Shown here: positions 1 to 64,000 of the stretch, in pieces
Position numbering within the stretch: position 1 is the stretch's first letter
Layout of the letters: each line of letters starts with the position of its first letter
Assembly (NCBI RefSeq): GCF_018127925.1
Contig: NZ_CP072348.1
Location: 1,091,001 to 1,155,000, forward strand
Source: Prevotella melaninogenica
GTDB lineage: Bacteria > Bacteroidota > Bacteroidia > Bacteroidales > Bacteroidaceae
DNA length: 64,000 bases
Direction of reading: 5' to 3'
Translations under genes and position numbers: made by a program
Notes under the pieces: generated by a model
Databases searched by the model: none
Seen by the model: the letters and a program-made list of their open reading frames with translations, nothing else
Told to the model about the DNA's origin: nothing

Positions 1-1
1 T

Positions 2-637
2 GCTTTCTATTATCACACCGTTGAGAAGCCAGCCTTCAATGCTGACGGTACATACAACCAGAAAATAGGTGCCATAGAGAGTAATGACTACCAGTATCTT
101 GGTAAGCCATTCCCATCTGTCAATGGTTCGTTTGGTTTCGACCTAAAACTCTTCAGCCACTTCACCTTCGGGACAAAGTGGAATTACGCTTTGGGTGCAT
201 CTATCTATAATCAAAGTTTCTATAATGTATCTGGTTTGGGTGACAACTTGAAGAAGCGTAACGACCAGCTGCAGGCTCTTGCAAATGCTACCGTAGGTAC
301 TGCAGAATATAACCAAATTGCTGAGGAATTGGCACACAGCGCACGCTTCAGAGCTAACTACATCGAGAAAGCTAACTTCTTGCGCTTGTCAACGCTCTAC
401 TTAGGTTATGATTTATCATCACTCTCTCGCAGATGGACACGCAACGTGGTGAATGGAATGCGTTTCTCTTTCGCTATACAAAATGTATTTGTCCTTACCA
501 ACTACTCTGGTGCTGACCCACAAGTAGAAGGCAACGGTGGTAATCGTAAGCAGAGAGGTATTGGAAGCTTGTCACGTGACATTACCAATACTCCACACCC
601 ACGCACTTACACAGCAACTTTAAGTTTCACATTATAA
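2..637 (+). CDS. SusC/RagA-type TonB-linked outer membrane protein, C-terminal part
   Basis: The reading frame is open from the window edge (frame of base 2) to the stop at 635-637, so only about the last 211 residues are present. The translation alternates polar and aromatic residues as in TonB-dependent barrel strands and ends in a strand closing with TATLSFTL, typical of SusC-like barrels. A SusD-like lipoprotein gene follows after 15 bp, the normal order of these glycan or peptide import pairs. By family knowledge SusC forms the outer membrane channel and SusD the lid. The substrate cannot be judged from this fragment. Confidence 0.85.
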   Translation, partial: AFYYHTVEKPAFNADGTYNQKIGAIESNDYQYLGKPFPSVNGSFGFDLKLFSHFTFGTKWNYALGASIYNQSFYNVSGLGDNLKKRNDQLQALANATVGTAEYNQIAEELAHSARFRANYIEKANFLRLSTLYLGYDLSSLSRRWTRNVVNGMRFSFAIQNVFVLTNYSGADPQVEGNGGNRKQRGIGSLSRDITNTPHPRTYTATLSFTL

Positions 638-652
638 AAAGAAGACGATAAA

Positions 653-1939
653 ATGAAAAAATCAATATATGCCATTCTCGCCCTTTCTGTACTATTCGCA
701 AGTTGCGATTCATGGGTAGAAAATGCGGAGACACCAAGTAACACACTTACAAGAGACCAACTGAATAAATCAGCAATGGTTGCTAATATTCAAAGCAATA
801 GTATTACTGATGGTCCGTTGGTAGCCTACGTAAAGACGCTTCAAGGCGATGCCTCTGCTGCAGCCTTCCTCGCTTTGGGTACAACCGTTGACGAATTGAC
901 CGAAGGAACGATTCCAAATGCACTCCTTTATCGCCAAATAGCGACTGACAACCTCACTCCATCTTCGGGTACTCAGAATGATCTATGGAATAAAATCCAT
1001 AACTATTACGCTCGAAGCATTGAACTAACTGAGATTGCTGGACAGATAACAGGAGCAAATGCTGAGCAGACTGAGATTGTAAAAGCATATGGTAACTACG
1101 TTGGACATCTCCATGCTGGCTATGCTCTACAGTTGCTTGCAGAGTCTTTCTCTACAACTCCAGCAGCAGAAGGTGGATCTGTCATCTTGAATAAGGCTGT
1201 TGTTTCGCACGAGACACTACTAAACCAAGCTAAGGAGCAATACGAAGCTGCTGAGAAAGCTGCAAAGTCTGATGCACTAAAGTCCTTCAAGGGATTTGAC
1301 CAAGACGCAGCTATCCGACAAGTAAAAACCTACGAACTCAAATTAGCTATGCATCGTGGACAATACGCAGACGCTAAGACATTCGTAGAAGGTGCACTGA
1401 AGGATGGTGAGACTGTGGAGGTAATCTATAACAACGATGGTGGTGACAACCCACTTTACAGTGCTATCGGTCCAAACAGCCGTGATGTACAAGTAAGCCC
1501 TTCTCTTGAAGCTGCAAGAACAACTGATGCTGAAAAGAAAGCCTTACCACTGGCTCATGCGAGTGTAGATAAGAAAAATCCTAATCGCTATAACATTTAT
1601 GCGTCAGGGCTAACAAGAAAGGGCTCGATGATTATTTCAAACGATGATGACATCCATCTTATCAAAGCTGAACTCATCGTAAGAGGTATTATGACTGGTG
1701 ATGCAATGACAGAGGTTAATAAGGTTATTGGCAAATATGACACAGCAAGTCAACTATCAACTCCCCCTACCCTCGCTCAAATAGCCGAGTTACGTCGTAT
1801 CTTCCTTGCTTTCCGTGGTGAACGCACAGCAGATATCCGCCGTGGTTTAGAACAAGGTTCTTCCGCGACAACATGGGCAAGCCGTAAAATCAAGTGGCTG
1901 CCAATGCCTGAGAAAGAGTTACAAAGCCAAGGACTATAA
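653..1939 (+). CDS. SusD/RagB-like surface lipoprotein
   Basis: A 428-residue protein with a lipoprotein signal peptide (lipobox LFASC, lipidated Cys18). Helix-rich middle segments and a C-terminal WLPMPEKEL stretch resemble the closing segment of SusD/RagB proteins (WPIPxxE). It lies 15 bp after the SusC-like gene and is presumably co-transcribed. SusD-like proteins bind substrate at the cell surface and cap the SusC channel. At 428 residues it is shorter than starch-type SusD (about 550), closer to shorter SusD-like proteins. The start is the only ATG before the signal peptide, with an AAGAAG purine stretch upstream. Confidence 0.85.
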   Translation: MKKSIYAILALSVLFASCDSWVENAETPSNTLTRDQLNKSAMVANIQSNSITDGPLVAYVKTLQGDASAAAFLALGTTVDELTEGTIPNALLYRQIATDNLTPSSGTQNDLWNKIHNYYARSIELTEIAGQITGANAEQTEIVKAYGNYVGHLHAGYALQLLAESFSTTPAAEGGSVILNKAVVSHETLLNQAKEQYEAAEKAAKSDALKSFKGFDQDAAIRQVKTYELKLAMHRGQYADAKTFVEGALKDGETVEVIYNNDGGDNPLYSAIGPNSRDVQVSPSLEAARTTDAEKKALPLAHASVDKKNPNRYNIYASGLTRKGSMIISNDDDIHLIKAELIVRGIMTGDAMTEVNKVIGKYDTASQLSTPPTLAQIAELRRIFLAFRGERTADIRRGLEQGSSATTWASRKIKWLPMPEKELQSQGL

Positions 1940-1966
1940 GGATCTGAAAATCCCACTTCATCCATA

Positions 1967-2025
1967 CAGCACCCTTCCATCAAAACCACAATAGGCTTCT
2001 AATGGAAGGGTGTAGTGTTTTTCGC
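1967..2025 (+). terminator. Hairpin after the SusD-like gene
   Basis: ACCCTTCCAT at 1971-1980 pairs with ATGGAAGGGT at 2002-2011, followed by a T-containing tail. It lies between two convergent genes and could serve both strands. Confidence 0.7.
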
Positions 2026-2163
2026 TAACAAAAGACCATTCGTCTAATACTAAACAAAAGAAGAATACAAAAAAAGGATGTACCTTCATTGTTGGCACAT
2101 CCTCGTCTATATTCTTTTCTGTAATCTGACACTTCTTCTTTACAAGAGATGATCGAAGAGAGC

Positions 2164-2628
2164 TTATTCAGGGACTGGACCGACACTTTCCTCTTTCTTT
2201 TTCTTCTCTTTCTTTTCCTCCTTCTCTTTCTCATCCTTCCACTCCTCCCAGTAGATAGTTTCAGACACTAGCGAACGAGTAGCAACCTTATTGCTCTGCG
2301 TGCGTGAAGTCTCGGGAATAAAGCGTACACGGATGCCTTTTATCTGCTTTGCCGTCACTTCTTCTGGCTTCGCGATACCCTTATCAGCGTTGATGGTGTA
2401 GTAAAACGTACCCACGCCCTCCAGTTTCACCGTGCGCCCTTCGGCCATAAAGGAAGCCATCACACCGCCAAGATCCTTTAACACAGCATACGTGTCACCA
2501 CGGCTCACCGTTGAAATCAATGCCAAGCGATCTGCCACCTGATCTGTCGTTACAGGTTTTCCAACCGTCACTACCTGTGGATACCACAGGCCTGTAATCT
2601 TTTTCTTTACTTTTTTAAAAAATGCCAT
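2164..2628 (-). CDS. HU-like DNA-binding protein (Bacteroidota HU-HIG type)
   Basis: A 154-residue basic protein. Residues 1 to about 125 fit the Bacteroidota HU-like family: a helical N-terminus, then a beta-arm region with GVGTFYYTINADKG, and a RVRFIPE segment. The C-terminus from about residue 128 is a low-complexity Lys/Glu tail. Members are usually annotated as histone-like DNA-binding proteins and are thought to bind DNA without strong sequence specificity. It faces the SusD-like gene convergently and appears monocistronic. The ATG at 2626-2628 is the only plausible start. Confidence 0.8.
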   Translation of the reverse strand: MAFFKKVKKKITGLWYPQVVTVGKPVTTDQVADRLALISTVSRGDTYAVLKDLGGVMASFMAEGRTVKLEGVGTFYYTINADKGIAKPEEVTAKQIKGIRVRFIPETSRTQSNKVATRSLVSETIYWEEWKDEKEKEEKKEKKKKEESVGPVPE

Positions 2629-2704
2629 AATATTAATACTTTAAAGTTGATAAATATAGTTTGTAAATTATTTTCTTAATTAAGATACTCTCACCCCTAT
2701 TCTC

Positions 2705-2779
2705 AGGCTACCTCGGTATAGGACTAAGGGTATCTCAGTATAGGACCGAGGTACCCTTAGTCCAATACCGAGATAGCCT
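2705..2779. repeat. Long inverted repeat containing a 22-bp direct repeat
   Basis: The left arm 2706-2732 and right arm 2752-2778 are complementary at all but two positions, extended by an A-T pair at 2705/2779, with a 19-nt loop. Inside, TATAGGAC occurs at 2717 and again at 2739, exactly 22 bp apart, and a smaller alternative hairpin is possible (ACCTCGG at 2710-2716 with CCGAGGT at 2746-2752). It lies downstream of the fimbrillin-like gene and upstream of the HU-like gene, both on the minus strand. There is no T-run, so it is not a standard terminator. Confidence 0.85.
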
Positions 2780-2853
2780 ATTTTATAACACATTGATAAT
2801 CAATATATTACTAAAGCGCATAAATACCCTTATATTTGTAAATATTTTTCGTG

Positions 2854-4431
2854 CTAATTGTCACCGAAATCCGAGAATGGCTGCACTCTGTACCCAAGCT
2901 CGCTACCATTGATTGTCACGGAGACGCTGCTACTGCCGAAAGTTATGTAATATGCTTTGTTACTAGCTGATGGATGGGCACTAGACGACCAGTATTGTCC
3001 AATTCCTCCAACGCCGATTAGCATACCATAGTTATAGAGCCCCAGGGCTGGTAGATAAAAATAATCACCGATATCACTAGCAGAGGGGAGACCAGGATTA
3101 AGAGAACTGATGGTAAAGTATTGATATTGTGTACGTAGATCCACGCTGGCATTGTCAGGAATATGAGTATCTGTGAAGCCACTTATATTTGACTTCTTCT
3201 TGAACCACATTCCACCTTTGTACAGATGACCCATAGTCGTCCATAGTTTGTCTCCATCCCATCGTGGATCGCCTTTTTTGATATACCATACCATTTCATT
3301 GGCATTAGGAACTGAGATACAGGACTGTGTTGCATCAAACCTACCTGAGCCACCTCCTTCGTGATAGTAACGAAAATCACTATTATTCTGGGCATAGTTT
3401 GACGAGCTATTGCCATCGAGTGTTGGCTGACCTACACCTGCGGCTAGATTTCTTGTCCATTCGTAACCAGACCAATATTGCTGCCAAGCATCCCACATGT
3501 AGTAATGATCGCCATCATAATCTTTTATGTCAAGGTTGGCAGTCATATCGTAATAGGTGTTCTTGTCGTAATTGAAAGCACTTAGGGTCTTAGTGATAGT
3601 TCCCTCAACATTGGTGGCAATATCTTTTAAGGTGTATTTTACCGTGAGCGTATGTGTACCTGGTTTGATAAGCACATAAGCACTGTTATCTGTTACGCTG
3701 GCTACTTTCTTTATTGGGAAACCGTTAGGAGAAACGCTACTTCCGGCTGTTGTAACAACAATCTGTTTACCTGTACCTGTACCAGTAAGTTCGCCACTTG
3801 ATGGGTCAAGCGTGTAAGTTCCTGTGATGTTATTGTCGGAAGTTACTTCAACTTTTGTAAGGTAGCAATCATTTAAGGTTGCGTTTGGATTATAAGGCTG
3901 GAGAACAAGGATGGCTGCTTGGTGATCAAGCGCAAAAGAGAATGAACCACCACCTACAGTACCTGTTGCATCTGCTGTTCCGCAGTCGCCTGACACGCCA
4001 AAGTGAGCGGTGCTGTTTGGCTCTGATTGGCTTTGAGCTGCTGGAATTGTTACCTGATCATTGCTACCGTTCTTGCCAGGGTAGTAAACCTTATAGCTGG
4101 CGCTTGCAGTAAATTTACCTGGCACCTTAAACTTGAAAGAAGTAACCTTACCTGTTGGTGAATTGCTACTCTTACGCCATACGTTGTTGTCATCCTTTAC
4201 ATAAATATAGTCACCTGCTTCCCAATAGAAATTACCACTGGTGTAATCCATTGTGGTACGGGTTTTAGCCTCATCACCTGCAACAAAGGTAGTAAGGTTT
4301 TTATCGTTCTCGGTGTCAGTGCCTGTTGTGCCCTGTGCTACATCTTCATTGGCACACGATGCGAATGCCAACGCGAGTCCGCAGAAAGCGGCAAACGATA
4401 ACAGGCGTGTCTTAAATAAATTCTTTTTCAT
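2854..4431 (-). CDS. Fimbrillin-like surface lipoprotein with C-terminal fibrobacter-paralogue-like domain
   Basis: A 525-residue lipoprotein: signal peptide with lipobox FASC (Cys26), then a TRTTMDY segment and beta-rich repeats as in the fimbrillin/Mfa-like families of Bacteroidales (about residues 40-300). The C-terminal 200 residues contain GQYWSSS, AYYITFGSS and LGYRVQPF, resembling the domain of the 'Fibrobacter succinogenes major paralogous' family. It is presumably displayed at the surface as an adhesin or minor pilus component; this role is inferred. A 69-codon gene lies 55 bp upstream on the same strand, and the likely promoter of the unit is far upstream at about 5230, across a (TG)n tract. 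Confidence 0.7.
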   Translation of the reverse strand: MKKNLFKTRLLSFAAFCGLALAFASCANEDVAQGTTGTDTENDKNLTTFVAGDEAKTRTTMDYTSGNFYWEAGDYIYVKDDNNVWRKSSNSPTGKVTSFKFKVPGKFTASASYKVYYPGKNGSNDQVTIPAAQSQSEPNSTAHFGVSGDCGTADATGTVGGGSFSFALDHQAAILVLQPYNPNATLNDCYLTKVEVTSDNNITGTYTLDPSSGELTGTGTGKQIVVTTAGSSVSPNGFPIKKVASVTDNSAYVLIKPGTHTLTVKYTLKDIATNVEGTITKTLSAFNYDKNTYYDMTANLDIKDYDGDHYYMWDAWQQYWSGYEWTRNLAAGVGQPTLDGNSSSNYAQNNSDFRYYHEGGGSGRFDATQSCISVPNANEMVWYIKKGDPRWDGDKLWTTMGHLYKGGMWFKKKSNISGFTDTHIPDNASVDLRTQYQYFTISSLNPGLPSASDIGDYFYLPALGLYNYGMLIGVGGIGQYWSSSAHPSASNKAYYITFGSSSVSVTINGSELGYRVQPFSDFGDN

Positions 4432-4486
4432 TGTCTGTCTTTTCTTTTTTTGATTCTGTTTTCTTTTCTGTAAATAACTCTCTTGC

Positions 4487-4696
4487 TTAATCTTCCCATG
4501 GAGAAGAAGTACCCTTGCTACTCTCTTCTAAATCTTCCCATTCTGCTACAGCTTTAGCACTTGATGGACCAGAAGCATGATGTCCAGGATTGTGCTGGCT
4601 AGGGAAAGAGGTAGCCATAAGATTAGTTTCTTCACTCACGTGTGCTATCTGGCACTGTGGCACGAGATAGACTTTTCTTTCTTTTGTTTTCATCAT
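4487..4696 (-). CDS. Small Prevotella-type protein of unknown function
   Basis: A 69-residue protein starting at tandem ATGs (4696 or 4693). I do not recognise a named family. The N-terminus carries KVYLVPQCQ, a pattern I associate with many tiny Prevotella/Bacteroides proteins. The middle is rich in His, Pro, Ser and Gly (NPGHHASGPSS) and the tail is acidic with two Trp-Glu-Asp motifs. There is no membrane segment or lipobox. It precedes the fimbrillin-like lipoprotein by 55 bp in the same direction, suggesting co-transcription. It could be a secreted peptide or a precursor peptide; nothing here shows modification genes. Confidence 0.5.
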   Translation of the reverse strand: MMKTKERKVYLVPQCQIAHVSEETNLMATSFPSQHNPGHHASGPSSAKAVAEWEDLEESSKGTSSPWED

Positions 4697-4759
4697 CTTT
4701 TTGATTTGATTAAAATAGTTGTTATCTACTCTCTATGTGGCTTTATTGCTCACCTTTTA

Positions 4760-5206
<447 letters not shown>

Positions 5207-5225
5207 TGCTAAGTTATTCACGCTG

Positions 5226-5233
5226 CAAAGGTA
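5226..5233 (-). promoter_or_regulatory. Bacteroidota -7 box reading toward the fimbrillin-like operon
   Basis: The minus strand reads TACCTTTGCA, matching the TAnnTTTG consensus. No clear -33 TTTG is seen 20 bp upstream. Transcription from here would give a leader of about 520 nt that includes the TG tract. Confidence 0.55.
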
Positions 5234-5411
5234 AAAAGAAAATATGGAATAAAAGAATAAACAGAGATAAAATAGCCTTCATAACTTAGGGAATTTCAGT
5301 TAATTCCCTACTTACAGCGTACGTTATCAGGCAGAACGCTGTGATGGTTGTCCGTTGAGAGGCTCATGTTTTAAGGCAAGAGGAAACAGAATTATAGAAG
5401 TAAACCACCAA

Positions 5412-5501
5412 CTACAGCACTATAAACAAAAGGCACGGGACTAACAATCCTGCACAATAGGCACCTAACAATAAAAGAATAGTAAATACAATAATACTCA
5501 T
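5412..5501 (-). CDS. Candidate 29-residue hydrophobic membrane peptide
   Basis: An ATG at 5499-5501 opens a 29-codon frame ending at TAG 5412-5414. Its product is almost entirely Leu, Ile, Val, Phe, Cys and Gly, long enough for one transmembrane helix. A perfect TACCTTTG box lies 20 bp upstream at 5521-5528 on the same strand, giving a very short leader, as is common in this window. The Shine-Dalgarno match is poor, which is normal in Bacteroidota. I do not recognise it; it could be a small membrane protein or a type I toxin-like peptide. Otherwise the surrounding 5240-5700 region is empty. Confidence 0.4.
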   Translation of the reverse strand: MSIIVFTILLLLGAYCAGLLVPCLLFIVL

Positions 5502-5520
5502 TGAGATTTAATCTTGAATG

Positions 5521-5528
5521 CAAAGGTA
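5521..5528 (-). promoter_or_regulatory. -7 box (TACCTTTG) ahead of the 29-codon frame
   Basis: Exact TAnnTTTG match on the minus strand, 20 bp before the ATG of the short hydrophobic frame. No -33 element is evident. Confidence 0.5.
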
Positions 5529-5702
5529 AGCAAATACTCCGAAAGTAGATAGCCTCTTTTAAGAAATTAAGTTGACCTTATCTAAAAACAAAGAAACACC
5601 ATCGACAAATAGAAGCACATTTATCATTCTAAGGATCTAACATTCTCAAACATGCGAGCGCAATTACTGCCCAAAATATGTCTGAACCTCATCTATAATT
5701 AT

Positions 5703-5710
5703 TAACTTTG
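5703..5710 (+). promoter_or_regulatory. -7 box TAACTTTG of the sulfatase gene
   Basis: TAACTTTG fits TAnnTTTG and ends 18 bp before the ATG at 5729. A possible TTG start at 5708 lies inside this box and would precede the transcription start, so it is not used. Confidence 0.65.
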
Positions 5711-5728
5711 CCAAAAAATAAGCAAACG

Positions 5729-7801
5729 ATGGACAAAAGAACAAATGTAATTACCAAGAATCCTATTAATTTCATTGGAACACGATTTTTAAAACTGTAT
5801 CTACTTATTGGATTTATCCTAAGAATTATCTTAATGTGGAATGTCCCCGAAGATTCTTCTTTCTCTTTCTGGGAGATAATCAGATTCTTAAGTGTTGGCT
5901 TCGTAACAGATATTTGTATGGCAATTTTGCTTGCCTTACCATTACAAATTATAAACCTTGGGCTAAATGAAGCTAAATATCATCGTGTCACAGGATGGAT
6001 CATTGAACTTCTACTAACTATTGCCTTTGCCTACGTATTATTCTTCCACACCATCTTCCACGAATATGGAGGCGGCGCACCAAAGATTGCACGAATATTC
6101 CTCGGATGGAAACTATTCAGTTTCTCCATACGCTTTTTCATTCCAAGAACAAGAGAAGCATGGCGTAAGATCTCCCTCTATATAACTTGGGCTGTATATG
6201 TTTTCTTATTACTTTGCGTCACAGCAGGAGAATACATCTTCTGGGGAGAGTTTGGCGTAAGATATAATTTCATTGCAGTAGACTATCTCGTCTACACTCA
6301 CGAAGTTATTGGGAACATCATGGAGTCTTATTCTATTGTTCCGTTGATTGGCATTACATTACTCTTAACAGCTGCAATTATCTTCCTTCAATCGCGACAT
6401 TACAAGCTAAAGGTTACTCATCTTTACAATGCGAAGAAGTTTCTTATACACCTTTCTATATATATGGTCTTAGCAATAAGCTCATATTTTATCTTACAAG
6501 GCACCCATGCTCTACAAAGTAACAATCAATACGTTACTCAACTTGAACAAAACGGAGCCTGCGACTTTGTCATTGCTTTCCAGAGTAACATGTTAGAGTA
6601 TGATAAGTTCTATACTATGTTACCCAAACAACAATGTGTGTCTCAGTATCGTCAATTAAGTGGACTTAACAAGGAGGGAAAAAAGGCGATTGGAGAGTTC
6701 CTTGCTTCACAACGCCCTAACATCGTCTTAATAACAGTAGAAAGCCTAAGTGCTGATTTCCTTACGCGATATGGAAATAAAGAGAACCTTACCCCACAAC
6801 TTGACAAGCTCATGCAAGGGAGTATTGTCTTTGACAGTCTATACGCAGCAGGAAACAGAACAGTTAGAGGATTAGAAGCATTATCTCTTTGCATTCCACC
6901 GAGTGCAGGAGAAAGCATCATCAAGCGAAAGGCTAACCGAATGGGGAACTTATCAATAGGTCGTATCCTTTCTCACTTGGGGTACAAATCGCAATTCATC
7001 TATGGCGGAGATAGTTATTTCGATAACATGGGCGACTTCTTCAGTCATAATGGCTACGAGGTAATAGACCGAAAGGACATACCGAACAATCAAGTAACAT
7101 TCGCAAACATTTGGGGTGTCTGTGATGAAGATATCTTCAACAAGAGCTTACAAGTATTCGATAAGGACTATCAGTCGAAACTTCCTTTCTTCGCACAGAT
7201 TATGACCACGAGCAACCATCGCCCTTACACCTATCCCAGTGGCAGAATTAAAGTAGACGGTGACCCTAACACAAGAGAAGCCGCAGTAAAATATACAGAC
7301 TATGCAATCGGTAAATTCATTAATGACGCCCGAAAGAAAGCATGGTTCCAGAATACCGTATTCGTAGTTATTGCTGATCACTGTGCATCCAGTGCCGGGA
7401 AAACATCACTTCCTATAGACCGCTACCATATTCCATGCCTCATCTATGCGCCAGCTATTCTCCAACCAAGAAAGATTGAAACTATATGCTCGCAGATTGA
7501 TGTCATGCCTACCCTACTTTCTCTCCTCAAGTTACGTTGCACTGTAAGTTTCACAGGACAAGACATCCTCGCACCAACCTATCATCCTCGTGCATTCATG
7601 GCAACTTACCAAGACCTTGGGTATCTTGAAGGTAATCGACTAACTGTTTTATCGCCAGTCCGCAATATACGACAATACATCGTTCGTCCATTACACGATG
7701 GTACATTTGAAGAGCAACCTACAAAGCAAATGAATCAAGAACTCGTTCGCAAGGCGCAGGCTTACTACCAATACACAAACTTATACGTGAAAGCGCAATA
7801 G
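5729..7801 (+). CDS. LTA synthase-like membrane sulfatase / phosphoglycerol transferase family protein
   Basis: A 690-residue protein with about five N-terminal membrane segments (to roughly residue 260) followed by a periplasmic alkaline-phosphatase/sulfatase fold. Visible landmarks are NIVLITVES with the metal-binding Glu (about 336), GNRTVRGLEA with the nucleophile Thr (about 377), FFAQIMTTSNHRPY, and VVIADHCASS with metal ligands (about 549). LtaS-type enzymes move phosphoglycerol or phosphoethanolamine from lipids to glycans. In Gram-negatives the acceptor is usually an envelope glycan or LPS, which cannot be assigned here. The ATG at 5729 is chosen because the TTG at 5708 sits in the promoter box. 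Monocistronic, with a hairpin at 7852. Confidence 0.85.
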   Translation: MDKRTNVITKNPINFIGTRFLKLYLLIGFILRIILMWNVPEDSSFSFWEIIRFLSVGFVTDICMAILLALPLQIINLGLNEAKYHRVTGWIIELLLTIAFAYVLFFHTIFHEYGGGAPKIARIFLGWKLFSFSIRFFIPRTREAWRKISLYITWAVYVFLLLCVTAGEYIFWGEFGVRYNFIAVDYLVYTHEVIGNIMESYSIVPLIGITLLLTAAIIFLQSRHYKLKVTHLYNAKKFLIHLSIYMVLAISSYFILQGTHALQSNNQYVTQLEQNGACDFVIAFQSNMLEYDKFYTMLPKQQCVSQYRQLSGLNKEGKKAIGEFLASQRPNIVLITVESLSADFLTRYGNKENLTPQLDKLMQGSIVFDSLYAAGNRTVRGLEALSLCIPPSAGESIIKRKANRMGNLSIGRILSHLGYKSQFIYGGDSYFDNMGDFFSHNGYEVIDRKDIPNNQVTFANIWGVCDEDIFNKSLQVFDKDYQSKLPFFAQIMTTSNHRPYTYPSGRIKVDGDPNTREAAVKYTDYAIGKFINDARKKAWFQNTVFVVIADHCASSAGKTSLPIDRYHIPCLIYAPAILQPRKIETICSQIDVMPTLLSLLKLRCTVSFTGQDILAPTYHPRAFMATYQDLGYLEGNRLTVLSPVRNIRQYIVRPLHDGTFEEQPTKQMNQELVRKAQAYYQYTNLYVKAQ

Positions 7802-7851
7802 CTTAACCAAAGTAGTGAACTTGTAACATGCTTACAAGCCCCTCTGAAACA

Positions 7852-7892
7852 GAAAGTCGCCCCCAATATGGAGGCGACTTTCAAGTATTTTA
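7852..7892 (+). terminator. Hairpin after the sulfatase gene
   Basis: GAAAGTCGCC at 7852-7861 pairs perfectly with GGCGACTTTC at 7873-7882, followed by a T-rich stretch. Confidence 0.8.
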
Positions 7893-7908
7893 ATCTTAAA
7901 GGGATTGC

Positions 7909-8066
7909 TTATGCTTCAACCTTACCATTGCCAAATGGAGCGATGGTGCGTGGTCCCTGGTCTTTGGGTTCGCGGCGGTCATCTTACCAAACTCTTTCTC
8001 GTAGCATACTACATTGTCCTGCAAAGCTGCAAGGAGACGCAATGCGTGCTCAGGAGCAATAAATAC
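7909..8066 (-). pseudogene. Truncated and frameshifted copy of the DUF3467 gene
   Basis: Read on the minus strand, 8066 to about 7983 encodes VFIAPEHALRLLAALQDN and continues as in the intact DUF3467 protein (39656-39985). A single-base loss near 7980 shifts the frame. After correction the tail reads RTIAPFGNGKVEA and ends at a stop at 7909-7911, matching the intact RTIAPFGPGKVDA. Codons 1-58 are missing: the leader is joined directly to the codon for Val59 at a short ATT-type microhomology. The promoter is preserved upstream. No other part of the gene is found nearby. Confidence 0.85.
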
Positions 8067-8080
8067 TTTCTTCTTTTACG

Positions 8081-8112
8081 CAAAGATAATACATTAAAGT
8101 TATTTGTCCAAA
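8081..8112 (-). promoter_or_regulatory. Preserved promoter of the DUF3467 pseudogene
   Basis: The minus strand has TTTG (8109-8112), a 20-bp spacer and TATCTTTG (8081-8088). Sequence and spacing match the promoter of the intact DUF3467 gene at 39584-39615, including the ATTTGGACAAAT context. Confidence 0.8.
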
Positions 8113-8331
8113 TCTAACTACAAAAGTTTTACTCTAAACCTATTAGATTTCCACCTCAAAATAACACTACTAACAGAACTTCCTTTAGGTTCTTCCATTA
8201 AAGTCAAATCAACCAATAGAGCCTCATGACATTTTGTTTTATTATTGATATCTTTCCGTCTTCTGCGAGGCCACTTATTCCCATATCAACCAATACTTGT
8301 AAACTATTTTCATACAACTCAAAACCAATAC

Positions 8332-8441
8332 ATGCTCTTTTGGTTGCTAAAAGACGCCTAATTGACTTACAAAAGATGCCCTTTAGAGGTCTTACTAACG
8401 CCCTTTTGAAGTCCAATTAAGCACCTTTTCTTACACAGGAT
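8332..8441 (+). repeat. 22-bp array, family 1, copy A
   Basis: Five units begin at 8332, 8354, 8376, 8398 and 8420. Units start ATGCTC, ACGCCT, ATGCCC, ACGCCC and AGCACC. The fourth contains CCCTTTTGAAGTCCAATT, the most conserved stretch of the family. Flanks are shared with copies B and C (TTGTAAACTATTTTCA upstream; TAACTAACTGATTT downstream, shared with B), so the array sits in a larger dispersed element. No reading frame covers it. Confidence 0.9.
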
Positions 8442-8586
8442 CATAACTAACTGATTTACTATTGGTTACAAACTTATCTTTTACATATATTTTTGCCGTT
8501 ATTTGTAGATGTTTTATTCGAGATTATGTAATAATTTTTCAAAATAATTATCTGCAACACTTTGTTTTTACAGCATTTTTATTTAT

Positions 8587-9504
8587 GAACTTATCTTGAC
8601 TTTTGTTTCTTTTTCACTTTCTTCATCAGAATAACAATAAATGCTATATAATTCCATGCTTGCCAACTGGTCAAAGTAACATCAAATCTGTTCAACAGAC
8701 TTCTGTATGAATCCAACCACGCATTTGTTCTTTCTATGCTGTACCTTTCTTTATACAGTATATCGTCAAACAAATAGCAATCTTGCTCACCCCTTGCTCT
8801 ATAATTAAATGCTACATTTGCAAACACACCCATTCTTAGGCACATGTGTCTAAACTCTTTTGCATCGAATCCCGCATCAGCATTGAGAAATAATCCATCA
8901 GTAGAAATATCAGACTTTGTGAGTTGTGAGAATACTTCTTTAACCACTTCTGAAATATTGTACAAATCATTGTGAGAACCTGCAACTGGAGTGGATATGG
9001 CGAGTGGTATTCCCTGACGGTCAGTTACATAAATAGCATTTGTAGTCTTGCTCTTCTTGCGTCCCTGATAGCTCTGACAATCTCCACCACGTAATGCTGT
9101 TGTATGGCTGCCATCCAAATCTATACTTGACATATCCAAGAAAGATTTATAACGGCCTAGAAGTATTGTCCACACTTTTTGCCATTCTCCTTTCTTACAC
9201 CATTTGCGAAAATGTCCGTATACGGTTTTGTAATGAAGAACCTTTGCTGTGAAGAACGATGAAACTGGAAGCATATACCATTGGCAACCAGTCTTAAGCT
9301 TATAAAGAATGCATTGAATTACCTCAGACAGGCAGCTTTGGCAAATATATCCACGTTTTGCTACTGATAAATGAGGTAGAATTTCATTTTTTATTGTATC
9401 TTTGTCCAGTACTTTGTACATGAGAGGTATTTAAAGCTTGGTTCACTAATACAAAGATAAGAATTCCTCTCTATTTTAACAAAATAAAAAGTCAAGACGA
9501 CTTC
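8587..9504 (-). mobile_element. IS5-type insertion sequence, copy 1 (918 bp)
   Basis: The limits come from comparing with the copy at 40327-41244: identity starts at GAACTTATCTTGAC and ends at GTCAAGACGACTTC. The ends form imperfect terminal inverted repeats of about 20 bp sharing TCTTGACTTTT. The two copies differ at only about seven positions. No matching target duplication flanks this copy, which fits a deletion or recombination at the IS. The right end abuts a SusC gene lacking its 5' half. Confidence 0.9.
8591..9421 (-). CDS. IS5-family DDE transposase
   Basis: A single 276-residue frame. The N-terminal part (1-90) resembles the helix-turn-helix region of IS5-type transposases with GCQWYMLP. 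The DDE residues are visible: Asp103 in IDLDGSHT, Asp182 in LNADAGFD and Glu230 in SIERTNAWL. The C-terminus is Lys-rich. A TATCTTTG box at 9452-9459 inside the element is its probable promoter. Compared with copy 2 it differs at a few residues (AISTPV against ALSTLV, FDAKEF against FDTKEF, RARGEQD against RAGGGQD). No frameshift is seen, so it may be active. Confidence 0.9.
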   Translation of the reverse strand: MYKVLDKDTIKNEILPHLSVAKRGYICQSCLSEVIQCILYKLKTGCQWYMLPVSSFFTAKVLHYKTVYGHFRKWCKKGEWQKVWTILLGRYKSFLDMSSIDLDGSHTTALRGGDCQSYQGRKKSKTTNAIYVTDRQGIPLAISTPVAGSHNDLYNISEVVKEVFSQLTKSDISTDGLFLNADAGFDAKEFRHMCLRMGVFANVAFNYRARGEQDCYLFDDILYKERYSIERTNAWLDSYRSLLNRFDVTLTSWQAWNYIAFIVILMKKVKKKQKSR

Positions 9505-11182
9505 GATATTGAATTACTTCGATACGTTTGCTGAGCATCATAATGTCGACTTCATGTTGGGTGCGGAGTATTATGATTATAACTACTTCTGGATGAATGC
9601 TTCTACAAAGAATTCACCTACAGATGATATCCCTACACTCAATGCTGGTGCTGATAAGGATAGCAATCCAAAGTCAGAGAAGTCTGGTAATCGTATCGAG
9701 TCTCTCTTCGGACGCTTCAATTATGATTACAAACAGAAGTATTTGCTCAGCTTTACCTTCCGCTATGATGGTAACTCTAAGCTGAAAGATAATCGTTGGG
9801 GTTTCTTCCCTGGTATCTCTTTGGGTTGGAACATGATGGAAGAAGACTTCTGGAAGGAGTCTAAGTTGTCGAACTTTGTTAGCAATATCAAGCCTCGTAT
9901 CAGCTATGGTAGCAATGGTAATGTGAGTGGTATTGGTGATTTCTATATCTATGGAATCTATGACCAACTTACAAACTATCATGGTAACACTGCTTTCTAC
10001 GACCGTTCGCTTGTGAATACAGCCTTAAAGTGGGAGCAGAGTCACACGTTCGAGGCTGGTCTTGACCTCGGCTTCTTTAAAAATCGTTTGTCATTAATTC
10101 TCGATTACTACGTTCGTAATACGAGTAATCTGCTTCAGAGTGTGAACCTTCCTTCTTACTTAGGTTTCTCTTCTATCCAAACAAACTTGGGTAAGTTGCG
10201 TAATCAAGGATTTGAAATGGAGGTGCGTGCTACTCCTATTCACCTGAAGAATAGTTTCCGTTGGGACCTCTCTTTCAATCTCTCAACTGTAAAGAATACA
10301 ATTATTCAGCTTCCTAAGAGCGACCGTCCATTCAATCAACTTCAAGGAGTAGAGGTTGCTGCGGGCAAGGTTGGCGCTGATGGCAAGACTCCTACTAAGT
10401 GGATTGGTGGTTATCGTGAGGGTGGAACACTCGGAGAACTCTATGGTTACAGCCAAGATCACATCTTTAGAGATTGGGATGATGTAAAGGCAAATGCTAA
10501 CAAGCGTATTGATAACATTGCAAAGTTGTACGGTCCTGGTCTTGCTGATGAAGTAAACCCACAGACTGGAGTGCTTTATAAGAACTCAACAGGCTGGAAG
10601 GCTATTGAGCCTGGTGATGTTTGTTGGGAGGATATCAATGAAGATGGTATCATCAACTCACTCGATCGTAAGGTGTTGGGTAACTCAAGACCAACGGTAA
10701 CAGGAGGTTGGACAAGTACGTTAAGCTATAAGAACCTCTCATTATTTGCTCGTTTCGATTACGCTTTGGGTCATACAATCTACAATGACCTCAAGGCTCG
10801 TTCCATGGGACAATTTCAAGGACAGTTCAATCTCATTGATAATGTAAAGGATATGTGGACAGAGACCAATCCAGGTGCCAGCTATCCAGCATTCAGTTAT
10901 GCTGATCAGTTGAATAAGCAGAACATCTGGCGTGAAGGCTCTAAGTTCTTTGAGAAGGCTGGTTACATGGCTTTGCGTGAGATAACATTGAGTTATACCT
11001 TACCAAGAACATGGGTTAAGGCAATGAAGATGGCGAATGCCAATGTTTATGTGACAGGACAGAACCTCTTCTATCTTACCCCTTATGACGGAGCTTCTCC
11101 AGAAGCAATCTTGGACGGATATGACTACGGTCGTTACCCAACTCCTCGCACACTTATCTTTGGATTAAACGTTACATTTTAA
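9505..11182 (+). pseudogene. SusC/RagA-like receptor, 5' half lost at the IS junction
   Basis: The frame is open from the IS boundary to TAA at 11182 and encodes about 559 residues of the C-terminal barrel of a SusC-like protein (motifs NYDYKQKYLLSFTFRYDG, FFPGISLGWN, GYDYGRYPTPRTLIFGLN). A whole SusC is about 1,000 residues; signal peptide, carboxypeptidase-like domain, TonB box and plug are absent, and no donor sequence is present elsewhere in the window. The only start-like codon is a TTG at 9509. The gene cannot make a functional transporter. The partner SusD-like gene follows after 19 bp. Confidence 0.9.
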
Positions 11183-11201
11183 TTAAGCAATGTTACTTAC
11201 A

Positions 11202-12791
11202 ATGAAAAAGTTACTATCCTATATAACAGCTGCAGCTCTCAGCCTTTCGCTGACAGGCTGTATGGACATTGAGCCAGTTAGTACTATTACCGATGCAAAC
11301 TACTGGAAGAATCCTGATCAAGTACAGGCTTTCAATCAAGGACTGAGTTCTTGGATGCGAAGCTATGCTGATAAGTATATCGTCTGGGGTGAGATGCGAA
11401 GTAATATCTATAGTGGAACCGCTTTTAGTGGTGAGGCTCCACAGGGTTATGACCGTCTATGGAATAACACACTTGAGAAGAGTAGTGCGGTGGTAGGCAA
11501 CTATGGAGGTCTTTATACTGGTATCAACCAAATCAATTTGATGATAGATAAGGTGAATGAAGCCGGCTATCTGACAGATGTGGAGAAGACTAACTACCTT
11601 GCCGGTGCTTATGGTATACGTGCTTTCTTGTATTTTCAGTTGCTCCGTACCTATGGTGATGTTATTGTTTATCTACAGCACACGGAGGGCAAGACTATTG
11701 ACTTAGGTAAGGTTGCCCGTAAGCAGGATGCAGCTGCTGACGTAATGAAGCAGATTAAGGCAGACATCTCGGCTTCAGAAACCGCTTATAACAATAACTA
11801 TAAGTTCACCAACGGACGTACTTATTGGTCGCTTGCTGCAACCAAGATGCTTAAAGGTGAGGTATATCTGTGGAGTGGAAAGCAGATGGGTGGTGGTACT
11901 GCCGACTATCAGACTGCGCTTACAGCTTATCAAGATGTTCAGAATAATGCGGATGTGAGTCTGCTTGATAATTTTGAAGATGTCTTTGCATATGATAACA
12001 AGGAGAATAAAGAGATTATCTATGCACTCCATAATCGAGAGAATGAAACTTCTTTGTGGGGTGGACTTTACACTTCACTCGTAATGAACAAGCAGAATGT
12101 AGGTGCTTATCGTCTGCATAACGATACTGGTCAGGCAATTCAGTTTAGTGAGTCACCGAATCTAAACTTGCGTTTAGGTAGTGGTGTAATGCGTTTCCCA
12201 CTGGATAAACGTTTGTGGACGAAGCTCTATACAAATGATAATGACAAGCGTAAGAAGGCTTCTTTGGCAGATGTTTATCAGGCTTCAGACGGTTCATACG
12301 TGGGTAATATCTGTAATAAGTTCCACGGAACATTGCTTGCTGGTAGCTCAGCTACATCATGGTATGATGACCAACCTATCTATCGCTATGCAGAGTGTCT
12401 GCTTGGTATTGCTGAGGCTAAGGTCTTCTTAGGTCAGGACCCATCAACAGAAATCAATCAAGTTTGTCGTCGTGCTTATGGTGCTACCTACTTTAATGCA
12501 CATGCTGAGGTACAATATCCAAATGATGTAAGTACTGGAGGAAGTACCGCACTGACCAACTTCTATACCGATAACCCATTTGTTGGTGGTGATGAGGACC
12601 CAATAGAAGCTATCCTTAAAGAGCGTATGCGCGAGTTCTTGTTTGAAGGGAAGCGTTGGCATGATATTCGTTTGGTTGATAAGGCTACAAAGTATTCAAC
12701 AGCAAGTGCCGACCGCTTGTTGTGGCCTATTGATGAAACAACGAAGTCAACCAATGCAGAGCTGAAACAGACTCCAGGCTACGGAGATTAA
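11202..12791 (+). CDS. SusD/RagB-like surface lipoprotein (partner of the truncated SusC)
   Basis: A 529-residue lipoprotein with signal peptide ending LTGC (Cys20 from this start). Family landmarks are ANYWKNPDQ near the N-terminus, YGIRAFLYFQLLRTYGD, PIYRYAECLLGIAEA, ERMREFLFEGKRWHDIRL and the closing LLWPID segment. The ATG at 11202 directly precedes MKK of the signal peptide; an ATG four codons upstream at 11190 is an alternative. It would act as the substrate-binding lid of a SusC channel, but its SusC is broken and the native promoter is probably lost, so it may be orphaned or silent. Confidence 0.9.
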   Translation: MKKLLSYITAAALSLSLTGCMDIEPVSTITDANYWKNPDQVQAFNQGLSSWMRSYADKYIVWGEMRSNIYSGTAFSGEAPQGYDRLWNNTLEKSSAVVGNYGGLYTGINQINLMIDKVNEAGYLTDVEKTNYLAGAYGIRAFLYFQLLRTYGDVIVYLQHTEGKTIDLGKVARKQDAAADVMKQIKADISASETAYNNNYKFTNGRTYWSLAATKMLKGEVYLWSGKQMGGGTADYQTALTAYQDVQNNADVSLLDNFEDVFAYDNKENKEIIYALHNRENETSLWGGLYTSLVMNKQNVGAYRLHNDTGQAIQFSESPNLNLRLGSGVMRFPLDKRLWTKLYTNDNDKRKKASLADVYQASDGSYVGNICNKFHGTLLAGSSATSWYDDQPIYRYAECLLGIAEAKVFLGQDPSTEINQVCRRAYGATYFNAHAEVQYPNDVSTGGSTALTNFYTDNPFVGGDEDPIEAILKERMREFLFEGKRWHDIRLVDKATKYSTASADRLLWPIDETTKSTNAELKQTPGYGD

Positions 12792-12820
12792 TTCAAAAGA
12801 CCATTAAGTTTTATTTTATA

Positions 12821-12866
12821 GGGGAAAGTACGGGAAAGTGTTCTCGTCTTTCCCCCTTTCTTTTGC
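12821..12866 (+). terminator. Hairpin after the SusD-like gene
   Basis: GGGGAAAG at 12821-12828 pairs with CTTTCCCC at 12848-12855, followed by CTTTCTTTT. Confidence 0.7.
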
Positions 12867-12993
12867 AGGTAATTAGCAAGACGCTCTGTTTCCTATTAAT
12901 GTTATTAGGCATACATTATGTGTTTTAATCGTTTGTTCGTGCCTTGCCATAGGTTATGATGTTTTTTATATACCATCTTCAAATCTTGTGTTG

Positions 12994-13041
12994 ATGCTCC
13001 GCACATATGGTGCTCATGCTCCGCACCAATGGTGCTAAGCA
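12994..13041. repeat. 22-bp array with GCACCAATGGTGC-type palindromes
   Basis: ATGCTCCGCAC starts at 12994 and again at 13016, exactly 22 bp apart. Each unit has an inverted core (GCAC..GGTGC; in unit 2 GCACCAATGGTGC). It lies in the 433-bp gap between two operons. The same core occurs in the array at 41705. The rest of the gap holds the promoter at 13119-13149. Confidence 0.85.
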
Positions 13042-13118
13042 TGAATTAAACTACTCATATGCCCATTTATTCTAAGAATAGACTTGTTTATTGTCAGTTG
13101 TTTACTAAGTTTTAGGTA

Positions 13119-13149
13119 TTGTACGCTCTATAGAATATTAATACTTTTG
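13119..13149 (+). promoter_or_regulatory. Promoter of the TonB receptor locus
   Basis: TTG at 13119-13121, a 20-bp spacer, and TACTTTTG at 13142-13149 fit the Bacteroidota -33/-7 pattern. The leader of about 70 nt contains a small hairpin, AAGACTC with GAGTCTT, between about 13179 and 13211. Confidence 0.6.
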
Positions 13150-13224
13150 CATCGATAGTTGAATACATATTTTTTACTTAAGACTCTATTCGTTGTAACA
13201 CGGAGTCTTTAAACTACAAGTTAG

Positions 13225-15399
13225 ATGAAGAATAACAGAAAAATACTTATCTGCACAGGGGTGTATAATACTTGTTCGTTATATAGAAAGTCGATTTGTC
13301 TAACACTTTTTTCAAGTTTTTTCATGCTTAGTGGTAATGCGCAAGAGGTGAATAAGCGTGATACAACTGTTGAAATGAAAGAAGTTATGGTGACAGCACG
13401 TAGCGAGATTAGGAAGCTGAAGGAGTCGGCAATGCCTATATCCGTTATAGGACAGCGCCAGTTACAAGGTACAGCAACAAATATTAATGACGTACTTGCG
13501 CGTACAGTTGGTGTTACCGTACGAAACACAGGAGGCTTAGGTAGTGCCTCTCGTATCTCACTTCGTGGTTTGGAAGGTAAGCGTATGGGAATGTATGTGG
13601 ATGAAGTTCCGATATCTCAGTTGAGTAACTTTGTTGCCTTAAACGATATTCCTACGAATATGATAGAGCGTATAGAGGTATATAAAGGTATTGTTCCTTA
13701 TAAGTTTGGTGGTTCAGCCTTGGGAGGAGCAGTCAATGTAGTAACAAAGGAATATCCACCAGTATATTTTGACTTCTCATACGAGTTAGGTTCATTTAAC
13801 ACACATCAAGTATCAACGGTGTTTAAACGTACCAACCATAAAACAGGTCTACAATTTGGTATTGGTGGAGCCTTCTCGTTCTCAAAGAACAATTACAAGA
13901 TGACATTGGCTAATTTGGACAATAGAGTCGTGGAAAGAGACCATGATAAGTTCAATAAAGTCATGGCTGGAATGTCTGTTAAGGCTACGAAATGGTGGTT
14001 TGATGAAATGAAGTGGGAACTTATTTTCCTCAAGACACGCCAAGAGATACAAGGAATCGACCTCGATGTGCGTGAGGCTTATAACCATTCTGTCAGTGGA
14101 TTGACGGCATTGACACTAAAGCGTAAGAATTTCTTTTTAGATGGTCTCGATTTTGATTTTGATATAGGATATATCATTGGTAGGTATGGTTTGAATGATA
14201 AGGCTTCAAATCGTTATGATTGGGATGGAAACAAGTTGCCAGCAGTCTCTCCATATGGAGGAGAGCAGAATAACTTCCCTTCAGATGGAAGAAACCGGTC
14301 GAATGAGCTGACATCAAAGCTTAATTTGGGATATACCATAGATAAGCATCATGGTATCAATCTGAATGTTTACTTTGATAGGAATTCACTTCATCCAAAT
14401 GATTCCTTAATGGATAAAGCCTTAGGATTTCAATCAAATTTCCCAAGTAAGATGAAAACCTTAACAACGGGGTTATCATACGATCTGACCCTCTTTGATG
14501 GTCGTTTCCAAAACGCTTTTACTTTAAAGAACTTTATTTTCTCATCTCATTCTCGTAGTATAGATGTTTATTCGGTACGTGCACCAGAGCCTGTAAAAGT
14601 GTCTAAATCTTATTTTGGATTTAGCGACGCCTTTCGTTATAAGTTTACAGACGACTTGATGCTAAAGGCTTCTTTTAATTCAGAGGTGCGAATACCTACA
14701 AGTGAGGAGTTGATAGGTAATGGATATTCTATCCTTGCATCCCCAGCTTTGAAGCCTGAGCGTACATCTGGTGTCAATCTTGGTATGCTTTATCGTCACT
14801 TAAAACAAGATGGTGGACTTGTTGAGATAGAATTGAATGGATTTTATAATCAGTTGAAAGACATGATAAGGTTCACGCCTGATATGATTCCTACGATGGC
14901 TCGCTATCGTAACTTTGGTAGTGTTCGTACGAGAGGTGTTGAACTTGATGTTAAAGGAGATGTCTGTCCAGTACTTTATCTTTATGCGAATGGTACTTAT
15001 CAAGACCTTCGTGACGTGAGAAAGTTAACTCCTGGTACTACTGTCGAGAATCCCACTTATATGAAGCGTATCCCAAACGTACCTTATCTATTAGCAAACT
15101 TTGGCGCAGAGTTCCATAAAGAAAACCTCTTTGGAGGAAAGGAACAGAACACACGTTTCCTCTTTGATGCTTCATACGTGCATACGTATTTCTATGATTT
15201 TGAAGTAAGTCGGTATCAAGATAAGAAGATTCCTTCAGCTTTGACGATGGATGCAGCAATAGAACATAGTTTCAAGAATGACCAATGGGTTCTGACGTTT
15301 AAAGTAAAGAATCTCACTAATCGCCGTGTTGTATCAGAGTTTAATCGTCCTCTGCCAGGAAGATATATAGGAGTAAAAGTTAGATATCTTCTGAAGTAA
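13225..15399 (+). CDS. TonB-dependent siderophore/metal-type receptor
   Basis: A 724-residue outer membrane receptor. After the signal sequence (about residue 38, GNAQ) comes a TonB-box-like stretch VEMKEVMVTARS, then a plug domain with VLARTVGVTVRNTGG, SRISLRGLEGKR, IERIEVYKGIVPYKFGGSALGGAVNVVTKE and a 22-stranded barrel ending IGVKVRYLLK. It has no SusC-type N-terminal domain and is classic siderophore-receptor size. It is followed by a lipoprotein gene after 108 bp. The arrangement recalls the XusA-XusB xenosiderophore system of Bacteroides, but the substrate is inferred. Regulation by iron is possible; no Fur box was identified with confidence. Confidence 0.85.
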   Translation: MKNNRKILICTGVYNTCSLYRKSICLTLFSSFFMLSGNAQEVNKRDTTVEMKEVMVTARSEIRKLKESAMPISVIGQRQLQGTATNINDVLARTVGVTVRNTGGLGSASRISLRGLEGKRMGMYVDEVPISQLSNFVALNDIPTNMIERIEVYKGIVPYKFGGSALGGAVNVVTKEYPPVYFDFSYELGSFNTHQVSTVFKRTNHKTGLQFGIGGAFSFSKNNYKMTLANLDNRVVERDHDKFNKVMAGMSVKATKWWFDEMKWELIFLKTRQEIQGIDLDVREAYNHSVSGLTALTLKRKNFFLDGLDFDFDIGYIIGRYGLNDKASNRYDWDGNKLPAVSPYGGEQNNFPSDGRNRSNELTSKLNLGYTIDKHHGINLNVYFDRNSLHPNDSLMDKALGFQSNFPSKMKTLTTGLSYDLTLFDGRFQNAFTLKNFIFSSHSRSIDVYSVRAPEPVKVSKSYFGFSDAFRYKFTDDLMLKASFNSEVRIPTSEELIGNGYSILASPALKPERTSGVNLGMLYRHLKQDGGLVEIELNGFYNQLKDMIRFTPDMIPTMARYRNFGSVRTRGVELDVKGDVCPVLYLYANGTYQDLRDVRKLTPGTTVENPTYMKRIPNVPYLLANFGAEFHKENLFGGKEQNTRFLFDASYVHTYFYDFEVSRYQDKKIPSALTMDAAIEHSFKNDQWVLTFKVKNLTNRRVVSEFNRPLPGRYIGVKVRYLLK

Positions 15400-15507
15400 G
15401 AGGCAATAAGACTTTATTTTGCAATATGAAAGAGTAAAGTGTGATTCATAAAGAAAGGGCATATTGTATGTCTATAGAGATAATATTAATATTAAATAAA
15501 GAGAAAA

Positions 15508-16755
15508 ATGAAAAAGCTAAAATCAATTCTTTCAGCCATTGTTGTGATGGCTATGTTTACCGCTTGTGGAAACAATGGTGACGACCCAACACCTGGTCCT
15601 AAACCAACTCCTGGTAATAAGGACTTCCATGGAGTTGTCTTCGCAACGGGAATTACCAACCCAGAGGGTAGTAGTGGTAATGTATATTTACAGGCATTGC
15701 CAAGTCTGTTGCCTGGTACTTATGATAATAGCAATAGTATTCCTTGCGGTTTTGGTTCTACGCCAATTGTAACAGAGTCGGGCAATGTCTATACTTTCCC
15801 TGATTATATGGGTAATACGAAGGCAGAGATAAACCGCTATAGAATTATGAACGATGGTACGTGGAAGAAAGAAGGCGCCTTGTCTATTCCTGCTGGTGCT
15901 GCAGCATGTAACATCGTAGAAGCAAGTCGTGAGAAAGCATACGTCAGTTTACAAGGTATTGGTGTTGTGATGGTATTCAACCCAACAACTATGACAAAGA
16001 TTGCAGATATTGACCTTAATAATCTGAAACAGTCAGATACGAGGGTTGCACCAGCTGCAATGATTATTCGTGATGGTAAACTCTTTGTTGGACTGAACCA
16101 AATGAATGCTCAGTATGTGGCAACTCGTAATAATATAGAGTTTGCTATGATTGATGTGAAGACAGACAAGGTAGAGAAACATATTGTTAATAAGTCTTTG
16201 GGTATGTGCTTTGCTACTCGTCCTATTGATGCAGGTTCTATCTTCATGGATGAGAATAAGGACATCTACTTTAATTGTGTTGGTTCATTCGGTGTTGTTC
16301 CTGGACTGAATGGTGGTATTGCTCGTATAAAGAATGGTTCTACAGAGATTGACCCAGACTTCCTGATTCGTCTTGATAAGACAGAGGTTGCTGGTCTTTC
16401 AACCAAGCATATAGACTATATCGCAGCTATGTGTTATGCGGGTAAGGGTTTACTATATATTTATGGAAACTCCTTTGCACTTGCTCCTGATGGTCTGACA
16501 AATCCATACCTCAGCTTTACATCTGTTCCAATCGTTGTTGATTTGAAGCAAAAGGCGATGACACTTATCAACGGAATGGAGATTTCTAATCCTCAGGGTA
16601 TTGCTGTTGCTAAGCATAAGAATTTGATAGTCTTTGGTAGTGCTAATAAGAAGGCTACAGGTTTCTACACTTACAATCCAGATACGAAAGAAGTTGCAGG
16701 TCCTATCCTTCAGGTAAAGGGTAACCCTTGCTTCTTTCATAGTTTTGAGAAGTAA
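15508..16755 (+). CDS. Surface lipoprotein with propeller-like repeats (DUF4374/XusB-like)
   Basis: A 415-residue lipoprotein with lipobox FTAC (Cys20), a Pro/Thr-rich linker (residues about 26-37) and then repeated strands of about 45 residues of the type 'GKLFVGLNQMN', 'NKDIYFNCVGS', 'GLLYIYGNS', suggesting a beta-propeller. The layout behind a TonB receptor fits the DUF4374-type lipoproteins to which, as I recall, XusB belongs; that protein captures enterobactin at the cell surface. Assignment to that family is by pattern and context only. No PepSY reductase gene (XusC) follows; a methyltransferase gene does. Confidence 0.65.
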   Translation: MKKLKSILSAIVVMAMFTACGNNGDDPTPGPKPTPGNKDFHGVVFATGITNPEGSSGNVYLQALPSLLPGTYDNSNSIPCGFGSTPIVTESGNVYTFPDYMGNTKAEINRYRIMNDGTWKKEGALSIPAGAAACNIVEASREKAYVSLQGIGVVMVFNPTTMTKIADIDLNNLKQSDTRVAPAAMIIRDGKLFVGLNQMNAQYVATRNNIEFAMIDVKTDKVEKHIVNKSLGMCFATRPIDAGSIFMDENKDIYFNCVGSFGVVPGLNGGIARIKNGSTEIDPDFLIRLDKTEVAGLSTKHIDYIAAMCYAGKGLLYIYGNSFALAPDGLTNPYLSFTSVPIVVDLKQKAMTLINGMEISNPQGIAVAKHKNLIVFGSANKKATGFYTYNPDTKEVAGPILQVKGNPCFFHSFEK

Positions 16756-16758
16756 AAA

Positions 16759-16802
16759 AGGAGGGCTCCTCACTTAATAATAAGTAAAAGGAGCCTTCCT
16801 GT
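16759..16802. terminator. Hairpin between the lipoprotein and methyltransferase genes
   Basis: AGGAGGGCTCCT at 16759-16770 pairs with AGGAGCCTTCCT at 16789-16800 (one wobble), with ACTTAATAATAAGT in the loop. There is no T-run on the plus strand, so it may only attenuate. Confidence 0.55.
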
Positions 16803-16839
16803 TATCTAATCACTCAAATGATATTCATATAGAATACAA

Positions 16840-17661
16840 ATGGAAAAGGTTAAATCCACTCTGACGGAGATTCCCGAAACGATGCTTACCACGTTGTGGG
16901 CAAAAGCTGTTGAGTCCGATCGCCCTAATCCCTTGCTGCGTGATGAGAAAGCAAAGGAAATCATCGGACAGATTGACTATGATTTTTCTAAGTTTAAGAA
17001 AGCCAAGCTCTCACAGTTAGGCTGCTGCATTCGTGCTAAACTGATAGATAATGAGGCACGACAGTTCCTTGCCCAGCATCCCGATGCTGTGGTGATACAG
17101 CTGGGGGCAGGATTGGATGCACGGTATGAGCGGATGGGGCGACCCGAAGTGACACACTGGTTCGATCTCGATCTCCCAGAGGCTGTCGATCTGCGCCGCC
17201 GTTTCCTTACGGAGACGGAACGCAACACTTATCTGGCAGAATCCCTATTCGATGAGGATTGGTTGCACAGAGTGAGAGCATATAGTAAGTCGCCTGTACT
17301 AATTATCCTTGAGGGAGTGCTGATGTATTTCCCTGAGGAAAGAGTGCGAGAACTATTCCGCAATATCTGTGACAAACTCCCATCAGCTACCATTTTGTTT
17401 GATATGCTCGCTTTTGTGTTTGTTGGACGAGAGAAGAAACATGATATGCTGCAGAAGATGGACAAAGGTGTTGAGTTCAAGTGGTCACTACTCAATACAA
17501 AGGAGATGGAGAAATGGAACAGTCGATTGCACGTGAGGAAGGAATATTTTATGAGTGAGTACGATGAAGGGCGATTCCCGTCCATTTTCCATCTGTTCCT
17601 TCGCATTCCTTATTTCCATCGCCGCTTCAATCAGCGTATTGTCAGGATTGAGATAGAATAG
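16840..17661 (+). CDS. SAM-dependent O-methyltransferase of the leucine carboxyl methyltransferase (LCM/Tcm) family
   Basis: A 273-residue protein. The N-terminal TLWAKAVESDRPNPLLRDEKA, the SAM-binding VIQLGAGLDARYER (about residue 85-98), the WFDLDLPE acidic loop, and ILEGVLMYFPEE are hallmarks of the LCM-like family that includes tetracenomycin-type O-methyltransferases. There is no signal peptide, so it acts in the cytoplasm. It lies 84 bp after the lipoprotein gene across a hairpin, so co-transcription is uncertain. Its substrate is unknown; by context modification of an imported metal chelator or a small acid is possible. Confidence 0.8.
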   Translation: MEKVKSTLTEIPETMLTTLWAKAVESDRPNPLLRDEKAKEIIGQIDYDFSKFKKAKLSQLGCCIRAKLIDNEARQFLAQHPDAVVIQLGAGLDARYERMGRPEVTHWFDLDLPEAVDLRRRFLTETERNTYLAESLFDEDWLHRVRAYSKSPVLIILEGVLMYFPEERVRELFRNICDKLPSATILFDMLAFVFVGREKKHDMLQKMDKGVEFKWSLLNTKEMEKWNSRLHVRKEYFMSEYDEGRFPSIFHLFLRIPYFHRRFNQRIVRIEIE

Positions 17662-17744
17662 TTCCGTCTCCTGTTTCTGCCCGTTAGTTGCAGAAGACAG
17701 GTAGAACTGTTCGAAAGTATTTTGAAGATGACCTACAAACGTTT

Positions 17745-17832
17745 AAAAAGTCTCTAAGCTTCTTTGAAAAGCTCTTAAGCTTTCTTTAAAAAGCTCCTAA
17801 GCTTTTTGTGAAAAGCTCTTAAGCTTTTTGGG
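17745..17832. repeat. 22-bp array with AAAAGCT..AGCTTTT palindromes
   Basis: Four units align on TAAGCTT with the G at 17758, 17779, 17801 and 17823, so spacings are 21, 22 and 22 bp. Each unit is a quasi-palindrome with arms AAAAGCT and AGCTTTT. It fills much of the 310-bp gap between the methyltransferase gene and mdh; the rest is the mdh terminator and a GTCAAC repeat. Confidence 0.9.
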
Positions 17833-17871
17833 GGAGACCATTGAGTTCCTTACACGTTTTATCTGTCCAAT

Positions 17872-17915
17872 AAGAAAGGCAACCGACTATAAATGTCAGT
17901 TGCCTTTCTTTAATA
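17872..17915 (-). terminator. Strong bidirectional hairpin downstream of mdh
   Basis: AAGAAAGGCAAC (17872-17883) pairs perfectly with GTTGCCTTTCTT (17899-17910). Confidence 0.85.
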
Positions 17916-17924
17916 ATATCTGCT

Positions 17925-17967
17925 GTCAACTTGTCAACTTGAAAGTTTCACTTGTCAACTCGTCAAC
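17925..17967. repeat. GTCAAC short repeat cluster after mdh
   Basis: GTCAAC occurs at 17925, 17933, 17954 and 17962 (spacings 8, 21, 8), as two CTTGTCAAC-type pairs directly downstream of the mdh stop. A similar pair follows the gldM stop near 57355-57368. Confidence 0.8.
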
Positions 17968-17971
17968 TATC

Positions 17972-18964
17972 TTACAAATTTGTGTTGTCCTTCTTCCAAT
18001 CAGCAACAGCTGGGATGATGTTGAGGCTGATAATTTCGTCACGCATCTTGCAGAGGTGTTCGTAAGAAGCCTGAAGAGAAGCCATCTCCTCTGGAGTACC
18101 TGTTGGCTCAGTGTAGTGAACACCAGTAGCGTCAATTGTTGTAGGCATAGCCATCATAACGTTCTTGAAGCCGAGCTTCTCATCGTTAACGTAGCAACCT
18201 GCTGGCAAGGTAAACTTCTCACCACCCATTGCAGCCTCAATCATCTTAACAGCATTGTAAGCTGGGCTCTGGAATGAGCTGCGACCACGAAGCTTGATGA
18301 TGTTAGAACCACCCTGTACGGTGTGGTGCTTAATCTCTTCCCAACGCTCTGCAGAGAGACCCATCTCTGACAATGGTTTGCCATCAATCTTAACCTTAGA
18401 AGCGAATACTGCCATCTGCTCACCGTGACCACCGTATGTGTGTGCACCAGTAACCTTATCCTGCTGTACGCCAAACTCGTGCGCCAAAGCCTGCTGCAGA
18501 CGAGTAGAGTCGAGAGCAGCGAGTGATGTGAGCTGATTTGGTTTCAAACCAGAGTGAATAAGAGCTGTCAATGCAGTAACGTCAGCTGGGTTGAAGATAA
18601 CAACAACGTGCTTAACATCTGGGCAATACTTCTTGATATTCTCACCGAAGTCAGCAGCAATCTTGCAGTTACCCTTCAACAAGTCCTCACGTGTCATACC
18701 CTCCTTACGTGGAGCACCACCAGAAGAGATGATGTACTTAGCACCTGTGAAAGCCTCTGCTGGGTCAACGGTGTAAGAGAGGTTAGCACCAGGGAAAGCG
18801 CACTGCTCCATCTCGTCGAATACACCATGAACGCCTGGCTCATAGATGTCGTAAAGACAGATGTTAGGAGTAAGACCGAGTGTGAGAACGGTCTGAACCA
18901 TGTTTGAACCAATCATACCGCCTGCACCGACGATAACGAGTTTCTCGTTTGTTAAATAATTCAT
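17972..18964 (-). CDS. mdh: Malate dehydrogenase
   Basis: A 330-residue NAD-dependent dehydrogenase of the lactate/malate family. The Rossmann motif GAGGMIG is at 13-19, the acidic adenosine-binding residue is in LYDIYEP, the GGAPRKEGMTREDLL mobile loop supplies substrate-binding arginines, and the catalytic His lies in GAHTYGGHGEQ (about residue 180). It interconverts malate and oxaloacetate in the cytoplasm, part of the fumarate-reducing branch to succinate in Prevotella. It is monocistronic with a TATCTTTG box at 19012-19019 and a strong hairpin at 17872. Lactate dehydrogenase is the alternative, but the Bacteroidota form of this length is normally malate dehydrogenase. Confidence 0.9.
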   Translation of the reverse strand: MNYLTNEKLVIVGAGGMIGSNMVQTVLTLGLTPNICLYDIYEPGVHGVFDEMEQCAFPGANLSYTVDPAEAFTGAKYIISSGGAPRKEGMTREDLLKGNCKIAADFGENIKKYCPDVKHVVVIFNPADVTALTALIHSGLKPNQLTSLAALDSTRLQQALAHEFGVQQDKVTGAHTYGGHGEQMAVFASKVKIDGKPLSEMGLSAERWEEIKHHTVQGGSNIIKLRGRSSFQSPAYNAVKMIEAAMGGEKFTLPAGCYVNDEKLGFKNVMMAMPTTIDATGVHYTEPTGTPEEMASLQASYEHLCKMRDEIISLNIIPAVADWKKDNTNL

Positions 18965-19011
18965 AATAGATATTTCATTAAAAGTTAAATTCCCTTTTCT
19001 TATAGATATGG

Positions 19012-19019
19012 CAAAGATA
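19012..19019 (-). promoter_or_regulatory. -7 box TATCTTTG of mdh
   Basis: Exact TAnnTTTG match on the minus strand, 48 bp before the mdh ATG. No clear -33 element is seen. The rest of the 18965-19265 gap shows nothing else that I recognise. Confidence 0.6.
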
Positions 19020-19265
19020 CGAAAAAAATGACTATGTAAGAAAGATATTTTTGATTAAATGTGTTATTAATTATAAAAAGTAGAGGCTTTGCAAAGTCGG
19101 TCTATCAAATCAATTAATTCTTGTCAACTTGACTTGGAAGTTCTAATTTAATTGTTTAACTTAGCAGCGAAATCGAGAAAACTTTTACAAAAGGATAGGA
19201 GGATGTAGGAGTTGCTTGGAATGAGCATATGAATTTTCTAATTATTGAACCTTAAAAACAACGAT

Positions 19266-21053
19266 ATGATACATACTATAAATGAGCGCGTTGAAAGTCT
19301 ACGTTTATGGATGAAAGAGAATGGAATTTCAGCTTTTGTTTTTCCAAGTAGTGACCCGCATAACAGTGAATATGTTGCTGATCATTGGAAGAGTCGTGAA
19401 TGGATTTCGGGCTTTAGTGGTTCAGCAGGGACGGCTGTTGTTACGTTAGAGCATGCTGCGTTATGGACCGATTCGCGTTATTTCATAGCAGCTGAAAAGG
19501 AACTGAAAGGTACTGATTTCCAGTTGATGAAACTTCGTGTGGAGGGTACTCCTTCTATTTCAGAATGGCTTGTACGTGAACTATCGAACTATCAGAAAGC
19601 AGTGGTAGGTGTGGATGGGAATGTAAATTCTTTTACAGAAGTGTCTTCGATGGAACGTGAGTTGGCATCAAAAGGAAATATTACTGTGCGAACAGATGCT
19701 GACCCCATGGCTGAACTCTGGACGGATAGACCTGTGATACCTGATAATAAGGTTTCTCTTCATCCGTTGGAATATTCTGGTGAGTCAACTTCGAGTAAGA
19801 TAAGTAGGATACGCAAACAGCTTGCTGATAGTGGTGCTGATGGCTTGTTGGTAACGGCACTTGATGAAATTGCATGGGTATTGAACCTGCGTGGTAGTGA
19901 TGTACATTGTAATCCTGTTTTTGTATCTTATCTGTTGATTTCTCCCGAAAAAGTTGTCTTATATATAAATAATGTAAAGCTATTAGCTGAGGTTAAAGAC
20001 TATCTTACTTCAGAACAGATAGCGGTTGATGCTTACGAAGCGGTTGTTGATGGACTTCGTTCTTATGAAGGTAAATCCCTGTTGGTTGATATGTCTTCTA
20101 CAAACTATTCGTTGGCGACAGCGGTACCAACAGAGAAATTGTGTGAAGGCGTTTCACCGATTGCCAGTATGAAGGCTATAAAGAACGAGGCAGAGCAAGA
20201 AGGCTTTCGTGCAGCAATGTTGCGCGATGGTGTTGCGGTGGTAAAGTTTCTTGCATGGTTGAAGCCTGCTGTGGAAGCAGGAGGACAAACTGAAATCTCA
20301 CTCGATGAGCGTTTGACAGCGTTACGTGCTGAACAACCAAAGTTTAAAGGTATTTCTTTTGACACGATAGTAGGCTATGAGGCGCATGGAGCTATTGTAC
20401 ATTATGAAGCAACGCCAGAGACGGATATTCCTGTTCAGCCACATGGTTTGGTGCTCATTGATAGTGGAGCACAATATTTAGACGGTACGACAGATATTAC
20501 AAGAACTATTGCTTTGGGTGAACTATCTGAAGAACAGTGTCGAGTTTATACTTTGGTACTGAAGGGACATATTCAACTTGATAGGTGTCGTTTTCCTGCA
20601 GGTGCGTGTGGATCGCAGATTGATGCGCTTGCACGTGCACCGATGTGGCGCGAAGGGTATAATTATATGCATGGAACAGGGCATGGAGTAGGGAGTTATT
20701 TGAATGTGCATGAAGGTCCTCACCAGATACGAATGGAATGGCGTCCTGCTCCACTTCAAGCAGGAATGACAGTTACTAATGAGCCTGGTATTTATCTGGA
20801 AGGAAAGTTTGGTGTGCGTATAGAAAACACATTGTTGATTGTTCCTGCTGAATCTACAGCCTTTGGTGATTTTCTTAAGTTTGAAACACTTACGCTTGCA
20901 CCGATTGACACGACTCCGATTGTGCTTGAAATGCTGAGTACAGAGGAACGTGAGTGGCTTAATAACTACCATCATCGTGTTTATGAAAGTTTGTCTCCAT
21001 GTTTAGAAGGTAACGAGAAAGAATGGTTGAGAAAGGCAACTCTGCCAATCTAA
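19266..21053 (+). CDS. Xaa-Pro aminopeptidase (M24B)
   Basis: A 595-residue protein with two N-terminal creatinase-like domains (from FVFPSSDPHNSEYVADHW) and a C-terminal pita-bread catalytic domain. The five metal ligands are visible: Asp in DSGAQYLDGTTDITRT (about 399 and 410), His in HGTGHGVG (about 472), Glu in TNEPGIY (about 506) and Glu in VRIENTLL (about 520). It removes N-terminal residues before proline in the cytoplasm, fitting the peptide-fermenting lifestyle. The ATG at 19266 is chosen over an upstream in-frame TTG at 19245. It stands alone. Confidence 0.9.
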   Translation: MIHTINERVESLRLWMKENGISAFVFPSSDPHNSEYVADHWKSREWISGFSGSAGTAVVTLEHAALWTDSRYFIAAEKELKGTDFQLMKLRVEGTPSISEWLVRELSNYQKAVVGVDGNVNSFTEVSSMERELASKGNITVRTDADPMAELWTDRPVIPDNKVSLHPLEYSGESTSSKISRIRKQLADSGADGLLVTALDEIAWVLNLRGSDVHCNPVFVSYLLISPEKVVLYINNVKLLAEVKDYLTSEQIAVDAYEAVVDGLRSYEGKSLLVDMSSTNYSLATAVPTEKLCEGVSPIASMKAIKNEAEQEGFRAAMLRDGVAVVKFLAWLKPAVEAGGQTEISLDERLTALRAEQPKFKGISFDTIVGYEAHGAIVHYEATPETDIPVQPHGLVLIDSGAQYLDGTTDITRTIALGELSEEQCRVYTLVLKGHIQLDRCRFPAGACGSQIDALARAPMWREGYNYMHGTGHGVGSYLNVHEGPHQIRMEWRPAPLQAGMTVTNEPGIYLEGKFGVRIENTLLIVPAESTAFGDFLKFETLTLAPIDTTPIVLEMLSTEEREWLNNYHHRVYESLSPCLEGNEKEWLRKATLPI

Positions 21054-21107
21054 TGTTGGTGTAGTATTGTAAAGAGCAGCTTGTTCTGTTGAAATAAAAA
21101 TGGTTTT

Positions 21108-21535
21108 TCCATTAAATGAATAGATTGTAAATAGAATAAAGACTTATACACTTGAGGGTATGACTATATCCAATTAGATGGTCTTACAATGGGAAATAAA
21201 CTACAAGATAAAATGCAGAAAATGAAAATAGATGCTATTTTCTATTCGTTTTTATAAACAGGTTATTCCCTTGTTAATCAGTGTTTGTAAACTATTTTCA
21301 CTCCGCTCTAAAACAATACATGCTCTTTTGGCTTCTAAAAGATGCCTAATTGGCTTGTAAAAGGTGCTCTTTACGACTCTTAGTAACGCCCTTTTGAAGT
21401 CCAATTAGGCACCTTTTCTTGATTCACTTTGTAACTAATTGATTTCCTTTGAGTTGTAATCTTGCTTCTTATATGTGTTTTTACCATTATTTATAGAGGT
21501 TTTACCCGAAAGTGTGTAATGATTTTTCAAAGCCG
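21108..21535 (+). repeat. Larger dispersed element carrying family-1 array copy B
   Basis: Besides the array, 21108-21240 (ATTAAATGAATAGA, then AAGACTTAT, then TTAGATGGTCTTRCA) matches the reverse complement of about 49085-49205, next to copy C. The right flank 21430-21530 matches the right flank of copy A (TAACTAAYTGATTT, TGTAATRATTTTTCAAA). The element is therefore about 400 bp and recurs in both orientations. The whole 21054-21800 gap holds no credible gene. Confidence 0.75.
21320..21429 (+). repeat. 22-bp array, family 1, copy B
   Basis: Unit starts are 21320, 21342, 21364, 21386 and 21408, again in exact 22-bp register. CCCTTTTGAAGTCCAATTA is identical to copy A, while the first three units differ at many positions. 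Confidence 0.9.
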
Positions 21536-21805
21536 TATGCGGTGGGTCTTCGAAGTATTAACCTCAATAGGTCATTAACCCACAAAATGTATGGTTCTTC
21601 TTATTATGGTATTGTTCCCAAAGGTATTTTATTTTAATGGAGTAACTTCGGCTCTTCCATAAAAGCTATACGGAAAGCATCTACACATTTAACAGAAAAA
21701 CCAAAAATATGCTCAAAGCCCCTAAACAGCGTACTCTTTAGCTCCTAATAACCTTGTTTTTGTGTCCTCTTTAATCTATAAGAAAGTAGGAAAAATCCGC
21801 AAATG

Positions 21806-21869
21806 TTTGGAAGTTAGGAGAATAAAGTGTACCTTTGCAGGTGCAAAAGTGGTGTCATGCCCTTTTGCA
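21806..21869 (+). promoter_or_regulatory. Promoter and leader hairpin of rpsU
   Basis: TTTG at 21806-21809, a 20-bp spacer and TACCTTTG at 21830-21837 form a consensus promoter. Just after the start site TGCAAAAG (21842-21849) pairs with CTTTTGCA (21862-21869), a hairpin that could take part in autoregulation of a ribosomal protein gene. Confidence 0.75.
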
Positions 21870-21904
21870 TATGTTTAATTAATAAATAATTTAAAACAAA
21901 AAGC

Positions 21905-22096
21905 ATGATTATTGTACCAGTAAAGGACGGTGAGAACATCGAGCGCGCGCTCAAGAAGTTCAAGAGAAAGTTTGAGAAGACAGGTGTTGTTAAGGAGCTT
22001 CGTGCTCGTCAGCAGTTTGACAAACCATCTGTTAAAAAGCGCTTGAAGATGGAACGTGCCGTTTACGTACAGCAGCTTCGCGACGCAGAAGAGTAA
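21905..22096 (+). CDS. rpsU: 30S ribosomal protein S21
   Basis: A 63-residue basic protein with the S21 signature: N-terminal MIIVPVKDGENIERALKKFKRKFEKTG (quoted in part: PVKDGENIERAL), then RARQQFDKPSVKKR. It is a component of the small subunit needed for initiation. It is the first gene of a likely unit rpsU-xerC-hpf, behind a consensus promoter and a leader hairpin. In several Bacteroidota S21 is linked to control of translation initiation on messages without Shine-Dalgarno sites; that is family knowledge, not seen here. Confidence 0.95.
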   Translation: MIIVPVKDGENIERALKKFKRKFEKTGVVKELRARQQFDKPSVKKRLKMERAVYVQQLRDAEE

Positions 22097-22173
22097 AATC
22101 TTCTTTAAAAATTTGGCGGTTTGGATTAATTTCCGTAAATTCGTTGCCATATAAATGATTTGACAATGTGCCG

Positions 22174-23052
22174 ATGGTAGAAAAGTTCTTAGATTACATT
22201 AAGTTTGAAAGGAATTATTCCCCGATGACAGTAATCAACTATCGTAAGGACTTAACTGAGTTCGAACGATTCTATAAGGAACTTGAACCTCAGCTCTCTT
22301 GGGAGTCTATAGACTCTGATATTGTCAGAAATTGGATGGAGTACATGATGGATAGAGGTAATTCTGCTTCGTCTGTCAATAGAAGACTCAGTGCACTGAG
22401 GTCTTTCTATAGATTTGCACTTCGTCGTAAACTTATTGAAAAAGACCCTGTTCATGGTCTTCAAGGTCCTAAAAGGCAAAAGCCTCTCCCTCAATTCCTA
22501 AAGGAGTCGGAAATGGAAAGGCTGCTGGATTCTAAGATGTGGACAGATAGTTATAAGGACGTACTCGAACGTACTATAATTATAACATTCTATGTAACGG
22601 GTATTCGTTTGTCAGAATTGATTGGTCTTGATGATAAAGATATTGACAATGTCACTTGTGAAATTAAAGTAACAGGTAAGAGGAATAAGCAACGAATTGT
22701 TCCCTTTGGTAAGGAACTTGCTGATGTGTTCGCTCAGTACCAAGAAGTACGCAACACGACAGTAAAAGGTGATTCCATAGCCTTCTTTCAAACAGAGAAG
22801 GGCAAAAGGATGACGACTGCACAGGTAAGAACTTTGGTTAAGAAGAATCTTTCAAAGGTGTCAACGTTAAAAAAACGTTCACCACACGTTCTTCGCCATA
22901 CGTTTGCCACGGCAATGCTCAATCATGAAGCAGGACTGGAAAGTGTAAAGAAACTGCTTGGTCATGAGAGTCTGTCAACGACAGAGATTTATACTCATAC
23001 AACTTTCGAGCAGTTGAAGAAAGTCTATAAAAATGCCCATCCAAGGGCTTAA
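22174..23052 (+). CDS. xerC: Site-specific tyrosine recombinase, XerC-like
   Basis: A 292-residue protein with an N-terminal SAM-like core-binding domain (FLDYIKFERNYSPMTVINY, SSVNRRLSALRSFYRFA) and a C-terminal catalytic domain. The catalytic set is present: Arg in TGIRLSEL (about 145), Lys in KVTGKRNKQR, His and Arg in HVLRHTFATAM (about 240), His in LGHES (about 265) and Tyr in EIYTHTT (about 274). Xer recombinases resolve chromosome dimers at dif. XerC and XerD cannot be told apart with certainty here. The ATG at 22174 is preferred; a GTG two codons upstream is possible. hpf starts 22 bp after its stop. Confidence 0.85.
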   Translation: MVEKFLDYIKFERNYSPMTVINYRKDLTEFERFYKELEPQLSWESIDSDIVRNWMEYMMDRGNSASSVNRRLSALRSFYRFALRRKLIEKDPVHGLQGPKRQKPLPQFLKESEMERLLDSKMWTDSYKDVLERTIIITFYVTGIRLSELIGLDDKDIDNVTCEIKVTGKRNKQRIVPFGKELADVFAQYQEVRNTTVKGDSIAFFQTEKGKRMTTAQVRTLVKKNLSKVSTLKKRSPHVLRHTFATAMLNHEAGLESVKKLLGHESLSTTEIYTHTTFEQLKKVYKNAHPRA

Positions 23053-23074
23053 CCTTTTAAAAACGGAGGTACCT

Positions 23075-23374
23075 ATGGAAATTAAGATCCAGTCGATTCA
23101 TTTCGACACAACCGAGAAGTTACAAGCCTTTATTACCAAGAAGGCTGAAAAATTAGAAAAGTCTTACGAAGACATTCAGAAAGTAGAGGTGCAATTGAAG
23201 GTTGAGAAGCCTGCTACAGCATTAAATAAAACCACAAGTTTATCAGTAGTAGTTCCTGGTAATACTTTGTTCGTGGAGAAAACCTGTGATACTTTTGAAG
23301 AAGGTATTGATCAGTGTTTAGATGCGATGAAGGTTCAGCTCACCAAGTTTAAGGAAAAACAAAGAAAGCATTAA
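23075..23374 (+). CDS. hpf: Ribosome hibernation promoting factor, short form
   Basis: A 99-residue HPF/YfiA-type protein with the family's opening MEIKIQSIHFDTTEKLQAF and central VEVQLKVEK. It lacks the C-terminal dimerisation domain of long HPF. It binds the 30S subunit and promotes inactive ribosome dimers at low growth. The start at 23075 is fixed by an unusually good Shine-Dalgarno sequence, GGAGGT, 6 bp upstream; a longer frame from 23033 overlaps xerC and is not used. It shares a transcript with xerC and ends just before the tRNA promoter. Confidence 0.9.
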   Translation: MEIKIQSIHFDTTEKLQAFITKKAEKLEKSYEDIQKVEVQLKVEKPATALNKTTSLSVVVPGNTLFVEKTCDTFEEGIDQCLDAMKVQLTKFKEKQRKH

Positions 23375-23390
23375 AAAATCTCTGAAATAT

Positions 23391-23422
23391 TTTGGAGATT
23401 AAAATAAAAAGTCTTACCTTTG
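23391..23422 (+). promoter_or_regulatory. Promoter of the tRNA-tuf operon
   Basis: TTTG (23391-23394), a 20-bp spacer and TACCTTTG (23415-23422), a perfect consensus. The -33 element lies in a small hairpin (AATCTC with GAGATT) that may end the hpf transcript. Confidence 0.8.
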
Positions 23423-23462
23423 CAGCCGTTTTACGACAAGTAGCCTTCGGCTGCAAAGTAAT

Positions 23463-23536
23463 GCCTCTTTAGCTCAGTTGGCCAGAGCACGTGATTTGTA
23501 ATCTCGGGGTCGTTGGTTCGAATCCGACAAGAGGCT
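23463..23536 (+). tRNA. tRNA-Thr (anticodon TGT)
   Basis: 74 nt, acceptor stem GCCTCTT paired with AAGAGGC; the anticodon loop reads ATTTGTAAT; T-loop GGTTCGAATCC. CCA is not encoded. Confidence 0.95.
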
Positions 23537-23565
23537 CTCCTTGAAAGGGGGATACATTTGCTGAC

Positions 23566-23647
23566 GGGTAGTTTCCAGAGTGGCCAAATGGGGCAGACTG
23601 TAAATCTGCTGCTTCTTGCTTCGGTGGTTCGAATCCATCACTACCCA
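23566..23647 (+). tRNA. tRNA-Tyr (anticodon GTA)
   Basis: 82 nt with a long variable arm, acceptor stem GGGTAGT paired with ACTACCC, anticodon loop CTGTAAA. Confidence 0.95.
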
Positions 23648-23665
23648 CTTCAGAAAATGTAATTT

Positions 23666-23738
23666 GCGGAAATAGCTCAGTTGATAGAGCACTAGCCTTC
23701 CAAGCTGGGGGTCGCGGGTTTGAGCCCCGTTTTCCGCT
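23666..23738 (+). tRNA. tRNA-Gly (anticodon TCC)
   Basis: 73 nt, acceptor stem GCGGAAA paired with TTTCCGC, anticodon stem CTAGC/GCTGG around loop CTTCCAA. Confidence 0.95.
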
Positions 23739-23748
23739 CTATGGTTTT

Positions 23749-23820
<72 letters not shown>

Positions 23821-23893
23821 CTGCTATTATTGTTGTTAATTTAGTGTAACTAAAAGCACAGATTATTCATTTAATATTAAATAAGAAAAAGCT

Positions 23894-25090
23894 ATGGCTA
23901 AAGAAGAATTCGTGCGCACCAAACCGCATGTAAACATTGGTACTATCGGTCACGTTGACCACGGTAAGACCACTCTTACTGCAGCAATCTCAAAGGTTCT
24001 TCACGAGAAGGGCTTCGGTTCTGAAGATGTTAAGTCTTTCGATCAGATTGACAATGCTCCTGAGGAGAAAGAGCGTGGTATTACCATTAACTCTGCACAT
24101 ATTGAGTACGAAACAGCTAACCGTCACTACGCACACGTAGACTGTCCAGGTCACGCCGACTATGTAAAGAACATGGTAACTGGTGCTGCTCAGATGGATG
24201 GTGCTATCTTGGTTGTAGCTGCTACTGATGGTCCTATGCCTCAGACTCGTGAGCACGTTTTGCTCGCTCGTCAGGTAAACGTACCACGCTTGGTTGTATT
24301 CTTGAACAAGTGTGATATGGTTGACGATGCTGAGATGCTTGACCTCGTTGAGATGGAGGTTCATGAGATCCTCGAGCAGTACGGTTATGAGGAGGATACT
24401 CCAATCATCCGTGGTTCTGCACTCGGTGCTTTGAACGGTGTTGAGAAGTGGGTAGACTCTGTAATGGAGCTCATGGATACTGTTGATACTTGGATTGAAG
24501 AGCCAGAGCGTGAGATTGACAAGCCATTCTTGATGCCTGTTGAGGACGTATTCTCTATCACAGGTCGTGGTACTGTAGCTACTGGTCGTATCGAGACTGG
24601 TATCTGTAAGGTAGGTGATGAAGTTCAGTTGCTCGGTCTCGGTGAGGACAAGAAGTCTGTTATCACTGGTGTTGAGATGTTCCGTAAGAACCTTCCAACA
24701 GGTCAGGCTGGTGACAACGTAGGTCTCCTCCTCCGTGGTATTGATAAGGCTGAGGTTAAGCGTGGTATGGTTGTTGTGCACCCAGGTGCTATCACTCCTC
24801 ACGATCACTTCAAGGCATCTATCTATGTATTGAAGAAGGAAGAGGGTGGTCGTCATACTCCATTCGGTAACAAGTATCGTCCACAGTTCTACCTCCGTAC
24901 AATGGACTGTACAGGTGAGATTCACCTCCCAGAAGGCGTTGAGATGGTTATGCCAGGTGATAACGTTGAGATTGAGGTAGTATTGATCTACAAGGTTGCT
25001 CTGAACGAGGGTCTTCGTTTCGCTATCCGCGAGGGTGGTCGTACAGTAGGTTCTGGTCAGATCACAGAGATTCTTGAGGACGTTAAGTAA
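23894..25090 (+). CDS. tuf: Elongation factor Tu
   Basis: A 398-residue GTPase. The G1 motif GHVDHGKTT (about 20), the switch I RGITIN, G3 DCPGHADY, G4 NKCD and the SALG segment are present, followed by the two beta-barrel domains. It delivers aminoacyl-tRNA to the ribosome. The codon use is strongly biased, as expected of a very highly expressed gene. It sits between the Thr(GGT) and Trp tRNA genes in the conserved tRNA-tuf-secE-nusG-rpl order and probably shares the consensus promoter at 23391. Confidence 0.98.
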
Positions 25091-25114
25091 TCGATAAATT
25101 AAGATTACAATATA

Positions 25115-25148
25115 TTAGTTCCCGACTCTTTAGGGAATCGGGAACTAA
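25115..25148 (+). terminator. Hairpin between tuf and tRNA-Trp
   Basis: TTAGTTCCCGA (25115-25125) pairs perfectly with TCGGGAACTAA (25138-25148). There is no T-run, so it is more likely a processing or attenuation hairpin within the operon than a full terminator. Confidence 0.6.
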
Positions 25149-25151
25149 CCT

Positions 25152-25224
25152 ACGGGTTTAGCTCAGTTGGTAGAGCACTGGTCTCCAAAACCAGGTGTCG
25201 AGGGTTCGAGCCCTTCAACCCGTG
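25152..25224 (+). tRNA. tRNA-Trp (anticodon CCA)
   Basis: 73 nt, acceptor stem ACGGGTT paired with AACCCGT, anticodon loop TCTCCAAAA. Located between tuf and secE, the usual place in Bacteroidota. Confidence 0.95.
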
Positions 25225-25241
25225 CAAAAAGAAAATATTTT

Positions 25242-25433
25242 ATGTTTAATAAGATAGTTAATTATTGCAAGGCTTGCTACGACGAACTTGCGCATAAAAC
25301 TACATGGCCATCACGCGCTCAACTTACACATAGTGCAATGGTAGTTATTTCTGCTTCCGTTATCATTGCATTGGTTGTGTTTGCAATGGACTCTGTGTTC
25401 CAACGCGTAATGGAATTTGTATATCCAAGATAA
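25242..25433 (+). CDS. secE: Preprotein translocase subunit SecE
   Basis: A 63-residue protein: a cytoplasmic amphipathic helix with ELAHKTTWPSRAQL, then one membrane segment (about residues 32-55). This is the short single-helix SecE form. It stabilises SecY in the SecYEG channel. The ATG at 25242 follows an AAAAAGAAAA stretch; an upstream in-frame extension would run through tRNA-Trp and is not used. nusG starts 11 bp downstream. Confidence 0.92.
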   Translation: MFNKIVNYCKACYDELAHKTTWPSRAQLTHSAMVVISASVIIALVVFAMDSVFQRVMEFVYPR

Positions 25434-25444
25434 TTCATTAGGAA

Positions 25445-25993
25445 ATGGCAGATACAGAAAAGAAATGGTATGTTCTTCGTGCTGTCAGCGGTAAGGAGGC
25501 AAAGGTAAAAGAATATATCGATGCTCAATTACGTCTGAACGAAAAACTTGCTGAGCGTGTTTTTGAGGTTTTACTACCTATGGAAAAACACGCAACTGTG
25601 CGTAAAGATGGAAAGCGTGTTGTCAAGGAGAAATTAAGTCTCCCTGGTTATGTGCTTGTTCAGGCCAATATGACTCCTGACGTAGCTTCTACGTTGCGTT
25701 TCATGCCTAATGTCTTAGGATTCCTCGGAGGTATGTCTGAACCATCACCTGTACGCCAAGCAGATATTAATCGTCTGTTGGGTAATGTGGAAGATACTGA
25801 ACTTGAAGAGGTTCAGAATGTACCATATATGGTTGGTGAAACTGTTCAGGTTACTGATGGTCCTTTCAGTGGTTTCCATGGTATCATCGAAGAGGTGAAT
25901 GCCGAGAAGCATAAGTTGAAAGTGATGGTGATGATTTTTGGTCGTCAGAATCCATTGGAGCTAAGTTTTATGCAAGTCGCAAAAGAAGAATAG
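25445..25993 (+). CDS. nusG: Transcription termination/antitermination factor NusG
   Basis: A 182-residue protein with the NGN domain ([19 protein letters not shown] at the N-terminus, LPGYVLVQ about residue 65) and a C-terminal KOW domain ([17 protein letters not shown], about 140-155). NusG binds RNA polymerase and couples it with Rho or the ribosome. It lies between secE and rplK as in most bacteria. This is the housekeeping NusG rather than the UpxY-type paralogue, judging by its place in the ribosomal operon. Confidence 0.95.
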
Positions 25994-26047
25994 TGTTGTT
26001 ACGGATACTATTCTACTATAGTTTAATTTTTAATATTAACAAAAGAA

Positions 26048-26488
26048 ATGGCTAAAGAAGTAGCTGGATTAATCAAATTACAGATTAAAGGTGGCGCTGC
26101 AAATCCTTCCCCTCCAGTAGGCCCAGCATTGGGTTCTAAGGGTATTAATATCATGGGATTTTGTAAGGAGTTCAACGCCCGTACCCAGGACAAGGCTGGT
26201 AAAGTTCTTCCAGTCGTAATTACCTACTACAACGATAAGTCTTTCAGCTTTATCATTAAGACTCCTCCTGCAGCTGTACAGCTTATGGAAGCTGCTAAGG
26301 TGAAAGGTGGATCTGGAGAGCCAAACCGCAAGAAGGTTGCATCCGTAACTTGGGAGCAGGTAAGAGCTATCGCAGAAGACAAAATGCCAGACCTCAACTG
26401 TTTCACAGTAGAGAGTGCAATGAAGCTTATTGCTGGTACTGCTCGTAGTATGGGTATCACTGTAAAAGGGGACTTCCCTGGTAAATAA
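26048..26488 (+). CDS. rplK: 50S ribosomal protein L11
   Basis: A 146-residue protein with the L11 N-terminal domain ([23 protein letters not shown] quoted in part: PPVGPALG, residues about 22-29, the thiostrepton-site region) and a C-terminal RNA-binding domain ending [12 protein letters not shown]. It forms the GTPase-associated centre with 23S rRNA and L10/L12. First of rplK-rplA-rplJ-rplL. Confidence 0.97.
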
Positions 26489-26509
26489 TTTTAAACTTCA
26501 AAAGTAAAA

Positions 26510-27202
26510 ATGAGTAAACTGACAAAAAATCAGAAATCAGTAGCTGAGAAGGTTGAAGCAGGGAAGGCATATTCATTGGCAGAAGCATCACAGTTGGTAA
26601 AAGAAATTACCACTACTAAGTTTGACGCTTCTGTAGATGTTGATGTACGTCTCGGTGTTGACCCACGTAAAGCTAACCAGATGGTTCGTGGCGTTGTGTC
26701 ACTTCCACATGGTACTGGTAAGGTTACACGTGTGCTTTGTCTCTGTACACCTGATCAGGAGGCTGCCGCTAAGGAAGCTGGTGCTGATTATGTTGGTCTT
26801 GACGAATACGTTGAAAAGATCAAGGGCGGATGGACTGATATTGATGTTATTATCACTATGCCATCATGCATGGGTAAGTTAGGTCCTTTGGGTCGTGTAC
26901 TCGGTCCTCGTGGCTTGATGCCAAACCCAAAGAGCGGTACTGTGACTATGGATGTTGCTAAGGCAGTAAAGGACGTTAAGCAGGGTAAGATTGACTTTAA
27001 GGTTGATAAGGCTGGTATTATCCATACTTCAATTGGTAAGGTTAGTATGACTGCTGAGCAGATTTATGGTAACGCAAAGGAGTTTATCTCTACTGTTATC
27101 AAGTTGAAGCCTGCTGCTGCTAAAGGTACATATATCAAGAGTATCTTTATTTCTAGCACAATGAGTAAGGGTGTCAAGATTGATCCTAAATCAGCTGAAT
27201 AA
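26510..27202 (+). CDS. rplA: 50S ribosomal protein L1
   Basis: A 230-residue protein carrying the L1 signature around [25 protein letters not shown] (quoted in part: [10 protein letters not shown], about 130-140) and [15 protein letters not shown] near the start. L1 forms the mobile stalk at the E site and in many bacteria represses its own rplK-rplA message. It lies 21 bp downstream of rplK. Confidence 0.97.
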
Positions 27203-27220
27203 CTCTAAAAGTTTTGTACA

Positions 27221-27739
27221 ATGAAGAAAGAAGTAAAAGATACAATTATCGCTGAACTCGGTGAGAAGTTAAAGAACTATCCTCATTTCTATTTAGTTGA
27301 TGTAACTGGATTGAATGCTGAGGCTACAAGTTCTCTTCGCCGTAAGTGTTTCAAGAGCGAAATCAATATGGTTGTTGTGAAGAATAACCTTCTTCACAAA
27401 GCTTTTGAAGCTTCAGATGTAGATTTTGAACCACTGTATGGTTCTTTGAAGGGTAATACAGCAGTTATGTTTTCTCAGACTGCTAATGTACCAGCAAAGT
27501 TGTTGAAGGAGTATAAGAAGGAAGGTATTCCAGCTCTCAAGGCAGCTTATGCAGAGGAATCTCTGTTTATTGGTGCTGACAAACTCGAAGAACTTGCAGC
27601 TCTCAAGAGCAAGAACGAACTTATTGCAGACGTTGTGGCATTGCTCCAGTCTCCAGCAAAGAACGTTGTTTCTGCTCTCCAGTCAGGTGCTGGCACCATC
27701 CATGGTGTGCTTAAGACTTTAGGCGAGCGTCCTGAGTAA
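27221..27739 (+). CDS. rplJ: 50S ribosomal protein L10
   Basis: A 172-residue protein with the L10 N-terminal RNA-binding domain (LRRKCFKSEINMVVVKNNLLHKAF in part) and an Ala/Leu-rich C-terminal helix that binds L12 dimers. It anchors the L12 stalk. It lies 18 bp after rplA and 64 bp before rplL; in enterobacteria L10 autoregulates the rplJL message. Confidence 0.96.
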   Translation: MKKEVKDTIIAELGEKLKNYPHFYLVDVTGLNAEATSSLRRKCFKSEINMVVVKNNLLHKAFEASDVDFEPLYGSLKGNTAVMFSQTANVPAKLLKEYKKEGIPALKAAYAEESLFIGADKLEELAALKSKNELIADVVALLQSPAKNVVSALQSGAGTIHGVLKTLGERPE

Positions 27740-27803
27740 AAAATCTAATAAAGTCAATAAGGTATATTATTTTTAGAACAAAAAATTAAAAATTTAGAAT
27801 AAA

Positions 27804-28181
27804 ATGGCAGACGTAAAAGCTATTGCAGAAGAGTTAGTAAATCTTACTGTTAAGGAAGTAAATGAGTTGGCAACTGTCCTCAAGGACGAGTATGGTATTG
27901 AGCCTGCAGCTGCAGCTGTTGCTGTAGCTGGTCCTGCTGCAGCTGCTGCAGGAGGCGCAGCTGAGGAGAAGTCAGATTTTGATGTAGTTCTCGTTGACGC
28001 TGGTGCTAACAAGCTCAAGGTTGTTAAGGCTGTTAAGGAGGCTTGTGGTCTCGGTTTGAAGGAAGCTAAGGACCTCGTAGACGGTGCACCTTCTACTTTG
28101 AAGGAGGGTATGGCTAAGGCTGAGGCTGAGAACCTGAAGGCTGCTATTGAGGCTGAGGGTGCTAAGGTTGAGTTGAAGTAA
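27804..28181 (+). CDS. rplL: 50S ribosomal protein L7/L12
   Basis: A 125-residue acidic protein: N-terminal dimerisation helices, an Ala-rich hinge (about residues 36-53, [18 protein letters not shown] in part) and the C-terminal factor-binding domain with [21 protein letters not shown] (in part [11 protein letters not shown]). It recruits elongation factors. A hairpin follows before rpoB. Confidence 0.97.
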
Positions 28182-28213
28182 TTCTACTTCTTCCTTACAT
28201 TAATAAAAAATAC

Positions 28214-28252
28214 GGTTAGGATTTACCAAGTAGGTGAGTCCTAACCTTTTTG
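28214..28252 (+). terminator. Attenuator-like terminator between rplL and rpoB
   Basis: GGTTAGGATTTACC (28214-28227) pairs with GGTGAGTCCTAACC (28233-28246), followed by TTTTTGTG. A second small hairpin AGTCC/GGACT lies at 28287-28302. Partial termination here would set the ratio of ribosomal proteins to polymerase, as known for the rplL-rpoB gap of enterobacteria. Confidence 0.75.
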
Positions 28253-28330
28253 TGTCTTTTGACATATATAGGGATTTCCCCTTTTTAGTCCGCCGCTGGA
28301 CTTTAAACATTTGAATATTTAATTTCAGTT

Positions 28331-31300
28331 ATGGCATTAGAAAATAAACCCAGAGTAAATTTCGCCAGCGTTAAGAATCCGTATCCATATCCGGATTTCC
28401 TCGATGTGCAGTTGAAGTCTTTCCGTGACTTCCTACAGCTGGATACTCCGCCTGAGGAACGCAAGAATGACGGTTTGTATAAGGTGTTCGCAGAGAACTT
28501 CCCTATCACCGATACGCGTAATAATTTCGTCCTTGAGTTCCTGGATTACTATGTTGACCCACCAAGATATTCTATTGATGAATGTTTGGAGCGTGGTTTG
28601 ACATACAGTGTACCTTTGAAGGCTAAGATGAAGCTGTATTGTACTGACCCAGATCATGAGGATTTCGGTACATTTATTCAAGATGTATTCTTGGGAACAA
28701 TTCCTTACATGACCAGCAATGGTACTTTTGTTATCAATGGTGCTGAACGTGTTGTTGTTTCTCAGTTACATCGTTCTCCGGGTGTATTCTTTGGTCAGGG
28801 TGTTCATGCTAATGGTACTGTACTTTATAGTGCACGTATCATCCCATTCAAGGGTTCATGGATAGAGTTTGCTACTGACATTAACAATGTCATGTATGCT
28901 TATATTGACCGTAAGAAGAAGTTGCCTGTAACCACAATGCTTCGTGCTATTGGTTATGAGACGGACCGTGATATTCTTCAGATTTTTGATCTTTGCGAAG
29001 AGGTAAAGGTGAATAAGAAGAATATGAAGGCAGCTATCGGTCGTAAGATTGCTGGTAATGTCATGAAGTCTTGGACTGAAGACTTCGTTGATGAGGATAC
29101 AGGTGAGGTTGTATCTATAGAACGTAATGAGGTTGTTGTTGAGCGTGAGACTATCATCACTGAAGAAAATGTTGATCAGATTCTCGATAGCTCAGTTTCT
29201 TCAATCTTGCTACATAAGGATGAGGATGCTGCAAGTAAGTACTCTATCATCTTCAACACACTTGCCAAAGATCCAAGCCACTCAGAGATCGAGGCAGTAA
29301 ATTATATTTATCGTCAGTTGCGTAATGCAGATGCTGCTGATGATGCAAGTGCACGTGAGGTATTCCAAAACCTTTTCTTCTCAGACAAGCGTTATGACTT
29401 GGGTGAGGTTGGTCGTTACCGAATCAATAAAAAGTTGAATTTGGAAACGGATATGGATGTACGTGTACTGACAAAGGACGATATCATTGAGATTATTAAG
29501 TATCTTATCAGCCTTATCAATTCAAATGCTACGGTTGATGATATTGACCATTTGTCAAATCGTCGTGTTCGTACTGTAGGAGAGCAGTTGGCTAACCAGT
29601 TCTCTATCGGTCTTGCACGTATGAATCGTACTATCCGTGAGCGTATGAACGTTCGTGACAGCGAAGTGTTCCAGCCAACGGATTTGATTAATGCAAAGAC
29701 TATATCAAGCGTCATTAACTCATTCTTTGGAACTAACCCATTGAGTCAGTTTATGGACCAGACTAACCCATTGGCAGAGGTAACTCATAAGCGTCGTCTT
29801 TCGGCTCTTGGTCCTGGTGGTCTGTCTCGTGAGCGTGCAGGTTTCGAGGTACGTGACGTTCACTATACCCATTATGGTCGTCTTTGTCCTATTGAGTCTC
29901 CTGAAGGTCCTAACATCGGATTGATTTCATCACTCTGTATGTATGCTAAGATTAATGATCTTGGCTTTATCGTTACACCATATCGTCGTGTGAAGGATGC
30001 TAAGGTGGACATGGATAATAAGGATGTAGTCTTCTTGACAGCAGAGGAGGAAGAAGAGCAGATTATCGGACAGGGTAATGCACCATTGAATGCAGATGGT
30101 ACATTTATCCGTGATGTTGTTAAGTGTCGTCAGGATGCTGATTATCCAGTAGTTACTCCAGACTCTGTTGCTCTTATCGATGTATCTCCACAGCAGATTG
30201 CATCTGTGTCAGCAGGTTTGATTCCATTCTTGGAGCATGATGACGGTCACCGTGCATTGATGGGATGTAACATGATGCGCCAGGCTGTTCCTTTGCTTCA
30301 CAATGATGCACCTATTGTTGGTACAGGCCTTGAGAAGCAGGTATGTGAGGACTCACGTACTATGGTTACTGCAGAGGGTGATGGTGTTATCGAGTATGTT
30401 GATGCTACAACAATCCGTATTCTCTACGATCGTACAGATGATGAGGAGTTTGTAAGTTTCGAGCCTGCTCTTAAAGAGTATCGCATTCCTAAGTTCCGTC
30501 GTACTAACCAGAACATGGTTGTAGACCTTCGTCCAATTTGTGATAAGGGTCAGCGTGTGAAGAAGGGTGATATCCTTACAGAGGGTTATGCAACAGAGAA
30601 CGGTGAGTTGGCATTGGGTCGTAACCTTGTTGTGGCATACATGCCTTGGAAGGGTTACAACTATGAGGATGCTATCGTTATTTCTGAGCGCATGGTTCGC
30701 GAGGATGTATTGACCTCTGTTCATGTTGATGAGTATTCTCTCGAAGTTCGCGAAACTAAGCGTGGTGTTGAGGAGTTTACTGCTGATATTCCTAACGTAA
30801 GCGAGGAAGCTACTAAGGATCTTGACGATAATGGTATTATCCGTATTGGTGCTCGTGTTGAGCCAGGTGATATCATGATTGGTAAGATTTCTCCTAAGGG
30901 TGAAAGTGATCCTTCTCCAGAAGAGAAACTTCTCCGTGCTATCTTTGGTGACAAGGCTGGTGATGTTAAGGATTCTTCTTTGAAGGCTAATCCATCATTG
31001 AGCGGTGTTGTTATTGATAAGAAACTCTTTAGCCGTGCTATTAAGACACGTGAGAGCAAGCGTCAAGATAAGAATATTCTTGCTAAGATTGATGAGGAGC
31101 AAGAGGCAAAGATTAATGATTTGAAGGACCTCTTGGTTGATAAGTTGCTCGAACTGACTGAGGATAAGGTTTCAGAGGGTGTTAAGGACTACTCTGATGC
31201 TGAGATTATCACTAAGGGAAGCAAGTTTACTGTTGCTGCATTGAAGAACCTCGATTATGAGGGAATCCAATCAAATGGCTGGACTGATGATGAGCATACC

Positions 31301-32140
31301 AACCTTCTGATTCAGAAGTTGATTATGAACTTCATCCGCAAGTACAAGCAGATGGATGCTGAGATGAAGCGTAAGAAGTTTGCTATCACTATTGGTGATG
31401 AACTTCCATCAGGCGTATTGCAGATGGCTAAGGTTTACATTGCTAAGAAGCGTAAGATTCAGGTGGGTGATAAACTTGCAGGTCGTCACGGTAACAAGGG
31501 TATCGTATCAAAGGTTGTACGTACAGAAGATATGCCATTCCTTGAGGATGGTAGTCCTGTAGACTTGGTACTGAACCCAATGGGTGTGCCTTCACGTATG
31601 AATCTTGGTCAGATTTTCGAGGCTATCCTTGGTGCTGCAGGTCGTAAGTTGGGTGTTAAGTTTGCTACTCCTATCTTCGATGGTGCTAAGCTCTCTGATT
31701 TGAAGGAGTGGACAGATAAGGCAGGTCTGCCAAATCTCTGTTCAACCTATATCTATGATGGTGAAACCGGTGAGAAGTTCGACCAGCCAGCTACAGTGGG
31801 TATCACTTACTTCTTGAAGTTGGGTCACATGGTTGAGGATAAGATGCATGCTCGTAGTATCGGTCCATACTCATTGATTACACAGCAGCCACTTGGTGGT
31901 AAGGCACAGTTTGGTGGTCAGCGTTTCGGAGAGATGGAGGTTTGGGCTATTGAGGCCTTCGGTGCATCTCATGTTCTCCAGGAAATCTTGACAATCAAGT
32001 CTGATGATGTAGTTGGTCGTTCAAAGGCTTACGAGGCTATCGTTAAGGGTGAACCAATGCCAACTCCAGGTATTCCAGAGTCACTGAACGTGTTGTTACA
32101 CGAGCTTCGTGGTCTCGGTCTCAGTGTCAAACTTGATTAA
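28331..32140 (+). CDS. rpoB: DNA-directed RNA polymerase beta subunit
   Basis: A 1,269-residue protein with all main landmarks: the rifampicin-binding region ([33 protein letters not shown], in part [11 protein letters not shown] and [12 protein letters not shown], about 455-490), [18 protein letters not shown], and the C-terminal [18 protein letters not shown] with the clamp-binding end. There is the long Bacteroidota-type insertion around residues 880-1010 ([19 protein letters not shown]). Forms the catalytic core with RpoC; rifampicin-region residues look wild type. rpoC begins 28 bp downstream. Confidence 0.98.
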
Positions 32141-32168
32141 TACGTACACCCCATAATAGAAGTAAAAC

Positions 32169-35100
32169 ATGGCTTTTAAGAAAGATAATAAAGTAAAGAG
32201 TAATTTCAGCAAGATTACTATCGGACTGGCTTCACCTGAGGAGATTCTTGAGAACTCTTTTGGTGAGGTAACCAAGCCAGAGACTATCAACTATCGTACC
32301 TATAAACCAGAACGTGATGGTTTGTTCTGCGAGCGTATCTTCGGTCCAACAAAGGATTACGAGTGTGCCTGTGGTAAGTACAAGCGTATCCGTTATAAGG
32401 GTATTGTCTGCGACCGTTGTGGTGTTGAGGTAACAGAAAAGAAAGTGCGTCGTGAACGTGCTGGACACATTGAGTTGGTTGTCCCTGTGGCTCATATCTG
32501 GTATTTCCGTAGTCTTCCTAACAAGATTGGTTACCTTCTCGGTATGCCAACAAAGAAGCTTGATGCTGTTATTTATTATGAGAAATATGTTGTCATCCAG
32601 CCGGGTGTCGTAGAGGGTATGAAGAATGCCGATACAGATGAGGATTTGAATGGTTCTCATAAGTTCGACCTTCTTTCTGAAGATGAATATCTCGATATCC
32701 TTGATAATAAACTCCCAGAGGGTAATGAGCGTTTGGATGATTCTGATCCAAGCAAGTTCATTGCTAAGATGGGTGCAGAGGCTATTTATGACCTCCTCAC
32801 AGGCATTGACCTTGATCGTTTGGCAGGTGAATTGCGTGACCGTGCAACAACTGACTCAAGTCAGCAGCGTAAGACAGAAGCTTTGAAGCGTCTGCAGGTT
32901 GTAGAGGGTTTCCGTCAGTCTATCGGTGTGAATAATCCAGAATGGATGATCATGAAGATTATCCCTGTTACTCCACCGGAGCTTCGTCCATTGGTTCCAT
33001 TGGATGGAGGACGTTTCGCAACATCTGACCTTAATGACCTCTATCGTCGCGTTATCATCCGTAACAATCGTTTGAAGCGTTTGATGGAGATTAAGGCTCC
33101 TGAGGTTATTCTGCGTAATGAGAAGCGTATGCTTCAGGAAGCTGTTGATTCACTTTTCGATAACAGCCGTAAGTCTTCTGCTGTAAAGAGTGAGAGCAAT
33201 CGTCCATTGAAGTCACTCTCTGACTCTCTGAAGGGTAAGCAGGGACGTTTCCGTCAGAACCTCCTCGGTAAGCGTGTTGACTATTCTGCGCGTTCAGTAA
33301 TCGTCGTTGGTCCAGAGTTGAAGATGGGTGAGTGTGGTCTGCCTAAGTTGATGGCAGCAGAGCTTTACAAGCCATTCATTATTCGTAAGCTCATAGAGCG
33401 CGGTATTGTGAAGACTGTAAAGAGTGCTAAGAAGATTGTAGACCGTCGTGAGCCAGTAATTTGGGATATCCTTGAGAATGTAATGAAGGGTCACCCAGTT
33501 ATGTTGAACCGTGCCCCGACACTTCACCGTCTTGGTATTCAGGCATTCCAGCCTAAGTTGATAGAGGGTAAGGCTATCCAGTTGCACCCATTGGCATGTA
33601 CTGCGTTCAATGCTGACTTCGATGGCGACCAGATGGCTGTTCACCTCCCATTGAGCAATGAGGCTATATTGGAGACACAGATTTTGATGCTTCAGAGTCA
33701 TAACATTCTTAATCCTGCTAATGGTGCACCAATCACCGTTCCTTCACAGGATATGGTGCTCGGTCTCTACTATATCACTAAGATCCGCCCAGGTGCTAAG
33801 GGTGAAGGTCTTACTTTCTATGGTCCAGAGGAAGCAATCATTGCTTACAATGAGAAGAAATGTGACCTCCATTCACAGATTAAGGTAATCGTTGACGACC
33901 TCGTTGATGGAAAACTCCAGAAGCGTATGGTTGAGACATCAGTTGGTCGTGTAATTGTTAATCAGATTATCCCAACTGAGATTGGATTCTTCAATGGTAT
34001 TATCTCTAAGAAATCACTTCGTGGTCTTATCGCTGACGTTATTAAGGCAGTTGGTATGGCTCGTGCTTGTGAGTTCCTTGATGGTATCAAGAACCTTGGT
34101 TACCGTATGGCATATGTTGCAGGTCTTTCCTTTAACCTCGACGATATCATCGTTCCTGTTGAGAAAACTGATATCGTAGGTAAGGGTCAGAGTGAGGTTG
34201 ATCAGGTGAAGGCTAACTATGAAATGGGTTTCATCACTGATAAGGAGCGTTACAATCAGGTAATTGATGCGTGGACACACGTAAACAATAACCTTAAGCA
34301 GGCCGTTATGAAGCACATGACAGAGGCTGATCAGGGTTTCAATGCTGTATATATGATGCTTGACTCTGGTGCCCGTGGTTCTGCTGACCAGATTGCACAG
34401 CTTGCTGGTATGCGTGGTCTTATGGCTAAGCCACAGAAGGCAGGTGCTGAAGGTGCTCAGATTATTGAGAACCCAATTATCTCTAACTTTAAGGAGGGTA
34501 TGTCTGTGTTGGAGTACTTTATTGCTTCTCACGGTGCTCGTAAGGGTCTTGCCGATACGGCTATGAAGACTGCCGATGCAGGATACTTGACACGTCGTCT
34601 TGTTGACGTTTCTCATGATGTTATCATCAATGAGGAGGATTGTGGTTCACTCCGTGGTCTTGAGTGTCGTGCCTTGAAGAATGGTGATGAAACAATTGCA
34701 AGCCTCTATGAGCGTATCTTGGGTCGTGTGTCAGTTCATGATGTTATCAATCCTACAACTGGTGATATTATCGTTGCTGCAGGTGAGGAGATTACAGAGG
34801 CAAAGGCACAGGCTATTGAAGATTCACCAATTGAGATGGTAGAAATCCGTTCTGTACTTACTTGTGAGAGCAAGAAGGGTGTATGTAAGAAGTGTTACGG
34901 ACGTAACCTTGCTTCTGCACGTATGGTACAGATGGGAGAGGCTGTTGGTGTCATTGCTGCACAAGCTATTGGTGAGCCTGGTACACAGCTTACTCTTCGT
35001 ACGTTCCACGCTGGTGGTGTGGCTGGTAATGCTGCGGCTAATGCAACTATTACAGCTAAGAGTGATGCTAAGATAGAGTTTGAGGAACTCCGTACCGTAC

Positions 35101-36539
35101 CATTCGTTGATGAGAATGACAAGGAGTGTGAGATGGTTGTTAGCCGTTTGGCTGAAATTCGCTTTGTAGATCCTAACACTGGTATTGTACTCCTTACAGA
35201 TAATGTTCCTTATGGTAGTTCTCTTTACTTTAAGTCTGGAGATACTGTCAAGAAGGGTGATATGATTTGTAAGTGGGACCCATTCAATGCTGTTATTGTT
35301 AGTGAATATGCAGGTGTTCTCCGCCTACATGACGTTATAGAGGGCGTTACTTATAAGGCAGAAACCGATGATGCTACAGGTCTTACAGAGCGTATCATTG
35401 TTGACTCACGCGATAAGACAAAACTCCCTACTGTTGATATTGTCAAGGTTGGTGCTAAGAAGAGTGCTGATGGTCTTTATGCGGCATCTGATATCCTTGG
35501 TACATATAACCTCCCTGTAGGTGGTCACTTGGAGCAGGTACTTCTTGATGGTGCTGAGATTAAGACGGGTATGACACTCGTTAAGATTCCACGTTCTGTC
35601 GGTGGTGCTGGTGATATTACTGGTGGTCTTCCACGTGTTACTGAGCTCTTTGAGGCTCGTAACCCATCTAACCCTGCTGTCGTATCTGAAATTGATGGTG
35701 AGATTACTATGGGTAAGGTCAAGCGTGGTAACCGTGAGATTATCGTGACTTCTAAGACTGGTGAGCAGCGTAAGTATCTTGTTAGTCTGTCTAAGCAGAT
35801 TCTTGTGCAAGAGCATGATGCTGTTCGTGCTGGTACTCCATTGTCTGATGGTATCATCACACCTGCTGATATCTTGTCTATCATGGGTCCAACAGCTGTT
35901 CAAGAGTATATTGTTAATGAGGTTCAGGACGTATATCGTTTGCAGGGTGTGAAGATTAATGACAAGCACTTTGAGATTATCGTTCGTCAGATGATGCGCA
36001 AGGTACGTATCGACGATCCAGGAGATACTACATTCCTCGAGCAGGAACTTGTTGACAAACTCGACTTTGCTGAGGAGAATGATCGTATCTGGGGTAAGAA
36101 GGTTGTTACCGATCCAGGTGATTCTGAGAACTGCTATAAGGGTCAGATTCTCTCTGTACGTAAGTTACGTGATGAGAACTCAAGCCTTAAGCGTCGTGAC
36201 CTCAAACTCGTTCAGGTGCGTGATGCCGTTCAGGCAACTGCTACCCAGATTCTTCAGGGTATCACACGTGCTGCCCTCGGTACGAAGAGCTTCATGAGTG
36301 CTGCTTCCTTCCAGGAGACAACTAAGGTGCTCAACGAGGCTGCTCTCCGTGGTAAGAGTGATAACCTTGAGGGTATGAAGGAGAATGTTATCTGTGGTCA
36401 CCTCATTCCTGCCGGTACTGGTCTTCGTCAGTGGCAGAAACTCGTTGTTGGTTCGCAAGAAGAGCACGAGCGTATGGAGGCTAACAAGAAGAATGTTCTT
36501 GACTTCGCTAAGCAAAAGGCAGAGGCTACACAGGAGTAA
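32169..36539 (+). CDS. rpoC: DNA-directed RNA polymerase beta' subunit
   Basis: A 1,456-residue protein. The N-terminal zinc ribbon ([19 protein letters not shown] in part, about residues 58-80), the active-site [12 protein letters not shown] that holds three Asp for magnesium, the bridge-helix region ([21 protein letters not shown] in part) and the second zinc site ([13 protein letters not shown]) are all present. It forms the catalytic centre with RpoB. Followed by a strong terminator, closing the secE-rpoC block. Confidence 0.98.
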
Positions 36540-36563
36540 TCCTAACCTCTCATACATAAGATT

Positions 36564-36602
36564 AAAAGGGATTTGCAATAACTTTGCAAGTCCCTTTTTT
36601 GT
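36564..36602 (+). terminator. Terminator after rpoC
   Basis: AAAAGGGATTTGCAA (36564-36578) pairs with TTGCAAGTCCCTTTT (36584-36598, one G-T pair) followed by more T. Confidence 0.9.
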
Positions 36603-36773
36603 ATATTGCTTTAGCTGTCTAAATTCATTATTAGAACGAAAGGTGGAAGTTCTATAGCTCTTATGTGGCACACTTATTGTATTAATGTTTATACCTATAG
36701 ATGTAGTTTTCTATAGATATGAGTTCTCTTGATAAGATATTTAATGTGATATAAAGTTCAGATGGTATCTATT

Positions 36774-36823
36774 GGTTACATTTGTTACCAAATGTGAATT
36801 GTGCAAAGGTAACAAGTGTTACC
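36774..36823. promoter_or_regulatory. Two palindromic operator-like sites upstream of the NO reductase gene
   Basis: GGTAACAAGTGTTACC at 36808-36823 has two perfect six-base arms (GGTAAC and GTTACC) around four bases. GGTTACATTTGTTACC at 36774-36789 matches it with one arm mismatch. The centres are 34 bp apart. The size and symmetry suit a dimeric Crp/FNR-type regulator; HcpR or a similar nitrosative-stress regulator is the natural candidate by context. A minus-strand TACCTTTG (36804-36811) overlaps the second site and may be accidental. Confidence 0.6.
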
Positions 36824-36887
36824 TAATGAAGAGTTTTCTATTTCTTTGGTTATGTTTACAAACTTATGGCATATCTATTGTTGTTCA

Positions 36888-36927
36888 TTATATTAAGAGG
36901 GGTATAGTATGCCCTAACTTAATATAA
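36888..36927 (+). promoter_or_regulatory. Leader hairpin of the NO reductase gene
   Basis: TTATATTAAG (36888-36897) pairs perfectly with CTTAATATAA (36918-36927), with an inner GGGG/CCCT stem. It ends 40 bp before the ATG. Confidence 0.65.
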
Positions 36928-36967
36928 GGTCTTAAAAAATAAATAAACATTAATTAAAATTAAAGAA

Positions 36968-39226
36968 ATGACACCAAAGAAATTATGGTTGACTTTGGCA
37001 GCGGTCATTCTCGGATCGTTTGCCGTTTTATGCTTCTATGGCGTTGAGATTTTTAGAGAGATGCCACCTTTCCCTAACAAGATAGTAACAGAGAGTGGTG
37101 AAATGTTGTTTGAAGGACAAGACATAAAGGATGGACAGAACGTTTGGCAGTCTATTGGAGGTCAGACAGTAGGTAGTGTTTGGGGCCATGGCGCATACGT
37201 AGCTCCTGATTGGACAGCCGACTATTTGCATCGTGAGTCAGAATTGATGTTAGCCGAATTAGCTAAGAAAGATGGTAAGGTGTATAACCAGTTGGACGAA
37301 GCAGACAAGGCTAAGTACAAGGTATTGTTGCAAGAAGAGCTTCGTAAGAATACCTATGATGCACAGACTGGTGTTATCACCTTTAGTAAGATGCGTGCTA
37401 AAGTGGCTAAGCAATTGCATAATTATTATGCCAAACTATTCTTAAACGACCCATCTATGGCTAAGTTGCGCAATGCGTATGCTATGCGCGAAAAATCTGT
37501 AGAAGCAGTAGGCGGTCTTTCTGCTGAGAAGCGTTTTGATAAGATGGATGCTTTCTTTGCATGGTCAAGCTGGGTGTGTGTGACCAATAGACCTAATAGC
37601 GACGTTAGTTATACCAATAACTGGCCACATGACCCTGTCATAGGCAATGTTGCCCCTGCTTCGTTACATCTTTGGTCAGGCTTCAGTGTGTTAATGTTAC
37701 TCTTCTGTGTAGGAATTTTAGTTTACTATTATGCTCAGCATAAAGAAGAACATGTGTCAAAGGTGCCAGAATCAGATCCGATGAGAGATCTTAAGCCTAC
37801 AGCATCGATGCGTGCCGTACTGAAATACATTTGGGTCGTAGGTGCATTAATGCTGGTCCAGATGCTTTCCGGTGTGATAACAGCCCATTACGGTGTAGAG
37901 GGAGATGCTTTCTTTGGGCTACCTATACAAAACATTTTCCCTTATGCCGTATCGCGTAGCTGGCATGTCCAGTTAGCTATTCTTTGGATTGCAACCTCAT
38001 GGTTGGCTACAGGTTTATATATAGCACCAGCAGTTTCGGGAGTTGAACCAAAATATCAAGCCTTAGGTGTAAACATTCTCTTTGGAGCATTGGTTTTCGT
38101 AGTTGCAGGTTCGTTAGCTGGTCAATGGTTCGGTGTAATGCAAAAACTTGGTTTGGTAGAGAACTTCTGGTTTGGACATCAAGGATACGAGTATGTTGAG
38201 TTGGGACGTCTATGGCAGATACTATTGCTTACGGGCTTAGTTCTTTGGTTGTTCTTAATGATTCGCGCACTTATTCCTGCACTTAAGCGAAAGGACGAAA
38301 ACCGCCATTTACTTACTCTCTTTGTTATTGCCTCATTAGCTATCGCATTCTTCTATGCAGCAGGTTTGATGTATGGACGCCAAACTCATATGGCTGTTGC
38401 TGAGTACTGGCGTTGGTGGGTAGTTCACCTTTGGGTTGAAGGCTTCTTTGAGGTATTTGCTACGGTGGTTGCATCGTTCTTGTTCTGTCGTTTGGGACTA
38501 CTTAAGATTAAGAGTGCCACAGTTTCTGTGTTGTTCTCTACTATCGTCTTTCTTGCAGGTGGTATTTTAGGAACATTCCATCACTTGTATTTCAGTGCAA
38601 CCCCAACAGCAGTATTAGCACTTGGAGCTACATTCAGTGCAATGGAGCTTGTTCCGCTCGTACTGATAGGAATAGAAGCATACCATAATTATCAGCTGAG
38701 CCGTTCTGCAGCTTGGATAAAATCCTATAAGTGGCCGATATATTGCTTCATTGCAATGTGTTTTTGGAACTTCTTGGGTGCTGGTATCTTTGGTTTCTCC
38801 ATTAATCCGCCAATCGCCTTATATTATTTGCAGGGACTGAATACCACTGCCGTTCATGGTCATGCAGCTCTGTTCGGAGTCTATGGTATCTTGGGAATAG
38901 GCTTGATGCTATTTGTCTTGCGCGGTCTTTATCCAAATAACGAATGGAACGATAAGCTTATAGGATCTGCTTTCTGGTGTATAAACATTGGTTTGCTGCT
39001 AATGACAGTGGTAAGTATCTTGCCAATTGGTATCCTACAAGCCTACGAAAGCATAACCAACGCTTACTGGTCGGCAAGATCGGCTGAGTTCATGCAACAA
39101 GATCTCATGCAAACATTAAGATGGCTGCGTATACCTGGAGACACGTTTGTAGCTTTGGGTGAAGTTCTATTTGTCTTGTTTGTCATCGGTTTACAGTTTG
39201 GCTGGTCGAAGAAAGGCAGACGCTAA
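36968..39226 (+). CDS. norB: Quinol-dependent nitric oxide reductase (qNOR)
   Basis: A 752-residue, about 14-helix membrane protein. The first helix is followed by a long periplasmic domain (about residues 30-220), which replaces the NorC cytochrome and marks the quinol-oxidising single-subunit form. Heme and FeB ligands appear in SWHVQLAILW, HLWVEGFFEV, GTFHHLYF and HGHAALFG. It reduces NO to N2O with electrons from quinol, here presumably to detoxify NO in an anaerobe. Monocistronic, behind two palindromic sites and a leader hairpin and followed by a terminator. Confidence 0.93.
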   Translation: MTPKKLWLTLAAVILGSFAVLCFYGVEIFREMPPFPNKIVTESGEMLFEGQDIKDGQNVWQSIGGQTVGSVWGHGAYVAPDWTADYLHRESELMLAELAKKDGKVYNQLDEADKAKYKVLLQEELRKNTYDAQTGVITFSKMRAKVAKQLHNYYAKLFLNDPSMAKLRNAYAMREKSVEAVGGLSAEKRFDKMDAFFAWSSWVCVTNRPNSDVSYTNNWPHDPVIGNVAPASLHLWSGFSVLMLLFCVGILVYYYAQHKEEHVSKVPESDPMRDLKPTASMRAVLKYIWVVGALMLVQMLSGVITAHYGVEGDAFFGLPIQNIFPYAVSRSWHVQLAILWIATSWLATGLYIAPAVSGVEPKYQALGVNILFGALVFVVAGSLAGQWFGVMQKLGLVENFWFGHQGYEYVELGRLWQILLLTGLVLWLFLMIRALIPALKRKDENRHLLTLFVIASLAIAFFYAAGLMYGRQTHMAVAEYWRWWVVHLWVEGFFEVFATVVASFLFCRLGLLKIKSATVSVLFSTIVFLAGGILGTFHHLYFSATPTAVLALGATFSAMELVPLVLIGIEAYHNYQLSRSAAWIKSYKWPIYCFIAMCFWNFLGAGIFGFSINPPIALYYLQGLNTTAVHGHAALFGVYGILGIGLMLFVLRGLYPNNEWNDKLIGSAFWCINIGLLLMTVVSILPIGILQAYESITNAYWSARSAEFMQQDLMQTLRWLRIPGDTFVALGEVLFVLFVIGLQFGWSKKGRR

Positions 39227-39253
39227 AAGGCTGATATCCTATAAAAACAGAAT

Positions 39254-39300
39254 TGACCCTATAAACCGCTTACAAGAGGTGGTTTGTAGGGTCATTTGGT
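39254..39300 (+). terminator. Terminator after the NO reductase gene
   Basis: TGACCCTATAAACC (39254-39267) pairs with GGTTTGTAGGGTCA (39281-39294, one wobble), then TTTGG. Confidence 0.8.
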
Positions 39301-39426
39301 ACGTTTGGTATGAGCATTATCAACAGATGTAAGTCCCGATTTTCTTTATGTTAACCTACATTGAAGTTTAACAAATAATGTTCGATTTAAGAATAAAACT
39401 ATCAACTAAATCCATTACATAACGTT

Positions 39427-39492
39427 GATGCTGTGCGTTTCATATACTGAAACTGTGTGTTTCAAGCCTTGAAACTTTCTTGAGACTGTATT
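39427..39492. repeat. 22-bp array with GTTTCA..TGAAAC palindromes
   Basis: GTTTCA starts at 39437 and 39459; TGAAACT at 39448 and 39470: both 22 bp apart. Units are palindromic (GTTTCATATACTGAAAC and GTTTCAAGCCTTGAAAC) and a decayed third unit follows (TTTCTTGAGACTG). It lies in the gap between the NO reductase and DUF3467 genes, which is otherwise featureless apart from the two flanking signals. Confidence 0.85.
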
Positions 39493-39583
39493 TTGAAGGA
39501 TGTGTAACTTATTAGCCTTGTCGTACGACTACTTTATTTCAACTGATTCTATTGGTTAGAATTCAAAAACTTTTATAATCAGA

Positions 39584-39615
39584 TTTGGACAAATGACTTT
39601 TATGTATTATCTTTG
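39584..39615 (+). promoter_or_regulatory. Promoter of the DUF3467 gene
   Basis: TTTG (39584-39587), 20-bp spacer, TATCTTTG (39608-39615). The same promoter is duplicated at 8081-8112 ahead of the pseudogene. Confidence 0.8.
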
Positions 39616-39655
39616 CATAAGAGAAATAAAGTATTATCTAAATCATATTAACAAA

Positions 39656-39985
39656 ATGGACAATAATAATCAGAATCAAGAGGGACAGCAGTTGCAGATT
39701 GATCTCTCACCAGAAATCGCTAAAGGTGTTTATACAAACTTCCAGATAATCTCTCATTCAAGTTCAGAGTTTGTACTTGATTTTGCTACACTTCTTCCAG
39801 GTGTACCAAAGGCAACAGTGACAAGCCGTGTTATTATTGCTCCTGAGCACGCATTGCGTCTTCTTGCAGCTTTGCAGGATAATGTAGTTCGTTATGAGAA
39901 AGAGTTTGGTAAGATTGACCGTCATGAGCCAGAGCAGGAGCCACGTACGATAGCTCCATTCGGTCCTGGTAAGGTTGATGCATAA
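39656..39985 (+). CDS. DUF3467 family protein
   Basis: A 109-residue soluble protein. The Gln/Asn-rich start is followed by the family core: LSPEIAKGVYTNFQIISHSSSEF in part (IAKGVYTNFQIISHS), DFATLLPG, and IAPEHALRLLAALQDNVVRYE. DUF3467 proteins are short and common in Bacteroidota; their function is unknown to me. The ATG at 39656 is used because an in-frame ATG at 39593 lies upstream of the -7 box. A truncated, frameshifted second copy exists at 7909-8066. Confidence 0.9.
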   Translation: MDNNNQNQEGQQLQIDLSPEIAKGVYTNFQIISHSSSEFVLDFATLLPGVPKATVTSRVIIAPEHALRLLAALQDNVVRYEKEFGKIDRHEPEQEPRTIAPFGPGKVDA

Positions 39986-40003
39986 ACAGTCTTTTAAGGA
40001 GAT

Positions 40004-40046
40004 ACAACAAAGCCGTCCAAGGATTTGGGCGGCTTTGTTGTTTTTG
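40004..40046 (+). terminator. Terminator after the DUF3467 gene
   Basis: ACAACAAAGCCGTCC (40004-40018) pairs with GGGCGGCTTTGTTGT (40027-40041) followed by TTTTG. Confidence 0.9.
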
Positions 40047-40134
40047 ATAATCTCGAGAGATATAGAATGAGCAGTTGTCGGAATTACTTGTATCTATAGC
40101 AATCGTAGGGAATCTGTTCGTTGACTATTCGGGT

Positions 40135-40296
40135 TTAACCCTGAAAAGCATATTTATAAATAAAGATACCAACAAGAGGTGTGAAAGCAAGGCTTAGTCC
40201 TATAAATGTGAAGCACGATAGCCAGTCCCAATCTCTCCACTTGATGACAAAGGGTATAAGTACAAGTGTAATAATGAGATCTATAAATATCCACAT
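40135..40296 (-). CDS. 53-residue protein with two membrane segments
   Basis: A frame from ATG 40294-40296 to TAA 40135-40137. The product has two hydrophobic segments (about residues 2-17 and 24-46) separated by the charged KWRDWDW, an insertion-competent hairpin topology. I do not recognise a named family; many Bacteroidota genomes carry such tiny membrane proteins. A TATCTTTG box at 40319-40326, 22 bp upstream, is directly followed on its upstream side by the IS at 40327, so the IS separates this box from any original -33 element. The frame is also open into the IS, so an originally longer N-terminus cannot be excluded. Confidence 0.55.
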   Translation of the reverse strand: MWIFIDLIITLVLIPFVIKWRDWDWLSCFTFIGLSLAFTPLVGIFIYKYAFQG

Positions 40297-40318
40297 AATA
40301 AGAATTGCTTTTGAAAGA

Positions 40319-40326
40319 CAAAGATA
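40319..40326 (-). promoter_or_regulatory. -7 box of the 53-codon gene, abutting the IS
   Basis: The minus strand reads TATCTTTG. The next base upstream (40327) is the terminal base of the IS. The IS end provides no TTTG at the 20-bp distance, so promoter strength has probably changed. Confidence 0.6.
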
Positions 40327-41244
40327 GAACTTATCTTGACTTTTGTTTCTTTTTCACTTTCTTCATCAGAATAACAATAAATGCTATATAATTCCATGCT
40401 TGCCAACTGGTCAAAGTAACATCAAATCTGTTCAACAGACTTCTGTATGAATCCAACCACGCATTTGTTCTTTCTATGCTGTACCTTTCTTTATACAGTA
40501 TATCGTCAAACAAATAGCAATCTTGCCCACCCCCTGCTCTATAATTAAATGCTACATTTGCAAACACACCCATTCTTAGGCACATGTGTCTAAACTCTTT
40601 TGTATCGAATCCCGCATCAGCATTGAGAAATAATCCATCAGTAGAAATATCAGACTTTGTGAGTTGTGAGAATACTTCTTTAACCACTTCTGAAATATTG
40701 TACAAATCATTGTGAGAACCTGCAACTAGAGTGGATAGGGCGAGTGGTATTCCCTGACGGTCAGTTACATAAATAGCATTTGTAGTCTTGCTCTTCTTGC
40801 GTCCCTGATAGCTCTGACAATCCCCACCACGTAATGCTGTTGTATGGCTGCCATCCAAATCTATACTTGACATATCCAAGAAAGATTTATAACGGCCTAG
40901 AAGTATTGTCCACACTTTTTGCCATTCTCCTTTCTTACACCATTTGCGAAAATGTCCGTATACGGTTTTGTAATGAAGAACCTTTGCTGTGAAGAACGAT
41001 GAAACTGGAAGCATATACCATTGGCAACCAGTCTTAAGCTTATAAAGAATGCATTGAATTACCTCGGACAGGCAGCTTTGGCAAATATATCCACGTTTTG
41101 CTACTGATAAATGAGGTAGAATTTCATTTTTTATTGTATCTTTGTCCAGTACTTTGTACATGAGAGGTATTTAAAGCTTGGTTCACTAATACAAAGATAA
41201 GAATTCCTCTCTATTTTAACAAAATAAAAAGTCAAGACGACTTC
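40327..41244 (-). mobile_element. IS5-type insertion sequence, copy 2 (918 bp)
   Basis: Same length and ends as the copy at 8587-9504, with about seven substitutions (about 99% identity) and the same orientation. Both copies have intact inverted ends sharing TCTTGACTTTT. No target duplication is evident (ATA at left, ATT at right). As direct repeats 31.7 kb apart, the copies could recombine and delete everything between, including rpoBC, which would be lethal, so such loss is not expected to persist. Confidence 0.9.
40331..41161 (-). CDS. IS5-family DDE transposase (copy 2)
   Basis: 276 residues, nearly identical to copy 1 with substitutions such as LSTLVAGSH for ISTPVAGSH, FDTKEF for FDAKEF and RAGGGQD for RARGEQD. 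The DDE residues Asp103, Asp182 and Glu230 are intact, so the protein should be functional. The internal promoter box TATCTTTG is at 41192-41199. Confidence 0.9.
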   Translation of the reverse strand: MYKVLDKDTIKNEILPHLSVAKRGYICQSCLSEVIQCILYKLKTGCQWYMLPVSSFFTAKVLHYKTVYGHFRKWCKKGEWQKVWTILLGRYKSFLDMSSIDLDGSHTTALRGGDCQSYQGRKKSKTTNAIYVTDRQGIPLALSTLVAGSHNDLYNISEVVKEVFSQLTKSDISTDGLFLNADAGFDTKEFRHMCLRMGVFANVAFNYRAGGGQDCYLFDDILYKERYSIERTNAWLDSYRSLLNRFDVTLTSWQAWNYIAFIVILMKKVKKKQKSR

Positions 41245-41424
41245 ATTGTTTAGGTTGATATAGGCAAATGTAGGGACTTTTTTTATTTGACACAAATTAT
41301 GCTAAGAAATATTTTCTAAATAATCATTAATTTTAATCAAGACGAGTGTAAACTCCTCTGACTATCAGATGAAAAGGGATTCTTCATCTACCCTCCTCCA
41401 CTCAATATAAATAATAACTGAGGC

Positions 41425-41630
41425 TTTAAACCCAAATCGGTCATTAGACCACAATATGTACATTATTACTATGGTATGGTATTGTTTCCTAACATCTTTT
41501 ATTTTCTTATCGGCATTTTGTCTGTCTTTGTAGCTTGACGTAGCCCGCTACGCCTGCGCACCAAAGCCAAACAATCTGCTCGATAATAAAACAAAATATG
41601 CTTAGGCTCTAATGACCGAATTGGGTTAAA
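41425..41630. repeat. MITE-like element with 26-bp inverted ends
   Basis: The left end at 41425-41450 (core TCGGTCATTAGA) and the right end at 41605-41630 (core TCTAATGACCGA) are inverted copies with a few differences. The 206-bp interval has no gene. Part of its left side (GTCATTAGACCACAATATGTA, then TATGGTATTGTTTCC) resembles 21566-21615 near repeat copy B, so it may be dispersed. The remaining 41245-41425 bases show nothing recognisable. Confidence 0.55.
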
Positions 41631-41704
41631 AATGATTAACCTTTAGTAATATGGTTCTTTCGGACCAATAAATCGTTCGAAGAATTAGGACTTATTATAG
41701 CGTG

Positions 41705-41778
41705 CTAAGCCTCCGCACCAATGGTGTTAGGCGTCCGCACCATACGTGCGGGGCGTTCGCACGTACGTTAGAACAGGT
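41705..41778. repeat. 22-bp array with CCGCAC..GTGCGG palindromes
   Basis: CCGCAC starts at 41713 and 41735 and TCGCAC at 41757, exactly 22 bp apart. Units contain inverted cores (GCACCAATGGTG, CCGCACCATACGTGCGG, GCACGTACGT). It shares the CTCCGCACCAATGGTG core with the array at 12994. Confidence 0.9.
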
Positions 41779-41821
41779 AAGAAAACTTAATCAAAAGTAC
41801 TAACTGCAAGACTATTAGACA

Positions 41822-41867
41822 CAAAAAAACAGTCTTATTCCTTCTATAGAAAGATGGAATAAGACTG
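41822..41867 (-). terminator. Terminator downstream of trpS
   Basis: CAGTCTTATTCC (41830-41841) pairs with GGAATAAGACTG (41856-41867); on the minus strand it is followed by a T-run (the AAAAAAA at 41823-41829). Confidence 0.9.
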
Positions 41868-41896
41868 CTATATGACTTTTAAGCAGAGCTAAAGAC

Positions 41897-42985
41897 TTAC
41901 TTCTGTCTGAATCGCTCAGCCTGACTCTGAATCAAATCGGTATCCTCGAAATAGTTAATCTGCATAGCTGCACGTACCTCATCCATTGTCTGGGCTGCTG
42001 TCTCACGTGCTTCCAATGAGCCTTTCTTGAGGATATTATAAATCTCTAGAATATCCTGTTCGTACTCATGACGGCGCGCACGGATTGGATCCAACATCTT
42101 GTTCAAGACACTATTGAGCAACTTCTTACACTTCATATCACCGATACCACCAGCTGTATAAGCCGCTTTCAGCTCATCAAGGTTCTGGAACTCTGGCCAG
42201 AACTCAGCGAAGTCCTCATCTGTTGAAAAAGCATCAAGGTAAGTAAACACAGCATTTCCCTCAACATGACCTGGGTCAGACACATTCAAGTGAGTTGGAT
42301 CAGTGTACATTGTCTTCACCTTCTTCCATACGGTATCAGCATCGTCAGAGAGATAGATACAGTTACCAAGACTCTTACTCATCTTCTCCTTACCATCTGT
42401 ACCAGGCAGACGACGTGCTGTAGCATTCTCTGGCAACATAATAGCAGGCTCAACGAGTACTGGTGCATAAATCTGATTGAAGCGACGTACGAGTTCACGT
42501 GTCAACTCCAACATAGGCTCTTGATCCTCACCTGCAGGGACAGTAGTGGCCTTGAAAGCTGCAATATCAGCAGCCTGAGAAACAGGATAAGCAAAGAAGC
42601 CCATTGGAATGTTAGCTTCAAAGTTGCGCATCTTAATCTCAGTCTTCACCGTTGGGTTACGCTGAACACGGCTTACGCTGACAAGATTCATCAAGAAAGT
42701 GGTCAGTTCGGCTATTTCAGGAATCTGACTCTGTATGTAGAGTGTACATTTCTCTGGACTCAAGCCAGCAGAGAGATAATCTAAAGCTACCTCAATAATA
42801 TTCTGTCGAATCTTCTCTGGGTTGTCAGCATTATCTGTCAACGCCTGTACGTCTGCCATAAAGACAAACATCTTATCGTAGTCTCCGAGGTTCTGAAGTT
42901 CCACACGACGGCGGAGAGAACCCACGTAGTGACCCAAGTGAAGTTTACCTGTAGGGCGGTCACCTGTTAAAATAATCTTTCCCAT
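41897..42985 (-). CDS. trpS: Tryptophan-tRNA ligase
   Basis: A 362-residue class I synthetase. The HIGH-type motif is HLGH (16-19) after GDRPTGKL, and KMSKS lies in [11 protein letters not shown] (about residue 200). The AGEDQEP segment contacts tryptophan. It charges the tRNA-Trp whose gene lies at 25152. It is the last gene of gltX-waaA-zinc-ribbon-trpS on the minus strand, 40 bp after the zinc-ribbon gene, and is followed by a strong terminator. Confidence 0.95.
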
Positions 42986-43025
42986 GTATATATTTCTGTT
43001 TTATTCGTTATGTGTATCGTTGAAG

Positions 43026-43514
43026 TTACTCATCGTGTCCTGGTACAGCAATGGTATCTATGCCTTCTTCTGGCTGTTCTTCAACTTGCTCTTCTTCCTT
43101 CTGTTCAGGCTCTGCTGGGGCTGTTGCCACGGTATCAACAGATGGAGTTTGCTCTACTTGAATAGGAGATTCATATGGAATCGTATCATTAGGGATGCTA
43201 TCAGTCACAGGTGTTTCTGGCGAAGAAGAGCCGAAAGTGAAATAAGCACCTACACCACCAGCCAATAGAAGTAGACCGATAACAACGCCCCAAAGGATTG
43301 CATTGCTGTCTTTCTTGTGTGTTTCTCCTTGTACCTGCTGCACTTGTGAGGTAAAGCCTGTAGGTTGTTCATACTGCTGACCAGCACTCACCAAAGGTAA
43401 TGTAACCTCCATGACACCTTGACAATGAGGACAAGTACACTCTATTGTTTGTCCTTCTTCAGCCTCAACAATAAACTGTGTTCCACAGTTATCACACGTT
43501 ATCTGATATTTCAT
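43026..43514 (-). CDS. Zinc-ribbon membrane protein of unknown function
   Basis: A 162-residue protein: an N-terminal zinc ribbon (Cys7, Cys10, Cys28, Cys31 in CDNC and CPHC), a Gln/Pro-rich linker, one membrane helix (about residues 73-91) and an acidic Glu/Pro-rich C-terminus that would be periplasmic. No known enzyme domain is visible. Its start overlaps the waaA stop by 4 bp (ATGA), so the two are translationally coupled. Function is unknown; a sensor or adaptor is possible. Confidence 0.8.
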   Translation of the reverse strand: MKYQITCDNCGTQFIVEAEEGQTIECTCPHCQGVMEVTLPLVSAGQQYEQPTGFTSQVQQVQGETHKKDSNAILWGVVIGLLLLAGGVGAYFTFGSSSPETPVTDSIPNDTIPYESPIQVEQTPSVDTVATAPAEPEQKEEEQVEEQPEEGIDTIAVPGHDE

Positions 43515-44746
43515 AACTTTACGTTGCTTAGAACTTTATTAGTAGCACCTGCCAAACTCTCGACATAAGTACCTGCCAAAGAACCACAAGCAGAGCGATA
43601 TTCTTCGTCTTCGGCAAAGTGATTCATCAACAAACTAAAACTTTCAAAGTCGAAAACTTCAAAGCCACCACCATCACGCAAGAGTCCTTGTGCTTCAGCG
43701 AAATGCTTGTTGTTAGGACCAAAGAGAACCGGCATATCCCACACAGCAGCCTCGAGAACATTGTGGATTCCTACTCCAAAACCACCACCTACGTAGGCAA
43801 CATCACCATAATGATAAATCGATGACAGCAAACCAAAACAGTCGATAATCAACACATCGGCATCAACAACATTCTCTTCTGTTGCCTGTGTATAGCGTAC
43901 TACCTTCTTATCCTTTATCAGTGAGAGGATAGTCTTTAGATGATCTTCTCCGATAACGTGCGGTGCAATGATGAGTTTCCAGTCCTTATTCTCATTAAAG
44001 TACTTAAGGAAGATTTCCTCATCAGGCTGCCATGATGATCCTGCCACAAAGACTTTCTTTCTATCAGTAGCATTCCCATTGACGAACTTCTCCACCAAAG
44101 GCAATTTCTTGCTTGCCTCCTTGATTTGCAAAACACGGTCGAAGCGAGTATCACCCACAACAACAGCGTCAGAGATTCCTATCTTATTCAAGAGTTCCTT
44201 GCTCTCCTCATTCTGAACAAAGAAACGGCTAAAGCACTTTAAAACACGACCATAACCACGACCATACCACTTAAAGAAGATTTGATCTGGACGGAAAATG
44301 CTTGACACGCTATAGACTGGTATATCACGATACTGCAGGATATGCAGGTAATTATACCAGAATTCATACTTGATAAAGAACGCCATAAGAGGACGAACTG
44401 CACGTAGGAATCTGCGTGCATTACCCACCGTATCTATAGGAAGGTAGGTAATGATGTCTGCTCCCTCATAATTCTTTCTCACCTCATAACCAGAAGGAGA
44501 AAAGAAAGTAAGCAGAATCTTATATTGCGGATAGTCTTTTCGTATCTGCTCTATCAAAGGGCGACCCTGTTCAAACTCGCCCAATGAAGCAGCATGAAAC
44601 CAAACGTATTGAGCGTCTGGCTCCACTTTCTCACGTAAAATCCGCACAGCCTCCTGTTCTCCTCGCCACATCTTGCGTAGCTTTTCATTGAAAAGACTAC
44701 CCACAGCGATACCAAACTGGATGGCATACATTATTATATTATACAT
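43511..44746 (-). CDS. waaA: 3-deoxy-D-manno-octulosonic acid (Kdo) transferase
   Basis: A 411-residue GT-B glycosyltransferase with a short N-terminal membrane anchor (about residues 3-18), the family motif WFHAASLGEFEQ with the catalytic Glu, and the CMP-Kdo-binding region ending VGIHNVLEAAVWDMPVLFGPN (in part HNVLEAA). It adds Kdo to lipid A precursor at the inner membrane. It lies 33 bp after gltX and overlaps the zinc-ribbon gene by 4 bp. An internal ATG five codons in (44731) is an alternative start. Confidence 0.93.
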   Translation of the reverse strand: MYNIIMYAIQFGIAVGSLFNEKLRKMWRGEQEAVRILREKVEPDAQYVWFHAASLGEFEQGRPLIEQIRKDYPQYKILLTFFSPSGYEVRKNYEGADIITYLPIDTVGNARRFLRAVRPLMAFFIKYEFWYNYLHILQYRDIPVYSVSSIFRPDQIFFKWYGRGYGRVLKCFSRFFVQNEESKELLNKIGISDAVVVGDTRFDRVLQIKEASKKLPLVEKFVNGNATDRKKVFVAGSSWQPDEEIFLKYFNENKDWKLIIAPHVIGEDHLKTILSLIKDKKVVRYTQATEENVVDADVLIIDCFGLLSSIYHYGDVAYVGGGFGVGIHNVLEAAVWDMPVLFGPNNKHFAEAQGLLRDGGGFEVFDFESFSLLMNHFAEDEEYRSACGSLAGTYVESLAGATNKVLSNVKL

Positions 44747-44779
44747 ACTCGGCTCAATTAATTTAGCCTTTCAAGGTGC

Positions 44780-46297
44780 TTATCCCAACACCTCAATAGC
44801 CTTGTGCATACGCTTCAAGGTTTCCTCTTTGCCAAGGAAAGCAGATATATCGAACATTCCAGGACCCTTACCAATACCAACAAGGGTGAGTCGGAATGCG
44901 TTCATGATATCACCAAGCTTATAGCCTTTGTCCTCTACCCATTTCAAAACGATAGGTTCCTGACCTTCGACACTGAAGTCTTCGATTCCCTCCAAGACAT
45001 CAGCAAGCTCGCTCATCTGCTGTGCAGAATATTCCTTCCAACGTTTCTTAACGGTCTTCTCGTCATAGCTTGTTGGTGCAATGAAGAAGAAAGAGCAAAG
45101 TTCCCAAAGTTCCTTAACGAAGCTAACACGGTCTTTCATCATATGTACAACCTGTTTCACCTGCTCCATAGTAGCCTCAACACCATTGTTAGCTACGATT
45201 GGTGCGAAGAGTTGTGCTATCTCATCATCAGACTTACGGAGGATGTATTCGTGGTTAAACCACATACCCTTCTGATAGTCGAACTTAGCTCCACTCTTTG
45301 AACACTTCGTGATATCGAATGCTTTTACAAGTTCCTCAAGCGAGAAGAGTTCCTGCTCCGTACCTGGGTTCCAGCCCAAGAGTGCCAAGAAGTTGACTAC
45401 TGCCTCTGGGAAATAGCCACTCTCACGATAGCCTGAACTTACTTCACCAGTCTTAGGGTCGTGCCACTCCAATGGGAACACAGGGAAACCAAGGCGGTCA
45501 CCATCACGCTTACTGAGCTTACCCTTACCCTCTGGCTTCAACAACAAAGGCAGATGGGCAAAGCGTGGCATGCTATCTTCCCAACCAAAGGCACGGTAAA
45601 GCAATACATGTAACGGTGCACTTGGCAACCATTCCTCACCACGAATAACGTGAGAGATTTCCATCAAGTGGTCATCAACGATGTTTGCAAGGTGATAAGT
45701 TGGCAATTCGTCTGCACTCTTGAACAGAACTTTATCATCAAGGATATCTGTCTTGATGCAAACATCACCACGAATCATATCATTGATATGAACTTCCTCA
45801 CCTGGTTCTATCTTGAAACGAACTACATATTGTTGGCCATCTTCTATCAGACTTTCAACTTCCTCCTTTGACATTGTCAAAGAGTTACGCATCTGTAGAC
45901 GAGTATGCGCGTCGTACTGGAAGTTTTCAATTTCCTTACGCTTCGCATCCAACTCCTCTGGCGTATCGAAAGCAATGTATGCCTTACCAGCTTCTAAAAG
46001 CTGATTGACGTACTTTTTATAAATATCACGACGTTCGCTCTGCCGATAAGGACCATGTTCGCCACCAAAGCTTACACCCTCATCAAACTTAATACCTAAC
46101 CAATCAAAAGAGTCGAGGATATACTCCTCTGCCCCAGGGACAAAACGATTAGAGTCTGTGTCTTCAATACGGAAGATAAGTTTGCCGCCATGTTGACGAG
46201 CGAAAAGGTAGTTATACAAAGCAGTACGCACACCACCAATATGCAAAGCACCTGTTGGACTTGGAGCAAAACGCACTCTCACATTTCTTTCTGCCAT
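44780..46297 (-). CDS. gltX: Glutamate-tRNA ligase
   Basis: A 505-residue class I synthetase. HIGH appears as HIGG (19-22) within [14 protein letters not shown], and the KMSKS loop as KLSKRDG (about residue 265). It charges glutamate to tRNA. The ATG at 46297 gives the conserved N-terminus [10 protein letters not shown]; a longer frame from 46396 would start upstream of the promoter box at 46322-46329 and is rejected. First gene of a four-gene unit and divergent from the 7TM-HD gene. Confidence 0.95.
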
Positions 46298-46321
46298 TGT
46301 CTTAAATATTATATTTTCCTG

Positions 46322-46329
46322 CAAAATTA
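46322..46329 (-). promoter_or_regulatory. -7 box TAATTTTG of gltX
   Basis: Matches TAnnTTTG on the minus strand, 24 bp before the chosen gltX start; it sets the 5' limit of the gene. Confidence 0.65.
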
Positions 46330-46438
46330 ATGCTTTTTTTTGACTATCCGCTATATTTTTAGTATTTTCGCAAGTTGTTAGAGGATTACGCAACAAGTTA
46401 CAACAGCTTGTTATAACATTTACGAAACAATATATAAG

Positions 46439-48490
46439 ATGATAAGATTCAAAAACATAAGCAACCCCTATTGGCGGAATATGGTCTCAAGAGTAGCCTT
46501 GATTATCGTTGCCGTCGTTTTAATAGTGCTATTTTTACCCCGTACACAAGGTAAACTTTTCCATTATGACGAAGGGAAACCATGGATGTACGGACAGTTG
46601 ATTGCTAAGTTCGACTTCCCTATCTTTAAGACTGATGCTGCGTTGAAGGTTGAGAAAGACTCTATCACAAAGCATTTCCAGCCTTATTACAACATTAACC
46701 AAACGGTTGAACAGAAGAAGATTGAACAGTTTAAGCAGGCATACAAGGATGGTATACCAGGCTTATCAAAAGACTATGTCGATGCGATTGCCCACCGGCT
46801 ACACGAAATCTATGAGGCTGGAGTCATTGATCCACAACAATACTCTACACTTGCCAAGGACAGTAACCATTACATCCGTGTCGTAACTGGTAAGCAAGCA
46901 GTGAGTGTACCTATTAATAAAACCTACTCTACCCTTGGTGCCTATGAGCAGCTTTTCATGGACCCTTTGTTAGGTCCGAAGCGTTCCGTACTTCAGCAAT
47001 GTAATCTTAACGACTACATAGAGGCAAACCTTGTCTATGACAAAGACCGTAGCGAGACGGAGATGAACGACATGCTAAGTCTTATTCCGCAGGCTTCAGG
47101 CATGGTTTTGGAGGGACAACGCATCATCGACCGTGGTGACATTGTCGATGCAAAGACCTATCGTGTGCTTAATTCCTTTGAACAAGCAATGGAGAAGCGC
47201 AAGGCTACTGAAGACGAGATAACATCTACCTTCATCGGGCAGACCATCTACGTCCTAATCTTCATTTGCCTTTTTACACTCTACTTGGCACTTTTCAGAA
47301 AAGATTATTTTAATAAACCACGTTCCATCTCACTACTTTATGTGATGATAGTCATCTATCCTATCCTCACATCCTTAATGATGGAGCATAACATTCTGAG
47401 TGTGTATATCCTTCCATTCAGTATGGCTCCGATATTCTTCCGTGTGTTTATGGACTCACGAACAGCCTTCATAGGACACATGACAATGGTACTTATCTGT
47501 GCGGTGGCTGTCAAATATCAATACGAATTCATTATCGTACAGTTTGTTGCTGGCCTCGTGGCGATTTATTCTTTGCGCGAATTATCAAAGAGAAGTCAAA
47601 TCTTCCTTACCGCACTCCTTGTCACAATTGCCTCAGCAGCAGTGTACTTATCACTCCAACTCATACAAGCGGACGATTTTTCGAAGCTTGATCGCACTAT
47701 GTATTACCACTTTGCTGTCAATGGTTTCTTCCTTCTCTTTACCTATCCACTGATGTTGGTCATCGAGAAGACTTTCGGCTTCGTGTCTACCGTAACAATG
47801 TTTGAGTTGTCAAACACAAACAATGAACTGCTACGCCGACTCAGTGAGGTTGCTCCTGGTACCTTCCAGCACTCTATCACGGTTGGTAATCTTGCCACAG
47901 AAATAGCCAGTAGAATCGGTGCAAAGAGCCAGTTGGTACGTACAGGTGCGCTCTATCATGACATTGGCAAGATGCTCAACCCTGCATTCTTTACCGAGAA
48001 TCAGGCAGGCATCAACCCACATGACAAGCTAAACGACCTTGAGAGCGCACGTATCATCATCAGCCATGTGACGGAAGGTCTGAAACTTGCAGAAAAATAC
48101 AACCTCCCACGTGAGATTAAGGAGTTTATTACCACCCATCATGGTGCTGGACTTGCTAAGTATTTCTACATACACTACAAGAATGAACATCCAGATGAGG
48201 AGGTCAACGAAGACTTGTTCCGTTACCCTGGACCAAATCCTTTCACACGTGAGCAGGCTATTCTTATGATGAGTGATACCGTTGAGGCTGCTTCACGCTC
48301 TCTACAGGAATACACCGAAGAGAGTATCAGTGGATTAGTAAACCGACTCATTGATGGTCAAGTTGCTGATGGAAACTTCACGGATTGTCCTATCACATTC
48401 CGTGACATCACCGCTGCTAAGGCTGTACTTATCGAACGTCTGAAAGCGATGTATCATACTCGTATTCAGTACCCACAGTTGAAAGCATAG
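46439..48490 (+). CDS. pgpH: 7TM-HD (PgpH-type) cyclic-di-AMP phosphodiesterase
   Basis: A 683-residue protein: one N-terminal membrane helix, an extracytoplasmic 7TMR-HDED domain (about residues 40-265), seven membrane helices (about 275-475) and a cytoplasmic HD domain. Catalytic motifs are [19 protein letters not shown] (about 504-511), and TTHHGAG (about 562). PgpH proteins hydrolyse cyclic-di-AMP and affect osmotic and cell-wall balance. The symbol rests on the architecture. It is divergent from gltX and followed by a hairpin. Confidence 0.9.
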
Positions 48491-48561
48491 AAGCTTAAGG
48501 ACAACCACAAGGCTGACTCCTCTCCCCTTCCTTTCCAAAAGAAAGATACATAAACGCCAAG

Positions 48562-48610
48562 GGACCTCACTAAGTTACAACAATAGTAACATAGTGGGGG
48601 TTCTTTTTAG
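48562..48610 (+). terminator. Terminator after pgpH
   Basis: CCTCACTAAGTTAC (from 48565) pairs with GTAACATAGTGGGG (48586 onward), followed by TTCTTTTTA. Confidence 0.75.
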
Positions 48611-48829
48611 GGGACAGTCATTTGAAATGATAAAGTTTACCTCTTAAGCTTAGAAATTTGACATGATATCACACAGAGAAAAGGAGAACACGGAGGAAGA
48701 TTTAAAAAGTAATAGAAGGAACGAAGGCACCGTCGATACATAGAGAAAGCGGAGGTTATTAGCCTGTTTTCTTTGACACTTTTGTGTTTAAGGCTTTGGA
48801 ATTTTCTTTACAAAATAAGCCATAAAAAG

Positions 48830-49205
48830 ACAGAAAATAAGGCTAAAAACGAGCATTAACAACACCTTTGTAAGTTGTTCGCTATCAAGCCTTTGCAAAA
48901 CTGCATCTCAAAAGGTGCTTAATTGGACTTCAAAAGGGCGTTAATAAGACCTCAAGAGGGCATCTATTGCAAGCCTATTAGGCATCTTTAAGAAGACAAA
49001 AGAGCATGTATTGGTTTTGAGTCACATGAAAATAGTTTACAAAAACCTATGATGTAGGAATCAAGTTATTTGTAGAAAACAGATAGACATAGTATCAAAT
49101 CGTTTTTATCTTTTAGCTTATCACTCTCTGCAAGACCATCTAATATGGGATAGTAATACCCTGCATATAGATAAGTCTTTCTTCTATTCCCATTCTATTC
49201 ATTTA
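48830..49205 (-). repeat. Larger dispersed element carrying family-1 array copy C
   Basis: In reverse orientation 49085-49205 matches 21108-21240, and 49020-49075 matches the TTGTAAACTATTTTCA flank of copies A and B. On the other side, 48825-48910 matches 55835-55925 beside copy D (CAAAATAA, AACACCT, GTAAGT, GCTATCAA, TTGCA in the same order). It fills most of the 48491-49361 gap; no gene is seen. Confidence 0.7.
48898..49007 (-). repeat. 22-bp array, family 1, copy C (inverted)
   Basis: On the minus strand units start at 49007, 48985, 48963, 48941 and 48919, in exact 22-bp register. CCCTTTTGAAGTCCAATTAA is identical to copy A. Confidence 0.9.
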
Positions 49206-49287
49206 ACGACATAAGCTTATTTCAGCCCTTTAACTACCTAATTAACACTGCACATTTTAACTAAAAATGAGAAAAAACAAACGAAAA

Positions 49288-49319
49288 TTTGGAAGTTTAG
49301 AACAATATTCATAACTTTG
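49288..49319 (+). promoter_or_regulatory. Promoter of the FadL-type porin gene
   Basis: TTTG (49288-49291), 20-bp spacer, TAACTTTG (49312-49319). The TTTGGAAGTTNAGRA context is also seen at the rpsU promoter. Confidence 0.8.
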
Positions 49320-49361
49320 CAACCAAAATATATAAGTTTTATATACACTTACGAATCAACA

Positions 49362-51047
49362 ATGAAGTATCAGAAGACTGTCCTTGCAGCTGCTTTGCTC
49401 GCAATGGCAACAACAACACAAGCTGGAGGATTGCTTACAAACACCAATCAGAACATCGCATTTAACCGTAACTTTGCACGTGTAGGTGCTATTGGTATTG
49501 ACGGTGTTTACTTTAACCCTGCTGGTGTAGCTTTTCTTGACCAAGGTTTTCATCTCTCTCTTAACTTCCAAAACGTATATCAGACACGTGAGCTTACTTC
49601 TACTTTCAGCGTGCCAGCATTAGCTAATACTCCTTACGAGTATCCTTTCAAGCTGAATGGTGGTAATGCTACTGATGGCAGTAAGTTCTATCAAGGTAAG
49701 GCTTCTGTGCCTATCCTCCCATCTTTCCAGGTGGCATATAATAAAGACAAATGGAGTTTCCAAGCTGGTTTTGGCTTGACTGGTGGCGGTGGTAAGGCTG
49801 CATTCAACGACGGTCTTCCTACATTTGAACGTCCAGTATCGCTCCTCCCTGCACTTATCAACCAGCAGTTGCCTACCTTTGCCGCACTTCTCGGACAGCA
49901 GGAAACACCTGCTACCAGCTATAGCCTTCAAAGCTATATGAGCGGTCAGCAGTATGACTTCGGACTCCAACTCGGTGTTGCTTATAAGATTAACGAGAAT
50001 CTCTCTGTATTTGGTGGTGCTCGTTTCAATTATATCTATAACAAATACCAAGGTAGTATCACCAACATTTCAGCAAATGTGGGTGGAAACAACCAGAATC
50101 TCTACGATTATTTCCAATCAAAGGTTAACGCTTTGAACGAAAAAGCAAGTGCATTGCAGGCACAGGCTGTCGCTGCACAGACTCAGGCAGCAGCATATCA
50201 GGCACAAGCAGATAAAGCTACTGACCCTACTGCAAAGGCTCAGTTGCAGGCAGCAGCAGACCAATATGCAGCTGGCGCACAGAAGGCAACAGCTGGTGCA
50301 AAGCTCGTTCGTGCAGGTGCAGACAAGTTAGATAGTAGCAAGGAAAAGGTAAAAGACCGCTATTTAGAGGTTTCTCAGCGCGGATGGGGTATCACTCCAA
50401 TCCTCGGTATTGACTACCGCACAGGCAAGTGGAACTTTGCTGCACGCTATGAGTTTACCACAAAGTTCAATATCGAGAACAATACAAAGCGTGATGACAC
50501 CAAAAAGTATGAGAATGGCGTGAACACACCAAACGACATTCCTGGTATTCTTGCACTCGGTGCACAGTATGAAGTACTGAAGAACCTCCGTGTTATGGCA
50601 GGATATAACCACTACTTTGATAAAGATGCACGTATGGACAATGATAAGCAACGCTTCCTTAAGCATAACACACAAGAGTTCCTTGCTGGTGTTGAGTGGG
50701 ATATCAACCCATCAGTGACAGTCAGTGCAGGTGGTCAGCGTACGCTCTACGGACTTGGCGATGGTAAATACCTGACCGATCTTAGCTTCGTAACGAGCAG
50801 TTACAGCTTCGGTTTCGGTGCAAAGATTAAGGTTGCAAAGAACACTCATCTCAACGTTGCTTACTTCTTTACCAACTATTCTAACTTCAAGAAGGAGTAC
50901 ACTGGTGCTATCGAAGCAGGTCAGGAGCAGGTGACACAGCCAGATGGTACTGTAACAATGCAGCCTAAGACTCTCGCAACTAAGAACACCGATATCTTCA
51001 CTCGTACCAATAAGGTACTCGGTGTAGGACTTGATATTGATTTCTAA
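49362..51047 (+). CDS. OmpP1/FadL-type outer membrane transporter with Ala/Gln-rich insert
   Basis: A 561-residue protein with a signal peptide ending TTTQA. The mature N-terminus (NTNQNIAFNRNFARVGAIGIDGVYFNPAG in part) fits the FadL family, whose N-terminal hatch and NPA motif carry hydrophobic molecules across the outer membrane; here the motif is FNPAG. About residues 258-330 form an Ala/Gln/Lys-rich helical insertion with repeats of AQA and AA, unlike the rest of the barrel. Substrate is unknown. The ATG at 49362 is chosen because an upstream TTG at 49317 lies in the -7 box. Confidence 0.87.
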   Translation: MKYQKTVLAAALLAMATTTQAGGLLTNTNQNIAFNRNFARVGAIGIDGVYFNPAGVAFLDQGFHLSLNFQNVYQTRELTSTFSVPALANTPYEYPFKLNGGNATDGSKFYQGKASVPILPSFQVAYNKDKWSFQAGFGLTGGGGKAAFNDGLPTFERPVSLLPALINQQLPTFAALLGQQETPATSYSLQSYMSGQQYDFGLQLGVAYKINENLSVFGGARFNYIYNKYQGSITNISANVGGNNQNLYDYFQSKVNALNEKASALQAQAVAAQTQAAAYQAQADKATDPTAKAQLQAAADQYAAGAQKATAGAKLVRAGADKLDSSKEKVKDRYLEVSQRGWGITPILGIDYRTGKWNFAARYEFTTKFNIENNTKRDDTKKYENGVNTPNDIPGILALGAQYEVLKNLRVMAGYNHYFDKDARMDNDKQRFLKHNTQEFLAGVEWDINPSVTVSAGGQRTLYGLGDGKYLTDLSFVTSSYSFGFGAKIKVAKNTHLNVAYFFTNYSNFKKEYTGAIEAGQEQVTQPDGTVTMQPKTLATKNTDIFTRTNKVLGVGLDIDF

Positions 51048-51088
51048 GCCACACATAAATCTACCGTTTTCCACAACTAATACCACTA

Positions 51089-51128
51089 AGAGGCAGTCAG
51101 AGTGATTCTGGCTGCCTCTAAACTTTTA
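51089..51128 (+). terminator. Terminator after the FadL-type gene
   Basis: AGAGGCAGTCAGA (51089-51101) pairs with TCTGGCTGCCTCT (51107-51119), then AAACTTTTAT. Confidence 0.85.
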
Positions 51129-51146
51129 TAATTTCATCACAATTAC

Positions 51147-51177
51147 TTGTCGTTTTCAACTAATATTCATATATTTG
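51147..51177 (+). promoter_or_regulatory. Promoter of the two-gene cassette
   Basis: TTG (51147-51149), 20-bp spacer, TATATTTG (51170-51177), 20 bp before the first ATG. Confidence 0.7.
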
Positions 51178-51197
51178 CAGCAGAAAGGAATAAGTTT

Positions 51198-51401
51198 ATG
51201 GGAACAACAATATCAACACTTGCCTCAAGGATTGCTTGTAAACAAGCATACCAAGAGAAAAAGAAATTAGAAAGCTTGCAAAGGATTGCAAGGTACTTAT
51301 CTGCCGAAGAGAGAGAGGTTCTCTTCAGTGGGAATGGTTTTGTACGTGTACCAAAAGAGGAAGCCGAGAGAATGAAGATTGATGCTTACCTCAATACTTA
51401 A
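51198..51401 (+). CDS. 67-residue protein, first gene of an unrecognised cassette
   Basis: A small, basic, largely helical protein (KQAYQEKKKLESLQRIARYL in part) ending in an EEAERMKIDAYL segment. I do not recognise it. The start is set by the promoter: an in-frame TTG at 51147 lies in the -33 element. It precedes a 177-codon gene by 12 bp, and the pair has its own promoter. Size, charge and order resemble an antitoxin followed by a toxin, but no known antitoxin fold can be named. Confidence 0.65.
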   Translation: MGTTISTLASRIACKQAYQEKKKLESLQRIARYLSAEEREVLFSGNGFVRVPKEEAERMKIDAYLNT

Positions 51402-51413
51402 ACATCAACAAAA

Positions 51414-51947
51414 ATGAGCCTGAGTTATTATCCTTACAGATTTGTGAAGAAAATAGATGAGCCTTGGGATGGACCTCAAGGCTTTTTACTTTATAAACTT
51501 TTGTATTCGTTTAAGTCTAATAAAAGTCATCAGACTTATTGGGTGTGGGTAGAGGTTTATTCACAACATTTTTATGCCGTCAAGTTCCATCTAAAAGCAC
51601 ATAGAGATAGTGACAAGAAATATAATATCCTGACGGGACTTAACGAGCCAAGAGAATGTATACAGACTTGTATGGCTATTATGAAAGAAGTTTCTGGGAA
51701 AGACGATAAAGCTTCTTTTGGTTTTATTGGTGCTAACTCTATTGGGGAGTCTGAACTTGAAACTAAAAGATTCCGAGTATACAGTAGGTATATGCAGACC
51801 TACTTTAACTCAGAAGAGTTTGAACATCATTATAACCTCATGAAGAGTGCGTATTTAATAATATGTAAACAGCAATTAAAAGATAATCCCAACCTCATCA
51901 ATGACATCGTTGAAGGCTTTAAAGAACTTTACCCCTACTTTGACTAA
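51414..51947 (+). CDS. 177-residue protein, second gene of the cassette
   Basis: I do not recognise a named family. The N-terminus (YYPYRFVKKIDEPW, then VWVEVYSQHFYAVKFHLKAH in part) looks like an antiparallel sheet; the middle has FGFIGANSIGESELETKRFRVYSRYMQTYF (in part TKRFRVYSR), and the C-terminus is helical. The TKRFRVYSR region loosely recalls Bacteroidota DUF6934-type proteins with a TRLYR motif, only a pattern resemblance. There is no signal peptide or membrane helix. It may be the effector of a two-gene cassette. A 22-bp array lies downstream. Confidence 0.65.
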   Translation: MSLSYYPYRFVKKIDEPWDGPQGFLLYKLLYSFKSNKSHQTYWVWVEVYSQHFYAVKFHLKAHRDSDKKYNILTGLNEPRECIQTCMAIMKEVSGKDDKASFGFIGANSIGESELETKRFRVYSRYMQTYFNSEEFEHHYNLMKSAYLIICKQQLKDNPNLINDIVEGFKELYPYFD

Positions 51948-52097
51948 CATCTATCTTAAACCGATTTATACATGAGATAAAAGATGCTTTTCACACCTTA
52001 TCGTATTTGAAAAATATGCTTTAAAAGTGGTCAAACAACATTTTAGAAAGGACTAACATAAGTTCCAATCCTACCCTAACAACAAACTCCATTCATT

Positions 52098-52185
52098 TAT
52101 TTTCATGAACAAAAGAAATTATTTTCATGAAAAGAAATATTTATTTTCATGATAAAAAATATTTTTCTTCATGAAAATAATTTGG
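52098..52185. repeat. 22-bp array with TTTTCATGA palindromes
   Basis: The C of TTTCATGA falls at 52104, 52126 and 52148, and the C of TTCATGA at 52170: exact 22-bp spacing over four units. The core TTTTCATGAAAA is a perfect palindrome in unit 2. It is very AT-rich and unrelated in sequence to the other arrays. It lies between the cassette and the 3' end of priA. Confidence 0.9.
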
Positions 52186-52221
52186 GGAATAAGACATTAG
52201 AAAAGAGAAAAGTAACTAATA

Positions 52222-54528
52222 CTAAAGTGGATCAACATCATAATACACTTGAAGAGCACCATATCTCTTATCCTTCAACATGGCTTCTAAGGCTCCACGA
52301 AGATACTGGCGAACACGAGAATAGTCAATACCATTCTCCAACTTTAGCATAATCTTTCTAATGTTTAAGGTCTTCACTCGAGCTACAGCAGGTTTGTCAG
52401 GACCTAACACACGGTCACTGAAGATTTCACGGAGCCTACTTCCTAATTCCAAACCTGCTGAATTTACCGTGTTTTCATCCCTATGCTTCAAATAGACATA
52501 GACAAGTCGATAGAATGGAGGATAATGAAATTCCAACCTCTCGGTAAGTAAGTCGGAATAAAATGACTGATAATCATTACGCACCACCTGCTGAATAACA
52601 GGCAACTCTGGACTCTTTGTCTGCAGAATTACCAAACCCTGCCTACCCTTTCTGCCTGCTCGTCCACTCACTTGACTCATCATCATAAACGCTTGCTCGT
52701 ATGCACGAAAGTCCGGATAATTCAACATTGAGTCTGCATTGAGGATTCCCACGACCGAAACCTTATCAAAGTCGAGACCCTTTGAAATCATCTGCGTACC
52801 AATCAGAAGATTGCTCTTCCCCGTAGAAAAGTCATTAATCAAACGTTCATAAGCATTACGTGTGCGGGTTGTATCAAGGTCCATACGCGCAATACGAGCC
52901 TCAGGGAAGATATAACGGATTTCATCTTCGACCTTCTCCGTTCCATACCCACGACCACGGATATCCTCACTTTTACAACAAGGGCAAACATCTGGCACCT
53001 TCATCGTATAACCACAATAGTGGCAAGAGAGGTAGTTCATGTTCTTATGATACGTCAACGAAACATCACAGTTTGGACACTTTGGAACCCATCCGCACTG
53101 TCTACACTCCACCATCGGTGCAAAGCCACGTCGATTCTGGAACAATATTGCTTGTTCGCCACGCCCTAAAGCCTCACGGACAGCAGAGAGAAGACGCGGA
53201 GAGAAGGGACCTGTCATCATCTTTCGACGATAAAGATCCTTTATATCAACAATCTCTATTTCGGGAAGTTGAATATCTTTATAACGACGTGTCAGCTCAA
53301 CAAGTCCATACTTGCCTTGTTTTGCATTGTAATAGCTTTCCATTGAGGGCGTAGCTGTTCCCAAAAGTGTCTTTGCATTAGGATACATCTGTGCCAACAC
53401 AATTGCTGCTGAGCGAGCATGATAACGAGGAGCAGGGTCTTGTTGCTTAAAACTCTGCTCATGTTCTTCATCTATAATAACAAGACCTAATCGATGAAAT
53501 GGGAGAAAAATAGCACTTCTTGCACCTAAAATTACATCGTATGGCGAATTAGACAACTGCTTATGCCATATCTCCACACGCTCCGCATCGCTATACTTAC
53601 TATGATAAATTCCCAATCGATCGCCAAAAACAGCCTTCAAACGCTCTGTAATCTGAACCGTTAGAGCAATCTCAGGCAAGAGATACAACACCTGCTTATG
53701 TTCATTGAGTGCTTTCTGAATGAGATGGATGTATATTTCCGTCTTTCCAGAAGAGGTCACTCCATGTAGTAGTGTCACACGATGAGACATCATTTGCAAG
53801 AGAATCTGATTGTAAGCCTCAGTCTGTGCTTCGTTCAGAGGTTTAATATTCTCTGGATGTGATGGTTTCCCACTGTTCAATCTACCGACCTCCTTCTCAT
53901 AGGTAACCAATATTTTCCTATCCTGTAAAGCACGAATAACACCAACTGAAGCATGAGTAACGTTCATCAACTCTTCCCTTGTTACCTCTCGCAGCACTGT
54001 TTCTGATGTGATTTCCGCCATTTCATCGACACCAGCCAATTGTAAATAAGCCATAAGAACTTCCACTTGTTTCGCTGCACGCTTCATAGAATCAATCATA
54101 AGTGAGAGCGTCCTTTCATGGCGTAAGTTGTCAGCTAATCGGATATAAAGTTCTGTTCGTGGTCGATAACCGTATTCCTCTTTCAGTCCCGATGGCAATG
54201 CAGCCTTATAGACATCCCCAATTAGCGACATATAGTAATCGGATATCCAATGCCAAAGTTTCAGTTGTTGTGGGAGAAGTACAGGAGTGTTATCCAATAC
54301 ATCTATGATATTCTTATAGGTAATCTTCTTTCCGCCTGCAGCATCATTCTCCGATGGATTCGGTATATTTACAGGATATTCCGCAACAATGCCCACATAG
54401 ATCTTACTCTTTCCCAAAGGCACAGACACACGTACACCAGCTGTCACCCGAGATGCCAATGCATCGGGTACACCATACGTAAAATAGCCTTCAAGAGGAA
54501 GGGGGAGAATAATATTAGCGTAAGTCAT
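52222..54528 (-). CDS. priA: Primosomal replication restart helicase PriA
   Basis: A 768-residue superfamily 2 helicase. The N-terminal DNA-binding domain starts YANIILPLPLEGYFTY; Walker A is GVTSSGKTE, Walker B DEEHEQSFKQ. The zinc-binding insert has paired CxxC motifs (CRQCG, CPNC, CHYCG, CPCC), and motif VI lies in QVSGRAGRKGRQG. PriA reloads the replisome at stalled forks. The ATG at 54528 is preferred; an upstream TTG at 54561 is not. A TAACTTTG box on the minus strand at 54594-54601 is the likely promoter. Confidence 0.95.
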   Translation of the reverse strand: MTYANIILPLPLEGYFTYGVPDALASRVTAGVRVSVPLGKSKIYVGIVAEYPVNIPNPSENDAAGGKKITYKNIIDVLDNTPVLLPQQLKLWHWISDYYMSLIGDVYKAALPSGLKEEYGYRPRTELYIRLADNLRHERTLSLMIDSMKRAAKQVEVLMAYLQLAGVDEMAEITSETVLREVTREELMNVTHASVGVIRALQDRKILVTYEKEVGRLNSGKPSHPENIKPLNEAQTEAYNQILLQMMSHRVTLLHGVTSSGKTEIYIHLIQKALNEHKQVLYLLPEIALTVQITERLKAVFGDRLGIYHSKYSDAERVEIWHKQLSNSPYDVILGARSAIFLPFHRLGLVIIDEEHEQSFKQQDPAPRYHARSAAIVLAQMYPNAKTLLGTATPSMESYYNAKQGKYGLVELTRRYKDIQLPEIEIVDIKDLYRRKMMTGPFSPRLLSAVREALGRGEQAILFQNRRGFAPMVECRQCGWVPKCPNCDVSLTYHKNMNYLSCHYCGYTMKVPDVCPCCKSEDIRGRGYGTEKVEDEIRYIFPEARIARMDLDTTRTRNAYERLINDFSTGKSNLLIGTQMISKGLDFDKVSVVGILNADSMLNYPDFRAYEQAFMMMSQVSGRAGRKGRQGLVILQTKSPELPVIQQVVRNDYQSFYSDLLTERLEFHYPPFYRLVYVYLKHRDENTVNSAGLELGSRLREIFSDRVLGPDKPAVARVKTLNIRKIMLKLENGIDYSRVRQYLRGALEAMLKDKRYGALQVYYDVDPL

Positions 54529-54593
54529 TACAAATTCTTTATTACCTATCAACCAACACAAACAATACTATAAGCCAGACATTGGTTTGAATA

Positions 54594-54601
54594 CAAAGTT
54601 A
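54594..54601 (-). promoter_or_regulatory. -7 box TAACTTTG of priA
   Basis: Exact TAnnTTTG match on the minus strand, 65 bp before the priA ATG. Confidence 0.55.
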
Positions 54602-54683
54602 CAAAGAAAGATACAAATACACAATGATAGAAGTCATCAATAACACTATTCTCTCACAGAAACGGTATCAATATAATGTTTTA

Positions 54684-54726
54684 TCACATAAAAGTCCCAT
54701 TACATTCTCGATGAAATGGGACTTTT
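54684..54726 (-). terminator. Hairpin downstream of the beta-barrel gene
   Basis: AAAAGTCCCAT (54690-54700) pairs perfectly with ATGGGACTTTT (54716-54726); usable in both directions. Confidence 0.85.
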
Positions 54727-54750
54727 TAATATATTACTAAACTTCTGTTC

Positions 54751-55380
54751 TTAGAAGAAATAGGCTATACCCACTTGCCATGAGTTATTACGACTACCCT
54801 TCTTATTAAAGACAGACGTCGCTGCATCAGTAGCAGTTTTCCAGGTTGCATGCCCAGTCTTACCACAAGCTATATTATAGTTAGCACTAACTTGCAAATT
54901 TTTAAATGCCGTTACACCGAAACCAAGGTTGACACTGAAGTTACTATTCTTCAATGCATAGGTACTCTTCATGTTCCACTGATACTCCTTTTCACCAATA
55001 TTAAATGCAATCTGAGGACCACCAAAGAAGAAAATGCTTGCCACACTACCTAATCCAACAGAATAGCGAGCATTCACAGGAATCGCTATCTGCTGTTGTT
55101 TTACGGTCTGCGTCATAGTAGCATAATCAAGTTTGGCTGCACGATAGTCATAGAGAACAGAAGCATCCATACCTAAACCTACTACTGGTAAGGTAAACTT
55201 CACAGTAGGACCAAAGAACCAACCTATCTGATTAGATTTATCAAACACTTCACTATCAAAGTAAAAATCACTCACATTCAGTCCTGCCTTTACACCAAAC
55301 TTTAATGGTTCATCAGCATGGACTGGAACAGAAATAAGAAATGATAGGACTAAGAAACCCAATGAAATATTTTTTTTCAT
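54751..55380 (-). CDS. Outer membrane beta-barrel (porin-like) protein
   Basis: A 209-residue protein with a signal peptide (MKKNISLGFLVLSFLISVPVHA; in part FLVLSFLISVPVHA) and a small beta-barrel: it begins KFGVKAGLNVSDF and ends with a strand closing VGIAYFF, ending in Phe. This is the common Bacteroidota 'outer membrane beta-barrel / PorT-like' class. No function can be assigned. The ATG at 55380 is chosen; the frame extends to 55425 but with a non-signal N-terminus. Confidence 0.8.
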   Translation of the reverse strand: MKKNISLGFLVLSFLISVPVHADEPLKFGVKAGLNVSDFYFDSEVFDKSNQIGWFFGPTVKFTLPVVGLGMDASVLYDYRAAKLDYATMTQTVKQQQIAIPVNARYSVGLGSVASIFFFGGPQIAFNIGEKEYQWNMKSTYALKNSNFSVNLGFGVTAFKNLQVSANYNIACGKTGHATWKTATDAATSVFNKKGSRNNSWQVGIAYFF

Positions 55381-55538
55381 GACCATAAGTGTTAATAATA
55401 AAGAACTAAATTCACTCCTCATCATGCAAAGCTGGTATGCTTACACATCTGAGAGAGACTCGAAATAGTACAACTTTCCGAGTACCTTTATATATTAACT
55501 GAATCTGTAAGGATATTATTGTCCGTTTAAAATTAATT

Positions 55539-55627
55539 AAGTTTGGTTCTATAAAATTCCTTTAATGAAGTTTTATCTATCCCTCATTAAAGGCTGATTC
55601 CATCGTAGTTTCTACAGAACCAACCTT
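55539..55627. repeat. Inverted repeat of about 89 bp
   Basis: AAGTTTGGTTCT (55539-55550) is inverted as AGAACCAACCTT (55616-55627, one mismatch), and CTTTAATGA (55560-55568) as TCATTAAAG (55584-55592). The result is a two-part hairpin. A further GGTTCTTCC segment at 55648 resembles 8189-8199. No gene is seen in 55381-56119. Confidence 0.65.
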
Positions 55628-55913
55628 AAGGAAATTTAGGTTCTTCCAAAAGATGGAGCGATAATGTAAGCCTATTACATAGTAAGTTACATAAGAAGCA
55701 GAAGAAACAGAACTTAAAATAATACACAGAGGTGTCTCTATTGAGCTACAAATCTAAAAACAAAACCTCCCTTTCCTCCTTCCCTCCGTGTGAGATTTAG
55801 CTTCAAAAGATAAAGAAATATATTGACAAAATAATCAAAAAAAAGGAAAAGAAATGACTTAAAAGCGAGTTGCTTTAGCACCTACGTAAGTCATTTGTTA
55901 TCAAATAGTTGCA

Positions 55914-56023
55914 GAGATAGATTTTTAAAGGTGCTTAACAAGGCTTCAAAAGGGCGTTAATAAGAACCCAAAAGGGCATCTCTTGCAAGCCAATTGGGCG
56001 TTAAATGCAAGCCATTTGATGGT
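55914..56023 (-). repeat. 22-bp array, family 1, copy D (inverted)
   Basis: On the minus strand units start at 56023, 56001, 55979, 55957 and 55935, in exact 22-bp register. This is the most diverged copy, yet the spacing has not changed; ACGCCCTTTTGAAG is intact and unit 2 has GCCCAATTGGC. Confidence 0.88.
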
Positions 56024-56119
56024 CTTTTAAAAATCAATATATGAAAATTTAGGACAAAAAAAAGATTTCAGTCATTTAAGTGATAAGCTTTGCTTGTTAC
56101 ATTTAGAACTTTAAGAAAA

Positions 56120-56168
56120 ATAAAACAGAGCAACTCCAAGTTTCTTGTTACAAACTTAGAGTTGCTCT
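56120..56168 (-). terminator. Terminator of the T9SS operon
   Basis: AGAGCAACTCCAAGTTT (56127-56143) pairs with AAACTTAGAGTTGCTCT (56152-56168, one mismatch); on the minus strand it is followed by a T-rich tract. Confidence 0.88.
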
Positions 56169-56232
56169 GTATGCCTTATTATAGAATAGCTTTAGACTAT
56201 TACACCAAAATTCTGAAGAGTAAAAAAGAATA

Positions 56233-57276
56233 TTAATGACGCTCGCGGCGAACTGTTACACGCGCTGGAGAGACTCCTGCACTTCCACTTGAAGATGAAC
56301 GACGAGAGCGACTAACACCACTTATCGATGGACTTGTGCGACGAGAACGTCCAATCTTTCGTGGGGCTTTCTCAGCTTCCTTAGCCGCAGAAAGGCTATC
56401 AAGACTATCTCGACGAGCAGGATCGCCATAGATTGTCTTCTCGAAAGCAACCAACTCACGCTCTATCTTCTTCTGTTCTGCAGCCATTGCAGAATCATTT
56501 GGACAGTATTGTGCGAGTGTCTTACCCAGCATATTAGTTGTCTTGTAAATCTTTCCCTTATAGAGATTCATCGTGAAATAATCGTCTACACTCATCGTTG
56601 CAGCATTATTCAGATTACTGGTCATGATGGTCTGCTTAGCAAAGAATGGGGCCAAGTCATCATAACGCACCCAGAAGAGCGGGTATTTCACTTCGCCATC
56701 TCCGAAATCATCTTCACGATACATAATCGGACAAAGAGCTACGACCTTACGATGAAAGGTTGCTGTTCCTTGATCATAATAGGCACTCTCCTTTAGATAG
56801 TAGCCTTTCACCTCACCTGAAGGGATATCACTATTGTCAAGGCGAATACCATGATCGGTGCGTTCGTAGAAGATATGATAGTTATCAAGGAACTGCAAAG
56901 GCTTAACTCGAGCAGAATCCGTAAATATCTCATTGCCGTCCATACGATAGTTATAGGCTGCAATACCCCCACGATTAGGACCATTCATCATCAACTTGAA
57001 GATGTAAGTAAAGAGATTCATCTGCGAACCTACAGGTTCAGTAGGATAATATAATCCAGCATTAGCATCCTCGGTAAGTTTGAGTTCACGATAGATATCA
57101 CGTCGCCAAACAACATCTTCCTCCATAGGAGCGGTTGTAGGGAAGGATATCTGCGCACGTGTAGTAATCGTATTAGCAGGCGACTGACGCTGTTGTTGAT
57201 TACGACGTGCAGCAGGCTGCGCACTTACAGAGAGTGCCAAGCAGGCTGTGCAGACTATGAGAAATATCTTTTTCAT
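56233..57276 (-). CDS. gldN: Type IX secretion protein GldN/PorN
   Basis: A 347-residue periplasmic protein with signal peptide (to about residue 19, SVSAQ). The GldN core is recognisable in VVWRRDIYRELKL, LYYPTEP, LFTYIFKLMMNG, GYYLKESAYYDQGTATF and MYREDDFGDGE. Beyond residue about 300 the protein ends in an Arg/Ser-rich, strongly basic tail of about 50 residues. PorN and PorK form the ring-shaped periplasmic and outer membrane part of the T9SS. It is the last gene of porP-gldK-gldL-gldM-gldN, separated from gldM by 118 bp, a larger gap than the others. Confidence 0.93.
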   Translation of the reverse strand: MKKIFLIVCTACLALSVSAQPAARRNQQQRQSPANTITTRAQISFPTTAPMEEDVVWRRDIYRELKLTEDANAGLYYPTEPVGSQMNLFTYIFKLMMNGPNRGGIAAYNYRMDGNEIFTDSARVKPLQFLDNYHIFYERTDHGIRLDNSDIPSGEVKGYYLKESAYYDQGTATFHRKVVALCPIMYREDDFGDGEVKYPLFWVRYDDLAPFFAKQTIMTSNLNNAATMSVDDYFTMNLYKGKIYKTTNMLGKTLAQYCPNDSAMAAEQKKIERELVAFEKTIYGDPARRDSLDSLSAAKEAEKAPRKIGRSRRTSPSISGVSRSRRSSSSGSAGVSPARVTVRRERH

Positions 57277-57354
57277 TATTATTTTGTTTGTTCTTTACTA
57301 AAAGAGATGCTGTGATATAGTGTTTTATGAGTAGATACAGTATCAAGACTATCT

Positions 57355-57385
57355 ATCAACTTGTCAACCCGTAAGCTCGTCTACG
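57355..57385. repeat. GTCAAC-type repeat after gldM
   Basis: ATCAAC at 57355 and GTCAAC at 57363 (8 bp apart), followed by a CTCGTCTACGCATTAACTATCA stretch resembling CTCGTCAACTATC after mdh at 17960. Both clusters lie just downstream of minus-strand stop codons. Confidence 0.6.
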
Positions 57386-57394
57386 CATTAACTA

Positions 57395-58984
57395 TCACCT
57401 CACAATTACCTCCATATTTCTTCCATTAAGCGTTCGAGTGGTACCATCAGGTCCATGAACGACAACGTTTGTGATATAGAATCGCTTGTTACGGCTCAAC
57501 TGTCGGAACTGTTCTTTCTGCTGTGGAGAGAAGGAAGCACCATTACTTGCAAGCGGTACAGCGTTACCCATATTATCAAAGAAGACAACACGGAAGCTGG
57601 TTACACTGAAAGGAATATCGAGTAAGCCATCATCAATAGCTGCCTGAATGCCTGGTGCAGACATAAGTGCTGCCTTTGAGAGGGCTCCACTATTAAATCT
57701 ATCAGCACCCATAGCGATATATGGCGATGGATCCGGCAATTTCCTCACACGGAACTGGTAGTCTCCAATCTTACGACCCTTAGCGGATACAGAGATAGTT
57801 ACAGGCTGACCAACTGCTGAAGGACGTGCGATAAAATGTCCACCTCCCCTTGCTACGAGCGATCCACCTGACATAGTAGCTTGCACATCATGCTGAGAAG
57901 TATTAGGAATACTAATGGTGATTGGGTTATCAAAGCCTGCATAGAGTACGTTCATCAGGTCTGCTGCAATAGTAGCCATTCCATCAAAAGGTGGCACCTT
58001 CTGCATTCCTTGAGGACTGATATACTCTTTTGGCTGTGGACCACCCGTCACCCAATAGTCTTGTGAGAAGTTTCTACACAACACATTACCTGTTAAGTCC
58101 TTGATAAGGATGTATCCATTCAAAGTATGCTTACCAGGTGCACCTGCTTTCACAGTTATCTGGTTGCCCTTAATAAGTTGTCCATTAACAAATACCTGTG
58201 GCTGTTGTGTAGAGTCTACAGCCCCCATAAACATCTGTGCAGTCATTGTCTCACCTGGATAAAGGCGTGTCTGACTTGGCACAACGAATGCCTGAAGCTT
58301 GTTAACGCGTATATCTTTCAATCCAACATTAGCCACCAAGGTGTGTAACACCTCACCTTCTGCATAGCGAACATCGCTTTGTAACTTAGAGAGAAGCGTT
58401 ACCGCTGCCGCAACAGGCATATTTTCGAACATATACTCTTCCCAGTTCTTACCCATTGAATGGTGAGGCACCTCCGTAGAGAGGTTACTTGCAATAATCT
58501 TCTTCTGTCGTGGGTCTGTTACAAACTGTAATATACGTGCTCGATAGCTATTGATAGCCTCGTAAAGCTTATGCCCTTGTCCATTAGCCGGGTTCAACAT
58601 AATATAACTGGCAGCCTCAATATTATCCTTTCCTTCGATGTTTAAGGGGTCACCTTTCTCACCGTCAGCCTCACGAACGATGGCTACTTTCAGCGCTTGT
58701 GCATAGTTATAGAGGGAATCACTCATCTCTCTAACCGTAGATGCCATCATAAACCACTGCTTAACCTTCTGTGGATTCTTGCGCATCATTTGGTCGAGTT
58801 CGCCAAAGATAGCTTCATTTTCCTTAGATGAATTCCCCGTCGTACGGTTCAAGCTCTCTTCAACAACAGAGAAGCCATTGAGTACCTCGGTAGAGATATT
58901 CAATGCCAACATTGCCATGAGGACGACGTACATAAGGTTAATCATCTTCTGGCGTGGGGAAATCTTTCTCTTCTTAATAGCCAT
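57395..58984 (-). CDS. gldM: Type IX secretion motor protein GldM/PorM
   Basis: A 529-residue protein with a short cytoplasmic start (AIKKRKISPRQKMINLM in part), one membrane helix (about 13-32, YVVLMAMLALNIS) and a long periplasmic part. The periplasmic part starts helical and then has Ig-like domains (VVPSQTRLYPGETM, YWVTGGPQPKEYISPQGMQ in part). GldL and GldM form the proton-driven motor that powers T9SS secretion. gldL lies 64 bp upstream. Confidence 0.94.
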   Translation of the reverse strand: MAIKKRKISPRQKMINLMYVVLMAMLALNISTEVLNGFSVVEESLNRTTGNSSKENEAIFGELDQMMRKNPQKVKQWFMMASTVREMSDSLYNYAQALKVAIVREADGEKGDPLNIEGKDNIEAASYIMLNPANGQGHKLYEAINSYRARILQFVTDPRQKKIIASNLSTEVPHHSMGKNWEEYMFENMPVAAAVTLLSKLQSDVRYAEGEVLHTLVANVGLKDIRVNKLQAFVVPSQTRLYPGETMTAQMFMGAVDSTQQPQVFVNGQLIKGNQITVKAGAPGKHTLNGYILIKDLTGNVLCRNFSQDYWVTGGPQPKEYISPQGMQKVPPFDGMATIAADLMNVLYAGFDNPITISIPNTSQHDVQATMSGGSLVARGGGHFIARPSAVGQPVTISVSAKGRKIGDYQFRVRKLPDPSPYIAMGADRFNSGALSKAALMSAPGIQAAIDDGLLDIPFSVTSFRVVFFDNMGNAVPLASNGASFSPQQKEQFRQLSRNKRFYITNVVVHGPDGTTRTLNGRNMEVIVR

Positions 58985-59048
58985 TAATTCTATTATTTGT
59001 AGTGGGAAGACAGCTGAAAACAGACGTCTTCCCTACCATATTTCATCA

Positions 59049-59846
59049 TTACAAGCTTTCAGGGGTAGACTGCTGAGGGGCAACATTAGGTGCTGCCACA
59101 CGCATATTAACAGTCATTGCCTCAATCATTCGAGCATAGATACTATTGAGTTGCTCTATCTGCTGTGCCATCTTACGGGTCTGGTCATTAATCTGATCGA
59201 TTGTACCAATCTGCTGGCTGGCACTCTTAAGTTGCATCTCATAAACCTTAGCAATACCTGTGAGAGTACGATTGAGGTTCTCCATCTCTTCGCTATCACG
59301 TGTCAAACGCTGACTCTGGTCGTTCACTTTACCCAACATCTCTGTCAGATTCTGCAATGCAGCAACATAGTTTGTTTGTGCTTCTACCATCTCTGGTGTC
59401 TGCTGTTGTGCATCTGCGATAGCTTTACTCTGCTGACCAACAACAGCTGCAGCGATATCATTAGCTGAAGGCATTGCCTCTTGAACACTCTGTGCAATAT
59501 TCTCTGCAGCAGCATATTGTGCCTGTGGTGCAACTGCGGGGTGTTCAACAGTATTTTCGTTGTCATCAAGAAGTTCCTCAGTAACATGTGTTGGGAGATC
59601 ACGACCATCATCTGTCTTATCAAATGGACGGTCGAACGCCGAGAGGAAGAACACGATAACCTCAGTACCCATACCGAAGTAAAGCATAATATTAGCTCCT
59701 GGCAAGTGGGTCAACTTAAACAAAGCTCCAAGAATAACCACTGAAGCACCCCAACTATAACCATAGTTTAGAAACGTTTGTCCAGGAACACTATCCATCC
59801 ACTTCTGCAGATGGTATATAAGATTGTATTTACTGTACTGTGTCAT
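59049..59846 (-). CDS. gldL: Type IX secretion motor protein GldL/PorL
   Basis: A 265-residue inner membrane protein with two membrane helices near the N-terminus (about 25-75, including FLNYGYSWGASVVILGALFKL in part, and MLYFGMGTEVIVFFLSAFD in part, which carries the conserved membrane Glu of GldL). The cytoplasmic remainder is Gln/Ala-rich and helical. It forms the motor with GldM. Its ATG directly follows the gldK stop (TAAATG), so the two are translationally coupled. Confidence 0.94.
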   Translation of the reverse strand: MTQYSKYNLIYHLQKWMDSVPGQTFLNYGYSWGASVVILGALFKLTHLPGANIMLYFGMGTEVIVFFLSAFDRPFDKTDDGRDLPTHVTEELLDDNENTVEHPAVAPQAQYAAAENIAQSVQEAMPSANDIAAAVVGQQSKAIADAQQQTPEMVEAQTNYVAALQNLTEMLGKVNDQSQRLTRDSEEMENLNRTLTGIAKVYEMQLKSASQQIGTIDQINDQTRKMAQQIEQLNSIYARMIEAMTVNMRVAAPNVAPQQSTPESL

Positions 59847-61328
59847 TTATCTTCTCTTTTTCTTACTGCTTTTCTTATTCTCTTTTGCTGCCTCACTTGA
59901 AGAACTTGCAAGACTACGAACACAACGGAAACCGATGTAGCTACGTGGTTGGTTCTGATACTCCCAAGTACGCCAAGCACTGCGGATATAGCTCTCTGGA
60001 TCCTTCCAGCTACCACCACGAACACTCTTCTTCTTCAAGCGATATGGGTCTTCTTTGGCTGCTTTATAGTCCAACTGTGGATTGAGGTCATTCATCGCAT
60101 CAACACCCGCCTCTGTATAAATGGTACTTGTCCACTCGGCAACATTACCTGCCATATCATAGAGACCATTAGAGTTTGCGCCATAGATACCAACCTTACT
60201 TGTTATCAAATTACCGTCTTTGGTGTAGTTTCCGCGGTCTGGCTTAAAGTTAGCATAGAAACAACCGTTACCATTCTTGACGTTTTGATTGTCCCAAGGG
60301 AACTCATCTTGATTCTTTCCACGAGCCGCAAACTCCCACTCAGCCTCTGTAGGAAGACGATAACGCTGTACATAGCGCGCCTCTTTTCCCAAGCCTTTAA
60401 GCAGATACTCCGTACGCCAAGCACAGAAAGCATTAGCCTGCTCCCATGTTACACCTACTACAGGATAGTTGTTATAAGTTGGATTACTAAAGTAATTACG
60501 GAGATAAATCTCGTTGTCTGAGTTGCGGAAGTCATTCACCCAACAAGTTGTATCTGGATAGATATTAACGATATAGGTATTGAGGAAGTCCCAAGGACCT
60601 GTCAACGGACGATTGATGGTCTCGCTATGAATAACGCCGTTTTCATCGATATAAGCTGTATCCTTTGATATCATCACCACCTCATTAGGGTCGACTGTAA
60701 TATCAGTATTCAAATTACGCTCCTGTGGATTCAAACGGTTACGACGAAGAGCGGCTGATGTGTAATCGTAAATCTCATAACGATAGTTCAACTGTCTGCC
60801 ATCAATACTCTTCTCACCTGTTACTGGATTAGTTACATAAAGGCTCTCGAAAGCACGCTGCTCATCCTCATTAGGCTTACGAGGAAGTCGCTTGTTCCAA
60901 TCCAAATGTGGTGTGACAGGATCGCCATTCTTATCTTCTGTAATCATATAGCTTTCATCACCACCATATGCAGGGTCTGCCAAACGGGTACGGATAATAG
61001 AATCACGAACCCACTCTACAAACTGCTTATACTCGGAATTGGTTACCTCTGTTTCATCCATCCAGAATCCATCAACAGAGATGTCCTTTACAGGTGTCTT
61101 CTTACCCCATAGGGAGTCCTGCTTTTCCAAACCCATTCTTAACCAGCCACGCTTGACAAGTGTCATGCCGTAAGGTGCTGGTTCGCGAAAGGCACGACCT
61201 CCACCAACGCCAGTGACCTCACCGCCACGACCTGACGAAGCGGTTGACTTACCAGCAAAACAGCCTGTCAATGTTCCCAAGACGAGTGCACCAAGACAAA
61301 TGGCAACTATACTTTTCTTCATTTTCAT
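59847..61328 (-). CDS. gldK: Type IX secretion lipoprotein GldK/PorK
   Basis: A 493-residue lipoprotein with lipobox LTGC (Cys23 from the first Met) and an FGE-sulfatase (SUMF1-like) fold: FWMDETEVTNSEYKQF, VVGVTWEQANAFCAWR, YRLPTEAEWEFAARG, GLYDMAGNVAEWTS, VRGGSW and YIGFRCVR. GldK members use this fold structurally. With PorN it forms the outer-membrane-associated ring. It lies 9 bp after porP. The C-terminus is Lys/Ser-rich. Confidence 0.95.
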   Translation of the reverse strand: MKMKKSIVAICLGALVLGTLTGCFAGKSTASSGRGGEVTGVGGGRAFREPAPYGMTLVKRGWLRMGLEKQDSLWGKKTPVKDISVDGFWMDETEVTNSEYKQFVEWVRDSIIRTRLADPAYGGDESYMITEDKNGDPVTPHLDWNKRLPRKPNEDEQRAFESLYVTNPVTGEKSIDGRQLNYRYEIYDYTSAALRRNRLNPQERNLNTDITVDPNEVVMISKDTAYIDENGVIHSETINRPLTGPWDFLNTYIVNIYPDTTCWVNDFRNSDNEIYLRNYFSNPTYNNYPVVGVTWEQANAFCAWRTEYLLKGLGKEARYVQRYRLPTEAEWEFAARGKNQDEFPWDNQNVKNGNGCFYANFKPDRGNYTKDGNLITSKVGIYGANSNGLYDMAGNVAEWTSTIYTEAGVDAMNDLNPQLDYKAAKEDPYRLKKKSVRGGSWKDPESYIRSAWRTWEYQNQPRSYIGFRCVRSLASSSSEAAKENKKSSKKKRR

Positions 61329-61337
61329 TATATCTTT

Positions 61338-62276
61338 CTATAGAAATCTTACGCTTTTATGTTTGTTCCTACCTTTCTTCTGCAGGTTTATATCGGTTTG
61401 ATAGCTGACAAACAGCCCATGACTACCATTCTTGAAAGCTGCTGTACCCGTGTACATCTCATAGCTATAACCCAAGTTAATTCCGTGGAATGTTCCACCA
61501 ATCATGGCTGTCACTGAGTTTGTTGGACTATAAGAGACTCCTCCATAAAGTACTTTCTTCTCGTGCGTGTAGACTAATCGAGCGGTGATATCAGCCCGAT
61601 AGTTTACGCCATCATACCGTGCCAAGACAGAAGTCGTTATAGTAAGAAACGGATTTCGTAATTTAATATTGTATCCACCCGTTAAATAATATGTTCGATT
61701 TATCTGTAATTCATTGGTCTCTCCCAAATCTACTAAGAGCGCATTAAGGTGCTGAACAGATGCGCCAACATACCAGTTCTTATGCGTATAATAAACTCCA
61801 ACTCCCAAATCGAGTCCGTGACCGTTGACTTCTCCTTGTGCTAAAGCTGGGTCGCTTGACTCTTCTGGGTCTAACTTAGAGCCATCTAATTTTTCAAAAA
61901 GCATACCCACCTGAACACCTGCTGATAGCATTCCGCCCCAAAGGTCCTTACGAAAGGCGTATTGTCCTGCAACACGCTGATGAACAAAGGCTCCTAACTT
62001 ATCATTCAAAATAGAAACGCCCACACCATGATATTGCTTCATGAAATAGATAGGCATGTCTGCTCCTACGTAGAAAGTATTCGGGTTGTGTTCGTAGCCT
62101 GCAAAGTCGAGGGCGTAAGCACCCACAACATTCAGCTTATTGTCCTTTCCTACTGTGGCTGGATTAAACGACGACTCCATCGCCCAGTAGTGACTATAAG
62201 ACGGATCATACTGTGCCTTGACAGAATTTCCTATCAGACAAGCAAGTGAAAATATGAGTATTAAACGTTTAAACAC
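61338..62276 (-). CDS. porP: PorP/SprF-type outer membrane protein of the T9SS
   Basis: A 312-residue protein with signal peptide (to about residue 21, VKAQ). The opening YDPSYSHYWAMESSFNPATVG, then MPIYFMKQYHGVGVSILNDK, fits the PorP/SprF family (TIGR03519-type). PorP is an outer membrane barrel required for T9SS function and surface attachment of some cargo. It is the first gene of the porP-gldKLMN operon. No clear promoter box was found; a small hairpin AGAGCGT/ACGCTCT lies at about 62333-62361. Confidence 0.92.
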   Translation of the reverse strand: MFKRLILIFSLACLIGNSVKAQYDPSYSHYWAMESSFNPATVGKDNKLNVVGAYALDFAGYEHNPNTFYVGADMPIYFMKQYHGVGVSILNDKLGAFVHQRVAGQYAFRKDLWGGMLSAGVQVGMLFEKLDGSKLDPEESSDPALAQGEVNGHGLDLGVGVYYTHKNWYVGASVQHLNALLVDLGETNELQINRTYYLTGGYNIKLRNPFLTITTSVLARYDGVNYRADITARLVYTHEKKVLYGGVSYSPTNSVTAMIGGTFHGINLGYSYEMYTGTAAFKNGSHGLFVSYQTDINLQKKGRNKHKSVRFL

Positions 62277-62472
62277 GATTCTATAACGTATGTCTGGTTG
62301 AATTATTGCTTTCTACACGTATAAATATTAAAGAGCGTATGAATACAGAAAGGAAACGCTCTGATAAGAAAGGACTGCCACACCTCTACCACTCTACCCC
62401 TTACTTGTCAGGAGAAAGAATGTATACATAAGTGATGATTGTAAATAAATTTCACGTGTCAGATTTTTAATG

Positions 62473-62582
62473 ATGCTCTTTTAGCTTTGAAAAGACGCCC
62501 AATTGGCTTGCAAAAGATGCCCTTTGGAAGTCCAACTAACGCCCTTTTGAAGTCCAAATAAGCACCTCTTACAAACCAAGAT
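62473..62582 (+). repeat. 22-bp array, family 1, copy E
   Basis: Unit starts are 62473, 62495, 62517, 62539 and 62561, in exact 22-bp register. CGCCCTTTTGAAGTCCAA matches copies A to C, and ATAACTAACTGA downstream matches copy A. The remaining 62277-62820 bases show no gene. Confidence 0.9.
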
Positions 62583-62821
62583 TATAACTAACTGACTATA
62601 AAATAGTTGCAAGAACAAAGAAAACCATAGTATTTCAACAAAAAACGACCAACAAAGATAATTGTTTTGTCATATAATTTCAAATAGCAAAAGCGATCGT
62701 TTTATCTCTATCTGAGTCTGTGCACATAAAAAGTTAAGCCAATAACAAATACTATATATACAATAAAAGACTCATATACATATTAGTATGGCTATTACTT
62801 GGGCTTTTGCTTCCCACTAAC

Positions 62822-62866
62822 AACAATAAAAAAGAGGTTGTAACGCTACGTTACAACCTCTTTTTT
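62822..62866 (-). terminator. Bidirectional terminator after the DUF2795 gene
   Basis: AAAAAAGAGGTTGTAAC (62828-62844) pairs perfectly with GTTACAACCTCTTTTTT (62850-62866), loop GCTAC. Confidence 0.95.
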
Positions 62867-62871
62867 ATTCT

Positions 62872-63093
62872 TTAATATTCGTCTTCATTCCACAAGAAAT
62901 CGTCCTTTGAAGGATAGTCAGGCCAAATATCCTCGATACTATCATAGACATCTCCTTCGTCTTCAATTTCTTGAAGATTCTCAAGAACCTCAAGTGGTGC
63001 ACCTGATCGCATTGCATAGTCAATCAGCTCATCTTTTGTTGCAGGCCATGGAGCATCTTCCAGCTTAGAGGCCAATTCAAGTGTCCAATACAT
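62872..63093 (-). CDS. DUF2795 family protein
   Basis: A 73-residue acidic protein: MYWTLELASKLEDAPWPATKDELIDYAMRSGAP in part (PWPATKDELIDYA), then EVLENLQEIED and a C-terminus rich in Asp/Glu/Tyr (EDIWPDYPSKDDF). This matches the short DUF2795 proteins conserved in Bacteroidota; the function is unknown to me. It lies 53 bp after the adenosyltransferase gene on the same strand and is followed by a strong terminator, so it ends the operon. Confidence 0.85.
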   Translation of the reverse strand: MYWTLELASKLEDAPWPATKDELIDYAMRSGAPLEVLENLQEIEDEGDVYDSIEDIWPDYPSKDDFLWNEDEY

Positions 63094-63146
63094 ATTCTTA
63101 TTTTTTTACATGATTCTTAGTGCGTGCAAAAGTAACATTTATTTTC

Positions 63147-63719
63147 TTATCTGCAAGTATTTTTCCATGTTTTTTCACTTAAACTACTATCATTATTCAA
63201 ATAACGTGACAAAATGAAGAAATAATCTGATAATCTGTTGACAAACTTAAAGATTTCAGGTGAAACTATTGCGATATGGGATAGTGTTACAATTCGACGT
63301 TCTGCACGGCGACAGATTGTACGACAAACATGACTTTGAGCAGCTGGTAGAGTTCCTCCTGGTAGAACAAAATGATGCTGTACAGGGAGTTGGGATGAGA
63401 GCTTATCGATATTTGTTTCTATCTCCTTAATAAGTTTTTGTGTGCAAAAACGGTCGTCTTCCTTTATCTCTGCACAGGCGAGTTGCCCACCAATTACAAA
63501 GAGTTCTTCTTGAATTTCCACAAAAAAATCAATTAAGCTGACAAAAGTATCTCCTTCTTCTAAGGTATCTGCCTGCAATAACGAGATAAGTAAACCTATA
63601 TTCGCATTTAATTCGTCTAATGTTCCATATGCTTCTATACGCATATCATCTTTCGATAAGCGACTACCATCACATAAGGAGGTCATACCCTTGTCACCTG
63701 TCTTCGTATATATCTTCAT
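63147..63719 (-). CDS. Cob(I)alamin adenosyltransferase, PduO type
   Basis: A 190-residue protein. The N-terminal ATP-binding loop KIYTKTGDKGMTSL (residues 2-15), the KDDMRIEAYGTLDELNA segment and the cobalamin-side FVLPGG, CRTICRRAERR and VNRLSDYFFILSR motifs identify the PduO-type family. It makes adenosylcobalamin from cob(I)alamin, which in Prevotella would supply methylmalonyl-CoA mutase. Residue Met12 replaces the usual Thr of TGDKGTT. It sits between a partial upstream gene (36 bp away) and the DUF2795 gene. Confidence 0.92.
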   Translation of the reverse strand: MKIYTKTGDKGMTSLCDGSRLSKDDMRIEAYGTLDELNANIGLLISLLQADTLEEGDTFVSLIDFFVEIQEELFVIGGQLACAEIKEDDRFCTQKLIKEIETNIDKLSSQLPVQHHFVLPGGTLPAAQSHVCRTICRRAERRIVTLSHIAIVSPEIFKFVNRLSDYFFILSRYLNNDSSLSEKTWKNTCR

Positions 63720-63755
63720 AATAGTATTACATATCTAAAGTTTAACCTTGTGTTT

Positions 63756-64000
63756 TCAAAAATTTACTATATATGACTGCTTTACCATATCATTTTTCAG
63801 AAACAGTACGCCACAATAATATAAATCAAAGCTAACACCTGTGCGCGAATCTGATATAAGCTCTGACCAGTATTTCTGAGCTTCTTTATCTCGCTTGATA
63901 TTCTCTATGATCAACACACTTGATGAAGGTAAATGGTCCAATACCTTATCAACAACCATACGATAGTTTGCAACAAGAGGTACACGCACCATACTATACT
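63756..64000 (-). CDS. C-terminal part of a longer protein (methyltransferase-like in Bacteroidota)
   Basis: The frame is open past the window edge, so only about the last 81 residues are seen. The segment SVLIIENIKRDKEAQKYWSEL and the ending DLYYCGVLFL plus YIVNF match, from memory, the end of a Bacteroidota protein usually annotated as a class I SAM-dependent methyltransferase. The catalytic part lies outside the window. It is upstream of, and likely in an operon with, the adenosyltransferase gene. Confidence 0.6.
   Translation of the reverse strand, partial: YSMVRVPLVANYRMVVDKVLDHLPSSSVLIIENIKRDKEAQKYWSELISDSRTGVSFDLYYCGVLFLKNDMVKQSYIVNF

What the first reader, a model, noticed from the sequence alone, without database searches (positions are those of the whole stretch)
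2706..62582. Eleven intergenic arrays of unrelated sequence share a 22-bp period
Arrays at 2710-2778, 8332-8441, 12994-13041, 17745-17832, 21320-21429, 39427-39492, 41705-41778, 48898-49007, 52098-52185, 55914-56023 and 62473-62582 fall into at least six sequence types (cores GCACCAATGGTGC, AAAAGCT/AGCTTTT, GTTTCA/TGAAAC, TTTTCATGAAAA, TATAGGAC and family 1). In all of them the anchor-to-anchor spacing is 22 bp (one gap of 21). All lie between genes, none overlaps a reading frame, and most units have a quasi-palindromic core. A shared period without shared sequence suggests a common mechanism: two helical turns set by a multimeric DNA-binding protein, or a replication or recombination process copying 22-bp units. 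Short direct repeats, 22-bp ones included, have as I recall been noted in the related P. gingivalis; whether they are the same is untested.
Basis: seen in the sequence. Interest (0 to 1): 0.85.

Follow-up and report, generated by a model that had tools for sequence, protein, structure and literature searches.

The report
HU-like proteins with private DNA arrays
Short palindromic DNA arrays spaced 22 base pairs apart, scattered between the genes of a Prevotella bacterium, look like docking sites for an expanded set of histone-like (HU-type) proteins, many tied to their own palindrome, which would turn a general DNA-packing protein into dozens of sequence-specific ones.

Summary
The arrays share a 22-bp period (10 of 11 by lag scan; the eleventh, 39427, is two exact GTTTCA-N5-TGAAAC palindromes 22 bp apart). 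The period dominates intergenic DNA of this genome and of four of four other same-genus genomes sampled, and is absent from 340 kb of a genome of another family.

The common factor looks like a protein family. The genome has 62 HU-HIG genes (PF18291) besides three other HU-type genes. Low-copy 22/23-bp arrays lie within 450 bp upstream of 39 of 62, against 2 of 302 other called genes. Array sequence follows the protein subfamily, and so does the ruler: 23 bp in the MxxFKV type (11 of 11 arrays), 22 bp in the other named types (40 of 40). Dispersed family C matches the array of one HU-HIG gene; in another species a homologue's array and the dispersed arrays carry the same changed palindrome.

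Best explanation: array families are binding arrays of HU-HIG paralogues, whose packing sets the period. Binding is inferred. The largest family (GCAC-N5-GTGC) has no assigned protein; family 1's link is tentative; outside this genome and G003 only 12 of 39 HU-HIG loci showed such an array.

The parts
2702..2779 (.). 22-bp array, palindrome type CTCGGTATAGGACCGAG, between a surface-lipoprotein-like gene and an HU-HIG gene
   Evidence: lag scan; ends 73 bp upstream of the HU-HIG start (row L108); arrays of the same two sub-types lie upstream of 9 of 9 MAFF-type HU-HIG genes
2164..2628 (-). HU-HIG protein, 154 aa, proposed reader of the array at 2702-2779
   Evidence: PF18291 E 3.1e-16
2854..4431 (-). 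surface-lipoprotein-like gene with a variable-type C-terminus, upstream of the array
   Evidence: C-terminus of the YWSSSA...GYR type (row L108); no Pfam hit at 1e-3
8332..8441 (+). family 1 array (5 x 22 bp), inside a dispersed element of about 295 bp (8248-8543)
12980..13041 (.). GCAC-N5-GTGC family ('B') array
   Evidence: kept in G148 and G326
17742..17830 (.). AAAAGCT...AGCTTTT ('D') array, matching arrays beside HU-HIG genes L105 and L113 elsewhere in the genome
   Evidence: the segment 16756-17870 is 15 bp in G326 and 114 bp in G148
21320..21429 (+). family 1 array
39437..39475 (.). two GTTTCA-N5-TGAAAC palindromes 22 bp apart
   Evidence: not found by lag scans or TRF
41702..41778 (.). 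GCAC family ('B') array
48894..49007 (-). family 1 array, present in G148, G162 and G326, absent from G140
52097..52185 (.). TTTTCATGAAAA ('C') array, matching the array upstream of HU-HIG gene L072
   Evidence: present in G326, while G148 and G162 hold a family 1 array there
55914..56023 (-). family 1 array
62461..62582 (+). family 1 array

Best explanation
Array families are rows of binding sites for members of the lineage-expanded HU-HIG family of HU/IHF-type proteins. A dimer reads a palindrome whose half-sites differ between paralogues; neighbouring dimers pack side by side along the DNA, and that packing distance, a property of the protein clade, sets the period at 22 bp (23 bp in the MxxFKV type; 21 bp in a few relatives, which do not cluster on the tree). 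Most paralogues of this genome have their array beside their own gene, so autoregulation is the likeliest local role. A few core paralogues (best the HU-wHTH protein L072 for family C; tentatively L092 for family 1) also have many dispersed sites, which would make them sequence-specific nucleoid-associated proteins. Shown: the period, the association with HU-HIG genes in this genome and G003, the tie of motif and period to protein type, and the parallel difference of family C and its linked gene's array between two species. Inferred: binding itself, packing of dimers, autoregulation, nucleoid role.
For: (1) 39 of 62 HU-HIG genes against 2 of 302 other called genes have a 22/23-bp array of none of the three high-copy families within 450 bp upstream; both control hits are genes lying just behind an HU-linked TTCGCGAA array (Fisher 9e-34, but paralogues copied with their flanks are not independent). 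On either side it is 49 of 62 against 15 of 302, and by place 9 of those 15 are neighbours of HU-linked arrays. Neither of the two ordinary HU genes nor the longer HU-like gene L126 has one. (2) About fourteen unlike palindrome types, by my reading, follow protein subfamilies. (3) The period follows the protein type: MxxFKV-type 11 of 11 arrays at 23 bp, MAFF, MAFY, MANKP and MKIR/K-type 40 of 40 at 22 bp, one of the 40 being a family C array behind L111. On a tree of 45 less redundant HU-HIG proteins the period labels change 9 times against 15.2 for shuffled labels, as low in 0 of 200, and seven of the eight 23-bp rows form one branch (100/99). (4) Family C: TTCATGAA-N14-TTCATGAA has 26 pairs in this genome and none in the 39 others searched; TACRYGTA at the same spacing has 102 pairs in G017, 1 in G003, 0 here, the reversed control giving 0 to 2 per genome. 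The homologous HU-HIG genes L072 (here) and L127 (G017) carry the TTCATGAA and the TACACGTA array respectively, upstream; close relatives of L072 in G148 and G326 keep the TTCATGAA array. (5) In G003, 3 of 5 dispersed arrays match arrays of HU-HIG genes fetched from the same genome, scores 39, 49 and 57 against shuffle maxima of 15-17, and no HU-HIG gene was found in those 20-kb stretches; one of the three, a D-type array, scores higher still (60) against the array of L113 of the window's genome. Of 21 HU-HIG loci read in G003, 18 have a 22/23-bp array on either side. (6) Bacteroides sp. Marseille-P3684, whose relative is 56% identical, has a CTAAGTATAATACTTAG array at 22 bp upstream, almost the Prevotella MAFF motif, with no variable-type C-terminus on the ORF before it; B. 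pyogenes (75% identical, two records) has a 22-bp array with a different core and in part the same GGGTACC linker. (7) A profile of 17 HU-HIG proteins finds HU, IHF and TF1 structures, best 5eka E 4.2e-8.
Against: The largest family, B (235 pattern pairs), matches no array beside any of the 62 HU-HIG genes, and G011 has 15 pairs of that pattern with no HU-HIG gene found, only three HU-type proteins (86% complete). Of 36 dispersed arrays at least 1.2 kb from an HU-HIG gene, 18 match an own HU-linked array and 18 do not (17 B, 1 other). In G017 only 3 of 9 and in G016 0 of 3 dispersed arrays match a fetched HU-linked array. Outside this genome the association is uneven: of 60 HU-HIG loci read in other genomes 30 have a 22/23-bp array on either side (26 upstream), 18 of 21 in G003 but 12 of 39 elsewhere; some of these are AT-rich and unsure, and no control genes were counted there. 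The 21-bp labels do not cluster on the tree (4 changes, shuffled mean 3.9). Family 1 is linked to L092 only through a copy about 460 bp upstream; with at least 40 and perhaps about 180 copies a chance neighbour is not excluded, though copies lie upstream of its relatives in G148 and G326 too. Eleven of 62 HU-HIG genes pass no array threshold; nine of them show degenerate palindromes by eye, L082 and L092 none close by. Paralogues amplified with flanks inflate the counts. Several arrays follow the HU-HIG gene and could serve the next gene.
Confidence: 0.72

Rival explanations
1. The arrays are mobile repeats (MITE-like, as BrickBuilt in P. gingivalis) or REP-like elements whose 22-bp units are a feature of transposition; proximity to HU-HIG genes reflects shared mobile loci.
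For: Family 1 sits in a dispersed element of about 295 bp with sharp ends against many G326 copies. The window segment with HU-HIG gene, array and lipoprotein-like gene (1940-5440) is 874 bp in G148 and 265 bp in G162. HU-HIG numbers differ strongly between close relatives: 62 here, 6 in G148, 3 in G326, other HU-type genes left out. HU-linked arrays are often copied together with their flanks among paralogous loci.
Against: B and C arrays show no conserved flanks by eye (17 and 7 copies); no terminal inverted repeat is evident in nine full-length copies of the family 1 element; unlike families share the period, and the period follows the protein type.
Confidence: 0.13
2. The palindromes act as RNA or single-stranded DNA hairpins (terminators, mRNA 3' ends), not as protein sites.
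For: Arrays are rarer than expected between divergent genes (4 observed, 10.3 expected; binomial p 0.03) and somewhat commoner between convergent ones (12 against 8.0; p 0.12). Many HU-linked arrays lie between genes in the same direction.
Against: In family B the inner bases of the two half-sites vary without significant covariation (21 of 54 symmetric, 16.7 expected, p 0.09). All 45 unit pairs within 140 bp are 22 or 44 bp apart, which hairpins do not need. Other families were not tested for covariation.
Confidence: 0.09
3. The arrays are operators of unrelated regulators, one per family, and HU-HIG proteins merely assist by bending.
For: Family B has no HU-HIG partner in this genome.
Against: It does not explain one ruler shared across families nor its change with the HU-HIG type.
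Confidence: 0.06

Closest known systems
HU-HIG family (Pfam PF18291; Burroughs et al. 2017, recalled, not found in the library)
   Same: The array-linked proteins belong to it; its expansion in Bacteroidetes is, as I recall, in print, with a suggested role in recognising invading DNA
   Different: Private palindromic arrays, a clade-specific ruler and dispersed cognate arrays turned up in none of the listings
IHF and phage TF1 (sequence-preferring HU relatives)
   Same: Same superfamily by profile; dimers that bend DNA (recalled)
   Different: Here up to dozens of paralogues per genome, many with tandem palindromic arrays at 22-23 bp
Plasmid iterons and ParB/parS arrays
   Same: Tandem sites about two helical turns apart for one protein (recalled)
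   Different: Dispersed chromosomal and gene-linked arrays, palindromic units, HU-type proteins; no replication or partition gene was seen beside the arrays looked at
BrickBuilt MITE of P. gingivalis (PMC4596501, passages seen)
   Same: Tandem repeats in dispersed elements of a related genus
   Different: The strings 22 bp and 23 bp are not in that main text; family 1 here shows no obvious terminal inverted repeats

Membership tests
HU-HIG (PF18291) | Profile match above the curated cut-off | tested here: met
   Four of four array-linked HU-like proteins submitted, 57 to 86 bits against 26.2; 65 of 65 own-genome hits are over the cut-off, three of them by sequence two ordinary HU (L124, L125) and a longer HU-like protein (L126)
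HU/IHF superfamily | Detectable relation to solved HU/IHF/TF1 chains | tested here: met
   27 distinct PDB sequences at E up to 0.01, all named HU, IHF, TF1 or histone-like/histone-family
HU/IHF superfamily | Dimer that binds and bends DNA | not testable with these tools
   needs purified protein; structure prediction was off
Sequence-specific binding by one paralogue to one array | Dispersed motif and the linked gene's array differ together between species | tested here: met
   family C only: L072 with TTCATGAA here, L127 with TACACGTA in G017
Sequence-specific binding by one paralogue to one array | Every array family has an HU-HIG partner | tested here: not met
   family B has none in this genome
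Sequence-specific binding by one paralogue to one array | HU-HIG genes of other genomes have a 22/23-bp array beside them | tested here: inconclusive
   18 of 21 loci in G003, 12 of 39 in nineteen other genomes; no control genes counted there
MITE | Terminal inverted repeats and target-site duplication | tested here: inconclusive
   family 1 element: no evident terminal repeats among nine full-length copies; duplications not tested
REP/BIME | Hairpin-forming units with compensatory changes | tested here: not met
   no significant covariation in family B; other families not tested

The most novel reading that the evidence does not exclude
HU-HIG proteins form a private-address system on the chromosome: dozens of HU paralogues each read their own palindrome and polymerise along arrays with a clade-specific ruler of 22 or 23 bp (perhaps 21); core members organise the whole nucleoid, while local members mark and control individual retroelement-diversified surface-protein loci.
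Probability: 0.42. Interest if true: 0.92.

Novelty: new variant of a known kind. Interest (0 to 1): 0.82.

Why it matters
HU proteins are the textbook case of non-specific DNA packing. A genome with 62 HU-HIG paralogues, most with a palindromic array beside the gene and with a period that follows the protein type, would show how a general nucleoid protein diversifies into sequence-specific factors, and would offer many natural protein-site pairs for learning how HU proteins read sequence. It would also explain part of the intergenic repeats of Prevotella, and it gives a prediction, which palindrome goes with which protein, that can be tested in one gel-shift series.

Tried and rejected
Hairpin/RNA reading: covariation test in family B negative; Rfam found only tRNAs in the window at gathering scores. 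Mobile-element reading: family 1 does lie in a 295-bp repeat, but without clear terminal repeats, and B and C arrays have no conserved flanks by eye. Partner of family B: no B pair within the fetched stretch around any of the 62 HU-HIG genes; a second HU family (PF14848) gave 28 matches, which I read as the same genes by their places. Promoter search: TTTG/TTG-TANNTTTG-type motifs (motif recalled) occur within 350 bp of 6 of 65 genes, namely L072, L092, L098, L110, L113 and the ordinary HU L125; most lipoprotein-linked HU-HIG genes have none, which suggests co-transcription with the upstream gene; not followed. A viral-contig search with the HU-HIG alignment was not possible. My notes give 16 unmatched B arrays; the recount is 17. 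Gene calls in all scripts are a greedy ORF heuristic, not an annotation; at least two of the 302 control genes (L047:7546, L040:5266) seem to be spurious ORFs antisense to HU-HIG genes. The loose regex for family C also caught TTCGCGAA arrays, so those rows were not used. Some period-20, -21, -23 and -24 labels, among them the eighth 23-bp row (L158), rest on AT-rich upstream DNA and are unsure; they were left in the count.
Full report
Observation. The window is part of a two-contig, 3.36-Mb genome. TRF and a lag scan confirm the arrays; at a strict threshold period 22 is the only period with several non-trivial arrays, apart from its double 44. Ten of the eleven listed arrays are found at lag 22 in intergenic DNA; the eleventh consists of two exact GTTTCA-N5-TGAAAC palindromes 22 bp apart. 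In 464 kb of the genome the intergenic lag-22 identity is 0.3058, highest of 20 block shuffles 0.2846, with 49 arrays at 22 against at most 7 at any other period from 15 to 40; coding DNA shows no such peak. Over 8-100, periods 14 (16 arrays), 44 (20), 66 (9) and 77 (35) also stand out. The peak recurs in G017 (z 5.3; 9 arrays), G003 (8.2; 7), G016 (6.0; 4) and G010 (3.2; 5), and not in G038, a genome of another family (0.7; 0 arrays in 340 kb).

Anatomy. Families differ in sequence and share a layout: palindromes repeated every 22 bp. A dyad scan of 30 chosen HU-linked upstream regions finds, where it finds several dyads, spacings mostly of 11 or 22 bp (11.5 in the clearest 23-bp arrays), so that the linker often holds a second dyad; it misses many degenerate units. 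Family 1 half-sites are spaced exactly five bases (CTTTTG-N5-CAAAAG: 5 hits in the sample, all at spacer 5 of spacers 2-9 tried); G010 has the same layout (3 of 3 at 5) and G017 a variant, GTTTTG-N5-YAAAAC (15 of 15 at 5). In family B all 45 unit pairs within 140 bp lie 22 or 44 bp apart and the half-sites vary without significant covariation, which fits protein half-sites better than hairpins. Copy numbers: family 1 at least 40, from 184 first-look candidates; family B 235 pattern pairs, reversed-pattern control 0; family C 26 exact pairs.

The protein link. Looking at genes beside the rare arrays led to HU-HIG proteins. The genome has 65 PF18291 hits, of which L124 and L125 are ordinary HU and L126 a longer HU-like protein; the other 62 are HU-HIG. 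With one detector, 51 of 62 HU-HIG genes have a 22/23-bp array within 450 bp on either side (65 of 302 control genes); leaving out the three high-copy families, 49 of 62 against 15 of 302, 9 of the 15 by place being neighbours of HU-linked arrays; upstream only, 39 of 62 against 2 of 302. Motif type follows protein subfamily: for instance MAFF-type with CTAAGTATGATACTTAG or CTCGGTATAGGACCGAG, MAFY-type with CACGAAAGTATATTTCGTG, MISFKVVET with CTTCATTATATGAAG, MIEFKV with TACCCAGCTGCTGGGTA, MVEFEV with GGGTGTTAAACACCC. The period also follows the type: 23 bp in 11 of 11 arrays of the MxxFKV type, 22 bp in 40 of 40 of the other named types (one of them a family C array behind L111); unclassified proteins gave 3 at 22 and one each at 16 and 28. 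On a tree of 45 less redundant proteins the period labels are clustered (9 changes, shuffled mean 15.2, as low in 0 of 200) and seven of eight 23-bp rows form one branch with 100/99 support; the eighth, L158, rests on AT-rich upstream DNA; the four 21-bp rows are not clustered. These counts include paralogues duplicated with their flanks, so the number of independent cases is nearer to the number of motif types (about fourteen, by eye) than to 62.

Other genomes. Of 60 HU-HIG loci read in 20 other genomes, 30 have a 22/23-bp array within 450 bp on either side, 26 upstream; 18 of 21 in G003 but only 12 of 39 in the other nineteen. Counting 20 and 21 bp as well it is 38 of 60. No control genes were counted in those genomes, several loci lie near contig ends, and some hits are AT-rich, so this is a weaker test than the one in the window's genome. 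Beyond the genus, relatives in Bacteroides pyogenes (two records) and Bacteroides sp. Marseille-P3684 have 22-bp arrays upstream, the latter with nearly the Prevotella motif; one Prevotella MAG relative (L250) has none.

Dispersed arrays. Of 36 sampled arrays at least 1.2 kb from an HU-HIG gene, 18 match an array beside an HU-HIG gene of this genome: 11 family 1 (L092), 6 family C (L072), 1 family D (L105, L113); 17 family B arrays and one weak array match none. The best case is family C: its palindrome is TTCATGAA here (26 pairs, 0 in 39 other genomes) and TACRYGTA in G017 (102 pairs, 1 in G003, 0 here), and the homologous HU-HIG genes L072 and L127, which fall in one branch of the tree (99/97, with three G003 proteins), carry the matching palindrome upstream. 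Close relatives of L072 in G148 and G326 keep the array. For family 1 the linked copy lies about 460 bp upstream of L092, and copies lie upstream of its relatives in G148 and G326; with that many copies this alone is suggestive only. In G003, 3 of 5 dispersed arrays match arrays of HU-HIG genes elsewhere in the same genome, though one of them matches an array of the window's genome still better; in G017 3 of 9 and in G016 0 of 3 match.

Conservation. A family 1 array is kept in G148, G162 and G326, where flanks have diverged in G326, and is absent from G140. At window 51948-52221 G326 also has a family C array while G148 and G162 hold a family 1 array. A family B array is kept in G148 and G326, with half-site changes of the kind seen within the family. 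The segment carrying the window's HU-HIG gene, its array and the lipoprotein-like gene is much shorter and different in G148 and G162, and HU-HIG number varies widely: 62 here, 6 in G148, 3 in G326, other HU-type genes left out.

Mechanism. I take the arrays to be rows of binding sites for HU-HIG dimers, the ruler being the packing distance of neighbouring dimers; HU and IHF kink DNA at two points nine base pairs apart (recalled), and the two GCAC cores of a family B palindrome also lie nine apart. Autoregulation is suggested by position; a nucleoid role for core members by dispersion and by the shortage of arrays between divergent genes (4 observed, 10.3 expected; binomial p 0.03). None of these steps is shown.

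A side finding may bear on function. Many HU-HIG genes follow a surface-lipoprotein-like gene whose C-terminus is hypervariable in the manner of diversity-generating retroelements (signature recalled): 28 loci match a strict pattern, and in the 18 of equal length two variable codons have C at position 3 in 18 of 18 and the other variable codons in 10 to 16 of 18, while positions 1 and 2 take three or four letters; mean entropy over all codons differs less (0.92, 0.78, 0.70). The array-HU association also holds without such a gene (L072, L110 and L113; the Bacteroides case), so the array seems to belong to the HU-HIG gene rather than to the retroelement. No reverse transcriptase was looked for.

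Novelty. Paper searches for Prevotella with 22-bp tandem repeats (none), P. gingivalis direct repeats (20 of 88 listed), HU superfamily with CCDC81 (none), HU-HIG (one unrelated paper, listing only) and palindromic or histone-like terms (8 papers, listing only) found no report of this. A search on diversity-generating retroelements and Prevotella (12 of 15 listed, listing only) concerned the side finding. The library holds open papers only; the 2017 paper that defined the HU-HIG clade is recalled, not read.

Noticed in passing
window 2854-4431 and the genes upstream of many HU-HIG loci (L062-L123): Surface-lipoprotein-like genes with a hypervariable C-terminus (YWSSSA...GFRVGGFE) whose variable codons mostly keep C at the third position: a diversity-generating-retroelement-like signature in 28 loci of one genome by a strict pattern.
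   Followed up: partly
window 8248-8543: Family 1 arrays lie inside a dispersed element of about 295 bp with sharp ends, many copies in G326 as well, without evident terminal inverted repeats.
   Followed up: partly
window 51948-52221: The same intergenic site holds a family C array here and in G326 but a family 1 array in G148 and G162.
   Followed up: partly
window 16756-17870: A methyltransferase-like gene (named from its sequence by eye) and the D array form a segment that is 15 bp in G326 and 114 bp in G148.
   Followed up: partly
window 8586-9504: Probable insertion sequence (276-aa ORF, several similar places in G162); identity by eye, not searched.
   Followed up: no
window 5067-5113: A perfect (TG)23.5 run, inside ORF 4760-5221; a possible phase-variation tract.
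   Followed up: no
own genome against G148, G326: HU-HIG gene number differs about tenfold between close relatives: 62 here, 6 in G148 (95% identical over the longest compared piece), 3 in G326.
   Followed up: partly
sampled intergenic DNA of the genome: Period 77 (35 arrays) and period 14 (16 arrays) also stand out in the lag scan; 77 is seven times 11 and may come from half-unit similarity inside family 1, not tested.
   Followed up: no
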